A DNA stretch of 64,000 nt. It comes from Gilvimarinus sp. 2_MG-2023. Lineage in GTDB: Bacteria; Pseudomonadota; Gammaproteobacteria; Pseudomonadales; Cellvibrionaceae. Shown piece after piece: positions 1 through 64,000 of this stretch. Position 1 is the first letter of the stretch; each line of letters starts with the position of its first letter. The stretch spans positions 1-64,000 of the forward strand of contig NZ_JAUOQM010000012.1 of NCBI RefSeq assembly GCF_030547685.1. The letters are read 5' to 3'. The position numbers and the translations under genes are program-made. The notes under the pieces are model-generated. The model did no database searches, was not told the DNA's origin, and saw only the letters and a program-made list of their open reading frames with translations.

Positions 1-1267
1 GACCAAATACGCCTTGTTCCGGTGCGGTTGAGTCGATTAGCTCCCCTTCAAGATAACCGCCCCACCCTCCATAGGTCAGCGCATTGAGGGCCATTTGCGG
101 GTCGGTGCCAATATGTTGTAGTGAGCTCATTTGGGCCGTTACACGGCGCCCGGGGCTTGTCCTTTCAATGTTTTGGTGGCAGCTGTGGCATTCGTATTGG
201 TAGTAGAGCGCTTGGCCTTGTTGGGCTAGTGCCGAGTCGATGGGGGGCAGTATGTTTCTTTCGGCCAGTTCAACCCAGCTCGGTGACCAGAGCTCTGTCA
301 GCCGTTTTTCCAATTGCACTAGGTTGTCGATGCGGGCCGAAGATGGGTAATGGTTATGGGGTTTAGGTGCTAAATCAAAGGTGGCAAACACTCCTAATAC
401 TTCGCCGGTATTGCGCCCTAATGGGCCTTCGCCTTCGTTGTCGCCAACTCCGTTCCACTGCACAAAATCGTGCTGTGGTGTGTCCCATAGAAAGGGATAG
501 CTAACGGGTGCATTGGGTGGGTTAGCATTGATCTGTCCCGGGGTTAGATGGGACAAAATACGGTTATAGATGCGGCCAAAGGCATCGAGCCGGGCATAAC
601 CATACGCGATGTTCTGTCCTTGGTTTTGGGATGTATTGCGAACATTATATTGCTGGATGGTTTGCCGGCTTTGCTCAAGCAGTGTTTTTAATTGCTCGGC
701 GGGCAGGGCAGTTTGCGCCGTTTGCAGGCGAGCAAATTTGTCATCTTGGTGTAGGGTCGCTGTCAGTGCGCGCTCTAATTCGTGCAGCATGGTATTCATA
801 TCGGCCATGGCCGCGCCGCCATCAATGCGAATCCCTGTGCCGTTAAAGTTTACTTGACTGGTGTGGCAGGCCGCACACGTTAGGCCAACGTACTCTTCTT
901 CCTGATACTGATTACTGACCCAGCCTAAGGGCAAGCCGTCGGGGTTGTCGGCAGTGGCATTTTGGGTAATGTAACGAAAGCGGCTCATATTGCGTTGGTT
1001 GCGAAATAGCTCGACGCTATCGGCCTGCTCTAAGTGGCGAAAAATGGTCAGAGGCAACAGGTTCGAGCCCTGAGTGGTATTGTAAAACCATTGGCTGTCT
1101 TCTCGGCTCCAGTTTTGCTCGGCGTACACAATGCGCTCGGCAGAGTCTCCAAACCAGTCGTTACTCAATGCTTGTTCGCTGACATTGGGGCTGTGTTCAT
1201 CGGTGGTCGGTTGGCAGCCGAGCAAAATCAGCAGGCACAGAGAGGCGAGGCATATCCTATATGTCAT
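1..1267 (-). CDS. Di-heme c-type cytochrome lipoprotein, C-terminus cut off by the window edge
   Basis: The reverse strand is open from an ATG at 1267 to the left edge (422 codons visible). The N-terminus is a lipoprotein signal peptide ending in a lipobox (LLILLGC), so the mature protein is probably membrane-anchored on the periplasmic side. Two covalent heme motifs are visible: CAACH at about residues 131-135 and CHSCH at about 360-364. The wide spacing of the two hemes recalls di-heme peroxidase or RoxA-like cytochromes rather than small cytochrome c domains. The substrate cannot be told from sequence. It follows the GlpD-like gene on the same strand after a 92-base gap, so the two may be co-transcribed. 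I am sure of the heme protein, not of the subfamily. Confidence 0.8.
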   Translation of the reverse strand, partial: MTYRICLASLCLLILLGCQPTTDEHSPNVSEQALSNDWFGDSAERIVYAEQNWSREDSQWFYNTTQGSNLLPLTIFRHLEQADSVELFRNQRNMSRFRYITQNATADNPDGLPLGWVSNQYQEEEYVGLTCAACHTSQVNFNGTGIRIDGGAAMADMNTMLHELERALTATLHQDDKFARLQTAQTALPAEQLKTLLEQSRQTIQQYNVRNTSQNQGQNIAYGYARLDAFGRIYNRILSHLTPGQINANPPNAPVSYPFLWDTPQHDFVQWNGVGDNEGEGPLGRNTGEVLGVFATFDLAPKPHNHYPSSARIDNLVQLEKRLTELWSPSWVELAERNILPPIDSALAQQGQALYYQYECHSCHQNIERTSPGRRVTAQMSSLQHIGTDPQMALNALTYGGWGGYLEGELIDSTAPEQGVFG

Positions 1268-1359
1268 GAGAGAGTCCCTAAGATGCGTTGGGTTATTGGG
1301 TTTATCGCAACTGCGGGTAGATTGTTGTACGGATCGAGGGATTTATCAAGTGCGGGAAA

Positions 1360-2526
1360 TCAGCAGCCTACTAAAGGGAGTGTAGCGGTATCCGCCTTGG
1401 GGCGAGCAGTGGGTAGTGAGGGGTATAAATGCGTCATGGCGTCGACGGCCGTAGCGCGATAAGTGGTGAGTTTGCCTCCCATAATGGTCAATACCCGCGG
1501 GCGCCTGGGGTTGTCACTCAAAAGCATAACTTCCCGGCTGCGACCAAAAGCTCCTTGGTCGCTGCGCGGTAATACACGCAGGCCGGCGGTGGTGGTTGCG
1601 CTTGAGGGCAGCAGATGTAGGTGAGGGAAGTAGTGCTTTAGTACATTAAGCAAGTAATGGGTTTCGTGCGGATGACATTGCACGGATTCAGGTGAACCTT
1701 GGTGCTCGGTTTCGGTGGTCCCCACTAACAGTTTACCCTGCCAGGGCAGGGCGAATACTGCCCGCCCGTCACTGGGGGATTCTAAGTAATAGTGTTGTTT
1801 TAATACCGGCGGCAGTAATAAATGACTGCCGCCGATTAAATCGACGGCGGGCAGAGCTGGCTGGGGAGTGATGGTTTGATTGAGTTTAGCCGCCCAAGGG
1901 CCTGCACAGTTGACCAATACCCGAGCCTGCAAGGTCTGTTGGCCGCGTTTATCCTGATAATGCACGTCGGTCAGGTCATCGCCGAGCTCCGCACCTAAAA
2001 AACGAGCCGGTAGCAATAGCTCCGCCCCCAGTGTTTGCGCCGAATGGACGACGGCGCGTGTCAGTGCTTGGTCGTCGGTTTGTGCTTCGTTATAGCGAAA
2101 TACAGTCTGTAACCCTTCGGTGGTTAAACCGTCTAATTGCGACCATTGCGATTTCGCCAGCCGACTAAAACGTGTGTCTTTGCTGAAACCCGCCAGCAAT
2201 CGATAAAGTAAGAGTCCGGTACCTATGGTTAAAGGTTTGCGGGAACTGTGGCGATACACTGGAATATGTAAGGGGGCCAGTTTGACCAGATCAGGAGCCA
2301 GTTTGAGCAACCTTTCTCGCTCGAGCAGCGACTCGCGCACTAAACCGAGCTGCCCCGACTCCAAATAACGCAGGCCGCCGTGAATTAATTTACTAGAGGC
2401 GCTGGAGGTTGCCCCGCCCACACTGCTGGACTCTAAAAGAGCGACTTTGTAGCCTGCGGCGGCGGCGGCTTGGGCGACGCCTGCCCCAGAAATACCTGCA
2501 CCGATAATGGCGATGTCGTAGGCCAC
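1360..2526 (-). CDS. FAD-dependent glycerol-3-phosphate dehydrogenase-like oxidoreductase (short GlpD)
   Basis: The product has 388 residues. It opens with a Rossmann FAD-binding motif (GAGISGAGVAQAAA, about residues 9-22), followed by the GlpD-type signature SSKLIHGGLRYLE. Both are typical of FAD-linked glycerol-3-phosphate dehydrogenases, which pass electrons from glycerol-3-phosphate to quinone at the inner membrane. GlpD proteins are usually near 500 residues; here the alpha-helical C-terminal domain is absent and the protein ends shortly after the FAD-closing segment (IMGGKLTTYR). It could be a reduced GlpD or a related FAD oxidase with another substrate. No glpF, glpK or glpR is next to it. 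A perfect inverted repeat lies about 90 bases upstream of the start. Confidence 0.75.
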   Translation of the reverse strand: MAYDIAIIGAGISGAGVAQAAAAAGYKVALLESSSVGGATSSASSKLIHGGLRYLESGQLGLVRESLLERERLLKLAPDLVKLAPLHIPVYRHSSRKPLTIGTGLLLYRLLAGFSKDTRFSRLAKSQWSQLDGLTTEGLQTVFRYNEAQTDDQALTRAVVHSAQTLGAELLLPARFLGAELGDDLTDVHYQDKRGQQTLQARVLVNCAGPWAAKLNQTITPQPALPAVDLIGGSHLLLPPVLKQHYYLESPSDGRAVFALPWQGKLLVGTTETEHQGSPESVQCHPHETHYLLNVLKHYFPHLHLLPSSATTTAGLRVLPRSDQGAFGRSREVMLLSDNPRRPRVLTIMGGKLTTYRATAVDAMTHLYPSLPTARPKADTATLPLVGC

Positions 2527-2615
2527 TGAAATATCCTTAATAAAGCCGCCAGGGTTGCTGGCAGTGATTGCTTAAGCTCATCTTACCAGTGTAGACAAAA
2601 CACGGGCAGGCGGAG

Positions 2616-2640
2616 TCTCAGTGCTATCCTAGCACTGAGA
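2616..2640. promoter_or_regulatory. Perfect 11-bp inverted repeat, candidate operator or hairpin
   Basis: The arm TCTCAGTGCTA (2616-2626) is followed by three bases (TCC) and then its exact complement (2630-2640). No T-run follows on either strand, so it is not an ordinary intrinsic terminator. It sits between the end of the DUF1820 gene and the start of the GlpD-like gene, both on the minus strand, so an operator for the latter is the simplest reading. I do not recognise the cognate regulator. Confidence 0.5.
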
Positions 2641-2671
2641 TATTCAGTCGGATAGAGGGACGCCAACGGGG

Positions 2672-3004
2672 TTAGTTGTCTTCGCCGCGAGGACCCATAT
2701 GGCCGTAGGGGAATGGGGTGACCGTATTTTCCGAAGCGTCACGCACCTTGGCGGCGCCCTCTTTTTCCACTTCGTCTATACGAATTATAGAATGCATCGG
2801 AATATACGAGCGTTTGACCCCCGCAAATTCATTTTTCAACTTCTCTTCACTCGGATCGACCACGACCGGGCTGCGCTCGCCGAATACAAACTCTTCTACT
2901 TCGATAAAGCCGTACATTTCGCTCTGGTAAATGGCGCGCGCGAAAACTTCAAAGACCTGGCTTTGATTGAGGAAAATGACTTTATAAATGGGGGTTAAGC
3001 TCAT
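2672..3004 (-). CDS. DUF1820 family protein
   Basis: The 110-residue protein matches the DUF1820 family known from gammaproteobacteria: N-terminal YKVIFLNQSQVFEVFA, central YIPMHSIIRIDEVEKEG and a variable tail. It has no signal peptide or membrane segment and is probably cytosolic. The function of the family is unknown. It is divergent from miaB with a 200-base shared upstream region. Confidence 0.8.
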   Translation of the reverse strand: MSLTPIYKVIFLNQSQVFEVFARAIYQSEMYGFIEVEEFVFGERSPVVVDPSEEKLKNEFAGVKRSYIPMHSIIRIDEVEKEGAAKVRDASENTVTPFPYGHMGPRGEDN

Positions 3005-3159
3005 AGTCTTCCAGTGTGATGCCCACAGTAGGGCTAATATTACGGTTTGGACGGAAAATGGGCGCGAAGAATAGCATATTCACCCTCAAAGGGGCGATGC
3101 TCTGAGTAAAAAATAATCAATAGAGTCGGTAAGGTGTGGGATTTACCGAGTGACACCGC

Positions 3160-3165
3160 TATAAT
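3160..3165 (+). promoter_or_regulatory. Probable -10 box upstream of miaB
   Basis: A perfect TATAAT lies 40 bases before the miaB ATG in the region divergent from DUF1820. No good -35 box is visible at the right distance, so the call rests on the -10 alone. Confidence 0.35.
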
Positions 3166-3204
3166 GCGCGGCCTTAATTTCGTACCACAGCAGGCTAAAT
3201 CTCT

Positions 3205-4566
3205 ATGTCAGCGACAGAAACACCGGTGAAAAAGCTCTATATCAAGACCCACGGCTGCCAGATGAACGAGTACGATTCCTCTCGCATGCGTGATCTATTG
3301 GGCGAATCACACCAAATGGTGGCCACCGAAAACCCCGAAGACGCTGATGTGGTGCTGATTAACACCTGTTCAATTCGGGAAAAAGCCCAAGACAAGCTGT
3401 TTCACCAGCTCGGTCGCTGGAAACAATTAAAAGAGAAAAATCCCGATATGATCATCGGTGTGGGTGGCTGTGTAGCCAGTCAAGAGGGCGCGGCTATTGC
3501 CGAACGCGCGCCCTATGTGGACCTTATTTTTGGCCCGCAAACATTACACCGTCTTCCCGATATGATCGAGCAGCCCCGCGACAATGGTGCTGTGGTGGTG
3601 GATATCAGCTTCCCGGAAATCGAAAAGTTCGACAACTTGCCCAAACCCGATGCCGATGGCGTTAGCGCCTTTGTTTCGATTATGGAAGGTTGCTCCAAAT
3701 ATTGCACTTTCTGTGTGGTGCCTTATACCCGCGGCGAAGAGGTCAGTCGGCCCTTAAACGATGTGTTGGCCGAAGTGGTCCATTTGGCCGGGCAGGGCGT
3801 GCGTGAAATCAACCTGCTGGGGCAAAACGTTAATGCCTACCGGGGTGAGTCCGACAATGGATTGGTCGATTTGGCCGAATTGATTACTCTGGTCGCGGCG
3901 GTGGATGGGATTGATCGCATTCGTTTTACTACCTCTCACCCGGTGGAGTTTTCCGATTCGCTGATCGATGTCTACGCCGAAGTGCCCGAGCTGGTTAGTC
4001 ACCTGCACTTGCCGGTGCAAAGTGGCTCAGACCGTATATTGATGGCGATGAAGCGCGGTCACACCGCGCTTGAGTACAAGTCCAAAATGCGTCGTATTCG
4101 CCAGCATCGTCCGGAAATCAGTTTCTCCTCAGATTTTATTGTGGGTTTTCCCGGTGAAACCGAAGCCGACTTTGAAAAGACCATGGATTTGATCAGCGCT
4201 ATTGGCTTTGATGTGTCTTTTAGCTTTATTTACAGTCAGCGGCCGGGCACTCCAGCATCAGATTTACCTGACGACACCCCGATGGAGGTTAAAAAGCAGC
4301 GCCTGAAAATCCTGCAAGACCGTATTACTCAGCAGGCGCAACACATTAGTCGCCGTATGGTAGGCAATGTCGAACGGGTACTGATCAGTGGTTACAGCAA
4401 GAAAGATCCCGGTCAGCTGTCGGGCCGAACCGAGAATAACCGGGTAGTGAATTTCCGCGCCGATGATCCGGCATTAATCGGGCATTTTGCCGATGTTCGG
4501 ATCGATCAGGCCCTGCCCAATTCGTTATTGGGAACCTTGATCAGCTCAGAGTTGGATGAAATGTAA
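3205..4566 (+). CDS. miaB: tRNA-2-methylthio-N6-dimethylallyladenosine synthase MiaB
   Basis: MiaB is a radical-SAM methylthiotransferase that converts i6A37 of tRNAs to ms2i6A37. The 453-residue product has the N-terminal UPF0004 domain with cluster ligands C18, C55 and C89, the radical-SAM motif CSKYCTFC (C163, C167, C170) and a C-terminal TRAM domain (about 380-445). Length is normal. It starts at an ATG and heads the conserved order miaB, PhoH-like gene, ybeY, corC, lnt. A GC-rich hairpin between it and the PhoH-like gene may partly separate the two transcripts. Confidence 0.97.
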
Positions 4567-4595
4567 CAATCTCAGTCTATAACCTGTGGTTAAAT

Positions 4596-4638
4596 GGGGT
4601 GAGTTTCTAATAAGGAATTGGCCGGTTCACCCCCTTTT
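4596..4638 (+). terminator. Possible terminator or attenuator after miaB
   Basis: GGGGTGA (4596-4602) pairs with TCACCCC (4627-4633) over a 24-base loop and is followed by CTTTT. The long loop makes it weaker than the other terminators in the window. It may allow read-through into the PhoH-like gene. Confidence 0.4.
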
Positions 4639-4700
4639 CACACTTGTGTGAATGGTTTAGGCTTAAATTTCGATATCGCAGCAAGAGTACAGATTTTTCC

Positions 4701-5735
4701 TTGAACAAACACGTGGTACCCGACCTCTCCCAAGACACCCGCGAGGTGATCTTGGAGCCCAGCGACAATCGCCGTCTCGCCAGCCTCTGCGGTCAGTTTG
4801 ACCAGCATTTGCGCCAGATCGAAGAGCGTCTGCAAATCGAAATTCGCAATCGAGGCAATCAATTTGCGTTGATTGGTGACCCCGCTAAGCTCGACGCTGT
4901 GGCGGCGATACTGCGCGAGCTGTACCGCGAGACCGATCGTATTGAACTCACCCCCGATGAAATTCATCTGGCCTTGCAGAGCGCAGGAGTCGAACAACTT
5001 ATGCAGGAACAACCAGCGGTTTGGGACGAGGCGGATGACGCTCCGGTTCCCGCAGGCACCGTACTGATTCGCACCAAAAAGTGCACCATCAAGCCGCGCG
5101 GTGTTAACCAGCAGCGCTATGTGCGCGCCGTGCAAACCCACGATATTAACTTTGGTGTGGGTCCGGCCGGTACCGGTAAAACCTATTTGGCGGTAGCCTG
5201 TGCGGTGGAATCATTGCTGCGCGATGACGTCGAGCGCATTTTACTGGTGCGCCCGGCTGTTGAAGCCGGTGAAAAACTGGGTTTTTTGCCAGGTGATTTG
5301 GCGCAAAAAGTCGATCCATACTTGCGCCCGCTGTACGATGCCCTGTTCGAAATGCTCGGTTTCGAGACCGTGGGTAAATTGCTTGAGCGCAACGTAATTG
5401 AAGTGGCACCGCTGGCTTATATGCGCGGGCGCACCCTCAATAACTCGTTTGTTATTCTCGATGAAAGTCAGAACACGACCTGTGAACAGATGAAAATGTT
5501 CCTCACCCGAATTGGCTTTGGTTCTACCGCGGTGATTACCGGTGACCCGTCACAAATCGATTTACCCCGCGGTCAAAAGTCGGGCTTAAAGCATGTTGTC
5601 AATGTACTCGATGGTGTGGAAGGTATAAGTTTTACCCACTTTGGCGCCAAAGACGTGGTCAGACACCCTCTGGTGCAGCGTATTGTAGAAGCCTACGATG
5701 CTTTTGAAGCGCAACAGCCGGACACCGATCACTGA
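4701..5735 (+). CDS. ybeZ: PhoH-like ATPase (YbeZ)
   Basis: This is a cytosolic P-loop ATPase of the PhoH/YbeZ family, thought to act with YbeY in RNA and ribosome metabolism. It has an N-terminal KH-like region, then Walker A (GPAGTGKT) and Walker B (FVILDESQN) motifs. The frame is open from a TTG at 4644, but homology begins near LNKHVVPDLSQDTREVILEP. I chose TTG 4701 (about 344 residues); GTG 4713 is also possible, and no strong ribosome binding site decides between them. ybeY starts one base after its stop. Confidence 0.9.
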   Translation: MNKHVVPDLSQDTREVILEPSDNRRLASLCGQFDQHLRQIEERLQIEIRNRGNQFALIGDPAKLDAVAAILRELYRETDRIELTPDEIHLALQSAGVEQLMQEQPAVWDEADDAPVPAGTVLIRTKKCTIKPRGVNQQRYVRAVQTHDINFGVGPAGTGKTYLAVACAVESLLRDDVERILLVRPAVEAGEKLGFLPGDLAQKVDPYLRPLYDALFEMLGFETVGKLLERNVIEVAPLAYMRGRTLNNSFVILDESQNTTCEQMKMFLTRIGFGSTAVITGDPSQIDLPRGQKSGLKHVVNVLDGVEGISFTHFGAKDVVRHPLVQRIVEAYDAFEAQQPDTDH

Positions 5736-5736
5736 T

Positions 5737-6243
5737 ATGGTCTGCCAAGTTGATATCAACGTCCAGGTGGAGGCCGACACAGCCCCGAGTGACGACGAAG
5801 TACACCGATGGGTGGCGGCGGCAGTCGCTGACAGGCGCGCGCAAAGCGAGGTCAGTGTCAGTATTGTCGACGCCGAAACCAGTCAACGCTTAAATGGCCA
5901 GTACCGCGGCCGCGATTATCCCACCAATGTTTTATCTTTTCCGGCCGACTTACCTGAAGAGCTGGGTTTACCCCTGCTCGGCGACTTAGTGGTTTGCGCC
6001 GCTGTGGTCGAACGTGAGGCGCGCGAACAGGGCAAACCCCCGCAGGCACACTGGGCCCATATGCTTGTACACGGCACCTTGCATTTGCTAGGTTACGATC
6101 ACATCGAAGATTGTGAGGCCGAGCAAATGGAAGCGCTGGAAACAACCATTATTACCGGGTTAGGTTTCGCACCGCCCTACGAGGTAAGCACTACCGCTGC
6201 CTCTGACGAGATAATATTCAAACAGGAATCATCAACGCCATGA
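5737..6243 (+). CDS. ybeY: Endoribonuclease YbeY, rRNA maturation factor
   Basis: YbeY is a zinc metalloprotein needed for 16S rRNA 3'-end maturation and 70S quality control. The zinc motif HGTLHLLGYDH is present. The ATG at 5737 lies directly after the PhoH-like stop and gives 168 residues, a normal length; an upstream in-frame start at 5698 would overlap the previous gene and add no conserved sequence. The stop overlaps the corC start as ATGA, indicating translational coupling. Confidence 0.95.
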   Translation: MVCQVDINVQVEADTAPSDDEVHRWVAAAVADRRAQSEVSVSIVDAETSQRLNGQYRGRDYPTNVLSFPADLPEELGLPLLGDLVVCAAVVEREAREQGKPPQAHWAHMLVHGTLHLLGYDHIEDCEAEQMEALETTIITGLGFAPPYEVSTTAASDEIIFKQESSTP

Positions 6244-7094
6244 CGGACGACCCCTCGAGTAGCAGCTTAACCCGACACCAAGAAAGGTCTTGGTTAGATA
6301 AGCTGATACACGCCTTCTCCGCTGAACCCAAGTCTCGCGATGACTTGATGGATATCATCAAAGACGCTGCTGAAAATAAGCTGCTGGACCAAGAAGCGCT
6401 CAATATTATTGAAGGCGCCCTGGATGTATCCAGCCTTCAAGCGCGTGAGATTATGATTCCCCGTACACAAATTGTAGCGGTAAAGATTGACGATAAACCC
6501 AAAGACTTTTTGCCCAAAATCATCGAGTCCGGCCACTCGCGCTTTCCGGTTATCGGCGACTCGATTGACGATGTCAAAGGCATTCTTTTGGCCAAAGACC
6601 TGCTGCGCATGATGCTGGAGGGCACCACCGATTTTAGCCTGGAAGAAATTCTGCGTACCGCCAATATTGTGCCGGAAAGTAAGCGGGTTAATGTATTGCT
6701 GCGCGAATTTCGCGAGCAACGCTACCATATGGCGTTGGTGATCGATGAGTACGGTGGTATCTCCGGATTGATTACTATTGAAGACATTCTGGAAGAAATT
6801 GTCGGTAATATCGAAGATGAGACCGATGAAGAAGTGAGCGATGAGCACATTAAGCGTGTCAGCGATACGGACTTTGTGATTAAAGCACTGACGCCGATCG
6901 AGGATTTCAACGATTACTTCGAGGCCGGTTTATCCGATGATGATTTCGATACCATCGGCGGTATTTTGATGCAAGCGTTTGGCCATTTGCCCAAGCGCAA
7001 TGAAACGGCGGAAATTGATGGGTTTAAATTTCGCGTACTTTACGCCGATAACCGGCAAATTCATTTGGTGCGATTAACCCTTGGTGACCTCTGA
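6240..7094 (+). CDS. corC: Transporter-associated CBS-domain protein CorC/YbeX
   Basis: The 284-residue protein has a short N-terminal region, a CBS domain pair (about 65-190, including the signature MALVIDEYGGISGLITIEDILEEIVG) and a C-terminal CorC_HlyC domain. Members are linked to magnesium or cobalt efflux, and YbeX also to ribosome metabolism, consistent with its place beside ybeY. It lacks the membrane DUF21 domain of larger HlyC/CorC proteins, as expected for CorC. It overlaps ybeY by 4 bases and lnt by 14. Confidence 0.95.
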   Translation: MTDDPSSSSLTRHQERSWLDKLIHAFSAEPKSRDDLMDIIKDAAENKLLDQEALNIIEGALDVSSLQAREIMIPRTQIVAVKIDDKPKDFLPKIIESGHSRFPVIGDSIDDVKGILLAKDLLRMMLEGTTDFSLEEILRTANIVPESKRVNVLLREFREQRYHMALVIDEYGGISGLITIEDILEEIVGNIEDETDEEVSDEHIKRVSDTDFVIKALTPIEDFNDYFEAGLSDDDFDTIGGILMQAFGHLPKRNETAEIDGFKFRVLYADNRQIHLVRLTLGDL

Positions 7095-8622
7095 GACCAT
7101 CATCACCGGGCACGTTAAGTCCGGTATTCACAAACTCCCTCCCTGGCTTGCCACCGCCCTCACCTTGTTGTGTGGCGTGGTTCAGCCTTTGGCTTTAGCC
7201 CCGTTTAACCTTTGGCCTTTGGGGTTTTTGGGGTTGGCGGGCTTTGCGTTACTGTTGTTTAAATCGTCCCCTGGCCGCGCGTTTCAATTGTCGACGGCCT
7301 TTGGTATTGGCCTATACGGTGTGGGCGCCTCTTGGGTGTATGTCGCCATCAATCAATTTGGCAATGCATCATGGTGGTTGGCTGCACTGTTAACAGCGCT
7401 GTTTGTTTTATTACTTGCGCTCGTTTTTGCAGCGCCTTTTGCCCTGTGTACGCGTTTAATTGGCCACGGCCGACTAGGCATTTTGCTGGGATTTCCCGCC
7501 TGCTACCTATTGGGTGAGTGGGTGCGCACGTGGTTTTTAACCGGTTTCCCTTGGTTGTTTATTGGCTACGGTCATTTATCGACCCCGCTGTCGGGTTGGG
7601 CACCGGTGCTGGGTGTATTGGGGGTCGGCTTTCTGGCCACCTTCAGTGCGGCCTGTTTGGCCAGCTGGGCGTTCTTTATGCGGCCTTCTGCCAACTTGTG
7701 GATGGCGACTGTGCTGAGTCTCTGTCTTTGGCTGGGTGGCTGGTGGCTGCAAGGTATATCTTGGACGCGGGTGAACAGTGATCAGCCGGTGAAAGTCGCC
7801 ATGGTGCAACCCAATATCGCGCAAGAGGTGAAGTGGCACCCGGCCCAAGCACAGCCTACCTTAGATTTATTAATGCAGATGAGTGAAGGGCACTGGAGCA
7901 GCGACTGGCTGATCTGGCCTGAGGCGGCAGTGCCTTTAACCTACCATACCGCGTTGGATTTTCTCGATGAGGTGAACCGCAAAGCCAGCGACACTCAAAC
8001 CGGAGTGATTACTGGCATTATCTTTGATGAGCGCCAAACACGGAGGTTTTACAATTCTCTGGCGGGTTTTGGTGAGGCGTTGGGGATATACCACAAGCAG
8101 CGTTTGGTGCCATTTGGCGAGTATGTTCCCCTAGAAAGTTGGCTGCGAGGGGCGATTGAATTTTTTGATTTACCCACCTCTTATATTCATCGGGGCCGTG
8201 ACGGACAAAGTGGTCTGCAAATAGGCGATGTTAGTATTGCGCCCAGTATTTGCTATGAAGTGGTCTATCCCTCTTTAGTGGCTCGGGGCGCGCGCCATCG
8301 CAATGTGTTGCTCACGGTCAGTAACGATGCCTGGTTTGCCGACTCTATTGGCCCGCTGCAGCATCTGCAAATGGCGCAAATGCGCGCTTTGGAGACGGGG
8401 CGCTATTTAATTCGCAGTACTAATAATGGGATCAGTGCGATTGTTGACCCCAAAGGTGAGATCGTGGCCAAGAGCGAGCAATTTGTCGCCACCACATTGA
8501 GTGGGGTGGTCTATCCCGCCTACGGCGGTACACCATTTATGCGCTGGGGCAGTTGGCCGATGGTGGTGTTAAGCGGGGCCATGTTAGCCGGTTTGTTGGC
8601 TGCCAGGCGTCGGTTTCACTGA
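7081..8622 (+). CDS. lnt: Apolipoprotein N-acyltransferase
   Basis: Lnt adds the third acyl chain to the N-terminal cysteine of lipoproteins in the inner membrane. The 513-residue product has about six to eight N-terminal membrane segments (to about residue 225), a periplasmic nitrilase domain and a final membrane helix. The catalytic triad is visible as E281 (WPEAAVPL), K339 (YHKQRLVPFGEY) and C391 (SICYEVVYP), matching E267/K335/C387 of E. coli. Translation starts at TTG 7081 or GTG 7084, inside the corC end, which suggests coupling. It is the last gene of the cluster. Confidence 0.95.
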   Translation: MVTSETIITGHVKSGIHKLPPWLATALTLLCGVVQPLALAPFNLWPLGFLGLAGFALLLFKSSPGRAFQLSTAFGIGLYGVGASWVYVAINQFGNASWWLAALLTALFVLLLALVFAAPFALCTRLIGHGRLGILLGFPACYLLGEWVRTWFLTGFPWLFIGYGHLSTPLSGWAPVLGVLGVGFLATFSAACLASWAFFMRPSANLWMATVLSLCLWLGGWWLQGISWTRVNSDQPVKVAMVQPNIAQEVKWHPAQAQPTLDLLMQMSEGHWSSDWLIWPEAAVPLTYHTALDFLDEVNRKASDTQTGVITGIIFDERQTRRFYNSLAGFGEALGIYHKQRLVPFGEYVPLESWLRGAIEFFDLPTSYIHRGRDGQSGLQIGDVSIAPSICYEVVYPSLVARGARHRNVLLTVSNDAWFADSIGPLQHLQMAQMRALETGRYLIRSTNNGISAIVDPKGEIVAKSEQFVATTLSGVVYPAYGGTPFMRWGSWPMVVLSGAMLAGLLAARRRFH

Positions 8623-8657
8623 ATCTGGTTAGGCCCTAGCGATGCCTCGCAACTTGT

Positions 8658-9566
8658 TTAGCTATTTAGGGTAATACGGGTAAATTCAATTTCATATTTG
8701 CCCGCCACCGGTTCGGCCTGAAATATTTTGGTGTTCGGGTACTTTTTACTGACCAATTCTAAAAATTGTTTTTTCGTTTCCACTGGCATAAATGCACCTA
8801 AATAAACCGAGCGCAAATGCTCCGAAGCAAAAGGGACCTCGGTGAACCATTGCTTTTCATCGGTCGTTTTCACCGCGTCCTCGGGGCTCACATTCATTAG
8901 GCAGCGCCATTCCTGCTCGTTTTTAGAGCTGGGTTGCTTGAGTAAAAATTTATCCTCAAAATATTCCTGTGGTCTTAATTTTTCGTTGTACAGCACGACA
9001 TTGAGTTGCTCTTTTAACGTCGTGATTTCGGGTCGAGTCTGGTTATAGCGCACCGGTTTGGGGTGGGGTAGACAGGAGTCGTCGCCGCACTGAAATTTCA
9101 ATACCGCGCCGCGATGTTCGTCGGCAAAATATTGCCAGGCCGTGAGGTTGTCAGCCTTGGCGCTAAAGCTGCATATACGCAAGCTGCGGGTGTACAGGCG
9201 CCAGTGGCCCATAGTCTCATCAATTTCCTCCTGGCGCTGATCAACCATGCGCGCCATTAACTCGCCCAGTACTTCTTCGGCCTCCTCTGGTGAAGAAAAC
9301 CTCTCTTCGTCGCGCCAGCGGCGGATAACAGTGGCCAGTGGCGAGTTGCCTCTGGGTTCTTCGCGGGCAAAAATCATTCCGCAAGAGGTACGAATGACGC
9401 TCTGTAGCAGCGTTTGAGGGTCAAAAGCCAGCGCAGTGCGGTGATTGAGCTCGAACGGGTCGCTGAACAATACCGGAGCGCTCCAGCGCAAGGACTGCTG
9501 ATCTAATATTTTATAAGCACATTCGGCCTGGGCAAATTTGGCCAAAGTATCTGGGTGGTCGGGCAC
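8658..9566 (-). CDS. DUF2971 domain protein
   Basis: The 302-residue protein shows the DUF2971 pattern: an early YKILDQQSLRWSAPVLFSDPFE-like segment and the central LTAWQYFADEHRGAVLKFQC, corresponding to the family W-HYA...G--L-F signature. DUF2971 proteins are cytosolic, often found near mobile or defence genes, and have no settled function. It starts at GTG 9566 behind an AAGGAT ribosome binding site. It is convergent with lnt, which ends 35 bases away, and divergent from pyrB. Confidence 0.75.
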   Translation of the reverse strand: MPDHPDTLAKFAQAECAYKILDQQSLRWSAPVLFSDPFELNHRTALAFDPQTLLQSVIRTSCGMIFAREEPRGNSPLATVIRRWRDEERFSSPEEAEEVLGELMARMVDQRQEEIDETMGHWRLYTRSLRICSFSAKADNLTAWQYFADEHRGAVLKFQCGDDSCLPHPKPVRYNQTRPEITTLKEQLNVVLYNEKLRPQEYFEDKFLLKQPSSKNEQEWRCLMNVSPEDAVKTTDEKQWFTEVPFASEHLRSVYLGAFMPVETKKQFLELVSKKYPNTKIFQAEPVAGKYEIEFTRITLNS

Positions 9567-9851
9567 AGCTTATCCTTAATTGAAAATCATGCCTCAGAGC
9601 TATCGGCTAAGGTCTCGATTTATAAAGTTTTTATTAGCGCAATGATTATTTCAACGGCCTGCTAGTATTTAATAGCGGCTCTGGGGTTAAGTTGCAACAA
9701 TAAATGTTACATTTTACGCCACCTGTCTTACTAAGCATAGCAGCTTGTGAGTAAAGAGCAGTTGGAAAAGTGCCCCTTGGGCACTGTTCAAAGTGTGATT
9801 GTAGGCCTAAAATAGCGCCACTGCTCCCACCTTAGACCGCAAGGAAATGTC

Positions 9852-10868
9852 GTGATTTTCACAGGTTCTCATATTCTCTCCGTCGAACAATTTGATCGCC
9901 CAGATATTGAACGTATTTTTCAGGTGGCGGATGCGATGCAGCCCTACGCGCTGCGGCGCAAAGTCACTCGAGTACTGGAAGGCGCCATTTTAGGGAATAT
10001 GTTCTTCGAGCCAAGTACCCGTACCCGCATTAGCTTTGGTTGCGCTTTTAATCTACTGGGGGGGGAGGTTCGCGAAACCACCGGGTTTGAGAGCTCGGCC
10101 ATTGCTAAAGGCGAATCACTGTACGATACCGCCCGAGTGTTGTCTGGCTTCTCCGATGTCATTTGTATGCGTCATCCAGCCGAGGGATCGGTGGCAGAGT
10201 TTGCCGAAGCCAGCCGCGTTCCGGTATTAAATGGTGGGGACGGGGCCAATGAACACCCCAGCCAGGCTCTGCTGGATTTGTACACTATACGCAAAGAGTT
10301 AGCTTCCAAAAATCGCGGGATTGACGGCCTGAGGATTGCCTTAATCGGTGATTTAAAGCACGGCCGTACGGTGCATTCACTGTGTAAATTGATGCGTTTA
10401 TTTAAAAATGTTCATATTACACTGGTGTCACCGGCCGAGCTGGCTATGCCAGAGCATATTGTCGATGATATGCGCAGCGCCGGCCATACGGTGGCGGTTA
10501 CCGAGGATTTAACCCAGAGCATCACTAACGTCGATATTGCCTATTCAACCCGTATTCAAGAAGAGCGCTTCGCCTCCAAAGCCGAAGCCGATACCTACCG
10601 TGGGCGCTTTCGCCTCAACCAGTCTATTTACACTCAGTATTGCGAGCCCAATACGGTCATTATGCACCCCTTGCCCCGCGACTCGCGCGCCGAGGCCAAT
10701 GAGCTAGACAACGATTTGAATCAGAACCCCAATTTAGCTATTTTCCGTCAGGCAGATAATGGTGTGTTGGTGCGAATGGCGCTGTTTGCGTTAGTGTTGG
10801 ATGTGGTGGATCAAGTGGATAAATACGCCCGAGACGTCAACTGGTATAACTCGGCGCGCACCTTGTGA
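9852..10868 (+). CDS. pyrB: Aspartate carbamoyltransferase catalytic chain
   Basis: PyrB catalyses the committed step of pyrimidine synthesis, carbamoyl phosphate plus aspartate to carbamoyl aspartate. The carbamoyl-phosphate motif FFEPSTRTR is present, as are the HPSQALLDLYT segment and the C-terminal MHPLPR motif. At 338 residues it is longer than the E. coli chain (311), and no pyrI or inactive pyrC' follows, unlike the enterobacterial and pseudomonad arrangements. It starts at GTG 9852 behind AAGGA. The gene is monocistronic here; pyrC lies far away at 62 kb. Confidence 0.95.
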   Translation: MIFTGSHILSVEQFDRPDIERIFQVADAMQPYALRRKVTRVLEGAILGNMFFEPSTRTRISFGCAFNLLGGEVRETTGFESSAIAKGESLYDTARVLSGFSDVICMRHPAEGSVAEFAEASRVPVLNGGDGANEHPSQALLDLYTIRKELASKNRGIDGLRIALIGDLKHGRTVHSLCKLMRLFKNVHITLVSPAELAMPEHIVDDMRSAGHTVAVTEDLTQSITNVDIAYSTRIQEERFASKAEADTYRGRFRLNQSIYTQYCEPNTVIMHPLPRDSRAEANELDNDLNQNPNLAIFRQADNGVLVRMALFALVLDVVDQVDKYARDVNWYNSARTL

Positions 10869-10884
10869 GCCCCTGCGTGGCGGG

Positions 10885-12150
10885 TTAAATGCTGAGCAAT
10901 TGGCTGGCCATTCGCAGTAGGTCGTCTTGGTTTAGGGGCAGAGTCACACAGGGCTGAACATCGGTGGTATCTGCTTGAGGCTGCCCCAGAAACAACTGAG
11001 CCGTGGTACTGGTGCGCTTGGTAGTGCTGAGCCGGTTGCTGAGCAATCGCCCGTGGTGATCAGCCATAGCGGGGCTCAAAATAATCAAGTCGGGGCGAAT
11101 TGTCAGGGACAATTCCAAAGCTTCATCGGCGGTTTCGGCCGTCACTAAATTGTAGTACTGCTGCAATTGCTGGCTGGCTTGTTGCTGTATCTCCACATCG
11201 GGGTGAGCGATCACTACAGTGCGATGGGCGGTCATTTCATCAATATTGTACTGATTGCGCCCCGAGTGTTTGGCGCGGTATAGCGCTCTATCGGCGGCTT
11301 TAATCAATCCCTCTAGGCTGTGGCCGGATGTTTGCGGGCAGCAGGCTCCGCCGACGGATACCGTCACCGTTTCGGCGGTGGGTGATACCTCGTGCAGTAT
11401 CGACTTATTGGCGATGCTTAGTTTGATGCACTCGCTAACGCGGGCGATACCGGCTTTATCGGTGTCTGGCAGCAGCACAACAAACTCTTCACCGCCGTAG
11501 CGTCCCAATAGGTCGTAAGGGCGGTGCAGACATGATTTGATGGCGTCGGTAATGGCAACCAAGCAGGCGTCACCGGCAGGGTGACCGTAGTGGTCGTTGT
11601 ACAGTTTGAAGTGATCGACATCGATCATTAATGCGCTGATACAGGTGGCTTGCCGGCTGGCTAATAGCCACTGCTTTTGGGCTTGTTCGTTAAAAGTACG
11701 GCGGTTGTATATTTGGGTTAAGCTATCGAGCTGGCTGATGGCTTCCAGCTCGCTATTGAGCGCATTGAGCTGATCGCGCATCTCTGCAATACGCTCCATC
11801 GCCCGAATTTTGGCGGTAATAATCATTTTACTGACGGGTTTGATGAGATAATCATCCCCCCCGGCCTCGATACCCTGCCGGTAGTCTTCGTCTTCGCTCA
11901 TTCCGGTGACGAAAATAATCGGAATCCAGTGATCCCCCAGCCATTCGCGAATCAGTGCGGTGGTTTCAAACCCGTTTAAGCCGGGCATTTCTACATCCAT
12001 GATGATCATATCGACGGGGTTGTCTTCTAGCAGTTGCAGCGCTTGCTCGCCACTTTCTGCCACCAACGGCGTATGGCCTGCGTCAGTAATATACTGACTC
12101 ATGGCGTGGCGCAAGGTGGCGCTGTCTTCGACTAAAAGAATTTTCATCAT
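10885..12150 (-). CDS. Response regulator with REC-GGDEF-pseudoREC architecture, diguanylate cyclase
   Basis: The 421-residue protein has an N-terminal receiver domain with phospho-acceptor D52 (MIIMDVEMPG), the conserved T (FVTG) and K (YLIKPV). A short coiled linker (about 125-150) leads to a GGDEF domain whose active site reads GGEEF. An intact inhibitory site, RPYD, lies exactly five residues before it, so the enzyme probably makes c-di-GMP and is product-inhibited. A third domain (about 310-420) looks like a receiver but has Ser in place of the phospho-Asp (LIILSPAMAD) and no KP motif, so it is likely a protein-interaction domain. No histidine kinase is adjacent. Convergent with pyrB. 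Confidence 0.9.
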   Translation of the reverse strand: MMKILLVEDSATLRHAMSQYITDAGHTPLVAESGEQALQLLEDNPVDMIIMDVEMPGLNGFETTALIREWLGDHWIPIIFVTGMSEDEDYRQGIEAGGDDYLIKPVSKMIITAKIRAMERIAEMRDQLNALNSELEAISQLDSLTQIYNRRTFNEQAQKQWLLASRQATCISALMIDVDHFKLYNDHYGHPAGDACLVAITDAIKSCLHRPYDLLGRYGGEEFVVLLPDTDKAGIARVSECIKLSIANKSILHEVSPTAETVTVSVGGACCPQTSGHSLEGLIKAADRALYRAKHSGRNQYNIDEMTAHRTVVIAHPDVEIQQQASQQLQQYYNLVTAETADEALELSLTIRPDLIILSPAMADHHGRLLSNRLSTTKRTSTTAQLFLGQPQADTTDVQPCVTLPLNQDDLLRMASQLLSI

Positions 12151-12235
12151 GTAGGCTATAAGCTAGAGTTGGGCAGGTAACAGTTTATCGACAATTGGCG
12201 CTAAATACATCATGTGCGTCACAGTTTGACGAATA

Positions 12236-12640
12236 TTAGGCGCAGTGATCAACATAGCGCCAAAAAGATTGCTCGCGCCGAAACAGCGATTTCTCTAAGT
12301 GTTGATGTGTCTTCTGCCCGAGCCGGTACTGGGCGATAAAAGTAACCGTGCCTTCTTGGTCAGACACGCCCCCCTTATGCCAGTCGAGAATCTCCAATCC
12401 TAACCACTCGCAACGATTGGCCCACTGGTGAATTGCCTCCGGGGAGGTGCTGTGCCGGCTGGAGGTGCTCCAAGTCTGCCACAGATAATCGATGGCGCCA
12501 TACACATGAGCGCTGTAGCGCGAGCGCATTAACTCCACCGCTGTGCTCGCAACTTGCCCCTGATAAATAAAGCGGGCACAGCACTGAGAGGCCGGTGCCA
12601 TCGAGCCACAATAGCAGTTAATATCAGTGTTTAGTGGCAT
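12236..12640 (-). CDS. ychJ: YchJ family protein (SEC-C motif)
   Basis: The 134-residue protein carries an N-terminal CYCGS...CC metal-binding motif resembling the SEC-C zinc motif and the YchJ core (ELMRSRYSAHVYGAIDYLWQTW). Length fits the UPF0225 family. Its function is unknown; zinc binding is inferred from the cysteines. It lies behind the response regulator on the same strand, 85 bases apart. Confidence 0.85.
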   Translation of the reverse strand: MPLNTDINCYCGSMAPASQCCARFIYQGQVASTAVELMRSRYSAHVYGAIDYLWQTWSTSSRHSTSPEAIHQWANRCEWLGLEILDWHKGGVSDQEGTVTFIAQYRLGQKTHQHLEKSLFRREQSFWRYVDHCA

Positions 12641-12769
12641 TTTTCACCTCTTTTGGGTATGTTGTGCGGCTGAATATTTTGCCAGTTGCTAAAGCATTGG
12701 CTTAACGTTGAGCGGGACTAACTGTCACCTGCCAAACCCTCTATTTATTGACCGTGTGTGAACCTACTA

Positions 12770-13930
12770 ATGACCGATTTTGACGACATTCGCCCTTACC
12801 ACGATGCCGAAGTTCGGCCCGCCTTAGACCGTATTTTGAACGATCCTGAGTTGGCCGATGCTGTTGCCAGACTCAAGTTTCCCCGCTTGGCGGGGCCTTT
12901 GGGTTTTATTATACGGCCAATGGTGTCGCGGGCAATGAAAAGGCAGCTGGCCTGTGTTGATACGGTGGATAAATTTCAGCAGGAGGTGGTTGAGAAATAT
13001 CTGCGTCATATGATTGAAACCACCACCACAAAATTGACCACATCCGGGCTCGATCAGTTGGACTCCGACGGCGGCTATTTGTTTGTCAGTAATCACCGCG
13101 ATATTGCCGTAGATCCGGCTTTTGTGAACTGGAGCATTTATTACGCCGGCTTTAAAACATTGCGCATCGCTATTGGTGACAATTTGTTGACGAAGCCTTA
13201 TGTGTCGGACCTGATGCGATTGAATAAGAGTTTTATCGTCAATCGCTCTGCCAAGGCTCCACGGGAAAAACTCAAGGCGGCGAAAAAATTGTCGGCGTAT
13301 ATCCACCATTCTTTGACAGTGGATCGAGCCAATATATGGATTGCACAGCGTGAAGGGCGGGCCAAAGATGGCAAAGACCTGACCAACTCCGCTGTGATTG
13401 GGATGCTGACGTTGAACCGACCTAAAACACAAGACTTCTCTGAATATGTTAGGTCTTTGAAAATCGTGCCGGTTTCTATCTCGTATGAGCAGGACCCCTG
13501 TGATAGCGCCAAAGCCCACGAGCTCTATGCCCAGCGAACCACCGGCAGCTACGAGAAAGGCGATCAAGAAGACATTCAAAGTATTGCGAAAGGTATCGCC
13601 GGGCAAAAGGGCAATGTGCATGTAGCCTTTGGCACACCCTTGAGCGGCGAGTATGAAGATAACGTCGCGGTGGCCGCCGAGATCGACCGGCAAATCTGGA
13701 GCCAGTACGTGTTACACCCGAGCAATTGTTTTGCTTACGACGCGCTGGGCAATGAAGCTCGGTCACTGCCATACTCTGCCCAAGGGTTGCCATTCGAACC
13801 CGGTAATTTGCGTGAAGAGCGGGCCGCGTTTGATTTACATGTGGCTTCGATTCCCACCGAGCAGCGTGAAATTTTGCTGGAGATGTACGCCAATCCGGTT
13901 CACAGTAAATTAAATGCTCGACAAAATTAA
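12770..13930 (+). CDS. Glycerolphosphate acyltransferase-like (PlsC/PlsB-type) protein
   Basis: An acyltransferase of the PlsC superfamily: the NH-x4-D catalytic motif appears as NHRDIAVD (from about residue 108), followed by a second block around FIVNRSAK. It has no clear membrane-spanning segment and is probably peripheral. Homologues are annotated as cytochrome- or glycerol-acyltransferases; the acyl acceptor is unknown. I preferred ATG 12770 over GTG 12758; the choice is uncertain because no good ribosome binding site is visible. The stop overlaps the dinG start (TAATG), so the two are translationally coupled. Confidence 0.8.
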   Translation: MTDFDDIRPYHDAEVRPALDRILNDPELADAVARLKFPRLAGPLGFIIRPMVSRAMKRQLACVDTVDKFQQEVVEKYLRHMIETTTTKLTTSGLDQLDSDGGYLFVSNHRDIAVDPAFVNWSIYYAGFKTLRIAIGDNLLTKPYVSDLMRLNKSFIVNRSAKAPREKLKAAKKLSAYIHHSLTVDRANIWIAQREGRAKDGKDLTNSAVIGMLTLNRPKTQDFSEYVRSLKIVPVSISYEQDPCDSAKAHELYAQRTTGSYEKGDQEDIQSIAKGIAGQKGNVHVAFGTPLSGEYEDNVAVAAEIDRQIWSQYVLHPSNCFAYDALGNEARSLPYSAQGLPFEPGNLREERAAFDLHVASIPTEQREILLEMYANPVHSKLNARQN

Positions 13931-16065
13931 TGCTAACTGACGATATAAAACGCAACATCCAAGAGAGTTATTCGGCTTTCTTACAGTCGCGCGAGCTCGG
14001 CTCAAGGCACGGGCAAAAAATGATGATTGCTGAAATTGCTCGCACTCTGGGGTCGATTACCTCCGATGCCGAAGGCGTGCGCAACAGCGATGGTCATGTT
14101 TGCGTGGTGGAAGCGGGCACGGGCACGGGTAAGACTATCGCCTACCTATTGCCGAGTATTATTATCGCCAAAGCTCTGGGAAAAAAATTGGTGGTATCCA
14201 CAGCCACCGTTGCTTTGCAAGAACAAATCATTCACAAAGACTTGCCCGAGTTAAAAAATCATTCAGACCTCTCGTTTAGTTTCGCCTTAGCAAAGGGGCG
14301 GGGGCGCTATTTGTGCCTGTCTAAGTTGGACAACTTAATGAGCGAGTTTGCCAGTACCGTCGATCCGACTCGTGCTCTCTACGAAGATGAACTGCCCAGT
14401 GTTGATGAGCAGGGCGTGCGTTTATACGAATCGATGATGGACGCACTGGCTGCCAATAAATGGGATGGCGAACGCGACTCTTGGCCCAGTGCATTGGAGA
14501 GCGCCGATTGGCAGCGCGTCACCACCGATCACCGTCAATGCACCGGGCGGCGTTGTTCAAATGTCTCGGCCTGCAGCTTTTTTAAAGCGCGCGATGCACT
14601 GCACAATGCCGATTGCATTGTCACCAATCACGACTTGGTGTTGGCCGACTTGGCTCTGGGGGGCGGCGCTATTTTGCCCGATCCGGAAGAAACTATTTAT
14701 GTGTTTGATGAAGGCCACCACCTGCCCGATAAAGCGCTCAATCATTTTGCCCACCACACGCGTATGCTCTCCACCAGTCGCTGGCTAGAGCAATGCAATA
14801 AAGGTTTGTCGACGGTGTTGGGGCAAATCGGTGGCGCGGGTAGGGTCGATCATTTTGCCGAGCAATTACCCGGTCAGTTTATCGAGTGTAAGCGTGAGCT
14901 GGATATGCTGTACCCGGCTTTAGATGAGCTGGTGCAGTCGGTGGCAGAGAGTAACCGCGATCGACGTTCGAACCATTATCGTTTTGACAATGGGGTAGTG
15001 CCAGATGGTATCCAATCGCAGGCAGAGCAACTACACGCCAGTTTTGATCGTCTGAGTGATTTATTAAGTAAAATTAGCGCCGAAATTAATGAGGCGATGG
15101 AAGATGCCCACTGCCCGGTCCCTAAAGTGGATTTGGAAAATAATTATCCTGTGGTTGGCGCTTGGCAATCGCGTGCCGAAGCCAGCGCCGAACTCTGGTT
15201 GAGCTACGCCCGCACAGATAACGACGCCAGTGTGCCGCGCGCGCGCTGGCTGACATTGGTGGATTTTTCCGGCAACTACGATATTGAAGTTTGTTCGAGC
15301 CCCATTTTGGCGGCTCGTACTCTGGAATTTAGTTTGTGGAATCGAGCTTACGGGGCGGTCGTTACCTCGGCGACTTTGACCGCGCTGGGTAAGTTTGATC
15401 GTTTTAAAATGCGCGCCGGCACGCCAGATAACAGTCGCTATGCCGTGGTGCCCAGTCCCTTTGATTTTTCCCGAGGCGAGCTTATCGTGCCGCGCGATGC
15501 AGTGGACGCGGGTAACAGTGCCGCCCATACTCAATCGGTGATCGAACAGCTTCCTGTTGTGCTGGATCCGGCTGCAGGCTCCCTAGTGCTTTTTTCCTCA
15601 CGTCGTCAAATGCTCGACGTGTTCGATGCAATGCCCAGCGCATGGCAGGATAAAATTCAGGTGCAGGGCGAAGCCTCCAAGCAAGAGATGTTATCGGCCC
15701 ATAAAAAACGTATCGACCGCGGCGAGGGTAGTGTCTTGTTTGGCCTGGCAAGTTTTGCCGAAGGCGTCGACTTGCCAGGTGATTACTGCGCCCATGTGGT
15801 TATTGCTAAGCTACCTTTTGCGGTGCCCGACGATCCAATCGAGGCTGCTGTATCGGAGTGGATTGAGTCTCGCGGTGGCAATGCGTTTATGCAAATCACC
15901 ATTCCCGATGCGTCTTTAAAATTAATTCAAGCCTGCGGCCGACTACTGCGTACCGAAGGCGATGATGGCCGTATAACGTTGCTCGATCGTCGGGTTGTCA
16001 CAAAACGTTACGGTAAGGCGATCTTAGATTCACTGCCGCCTTTTGCACGCAAAATTGACGCCTAA
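13930..16065 (+). CDS. dinG: ATP-dependent DNA helicase DinG
   Basis: This 711-residue superfamily-2 helicase of the XPD/DinG group unwinds damaged or R-loop-containing DNA. Walker A is GTGTGKT (K68) and the DEAH-like box is DEGH (from D260). Four iron-sulphur cysteines are placed as in E. coli DinG: C129, C204, C209 and C215. Motif VI is visible near QACGRLLR. It is coupled to the upstream acyltransferase (one-base overlap) and to the downstream yqcC-like gene (one-base overlap), forming a three-gene operon. Confidence 0.95.
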   Translation: MLTDDIKRNIQESYSAFLQSRELGSRHGQKMMIAEIARTLGSITSDAEGVRNSDGHVCVVEAGTGTGKTIAYLLPSIIIAKALGKKLVVSTATVALQEQIIHKDLPELKNHSDLSFSFALAKGRGRYLCLSKLDNLMSEFASTVDPTRALYEDELPSVDEQGVRLYESMMDALAANKWDGERDSWPSALESADWQRVTTDHRQCTGRRCSNVSACSFFKARDALHNADCIVTNHDLVLADLALGGGAILPDPEETIYVFDEGHHLPDKALNHFAHHTRMLSTSRWLEQCNKGLSTVLGQIGGAGRVDHFAEQLPGQFIECKRELDMLYPALDELVQSVAESNRDRRSNHYRFDNGVVPDGIQSQAEQLHASFDRLSDLLSKISAEINEAMEDAHCPVPKVDLENNYPVVGAWQSRAEASAELWLSYARTDNDASVPRARWLTLVDFSGNYDIEVCSSPILAARTLEFSLWNRAYGAVVTSATLTALGKFDRFKMRAGTPDNSRYAVVPSPFDFSRGELIVPRDAVDAGNSAAHTQSVIEQLPVVLDPAAGSLVLFSSRRQMLDVFDAMPSAWQDKIQVQGEASKQEMLSAHKKRIDRGEGSVLFGLASFAEGVDLPGDYCAHVVIAKLPFAVPDDPIEAAVSEWIESRGGNAFMQITIPDASLKLIQACGRLLRTEGDDGRITLLDRRVVTKRYGKAILDSLPPFARKIDA

Positions 16066-16394
16066 TGAATAGCACCGCCACACATCAAACACTCGCAGTA
16101 GCGCTCGACGATCTTGAGGTCAGTTTGCGAGCCCTGCAATGGTGGCAAGAGCAATCGCCTCCGGCACAGGCTTTAGCCAGCACTCAACCATTTGCGCTCG
16201 ACACCTTAAGCTTTCCCCAGTGGTTACAATTTTTGTTTATTCCGAAGTTAAAGGCTCTTGCAGATAACGCCAACCCACGGCCGGGAAACTGTAGCGTAGC
16301 GCCCATGGCAGAAGAGTATTGCCGGGCACAGGGTGTCTCAGCGCCGGCACTTGTCTCGCAATTGCAGATGATTGATCGGTTGTTGACACAATAA
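16065..16394 (+). CDS. yqcC: YqcC family protein
   Basis: The 109-residue protein matches the YqcC family: WF-like core (LRALQWWQEQSP), the segment FALDTLSFPQWLQFLFIPKL and a C-terminal QLQMIDRLL. The function is unknown; in many gammaproteobacteria the gene sits next to truC. Here it overlaps the dinG stop by one base. It ends 79 bases before the next gene. Confidence 0.85.
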   Translation: MNSTATHQTLAVALDDLEVSLRALQWWQEQSPPAQALASTQPFALDTLSFPQWLQFLFIPKLKALADNANPRPGNCSVAPMAEEYCRAQGVSAPALVSQLQMIDRLLTQ

Positions 16395-16473
16395 TTTACA
16401 AACAACACCTTGAGGCAATGACGTGTAAGCGCTACCGTGAGATATAGCGGATTAATAGCAATAGGGCTTAGTG

Positions 16474-17160
16474 ATGAAAGTACTCGGAATTTGGATCATG
16501 TGTGGCGGCTTATTTCTGGCCGGCTGCGCGACACCCCCCGCACCGGTATCCCACGATGGCTTACACTTAGTGCAAGATAAGGGCTGGGATCAGCTCTATG
16601 TTAAGCCGGATATTGATATCGCTGATTATCATGCCTTTGCTCTGCAACCGTGTACCGTTGCTTTTCGCGATAACTGGATGCGCTCGCAAAACTCGGGCCG
16701 TAATATTGGGGGGCAGAGGGTCAGCGAGCGTGATATGCAGGAGATACAAGAACGCTTGGCCGCCGTGTGCGATGAATACTTTGAAAAGTCGCTACGCCAA
16801 GAGCCCGCCTATCGTTTAGTGGCAGAAGGTGAAACACCCGAAGCTGCTCAATACGACACTCAAACTCAGGTGTTAGAGCTCAAGCCCGCGATTATCGATT
16901 TGGATATACACGCGCCTGATATCGATGGCGCCACTAAGGTGCGAAGCTACACCACAAGTTTTGGGGAAATGACATTATTGTTAGAAGCCTACGATGCTCG
17001 TAGCGGCGAAATAGTGGCTCGTATCGTCGATCGCAAAGTGGATCAAGACAGCATGAATCACTTACAGTGGACCAACCGAGTGACCAATATGGCCGATGCC
17101 AAGCGTTATATGCGCAGTTGGACTCGCTCTTTGCGTAACCATTTGGATGCTTCGCGTTAA
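16474..17160 (+). CDS. Outer-membrane-type lipoprotein, DUF3313-like
   Basis: The product (228 residues from ATG 16474; GTG 16471 also possible) begins with a lipoprotein signal peptide and a clear lipobox, LAGC. After the cysteine comes ATPP, with no Asp at +2, so outer-membrane sorting is likely. The rest (GWDQLYVKPDIDIADYHAF..., and EAYDARSGEIVARIVDRK near the end) resembles DUF3313 lipoproteins of unknown function. Its last four bases overlap the end of the convergent exporter gene. Confidence 0.7.
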   Translation: MKVLGIWIMCGGLFLAGCATPPAPVSHDGLHLVQDKGWDQLYVKPDIDIADYHAFALQPCTVAFRDNWMRSQNSGRNIGGQRVSERDMQEIQERLAAVCDEYFEKSLRQEPAYRLVAEGETPEAAQYDTQTQVLELKPAIIDLDIHAPDIDGATKVRSYTTSFGEMTLLLEAYDARSGEIVARIVDRKVDQDSMNHLQWTNRVTNMADAKRYMRSWTRSLRNHLDASR

Positions 17161-18371
17161 CGGCGGGCTTTTGGTACTTGTAACCGGCGCAGTGGAATCA
17201 GCAATACCGAGCTAAGGGCAACGGATAACAACATAGTGTGGATCATGGGTTTCAAGCTGCCATCGTGCCAATGACTGGCCAACGCCCCCATAGCTGAGCC
17301 GAGAACAAACATCGCCACCAACTGAATGGCCGCGGCACTGCCTCCTTGTTGAGGGGTAAACATAGCCATAAAGCGCGCAGCACCGGCTGGGTTACTAATG
17401 CCTACGCAACTGACTATAAACACTATCAACGGAACGGCCAGAACCAGCGACAAAGCGTCGATGTAAACCAGCAATGCCAAAATCAAAACTGCCGCTGCCT
17501 GCGCCATTACCACTACACGAAAAATCTGCAGCGGATCAATAAACTTCAATAAACGCGCACTCAACCAGTTGGCTGCAATTAGACCAATAGCGTTGAGTCC
17601 AAACAGCAAAGAAAAAACTCCTTCACTGACCCCAAAATACGTCATATACGTAAACGAGGCGTGAGTGACAAATATCAATAACACCCCCGCGGCGCAGCCA
17701 ATACTCAAAGCAAACACAGCGGCTAAAAAACGCCCTTGATGTCGGTGCAAAATGATAGCCGCGTACTGCTGAACAATACGCCCTAAAGAGAGCGCGGTTT
17801 TTTTGTGTTGCAAGGTTTCTGGGCTTACTCGCCACATAATGATTAAGAGCAGTAAGGCATAGATAACCTGGAAAATAAAAATGGCCTGCCAGCCCCAGTG
17901 AAGCAGCCCAGTACCCACTATTGGTGCGATGACCGGGGCGGTCATCATAACCATCATTACCGTAGCGAAACGACTGCCAATTTCTTCGGCCGGGTACACA
18001 TCACGCACTTGCGCCATGGCGGTAATTGATGCAAATCCGCCACCGAAAGCCTGCAATAGGCGCAAGCTGTTAATCACCGAGGCCGATTCTGAGGCCGCAA
18101 TAGCCGCACTGGTAACGATAAACAACCCAGTGCCAAATAAACACACAGGTTTGCGGCCTATTTGGTCGGAGATGGGGCCACCCAGTAACTGGCCAAAGGC
18201 AAACCCGACTAAAAAAGTACTGACCGACGCACTGAGTGTGGCGATAGAGACCCCGAGCTTGTCTGCCATGGTGGGCAGTGCGGGCAAGTATGCATCCATC
18301 GCCACCGGCCCCAAAGCGACTAATGCGCCGAGATACAGGAGAAAATAGCGGGGCAACGAGCGATTGGTCAT
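17157..18371 (-). CDS. Bcr/CflA family drug-resistance MFS transporter
   Basis: A 404-residue inner-membrane protein with twelve predicted membrane segments. The early signature AMDAYLPALPTMADKLG and the loop GPISDQIGRKPV (MFS motif A) are characteristic of the Bcr/CflA subfamily of proton-driven multidrug exporters. Substrate unknown. No regulator gene is next to it. It reads away from the chitinase, so their starts share a 474-base region. Confidence 0.9.
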   Translation of the reverse strand: MTNRSLPRYFLLYLGALVALGPVAMDAYLPALPTMADKLGVSIATLSASVSTFLVGFAFGQLLGGPISDQIGRKPVCLFGTGLFIVTSAAIAASESASVINSLRLLQAFGGGFASITAMAQVRDVYPAEEIGSRFATVMMVMMTAPVIAPIVGTGLLHWGWQAIFIFQVIYALLLLIIMWRVSPETLQHKKTALSLGRIVQQYAAIILHRHQGRFLAAVFALSIGCAAGVLLIFVTHASFTYMTYFGVSEGVFSLLFGLNAIGLIAANWLSARLLKFIDPLQIFRVVVMAQAAAVLILALLVYIDALSLVLAVPLIVFIVSCVGISNPAGAARFMAMFTPQQGGSAAAIQLVAMFVLGSAMGALASHWHDGSLKPMIHTMLLSVALSSVLLIPLRRLQVPKARR

Positions 18372-18845
18372 GGGCGTAAGGCAGCACTAGCGGCGTAGAG
18401 TGAGTGGGCAAAATCAACGGCTCACTATACACAATTTATATGTGTTGGGAGGTCGCGAAAGGCAAGTATTTGTGAAATTTCCCGTGCCATCTGGCGCGTA
18501 CTTTAGGTGTATATGGCCGTATATAACAAAATGGGCAGAGATCTGAATACCCGATCCAGCAGTAATTTATGCATTAAAAAATCTATTTATATGCTTACAG
18601 GGTTTAAAAAACGGGCGTGAGTCACGTTTTGCCGTGTTGGCTTTGAGTTGGCGGGTGCTGCGTGGTACACCTTCTAACCAGCTTGACAACGTTGTCTCTG
18701 TTGTTGGGCCGAAATCTACCAATCCGCTGATAGGGCACGGGACTGACGATGGTATATCGATAGGGAGCAGACAAGCGGGGTTGAAACAACAATAAAACTT
18801 TGCCCGGGCGCGTGCGCACTGGGAGAGTACAGCGAGGAGATTAGA
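18372..18845. promoter_or_regulatory. Divergent intergenic region upstream of the exporter and chitinase
   Basis: This 474-base region has no credible gene. It holds the GACAACGTTGTC operator (18685-18696) about 150 bases before the chitinase start and is AT-rich between about 18420 and 18610. A GAGGAG-like ribosome binding site precedes the chitinase ATG. Confidence 0.6.
18685..18696. promoter_or_regulatory. NagR-like operator upstream of the chitinase
   Basis: A perfect 12-bp palindrome GACAACGTTGTC, preceded by AGCTT. The same 17-base string AGCTTGACAACGTTGTC occurs upstream of the TonB receptor at 33304-33320. From memory it matches the core of the NagR (LacI family) consensus described for Shewanella and relatives. 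The overlapping TTGACA could be a -35 box, but no good -10 is visible 16-18 bases on. Confidence 0.7.
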
Positions 18846-20432
18846 ATGAAAAAGACATTATTGGCTGGAACCGGACTGCTTGGCGCGGTGATTTGCGCCA
18901 GTCCCGTTCAGGCGTACGATTGCTCCAGTTTATCCACTTGGGACGCGGCTACTGCTTATCTCGGAGGTGATCAGGTTGAAGACTCGGGTTTCGCTTACGA
19001 GGCAAAATGGTGGACTCGCGGTGATCAACCGGCACAGAGCTCGGGTGCGTGGGATGAGTGGCTCGGCTTAGGTGCTTGCGACGGCTCACCCGCAAGCAGC
19101 TCAAGTTCATCCAGCAGTTCCTCCCTGTCATCGAGCAGCAGCTCCTCCAGCTCTAGTAGCTCGCAGGCCCCGGTGGGGGATTGCTCTTCCCCGGTATACA
19201 GCGCCGGAAGTGCCTATTCGGTAGGTCAGCTGGTGCAAAATGCCGGTAGCGAATATCGCTGTGATATTAGCGGTTGGTGTTCATCCAGTGCCGACTGGGC
19301 CTATGCCCCGGGTACGGGGGCCCACTGGAGCGATGCCTGGACCGAGCAACGCTCTTGCAGCGCGGATTCATCTAGTTCTAACAGTTCGTCGTCGAGCTCT
19401 AGCTCCAGTAATAGTTCCAGTTCGTCCAGCTCTAGTCCAGGTGGCGGTTACAGCGGTAACTTCCCCGATCATGCTTTGGTCGGGTATTGGCATAACTTTA
19501 TGAACGGTGCGGGCTGTCCAATTGCACTGTCAGAGATTCCGGATGCCTGGGATATTATCGATATCGCTTTTGCCGACAACGACCCGGCCAGCAATGGCAC
19601 GGTGCACTTTAATCTGTTCGACGGCTCCGGTACTAGCTGTCCCGGTTTGGATGCAACTCAATTCAAACAGGATATGGCGGCCATGCAGGCCGAAGGAAAA
19701 ATTTTCGTGCTGTCTCTGGGCGGCGCCGAGGGCACCATTACACTTAATACCGATTCGGATGAGGCGAACTTTGTGGCCAGCTTGACCGGCCTGATCAACG
19801 AGTGGGGGTTCGATGGTGTCGATATTGACCTGGAAAGTGGCTCGCAGCTGGTACACGGCTCGCAAATCCAAGCGCGCTTACCTGGGGCACTGCGTCAGAT
19901 TGATACCAATGTGGGCGGCATGGCGCTGACCATGGCACCGGAGCACCCATATGTGCAGGGTGGCTTGACCGCTTACTCCGGTGTTTGGGGAGCGTACTTA
20001 CCGATCATTGACCAAACGCGCGACTTGCTCGACCTGCTGCATGTGCAGCTTTACAACAATGGTGGATTGCAAACACCTTATGCTAATCAATCATACCCTG
20101 CCGGCTCGGTGGATATGATGGTGGCTTCGGCGCGGATGTTGATTGAAGGTTTCCAGACAGCCGGTTCTTTGTACTTTGAGGGGCTCGACCCGCAACAGGT
20201 GTCGCTGGGCTTGCCTTCCGGGCCTTCGTCAGCGGGTTCTGGTCTGGCCACCAATCAGGCCATTATCGATGCGCTCGATTGCATCACGGCTGGCACCGCT
20301 TGTGACTCGGTAAATGCGGGTGGGGTATATCCGGACTTCAGCGGGGTGATGACCTGGTCGATTAACTGGGATATTCACGACGGTTATATCTTCTCTGGCC
20401 CAATTGGCGACAAGGTGCATAGCTTGCCTTAA
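18846..20432 (+). CDS. Secreted GH18 chitinase with two carbohydrate-binding modules
   Basis: The 528-residue protein has a signal peptide cleaved after about residue 23 (ASPVQA). Two small aromatic-rich modules of the CBM5/12 type follow, at about 25-78 (with AYEAKWWTRGDQP) and 110-172 (with EYRCDISGW), each ahead of a serine-rich linker (about 80-107 and 174-200). The GH18 catalytic domain fills the rest. Its active site reads DGVDIDLE (D323, D326, D328, acid/base E330), so it should cut chitin with retention of configuration. Poly-Ser linkers are typical of Cellvibrionales carbohydrases. It is monocistronic, followed by a strong terminator, and probably controlled through the GACAACGTTGTC operator. 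Confidence 0.95.
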   Translation: MKKTLLAGTGLLGAVICASPVQAYDCSSLSTWDAATAYLGGDQVEDSGFAYEAKWWTRGDQPAQSSGAWDEWLGLGACDGSPASSSSSSSSSSLSSSSSSSSSSSSQAPVGDCSSPVYSAGSAYSVGQLVQNAGSEYRCDISGWCSSSADWAYAPGTGAHWSDAWTEQRSCSADSSSSNSSSSSSSSSNSSSSSSSSPGGGYSGNFPDHALVGYWHNFMNGAGCPIALSEIPDAWDIIDIAFADNDPASNGTVHFNLFDGSGTSCPGLDATQFKQDMAAMQAEGKIFVLSLGGAEGTITLNTDSDEANFVASLTGLINEWGFDGVDIDLESGSQLVHGSQIQARLPGALRQIDTNVGGMALTMAPEHPYVQGGLTAYSGVWGAYLPIIDQTRDLLDLLHVQLYNNGGLQTPYANQSYPAGSVDMMVASARMLIEGFQTAGSLYFEGLDPQQVSLGLPSGPSSAGSGLATNQAIIDALDCITAGTACDSVNAGGVYPDFSGVMTWSINWDIHDGYIFSGPIGDKVHSLP

Positions 20433-20459
20433 TCGCCGGGCTGATTCGATAGCGCAAAC

Positions 20460-20493
20460 AAAAAAGGCGCCCCATTGCTGGGGCGCCTTTTTT
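20460..20493. terminator. Bidirectional intrinsic terminator between chitinase and argS
   Basis: The 8-bp stem GGCGCCCC/GGGGCGCC with a six-base loop is flanked by six A and six T, so it can stop transcription from both convergent genes. Confidence 0.95.
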
Positions 20494-20513
20494 ACGTCTT
20501 GCCGGGCAACATA

Positions 20514-22247
20514 TTACATTTGCTCTGAGACTTCGATGCCCAGCATATCTAAGCCGGTTTCCAGTGTGCGGCTAACCGCGTGGCAAATACGCAGACGGCT
20601 GGCGCGCATCGCCGGATCTACATCCGACTTAAGAATCGGGCAGGCCTCGTAAAAGCGCATAAACAAGCTGGCGACATCGTATAAGTAGGTGCAGAGCACA
20701 TGGGGTAGGGCATCGTCGGCAACTTGCCCTAATACCTCGCCCAACTGCAACAACTTGATGGCGAGTGCTTTTTCTTGTTCTTGTGCAAGAACGATCTCGC
20801 CGCTGACCGCCACAGGTTCGATTTCTGCCTTGCGGAAAACACTGCGCACGCGGGTGTATGCGTACTGCAGGTAGGGCGCGGTATTGCCCTCAAAGCTCAA
20901 CATGGTGTCCCAGTTAAAGACATAATCGTTGGTGCGGGTTTTACACAAATCTGCGTATTTTACCGCGCCAATACCCACCTTGCGCGCGACATTGTCAGCA
21001 TCAGCCAGGTCTGGGTTTTTATCGGTAATGACTTTCGCGGCGCGTTCAATAGCTTCGTCCAGCAGAGCGGCCAGTTTAACCGTGCCCCCCGAGCGGGTTT
21101 TAAACGGCTTGCCGTCAGCGCCCATCATGGTGCCAAAGGCGTGGTGCTCAAGGCTCACATGCTCGTCGACAAAGCCCGCCTTGCGCGCCAAGGTAAACAC
21201 CTGCTGCATATGCAGGGACTGGCGAGCGTCAATAAAGTAGAGAATACGATCGGCGTGCAGCGTATTGGCGCGATAGCGAATAGCGGCTAAGTCGGTAGTG
21301 GCGTAGAGAAAACCACCGCCTTGCTTTTGCACAATCACCGGCGAGGGGTTGCCCTCTTTGTCGGCCAGTTCGGGCAGGAAAACCACTTGCGCGCCCTGAT
21401 CTTCCTGACATAAGCCCTGTGCTTGCAGCTCGCTAACCAGCGGTGCTAAATCGTCATTGTAAAAGCTTTCACCGCACACATCCTCATCGCTTAACGTTAC
21501 GTTGAGCTTGTTGTAAATGTCGGCGCTATGAGCGAGAGAAACACGCTTAAACGATTGCCACAACTCCAGTGTTTTGGCATCACCGGATTGCAGCCTTACT
21601 ACATAGTCGCGCGCCTTATCGGCGAACGCCTGCTCGCGGTCGAAATGCGCTTTGGCCTGCTGATAAAACACTTCCAAATCCGATAGCGCCATACTGGCGC
21701 TGTCGCTATCGGCCATTTGTTCTTCGAGTTCGGCGATCAGCATGCCGAACTGAGTGCCCCAGTCGCCCACGTGGTTCTGCCGAATGACCTTATGACCCAG
21801 GCGGCTGAGTATGCGTACCAGTGCGTCGCCAATAATCGACGAGCGCAGGTGGCCGACGTGCATCTCTTTGGCAAGGTTGGGGGATGAGTAATCCACTACA
21901 ACGGTTTGTGGTTCGGCGGCGGGGCGAATCGCCAGAGCCGGATCGCGCTCAGCGTTGCCCAGTTGCTCACTCAGCCAGGCCGGGTTGAGGTGAATGTTGA
22001 TAAAACCCGGGCCTGCGATCTCTACTTTATCCGCGATTGAGCCGAGCTCAAGCTCGTCTGTGATCTTACCGGCCAGCTCGCGCGGATTGGTGCCGACTTT
22101 CTTGGCCGCAGCCATGGCGCCATTGGCCTGATAATCGCCAAAACCGGCTTTTTTGGCCGGCGCCACCATGGGTTGGCACTCGGCGGGAATGCCGGCTGCG
22201 TTCATAGCGGACTTTACTTTTTCGCTCAGAAGTTCACGGATGTTCAT
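20514..22247 (-). CDS. argS: Arginyl-tRNA synthetase
   Basis: ArgS charges tRNA-Arg. The 577-residue class I enzyme has an N-terminal Arg-tRNA-synthetase domain (to about 90), the HIGH-type motif HVGHLRS and the degenerate KMSKS region ([11 protein letters not shown]) usual for this enzyme, then the anticodon-binding DALR domain. I chose ATG 22247 ([11 protein letters not shown]) over an upstream TTG at 22256. It is divergent from the enoyl-CoA hydratase gene. Confidence 0.97.
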
Positions 22248-22416
22248 AGGGCTCAAACAGTCAGATTAGAAAACCGTGAATTGTAGCATGCCGAGGCAGG
22301 CAGAGCCTGTGCTCAAAAGAAAATTACCGGTTTATCATCCGCCATACACAGGTAATCTCTCTGAGCTACACTTTACCCGAGTGTTACAAACGATAGTCAG
22401 TGAAAGAGGAGTCGCT

Positions 22417-23199
22417 ATGACAATGCCTTTTGAGGTGTCCGAACAGGTAAAGGCCAATATAATGGATGGCGTGTTGCGCTTGCAGCTTAACCGCCCACAA
22501 CAGAAAAATGCCCTGTCGCTGGCCATGTATCAATCCCTGGCCAATGCGTTGCAGTGGGCGGCTACGAGCGATAATGTGCGTGTGGTGTGTTTGGCAGGCT
22601 CCGAGGACAGCTTCACCGCTGGTAATGATTTGGCTGATTTTCTTCGGGCTGGGCAAGGTGGGCCGCCCGTATTGTCGAAAGAGCATCCGGTTATACAATT
22701 TATGCACTCCCTGCGTCACTTGCCGCAGCCGATTGTGGCCGAGGTTAATGGTATGGCTATTGGTATCGGCACCACCTTGCTGCTGCATTGTGATTTTGTG
22801 TATGCAGCCGATGACGCTTATTTTCAGTTGCCGTTTGCCCGCCTGGGGCTGTGCCCCGAATTTGCTTCCAGTGCATTGTTGGTGCGCCGGGTAGGGGAGG
22901 CTCGGGCCAAGGAAATGCTGTTGTTGGGCGAGGCAATTAGCGCTGGGCAGGCGCTGGGTTACGGTCTGCTCAACGGCGTGTTCCCGCGCGAGCGTCTCGG
23001 CACCGAGGTGGACAGTGTTTGTCAGACTCTCGCCCTGCGCCCCCCGCAAGCACTGCGCCGCAGTAAAGCCCTGATTAACCAGGTGGTGGGCTGGCCGGTG
23101 GATCGAGTTATTGAACGTGAACTCGAAGTGTTTAGCGAGTGTCTAGGAGGCGAAGAAGCCCAATTGATTATCAAACAAGCGACAGAGGAAAAAACATGA
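22417..23199 (+). CDS. Enoyl-CoA hydratase/isomerase family protein
   Basis: A 260-residue crotonase-fold protein. The CoA and oxyanion-hole segments are visible: EDSFTAGNDLADF and VNGMAIGIGTTLLLHCDFVYA. ATG 22417 is preceded by AGAGGAG; the frame is open further upstream to 22276, but that part has no conserved sequence. The acidic catalytic residues are not clear-cut, and the LPFARLGLCPEFASS segment suggests an isomerase-like member. The stop overlaps the following SDR gene (ATGA), so the pair probably acts together on acyl-CoA, perhaps unsaturated fatty acids. Confidence 0.88.
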   Translation: MTMPFEVSEQVKANIMDGVLRLQLNRPQQKNALSLAMYQSLANALQWAATSDNVRVVCLAGSEDSFTAGNDLADFLRAGQGGPPVLSKEHPVIQFMHSLRHLPQPIVAEVNGMAIGIGTTLLLHCDFVYAADDAYFQLPFARLGLCPEFASSALLVRRVGEARAKEMLLLGEAISAGQALGYGLLNGVFPRERLGTEVDSVCQTLALRPPQALRRSKALINQVVGWPVDRVIERELEVFSECLGGEEAQLIIKQATEEKT

Positions 23200-24014
23200 A
23201 TCTTAATGGCGATTTTTCGGGTAAAACCGTCTTGGTTGTGGGGGGTACCAGCGGTATTTGCCGCGCTGCAGCGGAGCGTTTTGCCGGGCTGGGGTGCAGT
23301 GTTTGCGTGATCAGCCGCTCGCAAGAAAAAATCGATGCCACTGTTGCCGCGTTGGCAGAGTTGGGCGCTCAGGACAGTTGTGGTTACAGCGTCGATGTGC
23401 GCAATGGTGAGGCTTTGCGCGAAGCGCTGCGGCAATTGCACGCGCGCTGGGGCGCCTTGGATATTGTGGTTTCCGGTGCGGCGGGTAACTTCCCAGCGCT
23501 TGCCAGTAACCTGTCCGATAATGGTTTTGCTGCGGTGGTAGACATTGATCTAAAAGGCACCTTTCATGTGATGAGCGCGATCTACCCCTATTTGCGCAAA
23601 CCCGGCGCCTCGGTCATTAATATTTCCGCGCCGCAAGCGCAGCTGGCGATGGCCGGGCAGGTGCATGTCTGTGCGGCTAAAGCTGGGGTGGATATGATTA
23701 CCCGCACATTGTGTATTGAATGGGGCGCTGAGGGAGTGCGGGTGAATTCGGTGATTCCGGGACCGGTAGAGGGAACCGAGGGCATGGAGCGCTTGGCTCC
23801 GGATGAAAAAATGCGAGGTAAAATTGCCGCTACCGTGCCATTACAACGTTTGGGGCGAGGCCGTGATATTGCCGATGCCTGCGTCTTTTTAAGTTCAGAT
23901 TTAGCCAGTTATATCAGCGGGGTGGTACTTCCTGTCGATGGAGGTTGGAGCTTGGGCGGAGCCGCCACTATTGGTACCGGCCTTGCGCAGATGTTGCAAC
24001 AACAGCAGCAATAA
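23196..24014 (+). CDS. SDR family oxidoreductase, 2,4-dienoyl-CoA reductase-like
   Basis: A 272-residue short-chain dehydrogenase with the nucleotide-binding motif GGTSGICRAAA and the VSGAAGNFPA strand corresponding to NNAG. The usual catalytic Tyr of YxxxK is replaced by Val (VCAAK), as in 2,4-dienoyl-CoA reductases of the DECR type, where the Tyr is also missing. Together with the coupled enoyl-CoA hydratase/isomerase gene this suggests a role in unsaturated fatty acid oxidation. The C-terminus ends in a run of glutamines. The first half also fits other SDRs, so the substrate is inferred. Confidence 0.8.
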   Translation: MNLNGDFSGKTVLVVGGTSGICRAAAERFAGLGCSVCVISRSQEKIDATVAALAELGAQDSCGYSVDVRNGEALREALRQLHARWGALDIVVSGAAGNFPALASNLSDNGFAAVVDIDLKGTFHVMSAIYPYLRKPGASVINISAPQAQLAMAGQVHVCAAKAGVDMITRTLCIEWGAEGVRVNSVIPGPVEGTEGMERLAPDEKMRGKIAATVPLQRLGRGRDIADACVFLSSDLASYISGVVLPVDGGWSLGGAATIGTGLAQMLQQQQQ

Positions 24015-24155
24015 AAGCATGTAGACACGGCATCTATTAGGCCCCAATTGCCCACAGGAATAACAAAGCCTAGGGGTTAATAACACAATGATCTACATGC
24101 CAAAAAAGCAGCTGCTATGCTTGTAGTAAGACAGAAGCATGGGGGGTATCCCGCT

Positions 24156-24398
24156 ATGACGATTCGCAAACGAGGTGTACAAGCTGCAGTGCCAGATAAT
24201 ATCAAAGCCTTTTTAAATGATATACAGCTATTGGCACTGCACCATATGGAATCTTACGGGTGGCAATTGTGGTTTGTGCGCAGGCCGCTTTTTCAGGTGC
24301 CCGTGGCAGTAGTTAAAGACGCAGAAGGCGAGCGTGTAGGCGTGTTAGAAATAGATGGCCAAGTTAACATGCAGCCTGGCTTACAGTTGCGCCCTTAG
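24156..24398 (+). CDS. Small conserved-looking hypothetical protein
   Basis: An 80-residue protein starting at ATG 24156 behind a GGGGGGT ribosome binding site; the open frame reaches 24117 but that part lacks a start signal. It has no signal peptide or membrane segment. The order of residues (HHMESYGWQLWFVRRPLFQVPVAVV) suggests one helix and a beta-hairpin. I do not recognise the family. Convergent with DUF2058. Confidence 0.6.
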   Translation: MTIRKRGVQAAVPDNIKAFLNDIQLLALHHMESYGWQLWFVRRPLFQVPVAVVKDAEGERVGVLEIDGQVNMQPGLQLRP

Positions 24399-24418
24399 CG
24401 AGTTGCAGGCTAAGGGCG
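24390..24418. terminator. Ten-bp hairpin at the convergent gene ends
   Basis: CGCCCTTAGC (24390-24399) pairs perfectly with GCTAAGGGCG (24409-24418) over nine bases, and the left arm contains the stop codon of the 80-residue gene. No T-run follows on either strand, so it is either a weak terminator or an mRNA-end stabiliser for the converging transcripts. Confidence 0.5.
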
Positions 24419-24431
24419 ATTGATCAAATCG

Positions 24432-24968
24432 CTACCACATAAGGTCATCGGGAATAACATAGTCCGCGTAGGGATCGTCTTCATCGGGCGCGTCGGCGGC
24501 TTTGCTCGCTTGCGAAATCACTACAGTTTCATCGCGCAAGGCGATTTTCTCGGCAATGACTGCGGGTACCAATTCGTAATTTTCTTCCAGGCGAACAATA
24601 GCCAACAAGCCACGACTTAACTGCTCGACCTGCTGCGCTGAGGCGTAAAGTGATTTCACCGCACTGCCATCGGTAAAATTATAGGCTGTGTCGCCTTTTT
24701 TAGGCTGCAAGTTGAGGCTGATTAATTGTTTAATTTGGGCCTGAATGGCTTTTTCCTGCGCCGCGGCGTTGCGCTCGGCGTTTAGCTGACGGTCGCGCTC
24801 GGCTTTTTCTTGGCGGGCAAGTTGCGCCGCAGCTTTGGTTTCGTCAATGCTAGGCTCTTTGCTGCGGTGTTGGACGCGCGCTTGTTTGGCCTTCTCCTTT
24901 TTGGTCTGCTTGGCTTTTTTGTTGTCGATTAAACCAGCTTTAAGAAGTTGATCTTGCAGGCTGCTCAT
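24432..24968 (-). CDS. DUF2058 family protein (YaiL-like)
   Basis: A 178-residue protein with the DUF2058 opening MSSLQDQLLKAGLIDNKKAK, a long lysine- and glutamate-rich coiled segment (about 17-100) and a folded C-terminal half with the YNFTDGSAVKSL motif. It is thought to be a nucleoprotein or polysome-associated factor (YaiL), but the function is unsettled. ATG 24968 gives the conserved start; the open frame extends to 25202 without conservation. It is divergent from dbpA. Confidence 0.85.
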   Translation of the reverse strand: MSSLQDQLLKAGLIDNKKAKQTKKEKAKQARVQHRSKEPSIDETKAAAQLARQEKAERDRQLNAERNAAAQEKAIQAQIKQLISLNLQPKKGDTAYNFTDGSAVKSLYASAQQVEQLSRGLLAIVRLEENYELVPAVIAEKIALRDETVVISQASKAADAPDEDDPYADYVIPDDLMW

Positions 24969-25104
24969 GGATTCTCCGCATTGAATATCAATTTGGAGCA
25001 AAATGTAGCAGATCCCCCGCGCATTGAACAGTATAATGCCCCGCTGGGTGTGCTCTGTATTGGCAGTGGACTCCCCCCATACACACAGCCATAGGTATTG
25101 AATT

Positions 25105-26496
25105 TTGACCGAACACGCCCAGGATAGCTTTTCCACTTTGCCGCTGCGCCCACCTTTGCTGCAAAGCCTAGAGTCACTGGGGTTTGATTCTATGACCCCC
25201 ATTCAAGCCGAGTCACTGCCCTTAGTGTTGGCAGGTACCGATGTCATCGGCCAGGGTAAAACCGGTTCCGGTAAAACCGCCGCTTTTGCTTTGGGGGTGT
25301 TGAATAAATTGGATGTGAAACGCTTCCAGATTCAATCTTTGATTTTATGTCCCACCCGCGAGCTGGCCGACCAGGTAGCCAAAGAGATTCGCCGTCTGGC
25401 ACGAAATATTCATAACATTAAAGTATTGACCTTGTGCGGTGGTATGCCTTTTGGCCCGCAAATAAACTCTCTGGAGCACGGTGCGCATATCGTGGTGGGG
25501 ACACCGGGGCGAATAGAAGAGCATGTTCGCAAACAACACCTGCAGCTAGGTAAGGTTACCACCTTGGTGTTGGATGAGGCCGATCGCATGTTGCAAATGG
25601 GTTTTCAACAGGCGCTGGATGCGATTATTGGCCAGGTGCCGCAACAGCGCCAAAGCTTATTGTTTAGCGCCACCTACCCCGAGGCGATTGAAGCCATGGC
25701 GACGCGCTACATGCGCGAGCCGGTATTTTTGAAAGTGGCCTCCACTCACAATGCCACCAGTATTAAACAGGTTTTTTATTCGGTTAAAAACGATGATCGC
25801 TCAGGTGCGGTGAAAACGTTGCTGCTGCATGCCCAGGCGGCATCTGCAGTGATTTTTTGCAACACCAAGCGCGAAGTGAAAGAGCTGGCCGAACTATTGA
25901 ACGGCGCGGGCTATTGCGCCGCCGCCCTGCATGGTGACTTAGAGCAACGCGATCGCGATCAGGCGTTAGTGCGCTTTGCCAATGGCAGCGTCAATGTGTT
26001 GGTAGCCACTGATGTCGCCGCACGCGGTTTGGATGTGGATGATTTGGAGCTGGTGGTTAATTATCAAATTCCGCGTGATCCTGAGGTGTATGTACACCGA
26101 ATTGGTCGTACCGGCCGGGCTGGAGCCAAGGGACGTTCTTTTACCTTGTGCAGTGATAAAGAGCTGCATAAGTTGGCCGCCCTCGAAACATTACAGGATG
26201 ATCGCTTTGTGCTGGAGCAATTGCCTAAGGCACCGGCTAAGGTACCCGCCGAGCAAGCGCCAAAGATGGTGACCTTGCAAATAGATGGTGGCAAAAAGCA
26301 AAAGGTTCGCCCTGGGGATATCGTTGGCTGCTTAACGGGAGAGGACGGTGTGACTCAAAACGACATCGGTAAAATCAATGTGTTTGATTTCAGTGCTTAT
26401 GTCGCTGTAGATCGTTCGGTATTTCGCCAAGCACTGAAAAAGATTCAAACCGGTACGTTAAAAGGCCGCCGCTTTCGGGTGCGTTTGCTCGATTAG
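25105..26496 (+). CDS. dbpA: ATP-dependent RNA helicase DbpA
   Basis: A 463-residue DEAD-box helicase that acts in 50S ribosomal subunit assembly. It has the Q motif, Walker A (GKTGSGKT), DEAD (LVLDEADRM), SAT and HRIGRTGRAG motifs. The C-terminal DbpA RNA-binding domain (about 390-463, GDIVGCLTGEDGVTQNDIGKI) is what directs the enzyme to hairpin 92 of 23S rRNA and separates it from RhlE or SrmB. Translation seems to begin at TTG 25105; the next Met lies within the Q motif. Confidence 0.95.
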   Translation: MTEHAQDSFSTLPLRPPLLQSLESLGFDSMTPIQAESLPLVLAGTDVIGQGKTGSGKTAAFALGVLNKLDVKRFQIQSLILCPTRELADQVAKEIRRLARNIHNIKVLTLCGGMPFGPQINSLEHGAHIVVGTPGRIEEHVRKQHLQLGKVTTLVLDEADRMLQMGFQQALDAIIGQVPQQRQSLLFSATYPEAIEAMATRYMREPVFLKVASTHNATSIKQVFYSVKNDDRSGAVKTLLLHAQAASAVIFCNTKREVKELAELLNGAGYCAAALHGDLEQRDRDQALVRFANGSVNVLVATDVAARGLDVDDLELVVNYQIPRDPEVYVHRIGRTGRAGAKGRSFTLCSDKELHKLAALETLQDDRFVLEQLPKAPAKVPAEQAPKMVTLQIDGGKKQKVRPGDIVGCLTGEDGVTQNDIGKINVFDFSAYVAVDRSVFRQALKKIQTGTLKGRRFRVRLLD

Positions 26497-26858
26497 CCGA
26501 TAGGTTTAAAGCGCTGAACTAACATCTTTAGCAGTAACGCCAGCACCAAGCCGCCGATAAGCCCGGCAGTGTTGGCGAGCATGTCCCATAAGTCGAAACT
26601 GCGCCAAGGTAGGAAGTATTGAATAACTTCTATGCCGGTAGAAAATAGCCACAGGGCGATGGCGCGAGCCCACCAAGAGCTGCGCGGGTAGGCAATACTG
26701 ATTGAAATTCCCGCGACTAAATAGCCGACAAAATGCATCAGCAAGTCGTTGTAATCGCCCACGACCTGCTGTGGTTGTTTGGCGGTACCGGCCACTACAT
26801 AAACCGCTAGCATAAACCAGTACTGACCGATTAGGGCAAAACGCCACAGGTTCGCCAT
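26493..26858 (-). CDS. VanZ-like membrane protein
   Basis: A 121-residue protein with about four membrane segments and the VanZ-like pattern (DLLMHFVGYLVAG, STGIEVIQYFLPWRSFDLWDMLANTAG). Small VanZ-like proteins are common and mostly uncharacterised. It shares its last four bases with the dbpA end and begins immediately after the universal stress protein gene (0-base gap), so it is probably the last gene of the SulP-Usp transcript. Confidence 0.8.
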   Translation of the reverse strand: MANLWRFALIGQYWFMLAVYVVAGTAKQPQQVVGDYNDLLMHFVGYLVAGISISIAYPRSSWWARAIALWLFSTGIEVIQYFLPWRSFDLWDMLANTAGLIGGLVLALLLKMLVQRFKPIG

Positions 26859-27713
26859 CTAGCGCAAAATCAGCATAGACGTTTGGCAGCGGCAGATCAT
26901 GGCGGTGGTCGTGCTGCCGACAATAAAGTGGCGAATGCGCGAATGGCCGTAGGCCCCCAGTACCAAAAGCTCGATGTTATTTTGGCTTTGATACTCTACT
27001 AAAGCGGTTTCCGGATCGCCGGAGATAATGTGGCTTTCGACGGTTAAACCGGCCTTTACCAATAGCTCGTCTGCCCACTTAAGGGATTCGCGATTGGCGT
27101 CCAGATCGGCGCCGACCATCACCAGATGACAGTGGCAGCCTTTAAGCAGAGGGCTGGCGGCAATCATTTCGATGCCTTTGCGAATAGTCGCACTGCCATC
27201 GTAGGCAATCATAAGCACCTTGGGTGCGGTAAACTCGGGCTGCACAATTAAAATGGGTTTGTGCATGGCGCGAATGATTTTTTCAATATGGCTGCCGATA
27301 TGACCATGGGCACTGGCGCTTTCGGCGCCGCGCTTGCCAACCACCAGCAGTCGCGTTTCTTTTTCTAAGTCCATTAAGGTATCGGTTAGCTCACCGTGGC
27401 GCTGGCGTGTCTCAATCTCTGGCAGACCTGCGGCGGATACTCGCGCTTTGGCGGCGACCAGTAATTGTTTACCTTGCTCCATGGCGATCTTGGCTCGTTT
27501 CTCATCGAGCGAGGCCAGCTCTTCGAGCAAAGTCTCTTGCGCGCCAAAACCTAAAGTGCCGGACAAATTTTGCTCGCCCGCACCGTGCACATAATCCAAC
27601 GCATGCAATAAATGGAGGGGGGCAGTTAACTGCTGGGCTGCCCACGCGGCACCGTCACAGACGGATTCGGCGTAGTGTGAGTCGTCGATACAGGCAATAA
27701 CATTAGCGGCCAT
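26859..27713 (-). CDS. Tandem universal stress protein
   Basis: A 284-residue cytosolic protein with two Usp domains (about 1-150 and 155-284). The ATP-binding motif G-x2-G-x9-G(S/T) is visible in both halves: GKRGAESASAHGHIGS and GAYGHSRIRHFIVGSTT. It lies 25 bases after the SulP transporter gene. SulP-Usp pairs recur in marine gammaproteobacteria, so a role in regulating that transporter or in the stress caused by its substrate is inferred. Confidence 0.92.
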   Translation of the reverse strand: MAANVIACIDDSHYAESVCDGAAWAAQQLTAPLHLLHALDYVHGAGEQNLSGTLGFGAQETLLEELASLDEKRAKIAMEQGKQLLVAAKARVSAAGLPEIETRQRHGELTDTLMDLEKETRLLVVGKRGAESASAHGHIGSHIEKIIRAMHKPILIVQPEFTAPKVLMIAYDGSATIRKGIEMIAASPLLKGCHCHLVMVGADLDANRESLKWADELLVKAGLTVESHIISGDPETALVEYQSQNNIELLVLGAYGHSRIRHFIVGSTTTAMICRCQTSMLILR

Positions 27714-27738
27714 AGGGTAACTCCTTGTGATCGATGGC

Positions 27739-29223
27739 TCAGTGGCCCATCAGCTTTTCAACTTCTTCGGGTTTGTCGTGCACCGCAAAACGGTCCACGA
27801 GTGTGGCACTGGCTTTGTTAAGGCCGATTAATTCGACCTCGGTGCCTTCGCGGCGAAATTTCAGAACAACCTTATCCAGTGAGCTGATTGCGGTAATGTC
27901 CCAAAAGTGGGCTTTTGATAAGTCGATAGTGACACGTTCAATCGCCTCTTTGAAGTCGAATCCAGCAATAAATTGCTCAGCGGATGAGAAGAAAACCTGG
28001 CCGACAACCGTATAGGTGCGGCTACTTCTCTCGGCATTAATGTCTGAGCCCACATACAAAATTTGCCCCACCTTGTGAGCAAAGAATAAGGTGCTAAGCA
28101 GAACCCCGAGTAGAACACCCAGCGCTAAGTTATGGGTGGCGACAACCACGGCGACGGTGGCCACCATAACCACCGAGGAGCTTTTGGGGTTGGTTTTAAG
28201 GGCCACCAGTGACGACCAACTGAAGGTGCCAATAGACACCATGATCATTACGGCCACCAGCGAGGCCATCGGCATACGCGCGACCCAGTCGCCGAGAAAG
28301 ACAACCAATATCAGCAAAAACACGCCGGCTACCAGTGTGGATAAACGGGTACGGCCGCCGGATTTTACATTAATGACCGATTGACCAATCATGGCGCAAC
28401 CGGCCATGCCGCCGAGAAAGCCCGAACCAATATTGGCCACGCCCTGGCTGACACACTCGCGGTTTTTATTGCTATCAGTATCAGTGAGATCATCGACGAT
28501 TGTCGCTGTCATCATTGACTCCAGCAGGCCGACCACAGCGAGGGTAGCGGAAAAAGGAAAGATGATTTTCAACGTCTCTAAATTGAGCGGCACATCGGGT
28601 AGCAAAAATACTGGCAAACTATCGGGCAGCTCGCCCATATCGCCCACGGTGCGCACGTCAATACCGAAGTAGACGGTGATAAAGGTCAGGCTGACAATAC
28701 AGACCAGCGGCGATGGGACGGCGCGGGTGATGTAGGGAAATAGGTAAATAATAGCAAGTCCCGCGGCCAGCAATAGGTAAACCGGCACGGTAAAGTTGCC
28801 CCCGGTAATTTCGGGCAGCTGGGCCAGAAAAATTAAGATCGCCAGTGCGTTGACGAAGCCGGTCACCACCGAGCGCGACACAAAACGCATCAGGCTGCCG
28901 AGCTTTAGCGCACCGGCAATCATTTGCAACACCCCGGTTAACAAGGTGGCCGCCAATAAGTATTCCAGCCCGTGGTCTTTGACCAAATCCACCATCACCA
29001 GTGCCATGGCGCCTGTCGCGGCGGAAATCATCGCCGGGCGACCGCCGGTAAAGGCACTGATAAAGGCAATACAGAAAGAGGCGTAGAGCCCGACCTTGGG
29101 GTCGACGCCGGCAATAATAGAAAAAGCGATGGCCTCGGGAATCAGCGCCAGAGCCACTACGGCGCCAGAGAGCACATCGCCGCGAATATTGCTGAACCAG
29201 ACTTCTTTAAGAGAGTTTTGCAT
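27739..29223 (-). CDS. SulP family inorganic anion transporter with STAS domain
   Basis: A 494-residue inner-membrane transporter: about eleven to fourteen membrane segments (residues 10-385), the SulP opening [24 protein letters not shown], and a C-terminal STAS domain (about 400-490, with the [18 protein letters not shown] helix region). SulP proteins of this compact kind carry sulphate or bicarbonate; which one cannot be read from sequence. It heads the transcript that continues into the Usp and VanZ-like genes. Confidence 0.92.
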
Positions 29224-29355
29224 AGTTGACTGCCGCCTTGGGCGGGGGTTACCTATATTTGAAACGACTGGGTGGGAGCGGGGCCAAAGGTCGGTGTACT
29301 TATTAGCAGAGCTCGCCGAGAAGGCGCAGCATTATACACGGCTTTGACGGTGTTT

Positions 29356-29982
29356 TCAGAGGTTGTCATGCTCGGCGAGAAGGTCTTCGGCCGCGTATAG
29401 ATCCTGGGGGGTATTGATATTGGTAAACGGATCGCAGGGCTCGGTGTCAAACTCTACCGCAACATGGGGTCTATCCCGAATCCAGTGCTGCAGCCAAGGC
29501 ACCTCATTTTGGTCCAGGGTGGCGCTTATTGTGGGTAATAGGTCAGTGTGCCAAAGAGCAAACACAGGGTGCATGCGGCCATCTGAGACGCACACTGCAA
29601 TTTGACTATCCGCCTCTAGCGCGTCGACTAATGTCGACACCATGTCGCGCGGGAAAAAGGGCGTATCGCAGGCAAAACTTGCCAGCCAATTGCTCTGGGG
29701 CTGATGTTCCTGCATCCAGCAAAGCGCGGCGTGGATACCCGCCATAGGGCCGGGAAAATCCCGATATTCGTCTGGGACCACTGCCAAGCGTGTGCGAGCA
29801 AAGCGCAGTGCATTGCCGTTGGCGCTCAGCAGTAAGTCGCTAACCTGAGGTTGTGCACGCTCAATGCTGCGGCTAAGCAGGGTTTTATCCCGCAAGGGGA
29901 GTAAGCACTTGTCGCCTCCGCCCATGCGTCTTGCCCGGCCTCCGGCCAGTAAAACGCCGGTCGGTAGAATGTTTGCGCTCAT
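29356..29982 (-). CDS. mobA: Molybdenum cofactor guanylyltransferase
   Basis: MobA joins GMP to molybdopterin to make the guanine-dinucleotide cofactor of DMSO-reductase family enzymes. The 208-residue protein has the nucleotidyltransferase start GVLLAGGRARRMGGGDKCLLPL and the DEYRDFPGPMAGIHAAL and CDTPFFP motifs. Length is normal. No other molybdenum cofactor gene is in the window. Confidence 0.92.
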   Translation of the reverse strand: MSANILPTGVLLAGGRARRMGGGDKCLLPLRDKTLLSRSIERAQPQVSDLLLSANGNALRFARTRLAVVPDEYRDFPGPMAGIHAALCWMQEHQPQSNWLASFACDTPFFPRDMVSTLVDALEADSQIAVCVSDGRMHPVFALWHTDLLPTISATLDQNEVPWLQHWIRDRPHVAVEFDTEPCDPFTNINTPQDLYAAEDLLAEHDNL

Positions 29983-30194
29983 GAGACCTCTAGTGTGGAT
30001 AAGTGCGCCAAGCAGTATACGGGGAACTTATTATTGAGTGTAGTCTTGAACGTGACTTTTTACCTGTGCGGCACTCCACAGGTGGGTAAGTCCAACCAGT
30101 GCGCTGCTACGTATCTTTCAATAGCGATCGTTTGCGCCGGTAGTGTGTAACCTTACCGTATAATAGAACAGATAAGTGAATAGCTGAGGTAACT

Positions 30195-30836
30195 ATGAGT
30201 CATATGTTTGAAGCCAAGCGCCGGGAGTACACACAAGGTGGTTTGCGCCGCACAGGACTGACCGCGTGTCCGTTTGAGCTGTTTGCTCGCTGGTTTGATC
30301 AAACCGAAGCGGCGGAATTGGTTGATCCCACCGCTATGGTACTGGCGACCGCCGATGCTATGGGGCAGCCGTCGCAGCGTATTGTTTTGCTCAAGCATCT
30401 AGATAAAGACGGTTTTGTGTTTTACACCAATCAGGCCAGCCGCAAGGGGCGCGAACTGCGTGAGAACCCCAAAGCCAGTTTGTTATTCCCTTGGCATGCG
30501 CTGGATCGTCAAGTAAAAGTGGCGGGTAGAGTTGAGTCGGTGAGTCAGCAAATGGCCGCCGACTATTTTGCCTCGCGGCCCCGGCAGAGCCAGTTAGCGG
30601 CATGGTCCTCGGCCCAAAGTGAGGTGATAGACTCACGCCAAGTTTTGCTCGACACCTATGAGCGAATGGAAAAAGAATTCGACCAGGTTCAGATTCCCAT
30701 GCCAGAAAGCTGGGGTGGGTACCGCGTCATTCCCGAGCGCATAGAGTTCTGGCAAGGTGGAGCCTATCGACTACACGATTGTTTCTGCTATATCCGCAGC
30801 GATGAGGGCTGGAGCGTTGAGCGACTAGCCCCTTAG
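30195..30836 (+). CDS. pdxH: Pyridoxamine 5'-phosphate oxidase
   Basis: PdxH is the FMN enzyme that oxidises PNP or PMP to pyridoxal phosphate. The 213-residue protein contains the FMN/phosphate-binding block (QRIVLLKHLDKDGFVFYTN, RQVKVAGRVE) and the C-terminal substrate segment (EFWQGGAYRLHDC). Length matches E. coli PdxH (218). Divergent from mobA, separated by 212 bases. Confidence 0.96.
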   Translation: MSHMFEAKRREYTQGGLRRTGLTACPFELFARWFDQTEAAELVDPTAMVLATADAMGQPSQRIVLLKHLDKDGFVFYTNQASRKGRELRENPKASLLFPWHALDRQVKVAGRVESVSQQMAADYFASRPRQSQLAAWSSAQSEVIDSRQVLLDTYERMEKEFDQVQIPMPESWGGYRVIPERIEFWQGGAYRLHDCFCYIRSDEGWSVERLAP

Positions 30837-30876
30837 TTTGACGTCAGCGTTACGCCGGTTCACTCATGGAGATAAT

Positions 30877-31848
30877 ATGCAAGCAATAGCTTATGCTGGC
30901 CCAGCAGCCACCGACTTGTACTTGGAGGAGGTGCACATTCCCGAGCCCGCGGCCGACGAGGTGTTAATCAAAGTAGCGGCGGCAGGGGTCAATCGCCCCG
31001 ACCTTCTACAGCGACAAGGCTTGTATCCACCACCTCAGGGAGCGTCCGAGCGTTTGGGGTTGGAGGTTGCCGGTGAAATCGTCGCGTGTGGCCGTGGAGG
31101 TAGTCACTGGCAGCCAGGGCAGCAGGTGTGTGCACTGGTCAATGGCGGCGGCTACGCTCAATATTGTGTGGCTAAAGCCGCTCAAACACTGCCGGTGCCC
31201 GAGGGAATGAGTATTCTCAGCGCCGCTGCCTTACCGGAGACTTTTTTTACTGTTTGGCACAACTTATTTCAGCGCGCGCAGTTGCGCCGTGGCGAGCGGG
31301 TTTTAATTCATGGAGGTAGCGGTGGTATTGGCACAACGGCGGTGCAAATGGCTACCGCAATGGGAGCACAAGTGATTACCACGGCGGGTAGTGACGCGAA
31401 ATGCGACTTGTTGCGTACACTGGGTGCTCAGACCGCAGTGAACTATCGGCGTCAGGATTTCGTCGAAATAACCCGCAACTTGGGCGGCGCCAACGTTATT
31501 CTAGATATGCTGGGGGGCGATCATATTGCGCGCAATATTAAAGCGGCGGCGGCCGATGGCCGCATTGTGAATATCGCCTACTTAAAGGGCGCGGTGGTGG
31601 AGGTTAATTTTACCCCGGTTATGCTGAAACGTTTGACGCTTACCGGCTCGACGTTGCGCGCGCAAACTGACCGGGCAAAACAAGAAATTGCGCAACAACT
31701 GCAGGAGCATATTTGGCCGTTATTGGCCGATGGCCTTATCGCCCCGGTTATCCATAAACATTTTAAGCTCGGCGAAGCTGCCCACGCACACAGAGTGATG
31801 GAGTCTCGCGAGCATATTGGTAAGTTGGTATTGGTAAATGACGACTGA
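30877..31848 (+). CDS. Zinc-type alcohol dehydrogenase-like quinone oxidoreductase
   Basis: A 323-residue medium-chain reductase of the PIG3/QOR type. The NADPH-binding motif is HGGSGGIGTTAVQMA and the N-terminal GroES-like domain has GVNRPDLLQRQGLYPPP. It lacks the structural and catalytic zinc cysteines. ATG 30877 is preceded by GGAG; the frame is open from 30838. It overlaps the CoA-transferase gene by 11 bases, so the two are co-translated, perhaps reducing and activating an organic acid. Confidence 0.9.
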   Translation: MQAIAYAGPAATDLYLEEVHIPEPAADEVLIKVAAAGVNRPDLLQRQGLYPPPQGASERLGLEVAGEIVACGRGGSHWQPGQQVCALVNGGGYAQYCVAKAAQTLPVPEGMSILSAAALPETFFTVWHNLFQRAQLRRGERVLIHGGSGGIGTTAVQMATAMGAQVITTAGSDAKCDLLRTLGAQTAVNYRRQDFVEITRNLGGANVILDMLGGDHIARNIKAAAADGRIVNIAYLKGAVVEVNFTPVMLKRLTLTGSTLRAQTDRAKQEIAQQLQEHIWPLLADGLIAPVIHKHFKLGEAAHAHRVMESREHIGKLVLVNDD

Positions 31849-33058
31849 GACAAACCCTCCTGTGCACAATAAACCTCTGTCCGGTATACGCGTGATTGAG
31901 TTCGGCCAGCTGATTGCCGGCCCTTTCGCCGGCTCTCTATTGGCGTACTTCGGCGCGGAGGTGATTAAGATCGAGCCACCGGGCAAAGGTGACCCTATTC
32001 GCGGCTGGCGCGCGGTGGAAAATGGTACTTCGTTTTGGTGGCATTCCATTGGGCGCAATAAAAAAAGTGTGAGTTTAGATTTGCGCACCGAAGCGGGGGC
32101 CAAAATTGCCAGGCGTTTAGCAGACACCGCCGACGTGGTGATTGAAAATTTCCGTCCCGGTGTTATGGAATCTTGGGGCTTAGGGCCAGAGTCGTTAAAA
32201 GTGGATAACCCCGATCTTGTCTACGCGCGTATTTCTGGTTATGGCCAAACTGGCCCCTACGCTAATAAGCCCGGCTTTGCTTCTGTATGTGAAGGTATGA
32301 GCGGGCTGCGCTATGTCAACGGGCATCCGGGCCAGGCACCAGTGAGGCCTAATTTGAGCATCGGTGATTCCATCGCCGGATTGCACGCAGCCTTTGGCAT
32401 TGTAATGGCGTTGCTTGGGCGTGAGCGTAAACTCTGTCAGGGGCAGGTGGTCGATGTCGCGCTCTACGAGTCCATTTTCAACCTGATGGAAGCGGTGGTG
32501 CCCGAGTACTCGGGTGCCGGAATTGTGCGCGAGCCCTCGGGCACAACCGTGACCGGCATTGTGCCCACCAACACCTATTTGTGCCGCGACGGTAAATACA
32601 TTGTCATTGGCGGTAATGGCGATTCCATTTTTAAACGATTAATGTGTGCCATTGACCGGGAAGATATGGCCAATGATCCGGCGCTCGCCGACAATGCCGG
32701 CCGAGTAGCGCAAGAGCCGTATATCGATTCTGTACTGGCCGATTGGTGTCAAAGCATCGATAGTCTGGCGGCCGTCGCGCAATTAGAGGCGGCTCGGGTA
32801 CCGGCGGGGCCGATATACAATGTGGCCGATATGTTTGCCGACGAACACTATCAGGCGCGGTCTATGTTCGAGCGGGTGGAAATCGATGGCAAGCCGTTAG
32901 ATATTCCCGCCATGGCTCCCAAGCTTGAGCAAACCCCCGGCGAAACACTCTGGAGTGGGCCCAGAGTGGGGGAGCATACCCAATCGGTGCTTACCGAGAC
33001 TTTGGGGTTGTCGGAATCTGAGCTCAATGATTTACGCGGGCAACATATTATCGATTAA
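31838..33058 (+). CDS. CaiB/BaiF family (class III) CoA-transferase
   Basis: A 406-residue family III CoA-transferase, moving CoA between organic acids. The opening RVIEFGQLIAGPFAGSLLAYFGAEVIKIEPP and the NKKSVSLDLR segment are diagnostic. The catalytic Asp is probably in the LSIGDSIAGLHA stretch. Substrates are unknown. It overlaps the quinone oxidoreductase gene and ends 412 bases before the TonB receptor. Confidence 0.92.
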   Translation: MTTETNPPVHNKPLSGIRVIEFGQLIAGPFAGSLLAYFGAEVIKIEPPGKGDPIRGWRAVENGTSFWWHSIGRNKKSVSLDLRTEAGAKIARRLADTADVVIENFRPGVMESWGLGPESLKVDNPDLVYARISGYGQTGPYANKPGFASVCEGMSGLRYVNGHPGQAPVRPNLSIGDSIAGLHAAFGIVMALLGRERKLCQGQVVDVALYESIFNLMEAVVPEYSGAGIVREPSGTTVTGIVPTNTYLCRDGKYIVIGGNGDSIFKRLMCAIDREDMANDPALADNAGRVAQEPYIDSVLADWCQSIDSLAAVAQLEAARVPAGPIYNVADMFADEHYQARSMFERVEIDGKPLDIPAMAPKLEQTPGETLWSGPRVGEHTQSVLTETLGLSESELNDLRGQHIID

Positions 33059-33470
33059 GTCGTGTGCACAAATTCCCAGGGCCAAAATTGCTGGTGAAAG
33101 AGACGCACCAGAGCTACAGTGTAGCTTGTAGAAGCGGTTGTTTTAGAATAAATACAAACAAATCAACAGCTTACTTTTTATTCGAAAGCTAATGCCTGAG
33201 ACTCTTAATGGGGGCTGCTAGGTTACTAACAGTTAGATCTATGAATAATAACTTCTTGTATAGATATCACCCACTATAACGGCCAAGGATTTTTTTTCGC
33301 CAGAGCTTGACAACGTTGTCCATAAAGTAGTTATATTAACTATCACCTAAGAATATATTTTATGAAAGTTAGTAACAACGGTTAATCGAAAAAGGTGACG
33401 GAGCGAGGGGTTGTCCTGAAGTAGGGGCAAGCAAAGGTTTTAATAAAGAATAAAAGGAAGGGGCAATAAT
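33059..33470. promoter_or_regulatory. Control region upstream of the TonB receptor
   Basis: The 412-base AT-rich region has no credible gene. It contains the GACAACGTTGTC operator at 33309-33320 with an overlapping TTGACA (33307-33312) and a TATATT (33332-33337) 19 bases further on, a plausible sigma-70 promoter. AAGGAAGGGG before ATG 33471 is a strong ribosome binding site. Confidence 0.65.
33309..33320. promoter_or_regulatory. NagR-like operator overlapping a -35 box upstream of the TonB receptor
   Basis: A perfect palindrome GACAACGTTGTC, identical over 17 bases (33304-33320) to the chitinase-upstream site. Its first half is also the TTGACA -35 element, so binding would block RNA polymerase. 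The operator ends 150 bases before the receptor ATG. Confidence 0.75.
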
Positions 33471-36400
33471 ATGCAATTTCATAAGAAGTTACTCAGTCTG
33501 GCAGTGTGCGCAGCAACAGCGGGGGTAGTGCTGCCTGCATACGGGCAAGACGAGGCGGCCGAATCGGAAGACCTAATAGAAGAGGTTGTGGTTCGGGGTA
33601 TTCGGGTCAGTATTGAAAATGCGCAACAGCGCAAACGTTTTGCTGATACCGTCAAAGATGTCATCACCGCTACGGATATTGGTGCCTTACCAGACAAGTC
33701 GGTGACTGAGGCCCTACAGCGTGTGCCGGGCGTGACAATTGAACGCTTTGCCTCTTCCGATGACCCCAAACACTACGCCGATGAGGGGACAGGCGTGCTG
33801 GTACGCGGTTTGGATCGCGTTCGCTCCGAGGTTAACGGTCGCGATGCATTCAGTGCGAACCCCTATGGCGGTTTAAATTACGAAGACTTTCCGGCCGAAT
33901 TATTGTCAGCGGTGGAGGTGGTAAAGAACCAAACAGCTGACCTTATCTCTGGTGGTATTGCCGGTACGGTAAATTTGATTTCACGTAAGCCTTTCGATTC
34001 CGAAGAGCAGATGATTTCATTTAACGCTAAAGTTAATTACGGTGATTTTCGCGAAGAGGCGACGCCGTCTTTCTCAGCACTTTTTTCCGATACCTGGGAA
34101 ACAGAGGCCGGTAAATTTGGCTTTCTGTTGGCTGGCTCTTTTTCCGAGTATCAAACCCGTGGTGATGGTATTGGTTTAGGTAATTTTCATTCCCGAGGAA
34201 TCGATGATACCCCGCCGGCCAGTTGGGATCACTGGGGTGGTATGGTATCCGAGCCGGGTAAGGTAGCCGGTTGGTGGGACAGCCCGTGCATGGATTGGAA
34301 TGGTAATAACGCTTGGACGTGGTTTCCTGAATGTTCTGGCCCGACCGCAAATCTAATCACCGAAGACGAAGCGCATCAATCCCCTTACGATGGGCCAGGC
34401 TTGGAAGGACAGCCTGAGGGCACAACTTGGTATGCCCCAGCGCAATATCACATTAGCACCGCTCAAAATGATCGTGAGCGCACAGGTATTACTACCTCGT
34501 TACAGTGGGCAAATACCGATGAAACAATAGTTGCTACCTTAGAGCATATTAATTCCGAGGCAACTCTAGAGTGGGATGAACGGCGGATTAGCCAAGCCGC
34601 TCAAGGTTTTAAATCTTGGATGGGGCGCAGCCATAACTGGGAAGGGGACCCTGAAAACGGTCACCCACTTACTATCGATGATGAAGGGTTTTTAACCTCC
34701 GGTATTGGTCTTGGGGTCGAGCCCGAAGTCCCTTTGATGTATATCACGCGCTGGAACTATCAGGAAAATACGGTTGAGGATACCTCATTCAATTTGGCTT
34801 TAACCCCGAATGATCGATTGTCAATTGAGCTTGATTACCAGCACATTGAATCGGAGCAATTAGTTCACAACTACAGTTTGTCTGCGCGTACAGCCGGCAG
34901 CGTGGTAAATCAGTTGCTGCCTTTTTACTTGGATCTGCGATCTGACCTCCCAACCATTGAATATTTAAACGACGATCTGGATCTGTATGGTTGGATCGAA
35001 GAGGGCGTACACCCCGCCGTATTTATGGGGTCGGGCATGCAGCAAGAAGAGCTTAATACGGCGGAATCAGATAGCTTTAAAGTTGACGCCACTTATGAGT
35101 TTGATGGTGTGTTCTCTGCAATTAAAGCCGGTGCGTATTATTCCGATAAGGAGTTAGTGGTGCGCAATACCGAATACTCGGCATGGCAGCCTATCTCAAC
35201 CCCTTGGGTGGCCGAGCAACGTGTAGAGTCGGCATCCGCACTGCGCCCCGACTTGTATGATCAGATAGATCTTTCGGATTATTATCACGGCGATGTGTTG
35301 CAAGGCGATGTGCAATCGTTCTTATTCCCTGATTTAGACTTGGTGAAAAACTACGCCAATACACTGCGCAATGCATGCGACGAGGGTTGGTCAACTCAGG
35401 GCGACGAGGCGGGTAATGCGGCCGATGGTAGTGGCGGTTGCGCTCTACCTTATTCAGATATGGAAGGTCGTATTGATGGCGCATTTGCGGCGCATGATAT
35501 CAGTAAGGCAAAGGAAGAGCGTGCCGAATTCTATCTGCGCGGTGATTTCGATTTTGACAGCGTCGGTATTCCGTTGAAGGGTAACTTGGGTCTGCGTTAT
35601 GTCAGTTATCAATTGGAATCCACCGGTTATCTGGTGCTGCCAGACAGCGCCAGTCGCGGCAGTGCTCAAACGGCTGAGTATCTAGAGGATGAATACAAAT
35701 CGATTTATGATTTGGCCAATGGTGAGTCTATGCAGAGCACCGTTGAGGGTACTGACTACGATACATTGTTGCCAAGTTTGAACTTAAGTTATGGTCTTAC
35801 CGAAGACATCGTGATTCGCTTTGGTGCCTCTAAAGGTCTGTACTTTCCAAGCCTCGTGGATACTCGTAACCGTGCAATTGTCGAGTTAACAGTTGACCCC
35901 TATTTGCAAGATGAGTCTCTACCGCAAGACAGCGAAACCAATCCGGTGCTTGGCATTGATAGTGTCGCGCTCAACGCCGATGCGAGTAACCCGTACCTGG
36001 AGCCGGAAGAATCCATTAACTTGGATTTGACCACAGAATGGTATTTTGCACCTGCGGGCTCATTGACAGTTGGGGTCTTTCATAAAGAGTTAGATAATAT
36101 TATTCGCAGTCGTCAGTTTGATATGAATATTGAACACGCTGGAACACTTCATGCGGTGTCGGCTTACGGTCCTGCCAATACAGGCTCGGGTAATATCCGC
36201 GGTGTGGAATTTTCTTACTCACAATTTTATGATTTCCTGCCGGGTGTGCTAAGCGGTTTGGGGCTGCAGTTTAACTATACCTATATTGATCAAGAGGGTT
36301 TAGAAGATCCAACCAGCGCACCGCCACAAAGCAGTCGTTTTGATGCCGGAGGCACCCCTGAAGATGCAGCCACGGTTGATGAGCGCAATACATTCCGTGT

Positions 36401-36752
36401 TTTCAGTGGGCTGCCATTACAAGGTTACTCCGATGAAAATTTAAATATTGTCGGTATGTATGAGTATGAAGATATATCTTTTAGATTGGCCTACACATGG
36501 CGCTCTGAGTATCTGTTAACGACTCGCGAATCGGAAGATTTTGCGCCGGTATACACAGAGGACTCTGGCATGATGGATGCCAGCTTGTACTATACAATTA
36601 ACGACAATATCAAAGTGGGTATTGAAGGCAGTAACTTGTTAGGAGAAGAGACCAAAACACAATACCAATTCAATCAGCAAGGCGATAGAACTCAAGCCCT
36701 TAGTTTTACCACCGATCGTCGCTATGCACTGAGTGTCCGCGCGACTTTCTAA
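33471..36752 (+). CDS. TonB-dependent outer-membrane receptor, probable chitooligosaccharide/GlcNAc uptake
   Basis: The 1093-residue protein has a signal peptide ending near AYGQ, a TonB box-like region (EEVVVRGIR), a plug domain (about 45-170, with ADTVKDVITATDIGALPDKSVTEALQRVPGV) and a large beta-barrel ending in an aromatic (RATF). The size and the plug signature are those of the Xanthomonas/Caulobacter-type carbohydrate receptors. The shared operator with the chitinase suggests it takes up chitin fragments, similar in role to NagP of Shewanella; that is an inference. It is followed by a strong terminator and then the halogenase-like gene. Confidence 0.9.
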   Translation: MQFHKKLLSLAVCAATAGVVLPAYGQDEAAESEDLIEEVVVRGIRVSIENAQQRKRFADTVKDVITATDIGALPDKSVTEALQRVPGVTIERFASSDDPKHYADEGTGVLVRGLDRVRSEVNGRDAFSANPYGGLNYEDFPAELLSAVEVVKNQTADLISGGIAGTVNLISRKPFDSEEQMISFNAKVNYGDFREEATPSFSALFSDTWETEAGKFGFLLAGSFSEYQTRGDGIGLGNFHSRGIDDTPPASWDHWGGMVSEPGKVAGWWDSPCMDWNGNNAWTWFPECSGPTANLITEDEAHQSPYDGPGLEGQPEGTTWYAPAQYHISTAQNDRERTGITTSLQWANTDETIVATLEHINSEATLEWDERRISQAAQGFKSWMGRSHNWEGDPENGHPLTIDDEGFLTSGIGLGVEPEVPLMYITRWNYQENTVEDTSFNLALTPNDRLSIELDYQHIESEQLVHNYSLSARTAGSVVNQLLPFYLDLRSDLPTIEYLNDDLDLYGWIEEGVHPAVFMGSGMQQEELNTAESDSFKVDATYEFDGVFSAIKAGAYYSDKELVVRNTEYSAWQPISTPWVAEQRVESASALRPDLYDQIDLSDYYHGDVLQGDVQSFLFPDLDLVKNYANTLRNACDEGWSTQGDEAGNAADGSGGCALPYSDMEGRIDGAFAAHDISKAKEERAEFYLRGDFDFDSVGIPLKGNLGLRYVSYQLESTGYLVLPDSASRGSAQTAEYLEDEYKSIYDLANGESMQSTVEGTDYDTLLPSLNLSYGLTEDIVIRFGASKGLYFPSLVDTRNRAIVELTVDPYLQDESLPQDSETNPVLGIDSVALNADASNPYLEPEESINLDLTTEWYFAPAGSLTVGVFHKELDNIIRSRQFDMNIEHAGTLHAVSAYGPANTGSGNIRGVEFSYSQFYDFLPGVLSGLGLQFNYTYIDQEGLEDPTSAPPQSSRFDAGGTPEDAATVDERNTFRVFSGLPLQGYSDENLNIVGMYEYEDISFRLAYTWRSEYLLTTRESEDFAPVYTEDSGMMDASLYYTINDNIKVGIEGSNLLGEETKTQYQFNQQGDRTQALSFTTDRRYALSVRATF

Positions 36753-36779
36753 ACCGTTTATATGTGGTAAATGGACCTC

Positions 36780-36809
36780 AAAACGCGCAGCATATGCTGC
36801 GCGTTTTTT
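36780..36809 (+). terminator. Intrinsic terminator after the TonB receptor
   Basis: AAAACGCGCAGCAT is followed at once by its complement and a T-run. The stem is long and perfect, so much of the receptor transcript should end here, which puts the halogenase-like gene at a lower level or under its own promoter. Confidence 0.92.
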
Positions 36810-36874
36810 ATTGTCGGCAGGTTAATGTATGCTCGTAATCAGGTGGTGATTGACGAGCTTGAGGTAAAGTGGTT

Positions 36875-38407
36875 ATGCAAAACAAAAAAATTGCAATCGT
36901 GGGCGGTGGTACGGCCGGCTGGTTGGCGGCAAACCATATGGGGCTAGAGCTTGGCACCCGAGAGGGCGTCAGTATTACGGTGATCGAATCTCCCGATATA
37001 CCCACTATCGGTGTCGGCGAGGGAACTGTCGCCGTGATTCGCAATAGCCTTGAGAAGCTGGGTATTAGTGAAGCGCAATTATTATTGCGCTGCCAAACGA
37101 CGTTAAAGATGGGGATTAAGTTCGTGGATTGGCTGGCGCCTAAATCAGAGCGCACCGATAACTTTTTTTATCACCCCTTTGACCCACCGTACCCTGCCGG
37201 GGTCGATGCCACCGATTACTGGCTTGATAAAGGCAAAACTGGATTTTCACAATTAACCAAGTCCTACCGACTGGCTGAAAAGAACTTAAGCCCCAAGTTA
37301 AGGGGGGCAAAACCCTACCGGGGTGAGGTAGGTTATGCCTATCACTTTGATGCGAGAAAATTTGCCGAATTGTTGGCCGAGAATGCCAGAAAACGATTCG
37401 GTATTCACTACCAACAGCAAACTGTTACCTCGGCCAACTTGGATGAGAAAGGCTATATTCAATCGCTTAATTATGCTGATGGAAATTGTGAAAGTTTTGA
37501 TTTTTACGTCGACTGCAGTGGCTTTTCATCGCTCATTATCGGCCAAACTTTGGAAGTGCCCTGGGTGGATAAAAGCGAGCAAATATTGCCGGACCAAGCG
37601 CTCGCCCTGCAAGTGCCTACCGCACCCGAGGCGGATCTCGCTCCATACACGACTGCCACAGCACACAGCGCAGGCTGGATTTGGGATATACCACTCACCA
37701 CAAGGCGCGGAACTGGGTTTGTTTATTCCTCGTCGCATATGACTGAGCAGCAAGCCGTCGCAGATTTTGCTCGCTATCACGGTGAAGACTTTAACGAAAA
37801 TTACCTTCGAAAAATTCCGATGAAAACCGGTTACCGTCGATCTTTTTGGCAAAAAAATTGTGTGGCGCTAGGGTTGGCGCAAGGCTTCGTCGAGCCACTG
37901 GAAGCAACGTCTATAGTGATTACCGATTACTGCGCCGCCCTGATCGCGCGATTGTTGCCAGAGCGGCAAGAAGACATGCCAGCACGCTCACAACAAGTTA
38001 ATCGGCGAGTGGAGTACATTTGGGAGCGCGTGATTGACTTTATCCAGCTGCACTATTGCATTTCAGATCGCAGAGACAGCAACTTTTGGCGCGACTGCAC
38101 CGACCGGGCGGTCATGTCGGATGTCTTGCAAGAAAGATTGGCGTTGTGGGAAACCTATACCCCAATGCTGTACGACTTTTCGGCTGATATCGAATTTTTT
38201 CAACGCGAAAGCTATCTTTGCATACTTTATGGCATGGAATATTCTACACGCCCAGTGGGGCGTCTCAGTGACTACGATGTCTTCGTGGAGTCTAAAATAA
38301 GGGAGCATGCCCACACGGTCGATCAACTGGAGCGCTCATTAATTGGTCAGCGTCAATGGCTTAATGAGCTATATGCATACGCCGCTCATGCCCAAAAAAC
38401 ATCGTAA
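36875..38407 (+). CDS. Tryptophan halogenase-like flavin-dependent protein
   Basis: The 510-residue protein belongs to the flavin-dependent tryptophan halogenase family. It has an FAD-binding GGGTAGWLAA near the N-terminus, a conserved lysine region (LKMGIKFVDW) and the halogenase signature GWIWDIP (WxWxIP). Members of this family often sit beside TonB receptors in carbohydrate loci of Xanthomonas, Caulobacter and marine gammaproteobacteria, where no halogenated product is known and the function is unclear. ATG 36875 was chosen; GTG 36869 is in frame just upstream. It follows the receptor after a terminator and is 122 bases away. Confidence 0.88.
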   Translation: MQNKKIAIVGGGTAGWLAANHMGLELGTREGVSITVIESPDIPTIGVGEGTVAVIRNSLEKLGISEAQLLLRCQTTLKMGIKFVDWLAPKSERTDNFFYHPFDPPYPAGVDATDYWLDKGKTGFSQLTKSYRLAEKNLSPKLRGAKPYRGEVGYAYHFDARKFAELLAENARKRFGIHYQQQTVTSANLDEKGYIQSLNYADGNCESFDFYVDCSGFSSLIIGQTLEVPWVDKSEQILPDQALALQVPTAPEADLAPYTTATAHSAGWIWDIPLTTRRGTGFVYSSSHMTEQQAVADFARYHGEDFNENYLRKIPMKTGYRRSFWQKNCVALGLAQGFVEPLEATSIVITDYCAALIARLLPERQEDMPARSQQVNRRVEYIWERVIDFIQLHYCISDRRDSNFWRDCTDRAVMSDVLQERLALWETYTPMLYDFSADIEFFQRESYLCILYGMEYSTRPVGRLSDYDVFVESKIREHAHTVDQLERSLIGQRQWLNELYAYAAHAQKTS

Positions 38408-38472
38408 CGCGTTAGAATAGAGTGTGGCCCACAGGACTCATCCGAGGGCCTTAACGCAAGAGTACAGTTATC

Positions 38473-39225
38473 GTGCAGATTAGTCCCGGCCTATACCGCC
38501 ATTATAAAGGCGGTGAATATTTTGTTTACCGCATTGCCACCCACAGTGAGACGAATGAGAGCTTAGTTGTTTATCGCTGCTTGTATGGAGACTTCTCTTG
38601 GTGGGTGCGCCCACTTACGATGTTTACCGAGTCGGTTACGCTTGAAGCTGGCCAGCAGCCGCGTTTTGCTTTTGTCTGCCCGATGAGTGTGAACGAGGCC
38701 GAGCGCCGTGCCTCAGGTGAAAGCCTTGAAGTACAGGCGTCGGCGGAGGATGCGCGCTTTATGGCGGAGGCCATCAAGCTTGCCGAACGCGCCTCGGATA
38801 ACGACGAAGTGCCCGTGGGAGCGGTGGTGGTTCAAGATGGCCAAATTGTCGGGCGCGGGTATAACCGGCCTATTGGCGGTTGCGATCCGACCGCCCACGC
38901 CGAAATGATGGCGCTGCGCGAGGCGGCCCGTCATCTGCAAAATTATCGCCTCAATGATTGCACTTTATACGTCACTTTAGAGCCCTGCACCATGTGTGTG
39001 GGCGCGATGGTGCACTCACGTATTGGCCGGCTTGTATTCGGTGCCAATGAACCTAAAGCCGGTGTGGTACAAAGCCAGGCGCAATTGTTGGAGGCGCCGC
39101 ACTTTAATCATCAGATTTGTGTCACCCCAGGGGTAGAACGCGCGGCTTGCCAGGCTCAGTTGCAAGGCTTTTTTAAACGCCGCCGAGCTGAAAAAAAGCG
39201 CGACGGCGCAGATAAACTCGATTAA
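38473..39225 (+). CDS. tadA: DUF1653-TadA fusion: tRNA-specific adenosine deaminase
   Basis: The 250-residue protein joins two domains that are usually separate. Residues 2-70 are a DUF1653 domain (GLYRHYKGGEYFVYRIATHS, VVYRCLYGDFSWWVRPL). Residues from about 88 form TadA, which deaminates A34 to inosine in tRNA-Arg(ACG). The zinc site is complete: HAE with the catalytic Glu and PCTMC. The frame runs through both without a break, starting at GTG 38473. Its last four bases overlap the end of the convergent 147-residue gene. Confidence 0.9.
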   Translation: MQISPGLYRHYKGGEYFVYRIATHSETNESLVVYRCLYGDFSWWVRPLTMFTESVTLEAGQQPRFAFVCPMSVNEAERRASGESLEVQASAEDARFMAEAIKLAERASDNDEVPVGAVVVQDGQIVGRGYNRPIGGCDPTAHAEMMALREAARHLQNYRLNDCTLYVTLEPCTMCVGAMVHSRIGRLVFGANEPKAGVVQSQAQLLEAPHFNHQICVTPGVERAACQAQLQGFFKRRRAEKKRDGADKLD

Positions 39226-39665
39226 AGGTTCGGGCTAATACTTTCTTGATGCGGCTCCCCCACATCATTAATAGGGGCAGCACCTATACGGCTGATCGTA
39301 CGCGCCGGGGGCACACCCACCGGGTTACAGTTTTTGAGCGTCACCCGGCCTTGCAAGACATTACCTTTGGAGTATTCCGAAAAGTGGCAGGTATTGGTTT
39401 TGGGGTCGTAGTTTTCCACCCATAAATGGTCGTCTTTCCAGGTGGTGGCGATATGCTGCTGGCCATCGGGCACTTTAATCGTCATCACTCCGCCGTAACG
39501 CTTTACAAAGAGTTGTTCAAAGTGAAAATAATAGGCGGCCCAGCCACCGATAAAAATCACAAGTGCACCAATAATCGCGCTGCGCCAGAAGTTGTTTTTG
39601 CCCAGAAAAATAAGTACCAGCATCGCTAAAGTAATCACGACACCCCAGTAGAGGTAGGTAACCAT
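39222..39665 (-). CDS. Hypothetical membrane protein
   Basis: The 147-residue protein has two N-terminal membrane segments (about 4-21 and 27-46) and a soluble C-terminal part of about 95 residues that is probably periplasmic or cytosolic and contains two Cys (TNTCHF, KNCNPV). I do not recognise the family. It lies 61 bases after mltF on the same strand. Confidence 0.65.
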   Translation of the reverse strand: MVTYLYWGVVITLAMLVLIFLGKNNFWRSAIIGALVIFIGGWAAYYFHFEQLFVKRYGGVMTIKVPDGQQHIATTWKDDHLWVENYDPKTNTCHFSEYSKGNVLQGRVTLKNCNPVGVPPARTISRIGAAPINDVGEPHQESISPNL

Positions 39666-39726
39666 AGGTAGATCCTTTGCAAAAGAATGAGTGTTGCGTG
39701 CGAGCCTAGAGGTTGTCGGTTTGGTT

Positions 39727-41262
39727 TTACAAAACGGACATAGGCATTAAAGCGGAATCATCAGGTTCTTCCGGCAACTCGGGGGTGTCTATATTATCGG
39801 AACCTGCGGCCATGGCTAGGCGACGCTGTTCTTGTTGGTCGTGCCAGGCAATGATGTCGCGATATTTGAAAATATTATTAGCGTACTTTACAGGTTCCCA
39901 GCCCCGGGCGTAACCATATTTTAGGCCGCTGTAATATTTGCGTTTGGCCAGTTTGGGCAGGTGCTTTTGTACATCTTCCCATAGGTCAGGGTTGTCCCCC
40001 AGGTGCTGAGTAAGGCGACGGGCATCTTCTAAATGGCCCATACCTACGTTGTAAGCGGCTAGTGCCAGCAATGTGCGATCAGGCTCACTGATACGGGCGG
40101 GAATGCGCTCGTAAAGTGATTTTAAATAACGGGCACCGCCGCGAATACTCTGCTCTGGGTCAAGTCGGTTTTTAATTCCCAGCTCGCGCGCTGTAGTCAG
40201 AGTCAGCATCATTAAACCGCGCACCCCGGTGTGCGAACGAGCTGATGGGTCCCAGTGGGATTCTTGATAGCTCATGGCCGCCAGCAATTGCCAGCTTAGC
40301 CCAGTTTCTTCAGCCACTGCCTGCATGGTGTCTTGCCACTGCGGCAGGCGACTTTCCAAACGATGGGTAAAGAGTAAGGCGCCACTGGTGCTGACCCGAT
40401 CGGTGGTGTCAAAGTATTCATAAGCAAGTGCTTCGAGTTGGTCGTTCTCCTCCAGCATTTGCAAATAAGCTTGAGCTTGGTCGAGCAGTGAGCGATCCGC
40501 TTGGCGAGTAAAAGCCCACCCCAGTTGCTCTGCCTCGCCGAGTTCAAAAGCTAGCTGTGCTTTGGGAAAAGTCTGGGCATTAATAGCGTAGGCGTTAGAG
40601 TCGACAATGGCGTAATCGATTTCACCCCGGTGCACCATCTCCAATAAGTCGATCATCTCCAGGCTGCTTTGCTCGCGCCAACTAAGCTCGGGATATTCTG
40701 CCTGTAGCTCGCGCAGTCGCTCCACATGGGAGGAGCCTCCGATCACCAATAAGTCGCCATCTAAATCGGCGATGGATTTAGGTTTGGGAGCTCCACGGCG
40801 GTAGATCAATTGTTGTGTGACTTCGAGGTAGGGCTGGGTAAATAGCACTTTGCGAGCGCGTTGAGGGGTAATGCTGAGCCCGGCGGCGGCTAAATTCGCT
40901 TGGCCGGCTTCTATACGGCGCAACATGTTGGCGAGGCTCGCCTCGTCGAGGAGCTCGAGCTCAACGCCAAGGTAGTCCGCAAAGCCTTGCAGCAACGCGT
41001 ACTCAAAGCCGGTTTTACCGTGAGGCCCCTCGTAATAAGTGGTGGGTCCATTGCGCGATAGTACCTTGAGCGTACCGGTCTGTAATACTTGCTCCAGCAC
41101 TGTGGGCGGGCGACTGGCGCCAAGCATGGAGCAAAGCATGATCAGTAGAGTGCTAAATAAAAGCCGACGCGCTCTTATGCGCGCGGGGTTAAGCCGCGCG
41201 GGAAGAGTATCAATATAATGTCTGACGGCAGCTAACAGCATGCAAAACAGCCTTCCGGGCAT
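39727..41262 (-). CDS. mltF: Membrane-bound lytic murein transglycosylase F
   Basis: MltF cleaves peptidoglycan glycan strands in the periplasm. The 511-residue product has a hydrophobic N-terminal segment (LLFSTLLIMLCSML), a solute-binding SBP_bac_3-like domain (about 60-290) and a C-terminal SLT domain (about 300-460) with catalytic Glu in SYQESHWDP and the GVRGLMMLT motif. The true start may be the second Met (about 41241) rather than 41262, since the first 30 residues are poorly typical. Divergent from purL. Confidence 0.92.
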   Translation of the reverse strand: MPGRLFCMLLAAVRHYIDTLPARLNPARIRARRLLFSTLLIMLCSMLGASRPPTVLEQVLQTGTLKVLSRNGPTTYYEGPHGKTGFEYALLQGFADYLGVELELLDEASLANMLRRIEAGQANLAAAGLSITPQRARKVLFTQPYLEVTQQLIYRRGAPKPKSIADLDGDLLVIGGSSHVERLRELQAEYPELSWREQSSLEMIDLLEMVHRGEIDYAIVDSNAYAINAQTFPKAQLAFELGEAEQLGWAFTRQADRSLLDQAQAYLQMLEENDQLEALAYEYFDTTDRVSTSGALLFTHRLESRLPQWQDTMQAVAEETGLSWQLLAAMSYQESHWDPSARSHTGVRGLMMLTLTTARELGIKNRLDPEQSIRGGARYLKSLYERIPARISEPDRTLLALAAYNVGMGHLEDARRLTQHLGDNPDLWEDVQKHLPKLAKRKYYSGLKYGYARGWEPVKYANNIFKYRDIIAWHDQQEQRRLAMAAGSDNIDTPELPEEPDDSALMPMSVL

Positions 41263-41700
41263 TACCGGCCAAGTGATCAGGGCTCTGACAACGTCAGAAC
41301 CATATCATTCCAAGGTAATAATGCGCTTAGTGTGCAAAATTTGCGCAATTCTACCCATTATGAGTGTGATGTACCAGCTTGAATCGGGCTCACTTTTCTA
41401 GTAGGGCTGTTTAAATTTTAGTCGAAAGTAGCGTCTGCGTCTTAAATCAAATGGCAGTAAGCAACTCCATATTAAACAGGTTTTGGTTATGGCAGGCCTG
41501 ATCGCGCTGGTAAGAGGGAAAAAGGTTAGGTATTTAATGGGGGAAAGCTGCCAATGTTGATCAATTCAAGTACAATGTCGGCCCTCTCAAGGCTGCCCCC
41601 CAGCTTGAGCCGACAACGGACTGACGTTGGCAACGGATGTTAATTAGGGCAGCACTATGTGTACACAACACCACCTGCAAGCTTGAGGTTGCTACTCACT
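41263..41700. other. Intergenic region between mltF and purL
   Basis: The 438-base region between the divergent genes holds a small palindrome, TCTGACAACGTCAGA (41284-41298), close to the mltF start, and a possible -10 box TACAAT (41571-41576) upstream of purL. No gene is supported; an in-frame GTG near 41660 extends purL by 14 codons but the extension is not conserved. Confidence 0.4.
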
Positions 41701-44700
41701 ATGCAAATACTGCCCGGTGCACCCGCACTTTCACCTTTTCGTACTCAAAAATTGCTCACCAGCCTGCAAAGCGTTGCGCCCGGTGTGACAGGCGTTGCCG
41801 CTGAGTTTACCCATTTTGCCGATTTGGCAGCCCCGCTCAGCGATACCGAGCTAGAGGTGCTGGGTCAACTGTTAGCTTACGGCCCGCGTATGGATGAGGT
41901 GTCCCACAGCGGTGAATTATTCTTAGTAGTGCCGCGCTTCGGCACGATTTCGCCTTGGTCATCCAAAGCCACCGATATTGCCCATAACAGCGGCTTGATG
42001 AGCGTTAATCGCCTCGAGCGCGGTGTCAGTTATCACCTGCAGGGCAGCATTGAAAGTTCACAGCGAGCTGCGGTGATTGCATTGCTGCACGACCGAATGG
42101 TCGAGACGGTGCTGACCGACTCGGCACTGGCCAGCGGCTTGTTCGATCACGCAGAGCCTGCCGAGCAAACTCGGGTGGATATCTTGGCGGGCGGTCGCGA
42201 TGCGCTTGCCGCTGCCAACCGCGAGCTGGGCTTAGCCTTAGCCGATGATGAAATTGACTATCTGGTGGAAAACTTCCAAAAGCTGGGGCGCAACCCCGTG
42301 GATGTGGAGCTGATGATGTTTGCTCAGGCCAACTCTGAGCACTGTCGGCATAAAATCTTTAATGCCAGCTGGACCTTGGATGGCGAAGAGCAGCCGCGCA
42401 GCTTGTTTAAAATGATCAAAAATACCTTTGAGTGCGGTGGCGAAGGCGTTGTGTCGGCTTATGCCGATAACGCGGCGGTGGTTACCGGACCCGAAGCGGG
42501 GCGCTTTTACCCCGACCCCGACAGCGGTGAATACCGTTACAGCACAGAAAATATCAACTTGTTGATGAAGGTAGAGACCCACAATCACCCCACAGCCATT
42601 TCTCCTTTTGCCGGCGCCGGTACCGGTGCCGGTGGTGAGATTCGCGATGAAGGTGCGGTGGGACGCGGTTCTAAGCCAAAGGTAGGTCTTAATGGGTTTA
42701 CCGTCTCTAACCTTAATATCCCTTCATTTATTCAGCCCTGGGAGCAGGATTACGGCAAACCGGACCGCATTGTCAGTGCGCTGGATATTATGCTTGAAGG
42801 CCCCATTGGCGGCGCCGCATTTAACAATGAATTTGGTCGCCCCAATATCTGCGGTTACTTCCGCACCTTTGAAGAAGATTATGACGGCGAGCGCCGCGGC
42901 TATCATAAGCCGATTATGCTGGCCGGTGGTTACGGCAATATTCGCAGTGAGCACGTAGACAAACCCCCATTTGAGCCCGGCTGCAAGCTGGTCGTGTTGG
43001 GCGGCCCGGCCATGTTGATTGGTTTGGGCGGCGGCGCCGCCTCGTCCATGGACTCGGGCAGCTCGTCAGAGGACCTGGATTTCGCCTCGGTGCAACGCCA
43101 GAACCCGGAAATCGAGCGTCGCAGTCAGGAAGTTATCGACCGCTGTTGGCAGCTGGGTGAACAAAACCCCATTGCCTTTATTCACGATGTGGGTGCCGGT
43201 GGTTTGTCCAACGCCTTCCCAGAGCTGGTCAAAGACGGTGGTTGCGGTGGTCGATTTGAGCTGCGCGACGTACCTAACGATGAGCCGAGCATGAGCCCGC
43301 TGGCGATTTGGTGTAACGAGTCGCAAGAGCGCTATGTGTTGGCGATTGCCCCTGAGAACTTAGCCCGCTTCGAGGCCATGTGCGCCCGCGAGCGCGCGCC
43401 TTATGCGGTGGTAGGTGAAAGCACCAGCGAGCAACATCTACTGGTCAACGACAAACACTTCGACGCCAAGCCGGTCGATTTGCCGATGTCACTGCTGTTC
43501 GGCAAGCCACCTAAGATGCACCGCGAGGCCGAGCGTTACAATCCGGCCACCGAAGCGTTTAATACCGCCGATATCAATATTAATGATGCGGCCGAGCGTG
43601 TACTGAAACATCCGACAGTGGCAAGCAAGAGCTTTTTGATCACCATCGGCGACCGCTCGGTTACCGGTCAAGTAGTGCGTGATCAAATGGTTGGTCCTTG
43701 GCAAATACCGGTAGCCGACTGCGCCATTACCACCGTGAGTTACGACACCAATCTCGGTGAGGCCATGAGTATCGGTGAGCGAACTCCCACCGCATTGCTC
43801 AATGCACCGGCATCAGGTCGCATGGCGATCGGTGAAGCGCTCACCAATATTGCCTGCGCTCCGATTGCGGATATTAAAGACATTAAACTGTCGGCCAACT
43901 GGATGTGTGCGGCCGGCCACAAAGGCGAAGATGAAAAGCTGTATCGCACGGTAGAAGCCGTGGGTATGGAGCTTTGTCCCGCTCTGGGTCTAACCATTCC
44001 GGTGGGCAAAGACTCCATGTCAATGCGCACCGCTTGGCAAGACGAGAGTACGGATAAAGCCGTGACGGCGCCTTTGTCGCTGATTATCTCGGCCTTTACC
44101 CCTGTGTCCGATGTGCGCAAAGCGGTGACGCCGCAGTTGCGCACCGATCAGGGTGAAACTGAACTGTTATTGATTGACTTGGGCGCCGGACAAAACCGTT
44201 TGGGCGGTTCAATACTGGCGCAAACCTACAATCAGCTGGGTGAAGATCCGGCCGATGTCGATGACGCCGAGCGATTAAAGGGCTTCTTTGAGGCGATGCA
44301 AAAAGCATTGGCGGACGAGCTAGTCATTGCCTACCATGACCGTTCCGATGGCGGCTTGTTGGCTACTCTGGCAGAGATGATGTTTGCCGGGCACTGTGGG
44401 CTCGATGCCAACCTCGATGGTTTGGGGGAATGCCCACTGGCAGCGTTGTTTAACGAAGAGCTGGGTGCAGTTCTGCAAGTGGCTAAGGCCAATACCGATA
44501 AGGTTAAAGCCCTGCTGGCCGATGCCGGATTGGCGCAGTGCACACATTCTATTGGCTCGTTAAACGACGATGATTGGCTGCGAATTGCCCACAATGGCGA
44601 ACAAGTTATTGATCAATCGCGGGTGATTTTGCAAAGCCTGTGGAGTGAAACCAGCTACCAACTGCAATCGCTGCGCGATAACCCAGACTGCGCGCGCCAA

Positions 44701-45573
44701 GAATTTGAAAGCATTATGGCGGCAGACCCGGGTTTATCGGCCAAGCTTACCTACGATATTAACCAAGATGTCGCCGCACCTTATATCAACACCGGTGAGC
44801 GCCCGCGCTTAGCCGTACTGCGCGAGCAGGGTGTGAATGGCCATGTGGAAATGGCAGCGGCTTTTGATCGCGCCGGTTTTAATGCAGTCGATGTGCACAT
44901 GAGCGACTTGTTGGCCGGTCGCGTTAGCTTAGAAACCTTTAAAGGGTTGGTCGCCTGTGGTGGCTTCTCCTACGGTGATGTTCTCGGCGCCGGTGAAGGC
45001 TGGGCCAAAACGGTACTGTTTAATAATCAGGTGCGCGATCAGTTCCAGCAGTTCTTCCACCGCGACGATACCTTCAGCTTGGGTGTTTGCAACGGTTGTC
45101 AGATGATGTCCAACCTCAAGGGGCTGATTCCCGGCGCCGACCACTGGCCGCGTTTTGTACGCAATTTGTCAGAACAATTTGAAGCGCGCGTATCACTGGT
45201 GAAAATCGAGCAGTCACCCTCGGTGTTGTTTAGCGGTATGGCCGGTTCCCACTTACCAGTGGCTGTTGCCCACGGTGAAGGTCGCGCTGAGTTTGCCGAT
45301 AATGCAGCCATGAGCGGGTGTGATACCAGCGGCAAAGTAGCCATGCGTTACCTGGACAACAGCCTGGCGGTCACCGAGCAATATCCGGCTAACCCTAACG
45401 GTTCGCCTTTGGGGATAACCAGTGTGACCAGCGACGATGGTCGCGCCACCATTATGATGCCGCACCCTGAGCGGGTCTTCCGTGCGGTGACCAACTCCTG
45501 GCGCCCAGACGACTGGCAAGAAGACGGCGCCTGGCTGCGTTTATTCCGCAACGCGCGGGTATTTGTCGATTAG
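41701..45573 (+). CDS. purL: Phosphoribosylformylglycinamidine synthase (large type)
   Basis: PurL makes FGAM from FGAR, glutamine and ATP in purine synthesis. The single 1290-residue chain is of the gammaproteobacterial large type: N-terminal domain, two ATP-binding halves and a C-terminal class I glutaminase (about 1035-1290) with catalytic Cys in LGVCNGCQM and the His-x-Glu of [10 protein letters not shown] chose ATG 41701 because conservation starts at [14 protein letters not shown]; the GTG some 14 codons upstream adds no typical residues. A strong terminator follows. Confidence 0.97.
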
Positions 45574-45588
45574 TCGTGTCGCAAGCAT

Positions 45589-45620
45589 AAAAAAACGGGC
45601 CCAGGCGGCCCGTTTTTTTT
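45589..45620 (+). terminator. Intrinsic terminator after purL
   Basis: CGGGCC and GGCCCG form a stem over a five-base loop, with an A-run on the left and eight T on the right. Confidence 0.93.
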
Positions 45621-45768
45621 GGTCATATTTCCGCAGCTCTCAAGATTGCACTAATCTCTCCGGTTTTCTCTGAGTGGCCCCTCAGCCTGCAAATTTTCGC
45701 GCTTTTCGACTTAGCGCATCGCGCCTTCCTGAACCATACTGACTCTGATGGGCTTGGCCTTAATGGAT

Positions 45769-45783
45769 ATAGGTTCAGGCTAT
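45769..45783. promoter_or_regulatory. Candidate OxyR half-site upstream of katG
   Basis: The 15-base ATAGGTTCAGGCTAT fits the OxyR element ATAG-N7-CTAT. It lies 96 bases before the katG start and upstream of a possible -10 (TATAGT, 45829-45834). A second half-element at the canonical spacing is not visible, so the match is partial. Confidence 0.5.
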
Positions 45784-45845
45784 TAGGCTGGTTGGTAATT
45801 AAAATTTAATTAATGGCTGCCACAGTTTTATAGTTTATCCAATGA

Positions 45846-48095
<2,250 letters not shown>

Positions 48096-48117
48096 CAGTT
48101 TTTGGTCACAAAGAAGC

Positions 48118-48147
48118 AAAAAGAGCGCTCTTCTGAGCGCTTTTTTT
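48118..48147 (+). terminator. Intrinsic terminator after katG
   Basis: AGCGCTC and GAGCGCT form a seven-bp stem with the loop TTCT, followed by a T-run. Confidence 0.9.
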
Positions 48148-48262
48148 GTGCTTGAATATAAGTGTTTCTTTGCTGTTAACGTACAGCTCTATGGTGGGGT
48201 TTAGCCTTATGACAATGATTAACGCATAGGTGATTCGGGCAAAATAATCATATAATGTCGTT

Positions 48263-50947
48263 ATGACTGTAAACGCTATTGATAAACTGTTAAAGCCCAA
48301 CTCCGTCGCCGTTATTGGCGCCTCTAACCGTGCCAACCGCCCGGGTAATGCGGTGATGCGCAATTTGTTGCAGGCCGCTTTTGCCGGGCCGATTATGCCG
48401 GTCAACCCTAAATACAAAGCGGTTAACGGTGTCTTGGCCTATGCCGCTATTGCCGATTTGCCAGTGGTTCCCGATTTGGCGATTATCTGTACCCGGGCCG
48501 ACCGGGTGCCCGCCATTATCGATGAGCTGGGCGAGCTCGGCTGTCGCAATGCGGTGGTGATAGCGGCCGGGCTGGCCTCCCTCCCCAGCGACACTGACCT
48601 TGCCTGCGTGCAAGAGGTCATGCTCGAGCGGGCCCGCCACTGGCAAATGCGAATACTGGGCCCCAACAGTTTGGGCGTTATGGTGCCCGGCATAGGTTTA
48701 AATGCGAGCTATGCCCACACCGGAGCCGAGGTTGGCAAAATTGCCTTTGTCAGCCAGTCCTCGGCGGTGTGTACAACGATTCTGGATTGGGCACAAAAGC
48801 GCAATATTGGTTTTTCTCATTTTATCGCTCTGGGTGATGCGGCGGATATCGACTTTGCTGAACTGATTGACTATCTCGGGTTGGATGGCAAAACCTCGGC
48901 TATCTTGCTCTATGTTGAAAATATACAAAGCGGCCGGCTATTTATGTCTGCCGCCCGCGCGGCGTCCACCAATAAACCTTTGCTTGTGATTAAAACCGGG
49001 CACTCGCTCGAGAGCCTAGAGTCGACGGTGAATTTGACTCGCGAACAAATTGGGGCCGACGCCGTTTACGATGCGGCTTTCAAACGCGCCGGTATGTTGC
49101 GGGTGGGCGAGCTGCGCGAGTTATTTGCCGCGGTGGAAACTTTGGCCCACGGCAAACCCATTCGCGGTGAACGCTTAACCGTGCTCACCAACGGCGTAGG
49201 CCCGGCATTAATGGCTGTCGATACCTTGCTTAGCAACGGCGGGCGGCTGGCACAATTAGGTGAAGCGACCATTGCGCGTTTACAAGACGTGGTGCCTTTG
49301 GGAGGGCACAGTGTTAACCCGATTAATTTATTGGGCGACGCTGCGCCAGAGCTGTATCAAGATGCGCTGGACGTATTGCTAGAGGCGCCGGAGGTGGAAA
49401 ATATTTTGGTTTTGCACTGTCCGTCGGCACTGGTTAGTGGCGAAACCTACGCCAGCAAAGTCATTCAAACGATTAAACGCAAAACCAAAAAAGTCCCCAA
49501 TGTGTTGGTGGCGTGGATGGGCGAAAGCGCATCGGTGTCGGCGCGCGAGCGCTTCTCAAAAGCGGGTATTGCCTCATTTCGCACGCCCGAGGGTGCCGTG
49601 GGGGCATTTATGCATATGGTGCAATACCGTCGCAATCAGAAGTTGTTGATGGAAACGCCCGACTCCATCCCCGCCGACTTACAATACGATACCCTTGCGG
49701 CGCGCACGCTGGTTGCCAAAGTCTATCAAAGTGGTAGTAAGCAGTTATCACCCGAAGACTCGGTAGCACTGCTTGAGGCTTACGGTGTGCACACCGTACC
49801 GACCTCTACCGCCCATCGGGTAGAAGACCTGGCCGCCCAGGCGGAAATGCTCGGCTTTCCGGTCGCACTAAAAATCATTTCGCCCGATATTATTCACAAG
49901 TCCGATGTGGGGGGCGTGGTGCTCAATCTGCACTCGGGCGAGGAGGTCGAGCGCACGGCGGCCAATATGCTGGAGCGAGTCGCGGCGACCTTACCCAACG
50001 CCAAGGTCGAAGGGTTTACCCTACAGCATATGGCGCGCCGCGCCGGTGCGCACGAAATTCGAATTGCGGTAAAAAATGACCCGGTATTTGGCCCGGTAAT
50101 TTTACTGGGCGAAGGCGGCTCAGAACTGGATACCGAACGCCACAGCGTGGTGGCCCTACCGCCTCTGAACATGGCACTGTCGCGCTATTTGGTGATTCAG
50201 GCACTGGCCGAGGGCAAGTTGCGTGATACCAACTTACAGCAGCCGCTTGATCGCCACGCATTGAGTGTATTGCTCACTCAGGTTAATCAAATGGTGATTG
50301 ACCACCCCGAGATACACGAGCTGGATATAAATCCGGCACTGGCGGCGGGGGGCGAGATGACCGTGGTTGATATCAGTGTACGTTTAGGCGACCCCAGCGC
50401 ACGCAGCCTGGCCATTCGCCCTTACCCCAAACAGCTGGAAGAGTTGGTTACCCTTAAGTCGGGGCGTCAGGTTATTCTGCGCCCCATCCGGCCTGAAGAT
50501 GAAGCCACCCATAAAGAGTTTGACCGCAAGCTAACACCGGAGGATCGCTATAACCGCTATTTTGCCGAGCTGCCGAGCTTGGGGCATGAGCAATTGGCCC
50601 GCCAAACACAGATCGATTACGACCGGGAAATGGCGTTTATTGCCAGTGCAAAAAATACGCAGGGGGGCTTCGAAACCTTAGGCGTGGTTCGGGTACTTAT
50701 GGACCCGGACAATATCGAAGGTGAATTTGCGGTTATTGTGCGCTCCGATACCAAAGGGCAGGGGCTGGGTAAAATCCTTTTGCAGAAAATGCTGCATTAC
50801 TGCCGCGAATGTGGCGTTGCGCGTATTAGCGGTGAAACCATGCTGCAAAACCACGGCATGGCGGGCTTGGCGCGCTCATTGGGTTTTCAGGTGAAGCGCG
50901 ATATTGAAGAGGGCATCATCACTATGGGTTATGAGTTTGTTGATTAA
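48263..50947 (+). CDS. Acyl-CoA synthetase (NDP-forming)/GNAT fusion, Pat-type protein lysine acetyltransferase
   Basis: The 894-residue protein combines a CoA-binding domain (about 1-130, VAVIGASNRANRPGNAV), a succinyl-CoA ligase-like region, an ATP-grasp domain (about 480-700, FPVALKIISPDIIHKSDVGG) and a C-terminal GNAT domain (about 730-894). This architecture is that of PatZ/YfiQ, which acetylates and silences enzymes such as acetyl-CoA synthetase. The ligase part of E. coli PatZ has no ligase activity; whether this copy does is unknown. No transcriptional partner is adjacent. Confidence 0.9.
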   Translation: MTVNAIDKLLKPNSVAVIGASNRANRPGNAVMRNLLQAAFAGPIMPVNPKYKAVNGVLAYAAIADLPVVPDLAIICTRADRVPAIIDELGELGCRNAVVIAAGLASLPSDTDLACVQEVMLERARHWQMRILGPNSLGVMVPGIGLNASYAHTGAEVGKIAFVSQSSAVCTTILDWAQKRNIGFSHFIALGDAADIDFAELIDYLGLDGKTSAILLYVENIQSGRLFMSAARAASTNKPLLVIKTGHSLESLESTVNLTREQIGADAVYDAAFKRAGMLRVGELRELFAAVETLAHGKPIRGERLTVLTNGVGPALMAVDTLLSNGGRLAQLGEATIARLQDVVPLGGHSVNPINLLGDAAPELYQDALDVLLEAPEVENILVLHCPSALVSGETYASKVIQTIKRKTKKVPNVLVAWMGESASVSARERFSKAGIASFRTPEGAVGAFMHMVQYRRNQKLLMETPDSIPADLQYDTLAARTLVAKVYQSGSKQLSPEDSVALLEAYGVHTVPTSTAHRVEDLAAQAEMLGFPVALKIISPDIIHKSDVGGVVLNLHSGEEVERTAANMLERVAATLPNAKVEGFTLQHMARRAGAHEIRIAVKNDPVFGPVILLGEGGSELDTERHSVVALPPLNMALSRYLVIQALAEGKLRDTNLQQPLDRHALSVLLTQVNQMVIDHPEIHELDINPALAAGGEMTVVDISVRLGDPSARSLAIRPYPKQLEELVTLKSGRQVILRPIRPEDEATHKEFDRKLTPEDRYNRYFAELPSLGHEQLARQTQIDYDREMAFIASAKNTQGGFETLGVVRVLMDPDNIEGEFAVIVRSDTKGQGLGKILLQKMLHYCRECGVARISGETMLQNHGMAGLARSLGFQVKRDIEEGIITMGYEFVD

Positions 50948-51035
50948 TGGTTGCCACCCGCTTTCAGCTGCATTAATGCAATTATAATCGCTCTTAAAAA
51001 CACTCGTAATTTGCTTTATTTAAATTGGCTATCGA

Positions 51036-51368
51036 ATGATTGAAATCTTAAAGCAAGACCCAATAATCGTTACCTGCTTGCTAGTTACACTGGTGTTGGC
51101 TTGGTTTATCTTATTAATGCAAGCGCTCCTACACGAAGCTAAAGTTGCAATAATAGGAATCTTTGCCAGTGCTTTGTTAATGTTTAATATGAGCATGTCG
51201 GGTGTGGCTGCGGTTTATCTTTTTTGGCTGGCTTTGAGCATTAAACTGCTGTTTATCATTTTATTTGGACGCAAGCACTATCGTAAGCCTTACTTCTATC
51301 TGCCGGTATTGGTTATGTCTGCCGTACTGCTATTTGCTTTCATTGTTACAGCGATTTCTGTCGAATGA
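51036..51368 (+). CDS. Hypothetical membrane protein next to rof
   Basis: The 110-residue protein is mostly membrane-embedded, with about three or four hydrophobic segments (near 11-29, 36-75 and 85-107). The family is not recognised. Its stop overlaps the Rof-like gene (ATGA), so the two are coupled. Confidence 0.65.
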   Translation: MIEILKQDPIIVTCLLVTLVLAWFILLMQALLHEAKVAIIGIFASALLMFNMSMSGVAAVYLFWLALSIKLLFIILFGRKHYRKPYFYLPVLVMSAVLLFAFIVTAISVE

Positions 51369-51610
51369 TTTCCTGCGCTCAACACGATTTACTTGAGCTG
51401 GCTTGTATGCACAGTTATCGGCTGCAGCTGAGCTTAGTGAGTGGGGCTGTCATTGAGGGGGTGGCTTATAACACGGGTTACGATGAGCGTCGTCGGGAGT
51501 GTCTTGAGTTGCGATTAAAGAGTGGCGATAAGCAGGTTCCTCTGGAGGATATTGTCATCATTAAGGCGTTGTCCGATGGGGCAGCTTTTGCAGTGATTAG
51601 ATTTCTCTGA
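51365..51610 (+). CDS. rof: Rho-binding antiterminator, Rof/YaeO family
   Basis: The 81-residue protein matches Rof: opening MISCAQHDLLELACMHSYRL, central VIEGVAYNT and ECLELRLKSGDKQVPLEDI. Rof binds the transcription terminator Rho and blocks its RNA contact. The length is normal for the family. It is coupled to the upstream membrane-protein gene and lies immediately before the repeat block. Confidence 0.85.
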   Translation: MISCAQHDLLELACMHSYRLQLSLVSGAVIEGVAYNTGYDERRRECLELRLKSGDKQVPLEDIVIIKALSDGAAFAVIRFL

Positions 51611-51654
51611 ATTTGTGTGATATTGATATTATTTTGCATCCTAAAACGAGAGGT

Positions 51655-51890
51655 TCGAAGTTTTATAGGAGCCGTCAAGGCGGTTTTTTATATGCCCGTG
51701 TCGCCGGGCGTGGCGAGTTACTTTTCTTTGTTTGGGCAAAGCAAAGTAACCAAAAGAAAGCCCACCCGCACATCTCAGCCCTTCGGGTTCCCTCACACCG
51801 GTTGATTTCGGTGGTCGGAAAAAATCGCGCTCCCCCGCGCTTTTCCTTAATCGCGCGTCCATGCGCGATTAACCACCAAAATCAACCGGC
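51655..51890. repeat. Structured intergenic element with nested hairpins
   Basis: Several hairpins are packed here. GTTACTTT-T-CTTTG (51717-51730) pairs with its near-complement CAAAG-C-AAAGTAAC (51737-51750). CCGGTTGATTTCGGTGGT (51798-51815) pairs with 51872-51889 with one mismatch, and inside that loop TTAATCGCGC (51847-51856) pairs perfectly with GCGCGATTAA (51863-51872). GCCCG/CGGGC brackets 51694-51709. The GTTACTTTTCTTTG-type hairpin recurs in many gammaproteobacterial genomes and tends to be called as spurious proteins. Short open frames here are not genes. Confidence 0.75.
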
Positions 51891-52332
51891 ATTCGGCTGG
51901 ATGAGATGGGGATTGGGGACTTCGTAGCGGGTATTGTTTTTGCGTCAGACATCAGACATCAGACGTCCGACCTCAGACACTCACACCATCCATGTGCAAT
52001 TAACCCACAAAATTAGCTCGAATTCGGCTGGATGTGATGGGGGAGGGGCCTTCGTAGCGAGTTTGGTTTTTGCGTCAGGCATCGGACGTCCGGCCTCAGA
52101 CACTCACATCATCCATGCGCGATTAACCACCAAAATCAATCGGCATTCGGCTGGATGAGATGGGGATTGGGGACTTCGTAGCGAGTTTGGTTTTTGCGTC
52201 GGACATCAGACGTCCGACCTCAGACACTCAGACCATCCATGTGCAATTAACCCACAGAATTGGCTCGAATTCGGCTGGATGAGATGGGGAAGGGGACTTC
52301 GTAGCGGGTTTTGTTTTTGCGTCAGACATCAA
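51859..52332. repeat. Alternating tandem repeat, about 124-131 bp, four units (ABAB)
   Basis: Unit starts (CCATG-GC-ATTAAC) are at 51859, 51990, 52113 and 52237, giving periods of 131, 123 and 124 bases. Each contains ATTCGGCTGGATG and a tail of GACATC/GACGTCC/GACCTC short repeats; the fourth is cut off after its TTTTTGCGTCAGACATC. Units 1 and 3 share GCGCGATTAACCACCAAAATC, while 2 and 4 share GTGCAATTAACCCACA, so the real period is about 250 bases. No insertion-sequence gene accompanies it. Confidence 0.85.
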
Positions 52333-52651
52333 AATCAAACTAGGTACTACGTCAAATTCAATGCTGAACATGAGACGGCTTACTTTCGAATCCTCAATTT
52401 CTAGCCATATTTTCTATATTTCGCTGGTTTTTCATGGGTTTAAGAGCCTAAGTTCACGAGACTTAATAAACATGATACATTGCCGGTTATTGTTCAAGTT
52501 GGCTTCTTTACCTTTCTGTAAAAATGCGCCAATTTAAAGGAAATAATATAAAATACAGTGAGTTGTGGCGAGTTTTTAAAAACAATCTAGGCGTGATACA
52601 TTGCCAGGCGCATTTTTCAACTCGCACATTAATAAGCTGTTAAATTACACC
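52333..52651. other. AT-rich gap before the DUF3800 gene with dyad and direct repeat
   Basis: The region has no credible gene. TGATACATTGCC occurs at 52473-52484 and 52594-52605. AAAAATGCGCC (52520-52530) has its exact complement at 52607-52617. GTTAAAT (52639-52645), a GTTRRRY-type core string, precedes ATG 52652 by six bases, as expected at the start of an integron cassette, but a matching left half is not visible. Confidence 0.5.
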
Positions 52652-53824
52652 ATGGAGTCAGGCTCTATCAAAACTCTAGCATTCATTGATGAATCAGGAA
52701 ATACGGATTTAGATACCGCCAAGCGCGATGTGTCCAAGTATTTCATCGTGTGTGCAGTGATTGTTGATGATGAAAAATCTGAATCGTTAATGCAGGAAGT
52801 TGATTCTATTCGGAAAAAATATTTTCAAACAGGCGAGATAAAGTCGAGTAGCGTCAGAGATAGAGACGGTCATTCTCGTCGTATAAAAATACTTGAAAGC
52901 ATATTGGGCTTAGATTTCAAGTTTTACGCAGTAGCTGTAGAGAAGGATGCTTTAAGTCGTGACGGAGGGTTTCAGTATAAAAGGTCGTTTTTAAAATTTA
53001 TCAATGGCCTTTTGTATAAGCAGTTGTTTGAAAATTTCCCTAGCATTGCGGTATTTGCAGATGAGCATGGCGGTGATGAGTTCAAACTCAGCTTTCAGAA
53101 ATATATTGAGAAAAATCATAAGCCAGACCTTTTCTGGGATTCTGAATTAAATTTGGTCTCAAGCCACGACAATATATTGGTTCAATTGGCTGACTTTCTT
53201 GTTGGTACGCTTGCAAAGGTATACGAAGGTAAGTCTAATCCGGCGTTGCTGGAAGGTTATAGGTCGCTACTTAAATCAAAGGCATTAGATATTAAGGAGT
53301 GGCCAACTAAGCATCAGGCATATTTCGAGCCTGACAAAACTAGCAAAGAGTATGATCGGTTCATTCATTCACATGCACTTTCTAAAGCCGAAATATATGT
53401 TGAAAATCACCGTAAATATAGTGATGAGGAAACAAGGCTCCAGGTATGTGTTTTGAATCATCTATTATTTAAAAGTCGACTGTCATCCGATGACGACTAT
53501 ATCCCAACTAGGTGTTTACTGGATCATTTGGAGAGCTGTGGTTTTAGCGATGTTTCAGAGCAAGCAATTCGGTCCCAAATTGTGTCAAAGTTGAGGGATA
53601 AAGATGTGATAATAGCCAGCTGTAATCGGGGCTATAAGCTACCTAGCAGTTATGCAGACCTAGTTGACTTCGTGGAGCGAGTGAATAGTCTAGTTCTACC
53701 TCTTTTAGAGCGTCTTAACAAAGCTAGAAATAGTTATTTGGTTGCTAGTAAAGGTGACGTGGATTTATTAAAAGGCACTAAGTATCCTGAATTGGTTGAG
53801 TTCTTACGGATACTCGAAAAATAA
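52652..53824 (+). CDS. DUF3800 protein with C-terminal winged-helix-like region (integron cassette gene)
   Basis: A 390-residue protein. The N-terminal domain (about 1-230) has the DUF3800 signature (AFIDESGNTDL, VFADEHGG, VQLADFLVGTLAKV), a predicted RNase-H-like fold with acidic residues that could bind metal. The C-terminal part (about 260-390) looks helix-rich and may be DNA-binding. DUF3800 genes are often found in mobile elements and near defence genes; function here is unknown. ATG 52652 (frame also open from TTG 52601) has no clear ribosome binding site, as is usual in cassettes. The gene is visibly AT-richer than its neighbours. Confidence 0.8.
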   Translation: MESGSIKTLAFIDESGNTDLDTAKRDVSKYFIVCAVIVDDEKSESLMQEVDSIRKKYFQTGEIKSSSVRDRDGHSRRIKILESILGLDFKFYAVAVEKDALSRDGGFQYKRSFLKFINGLLYKQLFENFPSIAVFADEHGGDEFKLSFQKYIEKNHKPDLFWDSELNLVSSHDNILVQLADFLVGTLAKVYEGKSNPALLEGYRSLLKSKALDIKEWPTKHQAYFEPDKTSKEYDRFIHSHALSKAEIYVENHRKYSDEETRLQVCVLNHLLFKSRLSSDDDYIPTRCLLDHLESCGFSDVSEQAIRSQIVSKLRDKDVIIASCNRGYKLPSSYADLVDFVERVNSLVLPLLERLNKARNSYLVASKGDVDLLKGTKYPELVEFLRILEK

Positions 53825-53942
53825 TTTAACAAACCGCTCCAGTCTGACGGCTGGTACTACGCGCCTTTTGTGTTACTCGCTGGCGCTCAAACATTAACAC
53901 AACGCCGCTCCGTACCAGCCGCAGCTGAGCGGGGCGTTAGGG
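53824..53942 (+). mobile_element. Integron attC recombination site
   Basis: Left core ATTTAAC (53824-53830) and right core GTTAGGG (53936-53942) bound an imperfect inverted repeat of about 119 bases. Inner arms are CGGCTGGTAC (53848-53857) and its exact complement (53912-53921); TTGTGTTA and TAACACAA pair further in. The outer arms read AACCGCTC on the left and GAGCGGGGCGTTAG on the right, with extra bases on one strand, the usual attC pattern. The left core overlaps the DUF3800 stop codon and the next gene begins eight bases after the right core. Confidence 0.88.
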
Positions 53943-53949
53943 TTTCTCC

Positions 53950-54693
53950 GTGCGCATACTACCGCTCATTGCTACTTTGCTGCTCTTTTCGTTCGGAGTC
54001 TCAATGGCACAAACCAGCAGCCCAGAGATGCAATTGCACATTGCAGCCGGTTCAAACGATACGAAGACGATAGGCGTGCTGATCAAACAGGGTGTTTTGA
54101 TTGATGCTGTAATCAATGGTAGCGTAACTCCGCTTATGACCGCAGCAAACAATGGAGCAACATCAGCCGTTGAAGATTTAATAAATCGTGGCGCAGATGT
54201 GAATCGGAAAACAAAAGCTCAGTGGACGGCACTTCTTTACGCAGCTGAGTATGGCAATGGCCCTGCATTAGAAGTCCTTCTGAAAAACGGAGCGGATATA
54301 AACGCCGTGCTCGCTGGCGGTGAAAGCGCACTTGTTCAAGCCTGTTTCAGAAAACGCCACGAGGTTGCGAACAAGCTAGTACAAGCAGGAATTAGTGTAA
54401 ATTTGACTTCGAAAATTGGACTTACCGGCGGCATTGTTTGCGCCGATGCAGGTTACGTAGATGTCCTTGGGAATCTAGCTGCACGTGGAGAAAACTTAAA
54501 TGCTTCGAATGCGTACGGCGAAACTGCACTAATTCGTGCAGCAATACAAGGGCACACTCATGTGGTTAAGTTTCTGGTTTCCAAGGGCGTGAACGTCAAT
54601 TTAAAAGATAACCAAGGGAAGACTGCCGCCATGTGGGCAGTCGAGAATGGGCACACCGATGTTGTTAAAGCACTTCAACCAAAAACCCAATAA
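53950..54693 (+). CDS. Secreted ankyrin-repeat protein (integron cassette gene)
   Basis: A 247-residue protein starting at GTG 53950, eight bases after the attC core. It has a signal peptide (cleavage near SMAQ, residue 20) followed by about six ankyrin repeats: GSVTPLMTAANNGATSAVEDLI, AQWTALLYAAEYGNG, GGESALVQACFRKRHEV, GYVDVLGNLAARG, YGETALIRAAIQGHTHVV and QGKTAAMWAVENGHTDVV. Ankyrin repeats bind proteins; the partner is unknown. Periplasmic or exported location is inferred from the signal peptide. It is the second gene of the cassette island. Confidence 0.82.
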   Translation: MRILPLIATLLLFSFGVSMAQTSSPEMQLHIAAGSNDTKTIGVLIKQGVLIDAVINGSVTPLMTAANNGATSAVEDLINRGADVNRKTKAQWTALLYAAEYGNGPALEVLLKNGADINAVLAGGESALVQACFRKRHEVANKLVQAGISVNLTSKIGLTGGIVCADAGYVDVLGNLAARGENLNASNAYGETALIRAAIQGHTHVVKFLVSKGVNVNLKDNQGKTAAMWAVENGHTDVVKALQPKTQ

Positions 54694-54762
54694 TTCAATC
54701 CAGGGGGCTTGCGTCAATCTGCCTCGAAGATTTCCGGTCATCCTTGATCTCAAGCGTTATGT
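54694..54762 (+). mobile_element. Degenerate attC-like site after the ankyrin gene
   Basis: GTTATGT (54756-54762) resembles the right core (GTTRRRY with one mismatch). GCTTG-CG-TCAA on the left pairs with TTGATCTCAAGC on the right. The left core is not recognisable, so the site may be partly decayed. The next gene starts 13 bases later. Confidence 0.45.
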
Positions 54763-54775
54763 CACAGAATAGAAT

Positions 54776-55252
54776 ATGAAGCTTAGAAAATTTACTTTAG
54801 AAGATGCTGCTAGAGTGGCTTTGTTAGCTGGAGATGAATCGGTATCTGAATGGACTGCTAATATCCCTTTTCCGTATAGTGAGACGGATGCGATCAACTG
54901 GATTACAGCAACTTCAAATAACCCTGATCGCCATCCGTTCGCCATTGAAGTTTGTAACGAGATTGTGGGGTGTGTTTCCTACTGGCCTCATGATAGAAAG
55001 TCTGTAGAGGTTGGGTATTGGGTTGGCAAAAGTTACTGGGGAAAAGGTTTTTGTACTACCGCACTCCAAACTCTTATTAACTTAGAGTCTTTTCCAGTAA
55101 ATGTTAATATTGTCGCTAAAGTAATGGCCAAAAATATAGCATCAGAGAAGGTATTGGTAAAATGTGGTTTTTCCTTGTCTGGGCAGTGTGCAATCAAAAA
55201 GCATGGCAATGAAATTAGCGGCAAGTTATTTATTAAGCAGTCAAGGACATGA
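54776..55252 (+). CDS. GNAT N-acetyltransferase, RimJ/RimL type (integron cassette gene)
   Basis: A 158-residue acetyltransferase of the Acetyltransf_3 kind: MKLRKFTLEDAARV, the central EVGYWVGKSYWGKGFCTTALQTLI (with the CoA-binding R/Q-x2-G-x-G/A-like loop KSYWGKGF) and the KNIASEKVLVKCGF motif. The acceptor is unknown; related enzymes acetylate protein termini or antibiotics. It starts shortly after the attC-like site and is AT-richer than the flanking chromosomal genes. Confidence 0.85.
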   Translation: MKLRKFTLEDAARVALLAGDESVSEWTANIPFPYSETDAINWITATSNNPDRHPFAIEVCNEIVGCVSYWPHDRKSVEVGYWVGKSYWGKGFCTTALQTLINLESFPVNVNIVAKVMAKNIASEKVLVKCGFSLSGQCAIKKHGNEISGKLFIKQSRT

Positions 55253-55301
55253 CAAAAACAGTTAAGCAAGGTGTGCCGCGCGTATGCTGCAAGCGTTAGG
55301 C
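55253..55301 (+). mobile_element. Possible attC remnant after the GNAT gene
   Basis: A full GTTRRRY core (GTTAGGC, 55295-55301) follows AAGC, and another GTTRRRY string (GTTAAGC) lies at 55261-55267. The element would be short and the inverted symmetry is poor, so it is a weak call. Confidence 0.4.
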
Positions 55302-55456
55302 AACCAAACTCCTCCCAAACAAGTAGCGGCAGTCGAAGGGTGTAGTGAGTCCTAGAAAAGGGTTATATATTTTCAGGTATTGCTGCTCCCTTCGAGAGCT
55401 GGGGCGCGGATTATTGAACAGCTTCCAGGTTTTGAACGCTCTCTTTCAGGCTCGTA

Positions 55457-56383
55457 TTACAATTTCCCCATCGCTTTAATATGCGCTACTGCGCTGCGCC
55501 CTAATGCGGGTAGGTCGTAGCCGCCTTCCAGCATGGAGACTATGCCAAGGCAGAAGTCGTGATTATCCACATAGGCGCGCAATTCGGTGGTGACCCAGGC
55601 GTAGTCGGCTTCGGTTAGGCTGACGGAGGACATGTCGTCCAGCAGGTGGCCGTCAAAGCCGGCAGAAATCAATAATAGCTGCGGTTGAAATTGCTCCAGC
55701 GCGGGTAGCCAATAATGTTTTACCGCCTGGCGGAAGTCTTCACCTTTGGCGGTAGCGGCTAAGGGGGCGTTGACGATATGGCCGGGCTGGTTGATAAGTT
55801 CGGTGTTGGGGTAAAAGGGGTGCTGGAAGGTGGAGCAAAACAGAACGCGGGGTTCCTGTAAAAAAATATCCAGTGTGCCGTTGCCTTGGTGGACGTCAAA
55901 ATCCAAAATAGCAACTCGCTCCAGCCCATGGTGGTCCAGTGCGTATTGAGCGGCCACGGCGATGTTGTTGTAAATACAAAAACCCATAGCGCGGTGGCGC
56001 TCGGCGTGGTGCCCCGGCGGGCGTACATTGCAAAATACGCCCTTGGCTTTTCCGGTAAGTACAAGGTCGACCGCCTGCACGCCACTGCCTGCCGCGTGGC
56101 GGGCCGCTAGCAGTGTTTTAGGGCTCATCCAGACATCGTTATCAAATACCCGAATACCGTTTGAGGGCGGCAATGACTTGAGTGAGGCCAAGTAGTCGGC
56201 ATCGTGTACGGCTTGCAATTGAGCGTCCGTGACTTCTTGCGCATCCCGCTCATTCACCACAAAATCCAGCCCACTGGCAATCATTTGGTTGCGAATAGCG
56301 TCTATCCGTTCGGGGCACTCGGGGTGACCTTCGGGGGCCAAGTGTTGCTGGCAGCTGGGGTGGCTAATGATTACAACGGTCAT
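55457..56383 (-). CDS. Histone deacetylase family protein (class II-like)
   Basis: A 308-residue zinc amidohydrolase of the HDAC/acetoin-utilisation fold. Catalytic and zinc-binding residues are visible in RPPGHHAERHRAMGFCIYNN (tandem His), DFDVHQGNGTLDIF and SAGFDGHLLD. Substrates in bacteria may be acetyl-lysine or acetylpolyamines. It begins 36 bases after nagX on the same strand, so it may belong to the nag transcript. It ends next to the cassette island. Confidence 0.92.
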   Translation of the reverse strand: MTVVIISHPSCQQHLAPEGHPECPERIDAIRNQMIASGLDFVVNERDAQEVTDAQLQAVHDADYLASLKSLPPSNGIRVFDNDVWMSPKTLLAARHAAGSGVQAVDLVLTGKAKGVFCNVRPPGHHAERHRAMGFCIYNNIAVAAQYALDHHGLERVAILDFDVHQGNGTLDIFLQEPRVLFCSTFQHPFYPNTELINQPGHIVNAPLAATAKGEDFRQAVKHYWLPALEQFQPQLLLISAGFDGHLLDDMSSVSLTEADYAWVTTELRAYVDNHDFCLGIVSMLEGGYDLPALGRSAVAHIKAMGKL

Positions 56384-56419
56384 AAGTTATTATTGTCGGC
56401 TATAGGTATTTATTTTGGG

Positions 56420-57625
56420 TTACAGTTTCAATTTAACACCCATTTTACTCATAATGGCGGCTATCCACATTATCACAAGGGCAAAAAAGGCGGACCAGAA
56501 AATACCGGCGGGGCCACTGTCAAAAATTGCGGGGCGGTAATTTATACCCGCCAGTTCAACCGCTGCCAGCAATATAAAGGGAAGTATATAAACCAACAGT
56601 GGGTTGGCTGCCGCCGGGGCGAAGAATTGGCACCAGCGGGTATGTTTTTTGACTTCGACGATATAGTGAGTAACCGTAAAAATCAGGGTGCAGAAAAAAA
56701 TACTAAACAGCGCCCAGGTCGGGGTCGCCCATATTTTTGAAATCGGGCTCACGGGCCAGATGGCGAGGGCCGCTATACCACTGCACAGTATAAGCATCAT
56801 GACATAGCCCCGACGATGAGTCACTAGCGCGTTGTGGTAAAAAAGCGTGGCCAGTATTGCCCCCGCTAAAACGATGGCGGTGTGGGTATTGTTGCGGTTA
56901 TTTTCTACCAATAATTGTAAGGCCGAGCCTTCAAATTCCCGGGTGCCATTGAGTAATAAATAAAGGCCTAAAAAGCCCAGGGCAGCCAGCGTTAAAAAGG
57001 CGATTTGAGCGTGGGCTTTGTCGATTTGCAGCGCGCCTAAGTAGACGATACCTGCCATTAGGTAGGCCCAGCCGATCAGCCCTAAAATACCCCACCATTG
57101 GGTCGTCATGCCCGTGTTGGCTTTGCCTTGATATAAATACCAAAGGGTGACCAGTAGCGCGGCGCCGAGTGTGCGTAACCCTATAGGGATGACAGCAGGC
57201 CAGTGGCTCGGGTATTGGCACCAGAGCAACAGCACCGCGCCGTACATCAGCAGGGTCCATAAATGAATAGCAATAGGCATGGTGTAGGGGTCATACCCAC
57301 TTAGGGTATTCACCATAAACACACCGATAATAATAAGGCTAATGCTGCGCAGGGCAATATGACCAAACAGTTGGCGCAGGCTGTCGCCTTTGTGCAAACG
57401 GGCCGCACAGGCAAAAGGAATCGACATGCCGACAATAAACAAGAAGGCGGGAAACACCAAATCTACAAAAGTCATGCCGTTGGCATCGGCGGCGAGATGT
57501 TTCATCCAGCCGGGGATGTCGGCAATGCCGGCCAGCTCGTTGACAAACACCATGGTTAAAATAGTGATACCGCGAAAAACATCGATCGCCAGTACGCGTT
57601 TGGCGGCAAGATCAGGTTGTTTCAT
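56420..57625 (-). CDS. nagX: NagX-type transmembrane protein (DUF5009/heparan-glucosaminide acetyltransferase-like)
   Basis: A 401-residue protein with about ten membrane segments and the opening RVLAIDVFRGITILTMVFVNELAG, the NagX signature. Family members include human HGSNAT, which acetylates glucosamine using cytosolic acetyl-CoA; NagX in Shewanella belongs to the GlcNAc pathway, its precise reaction being unclear. ATG 57625 is preceded by AGGAA; the frame is open to 57664. It follows nagB by 58 bases. Confidence 0.88.
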   Translation of the reverse strand: MKQPDLAAKRVLAIDVFRGITILTMVFVNELAGIADIPGWMKHLAADANGMTFVDLVFPAFLFIVGMSIPFACAARLHKGDSLRQLFGHIALRSISLIIIGVFMVNTLSGYDPYTMPIAIHLWTLLMYGAVLLLWCQYPSHWPAVIPIGLRTLGAALLVTLWYLYQGKANTGMTTQWWGILGLIGWAYLMAGIVYLGALQIDKAHAQIAFLTLAALGFLGLYLLLNGTREFEGSALQLLVENNRNNTHTAIVLAGAILATLFYHNALVTHRRGYVMMLILCSGIAALAIWPVSPISKIWATPTWALFSIFFCTLIFTVTHYIVEVKKHTRWCQFFAPAAANPLLVYILPFILLAAVELAGINYRPAIFDSGPAGIFWSAFFALVIMWIAAIMSKMGVKLKL

Positions 57626-57683
57626 TATTATTCCTGTTATAGCGTTTTTTCGGGCCCGCGCCATGCGCGGGCCGCGGTGGGCT

Positions 57684-58475
57684 TTACAGGCCCAGGCGTT
57701 CTTCCAGCTTTTGGTTTTCGACTTCGATGTGTTTGTAAAAGGCCTTGTCTTTTAATTTGGAGGCGGCGCCTTCGTCGACAATAATAATGGCATCTTTGTG
57801 CATTTGCAGGGCAGACGCGGGGCAGGCGGCGGTGAGTGGGCCTTCCACGGTCGCGGCAATAGCCTCTGCCTTGGCTTCGCCCGTGGCCAGTAACACCACT
57901 TTCTTGGATTCCAAAATCGTCCCGATACCCATGGTAATGGACAGATGTGGTTGGTATTCATCGTCTTTAAAAAAGCGTGAATTATCGTTAATGGTATCCA
58001 TGGTTAGCGTTTTCACACGGGTGCGTGAAGCCAGAGAGCTGGACGGCTCGTTAAAGCCAATATGGCCATTGCGCCCGATACCCAAGAGTTGAATGTCGAT
58101 ACCACCGGCGTTGCTGATGTCGTTTTCGTAATCGATACACGCGGCAATAGGGTCGTCGGCGTTGCCGGGCGGAACCTGCGTATTGCTTTTGTCGATATCG
58201 ACATGGTCAAACAAGTGCTCATTCATAAAATGGCGATAGCTTTGTGGGTGCTCGCCATCCAGCCCTAAGTATTCGTCTAAGTTAAAGCTGGTTGCCTTGG
58301 CAAAAGACAGTTCATTGGCTTTATTTAAAGCAATCAGTTCTTTGTAAAGAGCAACAGGCGTGGAGCCGGTGGCTAAACCCAGAACCGAGTTGGGTTTTTT
58401 CTGCAGTTGTTTTTTAAAAATATTGGCGCCGTAGGCGGCAACCGATGCGGCGTCTTCTAAGATGATAACTTTCAT
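57684..58475 (-). CDS. nagB: Glucosamine-6-phosphate deaminase
   Basis: NagB converts glucosamine-6-phosphate into fructose-6-phosphate and ammonia. The 263-residue protein has the phosphate-binding [14 protein letters not shown], the catalytic NLDEYLGL and the ring-opening His in [13 protein letters not shown]. Length is as in E. coli (266). It lies 15 bases after nagA in the same operon. Confidence 0.96.
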
Positions 58476-58490
58476 GATTGCTCCGGCAAA

Positions 58491-59642
58491 TCAGTGTTGT
58501 TGGTAGTCACCGGCCACCCAGGTAGCCGTAACGTTAAAGTCGTCGGTAAAGTGCACTAAATCTGCTCGGTAGTGCGGATCTATGCGGCCCAGTGTTTGAT
58601 TGAGTTTCATATATTCAGCGGGGTACAAAGAGGCCATCCGCAAGCTTTCACTTAAGGAAATGCCAACATCGCGATGGGCAATACGCACCGCATCGATCAT
58701 GCCGATGGCACTGCCAGCCAGCCGGCCTTCGGCGTTTACCAGAGCGCCGTTGTGCTCGAAAATCTCTTCGCCGTAAATGGTGAACGATTTTTGTTCGCTG
58801 CCTACCGTGGACATTGCATCGGTCACCAGGTATAGCTTGCCTAAGGGCTTGGCGTTGAGGGCGACTCTGACCGAACCGGGGTGTACATGGTGGTTGTCGC
58901 AAATAATGCCGCACCATGTGGTGTCGCTTTCGAGTGCTGCCCCCACCACGCCGGGTTCGCGCCCGCTTTGTGGGCGCATTGCGTTAAATAAGTGGGTAAA
59001 GCCCGTTAAGCCGTCAGCAATGGCCGCTACCACGTCTTCGTAATGGGCATTGGTATGGCCGGCGGCGACGAAGATGCCCGCCTGACACAGCTGTCTCACT
59101 TGGCCGCTGGCGGCGTGCTCGGGGGCCAGGGTGAGCATTACTTTGAATCCCTCAATGGCGGTCAGCCATTGCATATCTTCCTGCTCGATACCGCGGATGT
59201 ACTTGGCGTTGTGCGCACCGCGCTTGTCCATATCGAAAAAAGGACCTTCAATATGAATCCCTAAAATACCATTCATGCCCGCGTTGATGGCGTCGGATAC
59301 GGCTTTCACTCCGGCCTGATGATTGGGGCGTGTATCGCTGATAAGTGTAGGGAGCATACTGGTAGTACCGGTAGGGCGGTGACCGTCTAGCATGGTTTGC
59401 AGGGCGCTGACGCTGGGGTCATTGGTGAAAAATGCACCGCCACCGCCATTGACTTGTAGGTCAATAAAGCCGGGGGCGAGAATGCCACCTGCAAGGGGGA
59501 TGATCTCCGCATCAGGATACTGACGGACAACGTTGTCATTTTCGGGTAATGAAATAACCTCAGTGCCTTCGATAACCACAGCCCGATTGTCGAGAAATTG
59601 ATCACCGGTAAATATACGCGCGCCCACAAGAGCTTGTTTCAT
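58491..59642 (-). CDS. nagA: N-acetylglucosamine-6-phosphate deacetylase
   Basis: NagA removes acetate from GlcNAc-6-phosphate. The 383-residue amidohydrolase has PGFIDLQVNGGGG, GIHIEGPFF, the metal-binding HTNAHYED and HLFNAM, and the catalytic Asp in VTDAM. The start at 59642 gives normal N-terminal sequence (RIFTGDQFLDNRAVVIEG). A NagR-like operator lies inside the gene at codons 36-39. It is the first gene of nagA-nagB-nagX-HDAC. The kinase, transporter and regulator are not in the window. Confidence 0.97.
   Translation of the reverse strand: MKQALVGARIFTGDQFLDNRAVVIEGTEVISLPENDNVVRQYPDAEIIPLAGGILAPGFIDLQVNGGGGAFFTNDPSVSALQTMLDGHRPTGTTSMLPTLISDTRPNHQAGVKAVSDAINAGMNGILGIHIEGPFFDMDKRGAHNAKYIRGIEQEDMQWLTAIEGFKVMLTLAPEHAASGQVRQLCQAGIFVAAGHTNAHYEDVVAAIADGLTGFTHLFNAMRPQSGREPGVVGAALESDTTWCGIICDNHHVHPGSVRVALNAKPLGKLYLVTDAMSTVGSEQKSFTIYGEEIFEHNGALVNAEGRLAGSAIGMIDAVRIAHRDVGISLSESLRMASLYPAEYMKLNQTLGRIDPHYRADLVHFTDDFNVTATWVAGDYQQH
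59526..59537. promoter_or_regulatory. NagR-like operator inside nagA
   Basis: The same perfect palindrome GACAACGTTGTC as at the chitinase and TonB receptor, here within codons 36-39 of nagA (residues near DNVV). On the coding strand it reads AATGACAACGTTGTCCGT, closest of the three to the longer NagR consensus I recall. It lies about 155 bases downstream of the inferred transcription start and could act as a roadblock. Confidence 0.6.
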
Positions 59643-59695
59643 GTCACTTTAACCTGCGATAGTCATAAGATAGGCCGCAGCCCAATATCGTTCTT

Positions 59696-59724
59696 ATTAT
59701 CGACCGGAATTGGGCATTTTGCAA
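59696..59724 (-). promoter_or_regulatory. Candidate sigma-70 promoter of the nag operon
   Basis: On the minus strand TTGCAA (-35, 59719-59724) and GATAAT (-10, 59696-59701) are 17 bases apart and lie about 55-80 bases before the nagA start. Just upstream is the dyad CAATCAC-N14-GTGATTG (59722-59749), which overlaps the -35, and a 10-bp palindrome GTGGTACCAC (59789-59798), both possible regulator sites. Confidence 0.5.
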
Positions 59725-59843
59725 TCACTGAGCACCATTACGGTGATTGACGAGGGTTTTCAGCCATACTTAATCATCCATGGCCAGTGTGGTACCACTG
59801 TAACGTTTATGCGTTCGGCGACCGTTAGCTAAGGCGTAAAAAA

Positions 59844-59873
59844 CCAAAAGCCCGCTAATAAGCGGGCTTTTGG
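59844..59873 (-). terminator. Intrinsic terminator after the UspE-like gene
   Basis: CCAAAAGCCCGCT pairs over the loop AATA with its exact complement, 13 bp in all, followed on the minus strand by TTTTTT. It ends the UspE transcript before the nag promoter. Confidence 0.95.
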
Positions 59874-59894
59874 GGGGTGATTTAACGCCTATCA

Positions 59895-60713
59895 TTAGCC
59901 GTGGTTAATCACCATTACATCGGTATCGAGTGCGTCAATTAGGCGCTCGGAAGTGTTGCCCCGGCGGGTTTTGGTCATACCGTTTTGGCCTAAGGTACCC
60001 ATAATCACCAAATCGGCATTGATGTTTTCCGCAATCTTAGAAACCACATCGGAGGTGTAGCCGTGGTCGACATGAATTCGATCGGTGTCTACGCCGGTTT
60101 CTTTCGCGAGTCGGCCGCGATCGGGGTAGTTCATGGAGTCCATGTAACCGTTAACTACATGCATATCTGCGTTGTAAACACCGCAGATATTGCGCGCCGT
60201 TTCCAGAATTTTCTCGTTCAATTCAATTTGAACATTGCGAGTGGCCTGGAAGTTGACGGCGGCCAACACGGTTTTGCGTTCTTCGTGCGCGCCCGGGCGA
60301 ATCAGAACCACTGGGCAGGAGGCGCCTTTAAGCAGTTCCCACTTGGATTCGGTAAACAGAAAACGTCGGTTGGCAGTTTTGGCGTGCACCGGCAAGTAAA
60401 TCAGGTCAGCATTGGCTCGTTTGGCCGCTTGCATGATGGACTCTTGCCACTCAGATGACCAAGAAACTTCAATTAAATGCTCCACACCCGCATCGTTAAG
60501 CGTGCTGCGGATTTGTTCGTCAAACCAGCTTTGATCGCGAACCAGATTGGCATTGTAAGCGCGGGTGTCGACGGCATCGCCATCAACAGCGACAAAGACG
60601 TGGACGAAAGGCTTTACTTTCTGTAATTGCGACGTGCGTTTGACCCGCTCTAGCGCGACGTGTTGTTCGTCGTTTGGGTCCACAACAACAAACATCTTCT
60701 GCTGCTTGGGCAT
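59895..60713 (-). CDS. uspE: UspE-like tandem universal stress protein
   Basis: The 272-residue cytosolic protein resembles UspE: an opening with VVVDPNDEQHVALERV, two Usp halves, and in the second half the G-x2-G-x9-G motif GTLGQNGMTKTRRGNT. UspE-type proteins affect stress and motility in other bacteria. It is monocistronic between its own upstream region (60714-60990, shared with the MaoC gene) and the terminator. Assignment to UspE rather than another Usp is moderately sure. Confidence 0.85.
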   Translation of the reverse strand: MPKQQKMFVVVDPNDEQHVALERVKRTSQLQKVKPFVHVFVAVDGDAVDTRAYNANLVRDQSWFDEQIRSTLNDAGVEHLIEVSWSSEWQESIMQAAKRANADLIYLPVHAKTANRRFLFTESKWELLKGASCPVVLIRPGAHEERKTVLAAVNFQATRNVQIELNEKILETARNICGVYNADMHVVNGYMDSMNYPDRGRLAKETGVDTDRIHVDHGYTSDVVSKIAENINADLVIMGTLGQNGMTKTRRGNTSERLIDALDTDVMVINHG

Positions 60714-60990
60714 GGATTCTCCTAAGTATTCTCGGTGGTAACGGTAAGCCTGTGGGGCTTGCCGGTTTAGCGTTCACCGGGGCAAAAATATTAGCATTTT
60801 GTAGCCCCGGAGCCTGTTATAAGGCGGTCAGCCAAGTGCAGCTATCAGTCTGTGCTTGGGCAATAGCTGTGACTTGGCCAGATCATTTCCGCTTCAAACC
60901 TAAGCATATCAACTTGCTCGGCTCCTTGGTAGCAGAGAAAGTCTCACTAGGGGGTACAATAGCGCTTTTGTACACAATTAAGAGGTAAAT

Positions 60991-61464
60991 ATGACTCAGC
61001 TTACAAGCATCGGCTTTGATGACCTGGCGATTGATCAAACCGCGAGCTATAGCAAAACGTTGACCGAGGCCGATCTGGTATTGTTTGCGGCCACCAGTGG
61101 CGATGTCAATCCGGTTCACCTGGACGCCGAGTTTGCGGCCGGTACGGTGTTTGGCGAAAGAATTGGCCACGGTATGTGGTTGGGGGCATTGGTATCGGCT
61201 GCAATTGCCACGCAATTACCGGGCCCAGGCTCAGTCTACCGGAGCCAATCCCTGCAATTTAAGCAACCCGTAAAGCTTGGCGATACCGCCACGGTGACCT
61301 TAACCGTTACCGGCCTAAAGGCTCGCATGAAATTGGTGACCTTAGCGTGCAGCGTGACAAATCAGAATGGAGTGGTTTTGGCCAAGGGGGAGGCCGATGT
61401 GATTGCGCCGGCTGCGGGCGGAACCTTGCAGGCGCCAGATTTACCCGCCATCACGATCGACTGA
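60991..61464 (+). CDS. MaoC-type (R)-specific enoyl-CoA hydratase (PhaJ-like)
   Basis: A 157-residue hot-dog-fold hydratase with the signature D-x4-H motif: SGDVNPVHLDAEFAAGTVFGERIGHGM, holding the catalytic Asp and His. PhaJ-type enzymes hydrate enoyl-CoA to the (R)-3-hydroxyacyl-CoA used for polyhydroxyalkanoate. The start ATG 60991 follows AAGAGGT. A TACAAT at 60955-60960 inside the dyad GTACAA...TTGTAC is a possible -10. Confidence 0.9.
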   Translation: MTQLTSIGFDDLAIDQTASYSKTLTEADLVLFAATSGDVNPVHLDAEFAAGTVFGERIGHGMWLGALVSAAIATQLPGPGSVYRSQSLQFKQPVKLGDTATVTLTVTGLKARMKLVTLACSVTNQNGVVLAKGEADVIAPAAGGTLQAPDLPAITID

Positions 61465-61475
61465 GCAGGGCCAGC

Positions 61476-62129
61476 TTACAGTGGCGGCGGCCAGCCGCCC
61501 AGGTTGTGCCAACGATTGACAATGTTGCAGAACAGCTCGGCGGTTTTTTCGGCGTCGTAGGCGGCACTGTGAGCGGCGCTGTTGGAAAATTCGATACCGG
61601 CTAATTGGCAGGTTTTGGCTAATACGGTGTGGCCGTAAGCCAGGCCGGAAAGCGTAGCTGTATCGAAACAAGAAAACGGGTGAAAGGGATTGCGTTTAAT
61701 ATCGCAGCGCTCAATGGCCGCATTGACAAACCCCAGGTCAAAGTGGGCGTTGTGGCCCACCATCACGGCGCGGGTACAGCCTTGCTGGCGTACAGCGCGG
61801 CGAATGCCCTGCAATAGCTCGGTCATTGCCATCTCTTCCGGAATCGCTAGTCGTGTTTCGCTGTCGAGATCGATTCCGGTAAAATCCAGTGCCGACTGTT
61901 CAATGTTGGCCCCCTCAAACGGGTCGACATGAAACTCCAGGGTCTGTTCGGGAATAATCAGGCCGTTGCTGTCCATGGTCAGAGTTACCGCTGCTACCTC
62001 TAGCAGGGCGTCCCGGGCGCAGTTAAAACCGCCGGTTTCAACGTCAACCACCACCGGCAAAAAACCGCGAAAGCGTTGCGCCATGGGGGATGCGTTATCT
62101 TTTTCAAACTCCGGAGGGCTTGGCTTCAC
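61476..62129 (-). CDS. rnt: Ribonuclease T
   Basis: RNase T is a 3'-5' exonuclease that trims tRNA CCA ends and 23S rRNA. The 217-residue protein is a DEDDh exonuclease: VVDVETGGFN (Asp and Glu of Exo I), MVGHNAHFDLGF (Exo II) and HSAAYDAEKTAELF (Exo III). The order rnt-pyrC-motY is as in Pseudomonas, with rnt and pyrC co-oriented and nine bases apart. Confidence 0.96.
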   Translation of the reverse strand: MKPSPPEFEKDNASPMAQRFRGFLPVVVDVETGGFNCARDALLEVAAVTLTMDSNGLIIPEQTLEFHVDPFEGANIEQSALDFTGIDLDSETRLAIPEEMAMTELLQGIRRAVRQQGCTRAVMVGHNAHFDLGFVNAAIERCDIKRNPFHPFSCFDTATLSGLAYGHTVLAKTCQLAGIEFSNSAAHSAAYDAEKTAELFCNIVNRWHNLGGWPPPL

Positions 62130-62138
62130 GATAGATCC

Positions 62139-63179
62139 TTAAGCGATAGTCGCCAGTTTCCAATTGAGGGTTTCTCCCGCACACAGAGGGACAATGGTTT
62201 CATCGAGATAGGGCAGTGTTTGCGGCAATTGCCAGCTCCCGCGGGTCAGCGTTATGGTGTCTGTGTTGCGCGCCAGACCGTAGAAGTCCGGCCCAAAATG
62301 ACTGGCAAAAGCTTCTAGTTTATCCAGTGCTCCGGCCCGATCAAAGGCTTCGGCGTAGAGTTCAATAGCGCTGTAGGCGGTGTAGCTACCGGCACAGCCA
62401 CAAGCGGCTTCTTTTTTGTTTTTAGTGTGCGGTGCAGAATCCGTTCCCAAAAAGAACTTGGGATTGCCACTGGTGGCGGCTGCCACCAGTGCGTCTTGGT
62501 GGGTCATGCGCTTGAGAATCGGCAGGCAATAGTAATGCGGCTTAATCCCCCCCACCAGCATATGGTTGCGGTTGTACAACAGGTGATGAGCGGTAATCGT
62601 GGCCGCTACATTAGCATTGGCCGATCTAACGAAGTCGGCGGCATCGGCGGTGGTGATATGTTCCAGTACGATTTTTAAATCGGGGAAGTCACTGACCACG
62701 GGGCCCAAAATGGTGTCGAGAAACACCTTCTCCCGATCGAAAATATCAATCGCGCTATCGGTGACTTCACCGTGTACTAAAAACAGAATGCCTTCGCGCT
62801 GCATGGCCTCCAGTACCGGGTAAATATTGTTGATATCTGTGACGCCCGAGTCGGAGTTGGTGGTAGCGCCGGCGGGGTAGAGTTTACAGGCCACTACTCC
62901 GGCGGCTTTGGCGGCTACGATATCTTCCGGCTGGGTATTGTCGGTTAGATAGAGCACCATAAGGGGTTCAAACTGAGCCTGTGCGGGAGTGGCGGCTTTG
63001 ATACGCTCACGATAAGCCGAGGCCTCATTGGCATTGGTGACCGGGGGTACCAGATTGGGCATGACGATGCTGCGGGCAAATTGCCGGGCGGCATCGGGTA
63101 CCGTGCGGGCGAGAGAGTCACCATCTCGCAGGTGAATATGCCAATCGTCGGGCCGAATCAGGGTAATTTTGTTTGTCAT
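62139..63179 (-). CDS. pyrC: Dihydroorotase
   Basis: PyrC cyclises carbamoyl aspartate to dihydroorotate in pyrimidine synthesis. The 346-residue class II enzyme has the zinc motif [10 protein letters not shown], the carboxylated lysine region ([15 protein letters not shown]) and HGEVTD. ATG 63179 gives the conserved start [13 protein letters not shown]; the frame is open to 63221 but without conservation. The pathway partner pyrB is in this window at 10 kb. Confidence 0.96.
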
Positions 63180-63230
63180 ACCAATGCACACAGGGAAGTT
63201 TAAAGCCGTGCATCCTAGCAAAAATGGGGC

Positions 63231-63257
63231 TAAAGCGCAGCAGGATTAGGCCGATAA
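63231..63257 (+). promoter_or_regulatory. Sigma-28 (FliA) promoter upstream of motY
   Basis: TAAA (63231-63234) and GCCGATAA (63250-63257) are separated by exactly 15 bases, the consensus FliA spacing, about 55 bases before the motY start. It indicates late-flagellar control of motY. Confidence 0.85.
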
Positions 63258-63313
63258 CCCCTGTGATCTCTCTCGGGATCGTCACAAATGACTAAATCGT
63301 TGGAGCCGCACGG

Positions 63314-64000
63314 GTGAAAATACGCGTTATTGACATAGGGTTGGGATTGCTGGGCTGGTTGGTTGTGGCGCCGAGTTTCGCTGCCACCTACGCAGGCTCT
63401 ATGGAAAACACTCAGTGGCAGGTCGATGCAAGTGTCTTTGCCTGCCAGATGCGCCAAGATATTCCCCTGCTGGGGGAGGCCGTCTTTATGCGCCGGGCCG
63501 GCGAGACTCAGCGTTTTTCGCTGACCGAGCTTAACCGCCAATTAAAACCGGGCCAGGCCGAGTTGTTTTCTCTGGCTCCGCGCTGGCGCAGTGTTGGCGA
63601 ACACTATTCGATGCGTGAATTATCGGTGGGCGATACCGATTCGGTCAGCCTGGATTGGCGAGACTCACAACAGTTATTGCAAGAGCTGATAGAGGGGCGG
63701 CAACTGCTGTTGCGTGGCGACAGTTGGTACGAGTCGAGCGATGTGGTGGATGTGATTATTGAGCCGATACGCATTCGTCAGGCGCTGGCGGAGTACCAAA
63801 CGTGTTTATCCGGCTTGCTGCCTGTCAATTACGACCAGGTGCGCCGCACATCCATTCTCTTTCCTGGCGGTACGGATGAGTTTGACGATAGCGAGCAGCA
63901 AACGCTCGACAATCTGGCTCGCTATGTTTTAGCCGACCCCTATATCACCGCACTGGTGATTGATGGCCATGCCGATGGCGCCGGGCTTCGTGCCGATAAC
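63314..64000 (+). CDS. motY: Sodium-type flagellar motor protein MotY, C-terminus cut off
   Basis: MotY forms the T-ring of the sodium-driven flagellar motor and binds peptidoglycan through its OmpA-like domain. The visible 229 residues have a signal peptide ending near SFAA, the MotY N-terminal domain (ENTQWQVDASVFACQMRQ, the PLLGEAVFMRRAGE segment) and the start of the OmpA domain (SILFPGGTDEFDDSEQQ, VIDGHADG). The start is GTG 63314. The order rnt-pyrC-motY is that of Pseudomonas, and a FliA promoter precedes the gene. Most of the OmpA domain lies beyond the window. Confidence 0.93.
   Translation, partial: MKIRVIDIGLGLLGWLVVAPSFAATYAGSMENTQWQVDASVFACQMRQDIPLLGEAVFMRRAGETQRFSLTELNRQLKPGQAELFSLAPRWRSVGEHYSMRELSVGDTDSVSLDWRDSQQLLQELIEGRQLLLRGDSWYESSDVVDVIIEPIRIRQALAEYQTCLSGLLPVNYDQVRRTSILFPGGTDEFDDSEQQTLDNLARYVLADPYITALVIDGHADGAGLRADN

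Follow-up and report, generated by a model that had tools for sequence, protein, structure and literature searches.

A putative NagR operator of a genome-wide chitin/GlcNAc regulon in Gilvimarinus, with a conserved copy inside nagA

In a Gilvimarinus-type genome of 3.76 Mb, the palindrome GACAACGTTGTC is very probably the operator of NagR, a LacI-family repressor of a chitin/GlcNAc regulon, an explanation that comprises occlusion of the -35 element, a roadblock within nagA and the inclusion of acs, and that is drawn from sequence comparison. The nagA copy may further be a dual-purpose code, in which a roadblock site dictates six NagA residues for regulation and not for catalysis, acs having been drawn into the chitin regulon in the same clade to recycle the acetate of NagA; this combined reading is favoured with some reserve.

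The palindrome and its candidate regulator

In the window, i.e., the whole 64-kb stretch of DNA that was analysed, GACAACGTTGTC (12 bases) occurs exactly at 18685-18696, 33309-33320 and 59526-59537 and nowhere else. These copies lie before a GH18 chitinase gene, before a TonB receptor gene and inside nagA, as an earlier note on this DNA had described, and the first two do share the 17 bases AGCTTGACAACGTTGTC. The expectation given there under a uniform model, about 0.004 exact 12-mers in 64 kb, is arithmetically correct. The genome-wide scan named beforehand as a check yielded 12 exact copies of GACAACGTTGTC against one of the reversed control, the other nine being located on contigs 6 (four), 8, 33, 50 (two) and 57. 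Taking the reversed control (1 per genome) as the baseline, the Poisson chance is about 8e-7 for at least three copies in 64 kb and about 8e-10 for at least 12 genome-wide, and chance palindromes were rejected on these counts. One-mismatch sites number 8 for GACAACGTTGTC (beside 12 exact) and 23 for the reversed control (beside 1 exact); the excess lies in the exact copies and not in the neighbourhood of the motif. The earlier note had confined the GlcNAc regulon to 41 kb: the regulon stood, whereas the extent did not, and a local cluster was rejected because the sites are spread over six contigs. The core of the palindrome presumably resembles the NagR (LacI family) consensus of Shewanella; a text search of the open-licence literature for ACAACGTTGT gave no NagR paper among its matches, judged by title.

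The search for a nagR gene, also named beforehand, led to a candidate elsewhere in the genome, which thus holds a NagR-type regulator:

Contig 6, 120721-121731 (outside the window): candidate nagR, LacI family, 336 aa, PF00356 above cut-off

This LacI-family gene is linked to nag genes, adjoining nagK (NF046058, above cut-off) and a nagX-like gene (below the NCBIfam cut-off), and the nagK promoter beside it carries two operators. Across 120 genomes of the family, the presence of the regulator predicts that of the operator: at least three sites were found in 49 of the 50 genomes with a close NagR (at least 60% identity) versus none of the 70 without, the former averaging 9.40 sites versus 1.58 for the reversed control and the latter holding 0-2 sites each. 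Among the 80 nagR loci kept for comparison, which include no Shewanella record, the operator accompanies the recognition helix VSFKTVSRV[IV]N in 27 of 28 loci and VSIKTVSRV in 10 of 52; both site counts and helix types also follow phylogeny and are therefore not independent events. A replacement palindrome was sought in 40 nagR loci devoid of the 12-mer, with no clear winner (AATGCCGGCATT in 9/40, GACAGCGCTGTC in 5/40). The genome encodes nine LacI-family proteins, the candidate NagR and eight others, one of which (C46) has a close recognition helix, VSMKTVSRVVN. It is nevertheless very unlikely that a different paralogue, or several, binds the palindrome, because site counts track close NagR, with an average of 0.33 sites in the 24 genomes whose best match is 50-59% identical, and because nagR sits beside the doubly marked nagK promoter.

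Targets, promoter layout and acs

Fitting targets (chitin/GlcNAc genes, receptors and acs) are found at 11 of the 12 sites in the window's genome and at 74 of the 77 examined in six sister species, TonB receptors and the chemoreceptor being counted as fitting by family and not by tested substrate. The sister-species sample covers 77 of the 78 sites in these six genomes, and four of nine (two nagK, nagA and acs) in a seventh, G081. A recognisable chitin/GlcNAc target is missing at four of 89 sites (G000 C8, L210, L241 and L242). With 11 of the 12 sites of the window's genome at fitting targets, the copies are not scattered through unrelated coding sequence. The same operator marks the core targets nagK, nagP and nagA/nagB, as well as auxiliary genes encoding a TonB receptor, a chemoreceptor, a hexosaminidase and a chitin-binding protein; in sister species it is also found at GH19, AA10 LPMO and YdjC-family genes. 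Profile scores are above cut-off for nagK, nagA and nagB, and below it for nagP (NF046060, 510 bits, cut-off 625). The single LacI-family repressor that the earlier note had set over chitin cleavage, uptake and GlcNAc-6-P breakdown gains support from the 120 genomes in which candidate nagR predicts the operator, and the evidence supports a regulon wider than first claimed, i.e., genome-wide.

The open reading frames were called mechanically, and in the window's genome those at the GH20, CBM and contig-8 sites begin within the operator. Since sister species have the operator before GH20 and CBM, these starts were taken as too early. The sole site deep within a gene is the nagA copy. The two intergenic sites of the window have the following surroundings:

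18685-18696: putative NagR operator before the GH18 chitinase gene; TTGACA at 18683-18688 crosses its left edge
18846-20432, plus strand: GH18 chitinase with a CBM5/12 module (Pfam PF02839 and PF00704 above cut-off)
33309-33320: putative NagR operator before the TonB-dependent receptor gene; TTGACA at 33307-33312
33471-36752, plus strand: TonB-dependent receptor (TIGR01782, 563 bits, cut-off 310)
36869-38407, plus strand: tryptophan-halogenase-family protein (PF04820, E 1.2e-131)

The first operator lies 149 bp 5′ of the GH18 start codon and the second 150 bp 5′ of the receptor start. The PF00704 match of the chitinase is narrow (32.8 bits, cut-off 29.6), and similar GH18 genes (79-84% identity) in G004, G054 and G066 have the operator upstream, without the TT of TTGACA. 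The receptor probably carries GlcNAc or chitooligosaccharides across the outer membrane, and the halogenase-family gene 3′ of it is a possible operon partner. At the receptor site, a -10-like TTATAT (33331-33336) follows 18 bases past TTGACA. Among 59 oriented sites, TT directly precedes the operator at all 18 TonB-receptor and all six nagP sites, hence an overlap with a TTGACA -35 element that fits occlusion at these promoters. However, no more than 37 of the 59 sites create a TTGACA, so that -35 occlusion cannot explain all targets. The -10 scores are modest, with at least four matches at spacer 18 in 15 of the 37.

The acs gene has an exact operator in 28 of 47 NagR-positive versus none of 22 NagR-negative genomes examined, scored on the best-matching copy per genome plus the second copy of G031; the acs site of G012 has one mismatch. 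An element TGNTAAG lies 22 bases past the operator in 26 of the 28 and 21 bases in one, and is absent at the G092 site; the first search for it applied a looser rule to the site-bearing genomes, and the repeat used one rule throughout. Because the exact site is missing in 19 of the 47 NagR-positive genomes, acs was rejected as a core NagR target and its link is a clade feature. Acetate is a product of the NagA reaction and the substrate from which Acs makes acetyl-CoA, and this biochemistry makes sense of acs in the regulon. The link suggests one sugar's repressor taking over the fate of the by-product acetate; the open-licence literature searched gave no related paper linking acs or acetyl-CoA synthetase with NagR, NagC or a GlcNAc regulon. 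In G031, a second acs gene neighbours nagB, nagA and nagR and shares their strand, so that the acs-nag linkage may have been reached there by another route.

The putative operator inside nagA

The third copy of the window belongs to a tandem of four genes:

59696-59724, minus strand: predicted nagA promoter (TTGCAA 59724-59719, 17-base spacer, GATAAT 59701-59696)
58491-59642, minus strand: nagA, N-acetylglucosamine-6-phosphate deacetylase (TIGR00221, 321 bits, cut-off 226)
59526-59537: putative NagR operator in nagA, codons 36-39 (GAC AAC GTT GTC = D N V V)
57684-58475, minus strand: nagB, glucosamine-6-phosphate deaminase (TIGR00502 and NF001684 above cut-off)
56420-57664, minus strand: DUF5009 membrane protein, third gene (PF16401; no NCBIfam match), perhaps NagX-like
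55457-56383, minus strand: histone-deacetylase-family protein, fourth gene (PF00850, E 1.6e-82)

The nagB gene starts 15 bases 3′ of nagA, and the nagA-then-nagB order is found in all eight Gilvimarinus species. The position within the gene given by the earlier note is right, with the correction that this is a conserved coding-sequence site, present at the same codons (offset 105) in 8/8 species. Together with the GAAAAT that precedes it, the operator forms an invariant 18-base stretch (minus strand 59543-59526) encoding ENDNVV. The alignment of this NagA with one of known structure begins at residue 4, hence these codons lie within the protein. The six codons are the longest identical run in the Gilvimarinus alignment, the next longest being three. 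The alignment holds 28 of 30 loci (L166 and L167 were dropped), eight of them Gilvimarinus, and the peptide is absent from its 20 NagA sequences of other genera. The motif scan covered all 30 loci, 22 of them from other genera, in which 73 genomes had a match to nagA; none of these 22 has the operator within the gene, 15 being without a site in the locus and seven (L165-L171) having one about 55-100 bp before it.

This conservation could in principle be owed to chance, or to the protein itself, leaving the intergenic copies as the only operators: even genomes without a close NagR hold about 0.3 exact copies each on average, and 22 of 212 invariant residues outside the block (about 10%) have a single codon in all eight species anyway. 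Such an origin is improbable given the shared offset and six identical codons in every species, the absence of ENDNVV from the 20 aligned NagA of other genera, and flanks in which none of seven residues before and none of ten columns after is invariant, a 3-residue indel following the block. In addition, shuffled codon-identity labels gave a run of at least six in just 0.05% of trials, and of at least four in 4.2%, with the block left in the pool. A constraint on the DNA thus appears to fix the hexapeptide, whereas the NagA sequence around it varies. The site offers a natural case of a transcription-factor site constraining protein sequence, for which the seven sister species that keep it and the 22 other-genus loci without it in the gene provide a comparison set. 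No paper on an intragenic nagA/NagR operator or a Gilvimarinus regulon was seen, by title, among the matches listed from the open-licence literature.

The TTGCAA and GATAAT elements before nagA are separated by 17 bases in six species and by 18 in a seventh, and were not found in the eighth, G004. In the seven species, the operator lies 139-204 bp past the predicted transcription start. No second operator with up to two mismatches was found from -600 to about +1300 in any of the eight species, and the absence of a partner, together with a site this far into the predicted transcript, makes a roadblock to elongating polymerase the most likely mode of action. Repression by DNA looping with another operator is conceivable, as LacI is able to form loops, which reinforce a roadblock that is weak (excerpts of PMC10310618), and paired operators exist at nagK. 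It is unlikely here, since this region holds no site with up to two mismatches, the three-mismatch sites seen in four of the eight species do not correspond in position, the window's nearest other exact copy is 26 kb off, and the promoter-operator spacing keeps no fixed helical phase in the seven species. Nor is the operator likely to govern an internal or antisense promoter instead of the main nagA transcript: overlap with TTGACA is common at other targets (37/59), but no conserved -10-like element was seen by eye on either side of the nagA site.

Proposed mechanism and known systems

Without GlcNAc or a GlcNAc product, NagR would sit on about a dozen GACAACGTTGTC operators and shut off the chitinases and hexosaminidase (GH18 and GH20; in sister species also GH19 and AA10 LPMO), the chitin-binding protein, the TonB receptors, the chemoreceptor, the permease NagP, the kinase NagK, the nagA-nagB tandem and acs. 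At the TonB-receptor and nagP promoters, their layout suggests that NagR bound over the -35 hexamer would block polymerase binding. At nagA, NagR on the intragenic operator would instead obstruct the elongating polymerase, and the need to retain this DNA would fix ENDNVV.

The purB gene is a target of PurR, another protein of this family. In the excerpts used, the roadblock sites of PurR, GalR and CcpA (PMC10310618) lie downstream of the transcription start and bind a metabolite-responsive LacI-family protein, both as predicted for the nagA site. The Gilvimarinus site, where roadblocking is predicted, differs in its conservation across the genus and in falling on an invariant hexapeptide of NagA that is specific to that genus. 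According to excerpts on Xanthomonas (PMC5343134), NagR is associated there with TonB receptors and a GlcNAc kinase, as here, whereas nagAB and nagP are under NagQ; in Gilvimarinus, both carry the palindrome of the other targets.

A close parallel is the Shewanella NagR regulon, validated in S. oneidensis MR-1 (PMC3223726, PMC2996990 and PMC5343134, in excerpt) and likewise governed by a LacI-family repressor. The passages from PMC3223726 report that S. oneidensis NagR bound five target promoters in vitro and was displaced from nagK DNA by GlcNAc, and that nagR deletion raised target mRNAs 5- to 50-fold. By comparison with these excerpts, nagK, nagP, nagB-nagA, a TonB receptor, chemoreceptor-hexosaminidase genes and a chitin-binding protein are common to both regulons. 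In contrast, acs and GH18 (in sister species also GH19, LPMO and YdjC-family genes) carry the site in Gilvimarinus, and nagAB forms a separate tandem with the operator inside nagA. With the Gilvimarinus regulon, this validated kind gains a new member.

Copies of the palindrome and their targets

An earlier note had placed three copies of a 12-bp palindrome in the window under the control of one NagR-type repressor, and all three are genuine, exact copies. The genome-wide scan that it called for returned 12 copies in the 3.76-Mb genome versus one copy of the reversed 12-mer, used as a yardstick for chance. With one mismatch allowed, the motif gains 8 sites and the reversed control gains 23, hence the excess lies in the exact 12-mer. 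The copies are distributed as follows.

Copies of the palindrome in the genome of Gilvimarinus sp. 2_MG-2023
Window, 18685-18696: upstream of the GH18 chitinase
Window, 33309-33320: upstream of the TonB receptor
Window, 59526-59537: within nagA
nagK: two copies upstream, 29 bp apart
TonB receptor outside the window: one copy upstream
GH20 hexosaminidase and chemoreceptor: one copy between both genes
GH18-PKD chitinase: one copy upstream
CBM5/12 protein: one copy upstream
nagP: one copy upstream
acs: one copy upstream
592-aa protein with no assigned function: one copy at the gene start (contig 8, G000:C8:17475; L007:9475), with a hisI-like gene about 65 bp away

Rather than being scattered through unrelated genes, the copies have a fitting target at 11 of the 12 sites, TonB receptors and chemoreceptors being accepted by family. 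Of 78 sites in six sister species, 77 were examined and 74 of these accompany the same kinds of target. Among the latter are GH19 chitinases, an AA10 LPMO and proteins of the YdjC family, three kinds that are without a site in the window's genome; the loci lacking a fitting target are L210, L241 and L242. The contig 8 copy, which may be a chance match, has no counterpart at a matching gene among these 77 sites.

A TT preceding the predicted operator completes TTGACA at 37 of 59 target-oriented sites, including all those of TonB receptors (18/18) and nagP (6/6), and is missing at the other 22. Where present, TTGACA is overlapped by the predicted operator, and repression is therefore predicted to occur by blocking polymerase binding. 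The two nagK sites are spaced by 29 bp here (L006:4086 and 4115), versus 37 bp in the seven sister species. Tryptophan-halogenase-family proteins are encoded near site-bearing TonB receptors in two places (window 36869-38407; L006:5381-6976).

The candidate NagR

The genome contains nine LacI-family genes, among which a candidate for the nagR sought by the earlier note lies on contig 6 (120721-121731). The candidate encodes 336 aa, adjoins a NagX-like gene and nagK, and has four predicted operators within 14 kb; its closest named relatives are from Gilvimarinus. When 120 genomes of the family were split by their best NagR match, the 50 with at least 60% identity contained a mean of 9.40 sites (range 2-17) versus 1.58 for the control, with at least three sites in 49. 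Each of the remaining 70 genomes contained 0-2 sites; the best match was 50-59% identical in 24 of them, and in the other 46 it was below 50% or there was no match at E 1e-60.

Similarly, 80 named nagR loci hold 78 motif copies versus one control copy, the motif occurring in 37 loci: 27 of the 28 with the recognition helix VSFKTVSRV[IV]N and 10 of the 52 with VSIKTVSRV. Because these genome and locus counts track phylogeny as well as function, the association is strong, yet not independent. The 12-mer is missing from 42 of the 52 VSIKTVSRV loci (within L081-L141, many from Rheinheimera), and NagR proteins with this helix may read another operator, for which GACAGCGCTGTC, found in 5 of 40 nagR loci without the 12-mer, is a weak candidate.

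The site inside nagA

In all eight Gilvimarinus, the nagA site lies at the identical offset of 105, in the invariant stretch GAAAATGACAACGTTGTC, which codes for ENDNVV. None of the 7 preceding residues and none of the 10 following alignment columns is invariant, and a 3-residue indel lies downstream of the block. Among 218 invariant NagA residues (Met and Trp excluded), 28 use a single codon across the eight species; 6 of these form ENDNVV, while the second-longest identical-codon run is three. ENDNVV was not found in 20 aligned NagA from other genera, and the best solved relative has a different sequence and a gap at this position. In 7 of 22 loci from other genera, the site is found at the usual place for an operator, roughly 55-100 bp upstream of nagA; the other 15 fetched loci contain no site.

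In seven of the eight, a promoter (TTGCAA-N17/18-GATAAT) is predicted 41-106 bp upstream of the start codon, so that the site centre would fall 139-204 bp downstream of the transcript's start. In none of the eight does a further site with up to two mismatches occur from -600 to about +1300 of nagA; three-mismatch sites occur in four, at positions that do not match. A lone predicted operator, far downstream of the promoter and in variable phase, leads us to infer a roadblock for polymerase, for which PurR, GalR and CcpA provide LacI-family precedents (PMC10310618).

Downstream, nagB follows nagA in all eight species, and the fourth gene of the window's nagA-nagB-DUF5009 tandem (55457-56383, minus strand) encodes a histone-deacetylase-family protein (PF00850). 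In five of the eight Gilvimarinus (L143-L147), nagA is preceded at about 120-210 bp by GGTCAAC-N-GGCCTTACCA, possibly the site of a second regulator; two others have GGTCAAC alone, and neither GGTCAAC nor GGCCTTACCA was found within 1.4 kb in the window's genome. In one locus (L147, genome G081), a GCAGAAC tandem expansion separates the predicted promoter from the nagA start codon.

The proposed acs link and known NagR regulons

NagA releases acetate, which gives the presence of acs, an acetate activation gene, in the predicted regulon a plain rationale. An exact site precedes acs in 28 of 47 NagR-positive and 0 of 22 NagR-negative genomes examined, and within the NagR-positive genomes the split is 27/28 in the best-matching set versus 1/19 in the remainder. 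TGNTAAG follows the acs site at 22 bases in 26 loci and at 21 in one, with variable intervening bases, and was not found at the 28th (G092). Upstream of other acs genes it occurs in 2/19 and 2/20 outside the best-matching set and in 1/3 site-less genes within it; within one clade, predicted operator and promoter are thus linked. In genome G031, a second acs lies near nagB, nagA and nagR, on the same strand and 473 bases from nagB, with no site directly upstream.

In S. oneidensis, according to PMC3223726, NagR binds five target promoters in vitro, GlcNAc frees it from nagK DNA, and its deletion raises target mRNAs 5- to 50-fold. The spread and core of the regulon are described in PMC5343134 and PMC2996990. 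No report of acs as a NagR or NagC target was found in the open-licence literature searched. Judged from sequence, the predicted Gilvimarinus regulon is a further member of this validated Shewanella oneidensis type, and what it would add to known NagR regulons is a nagA operator that lies within the gene and appears to fix a peptide, together with the link to acs.
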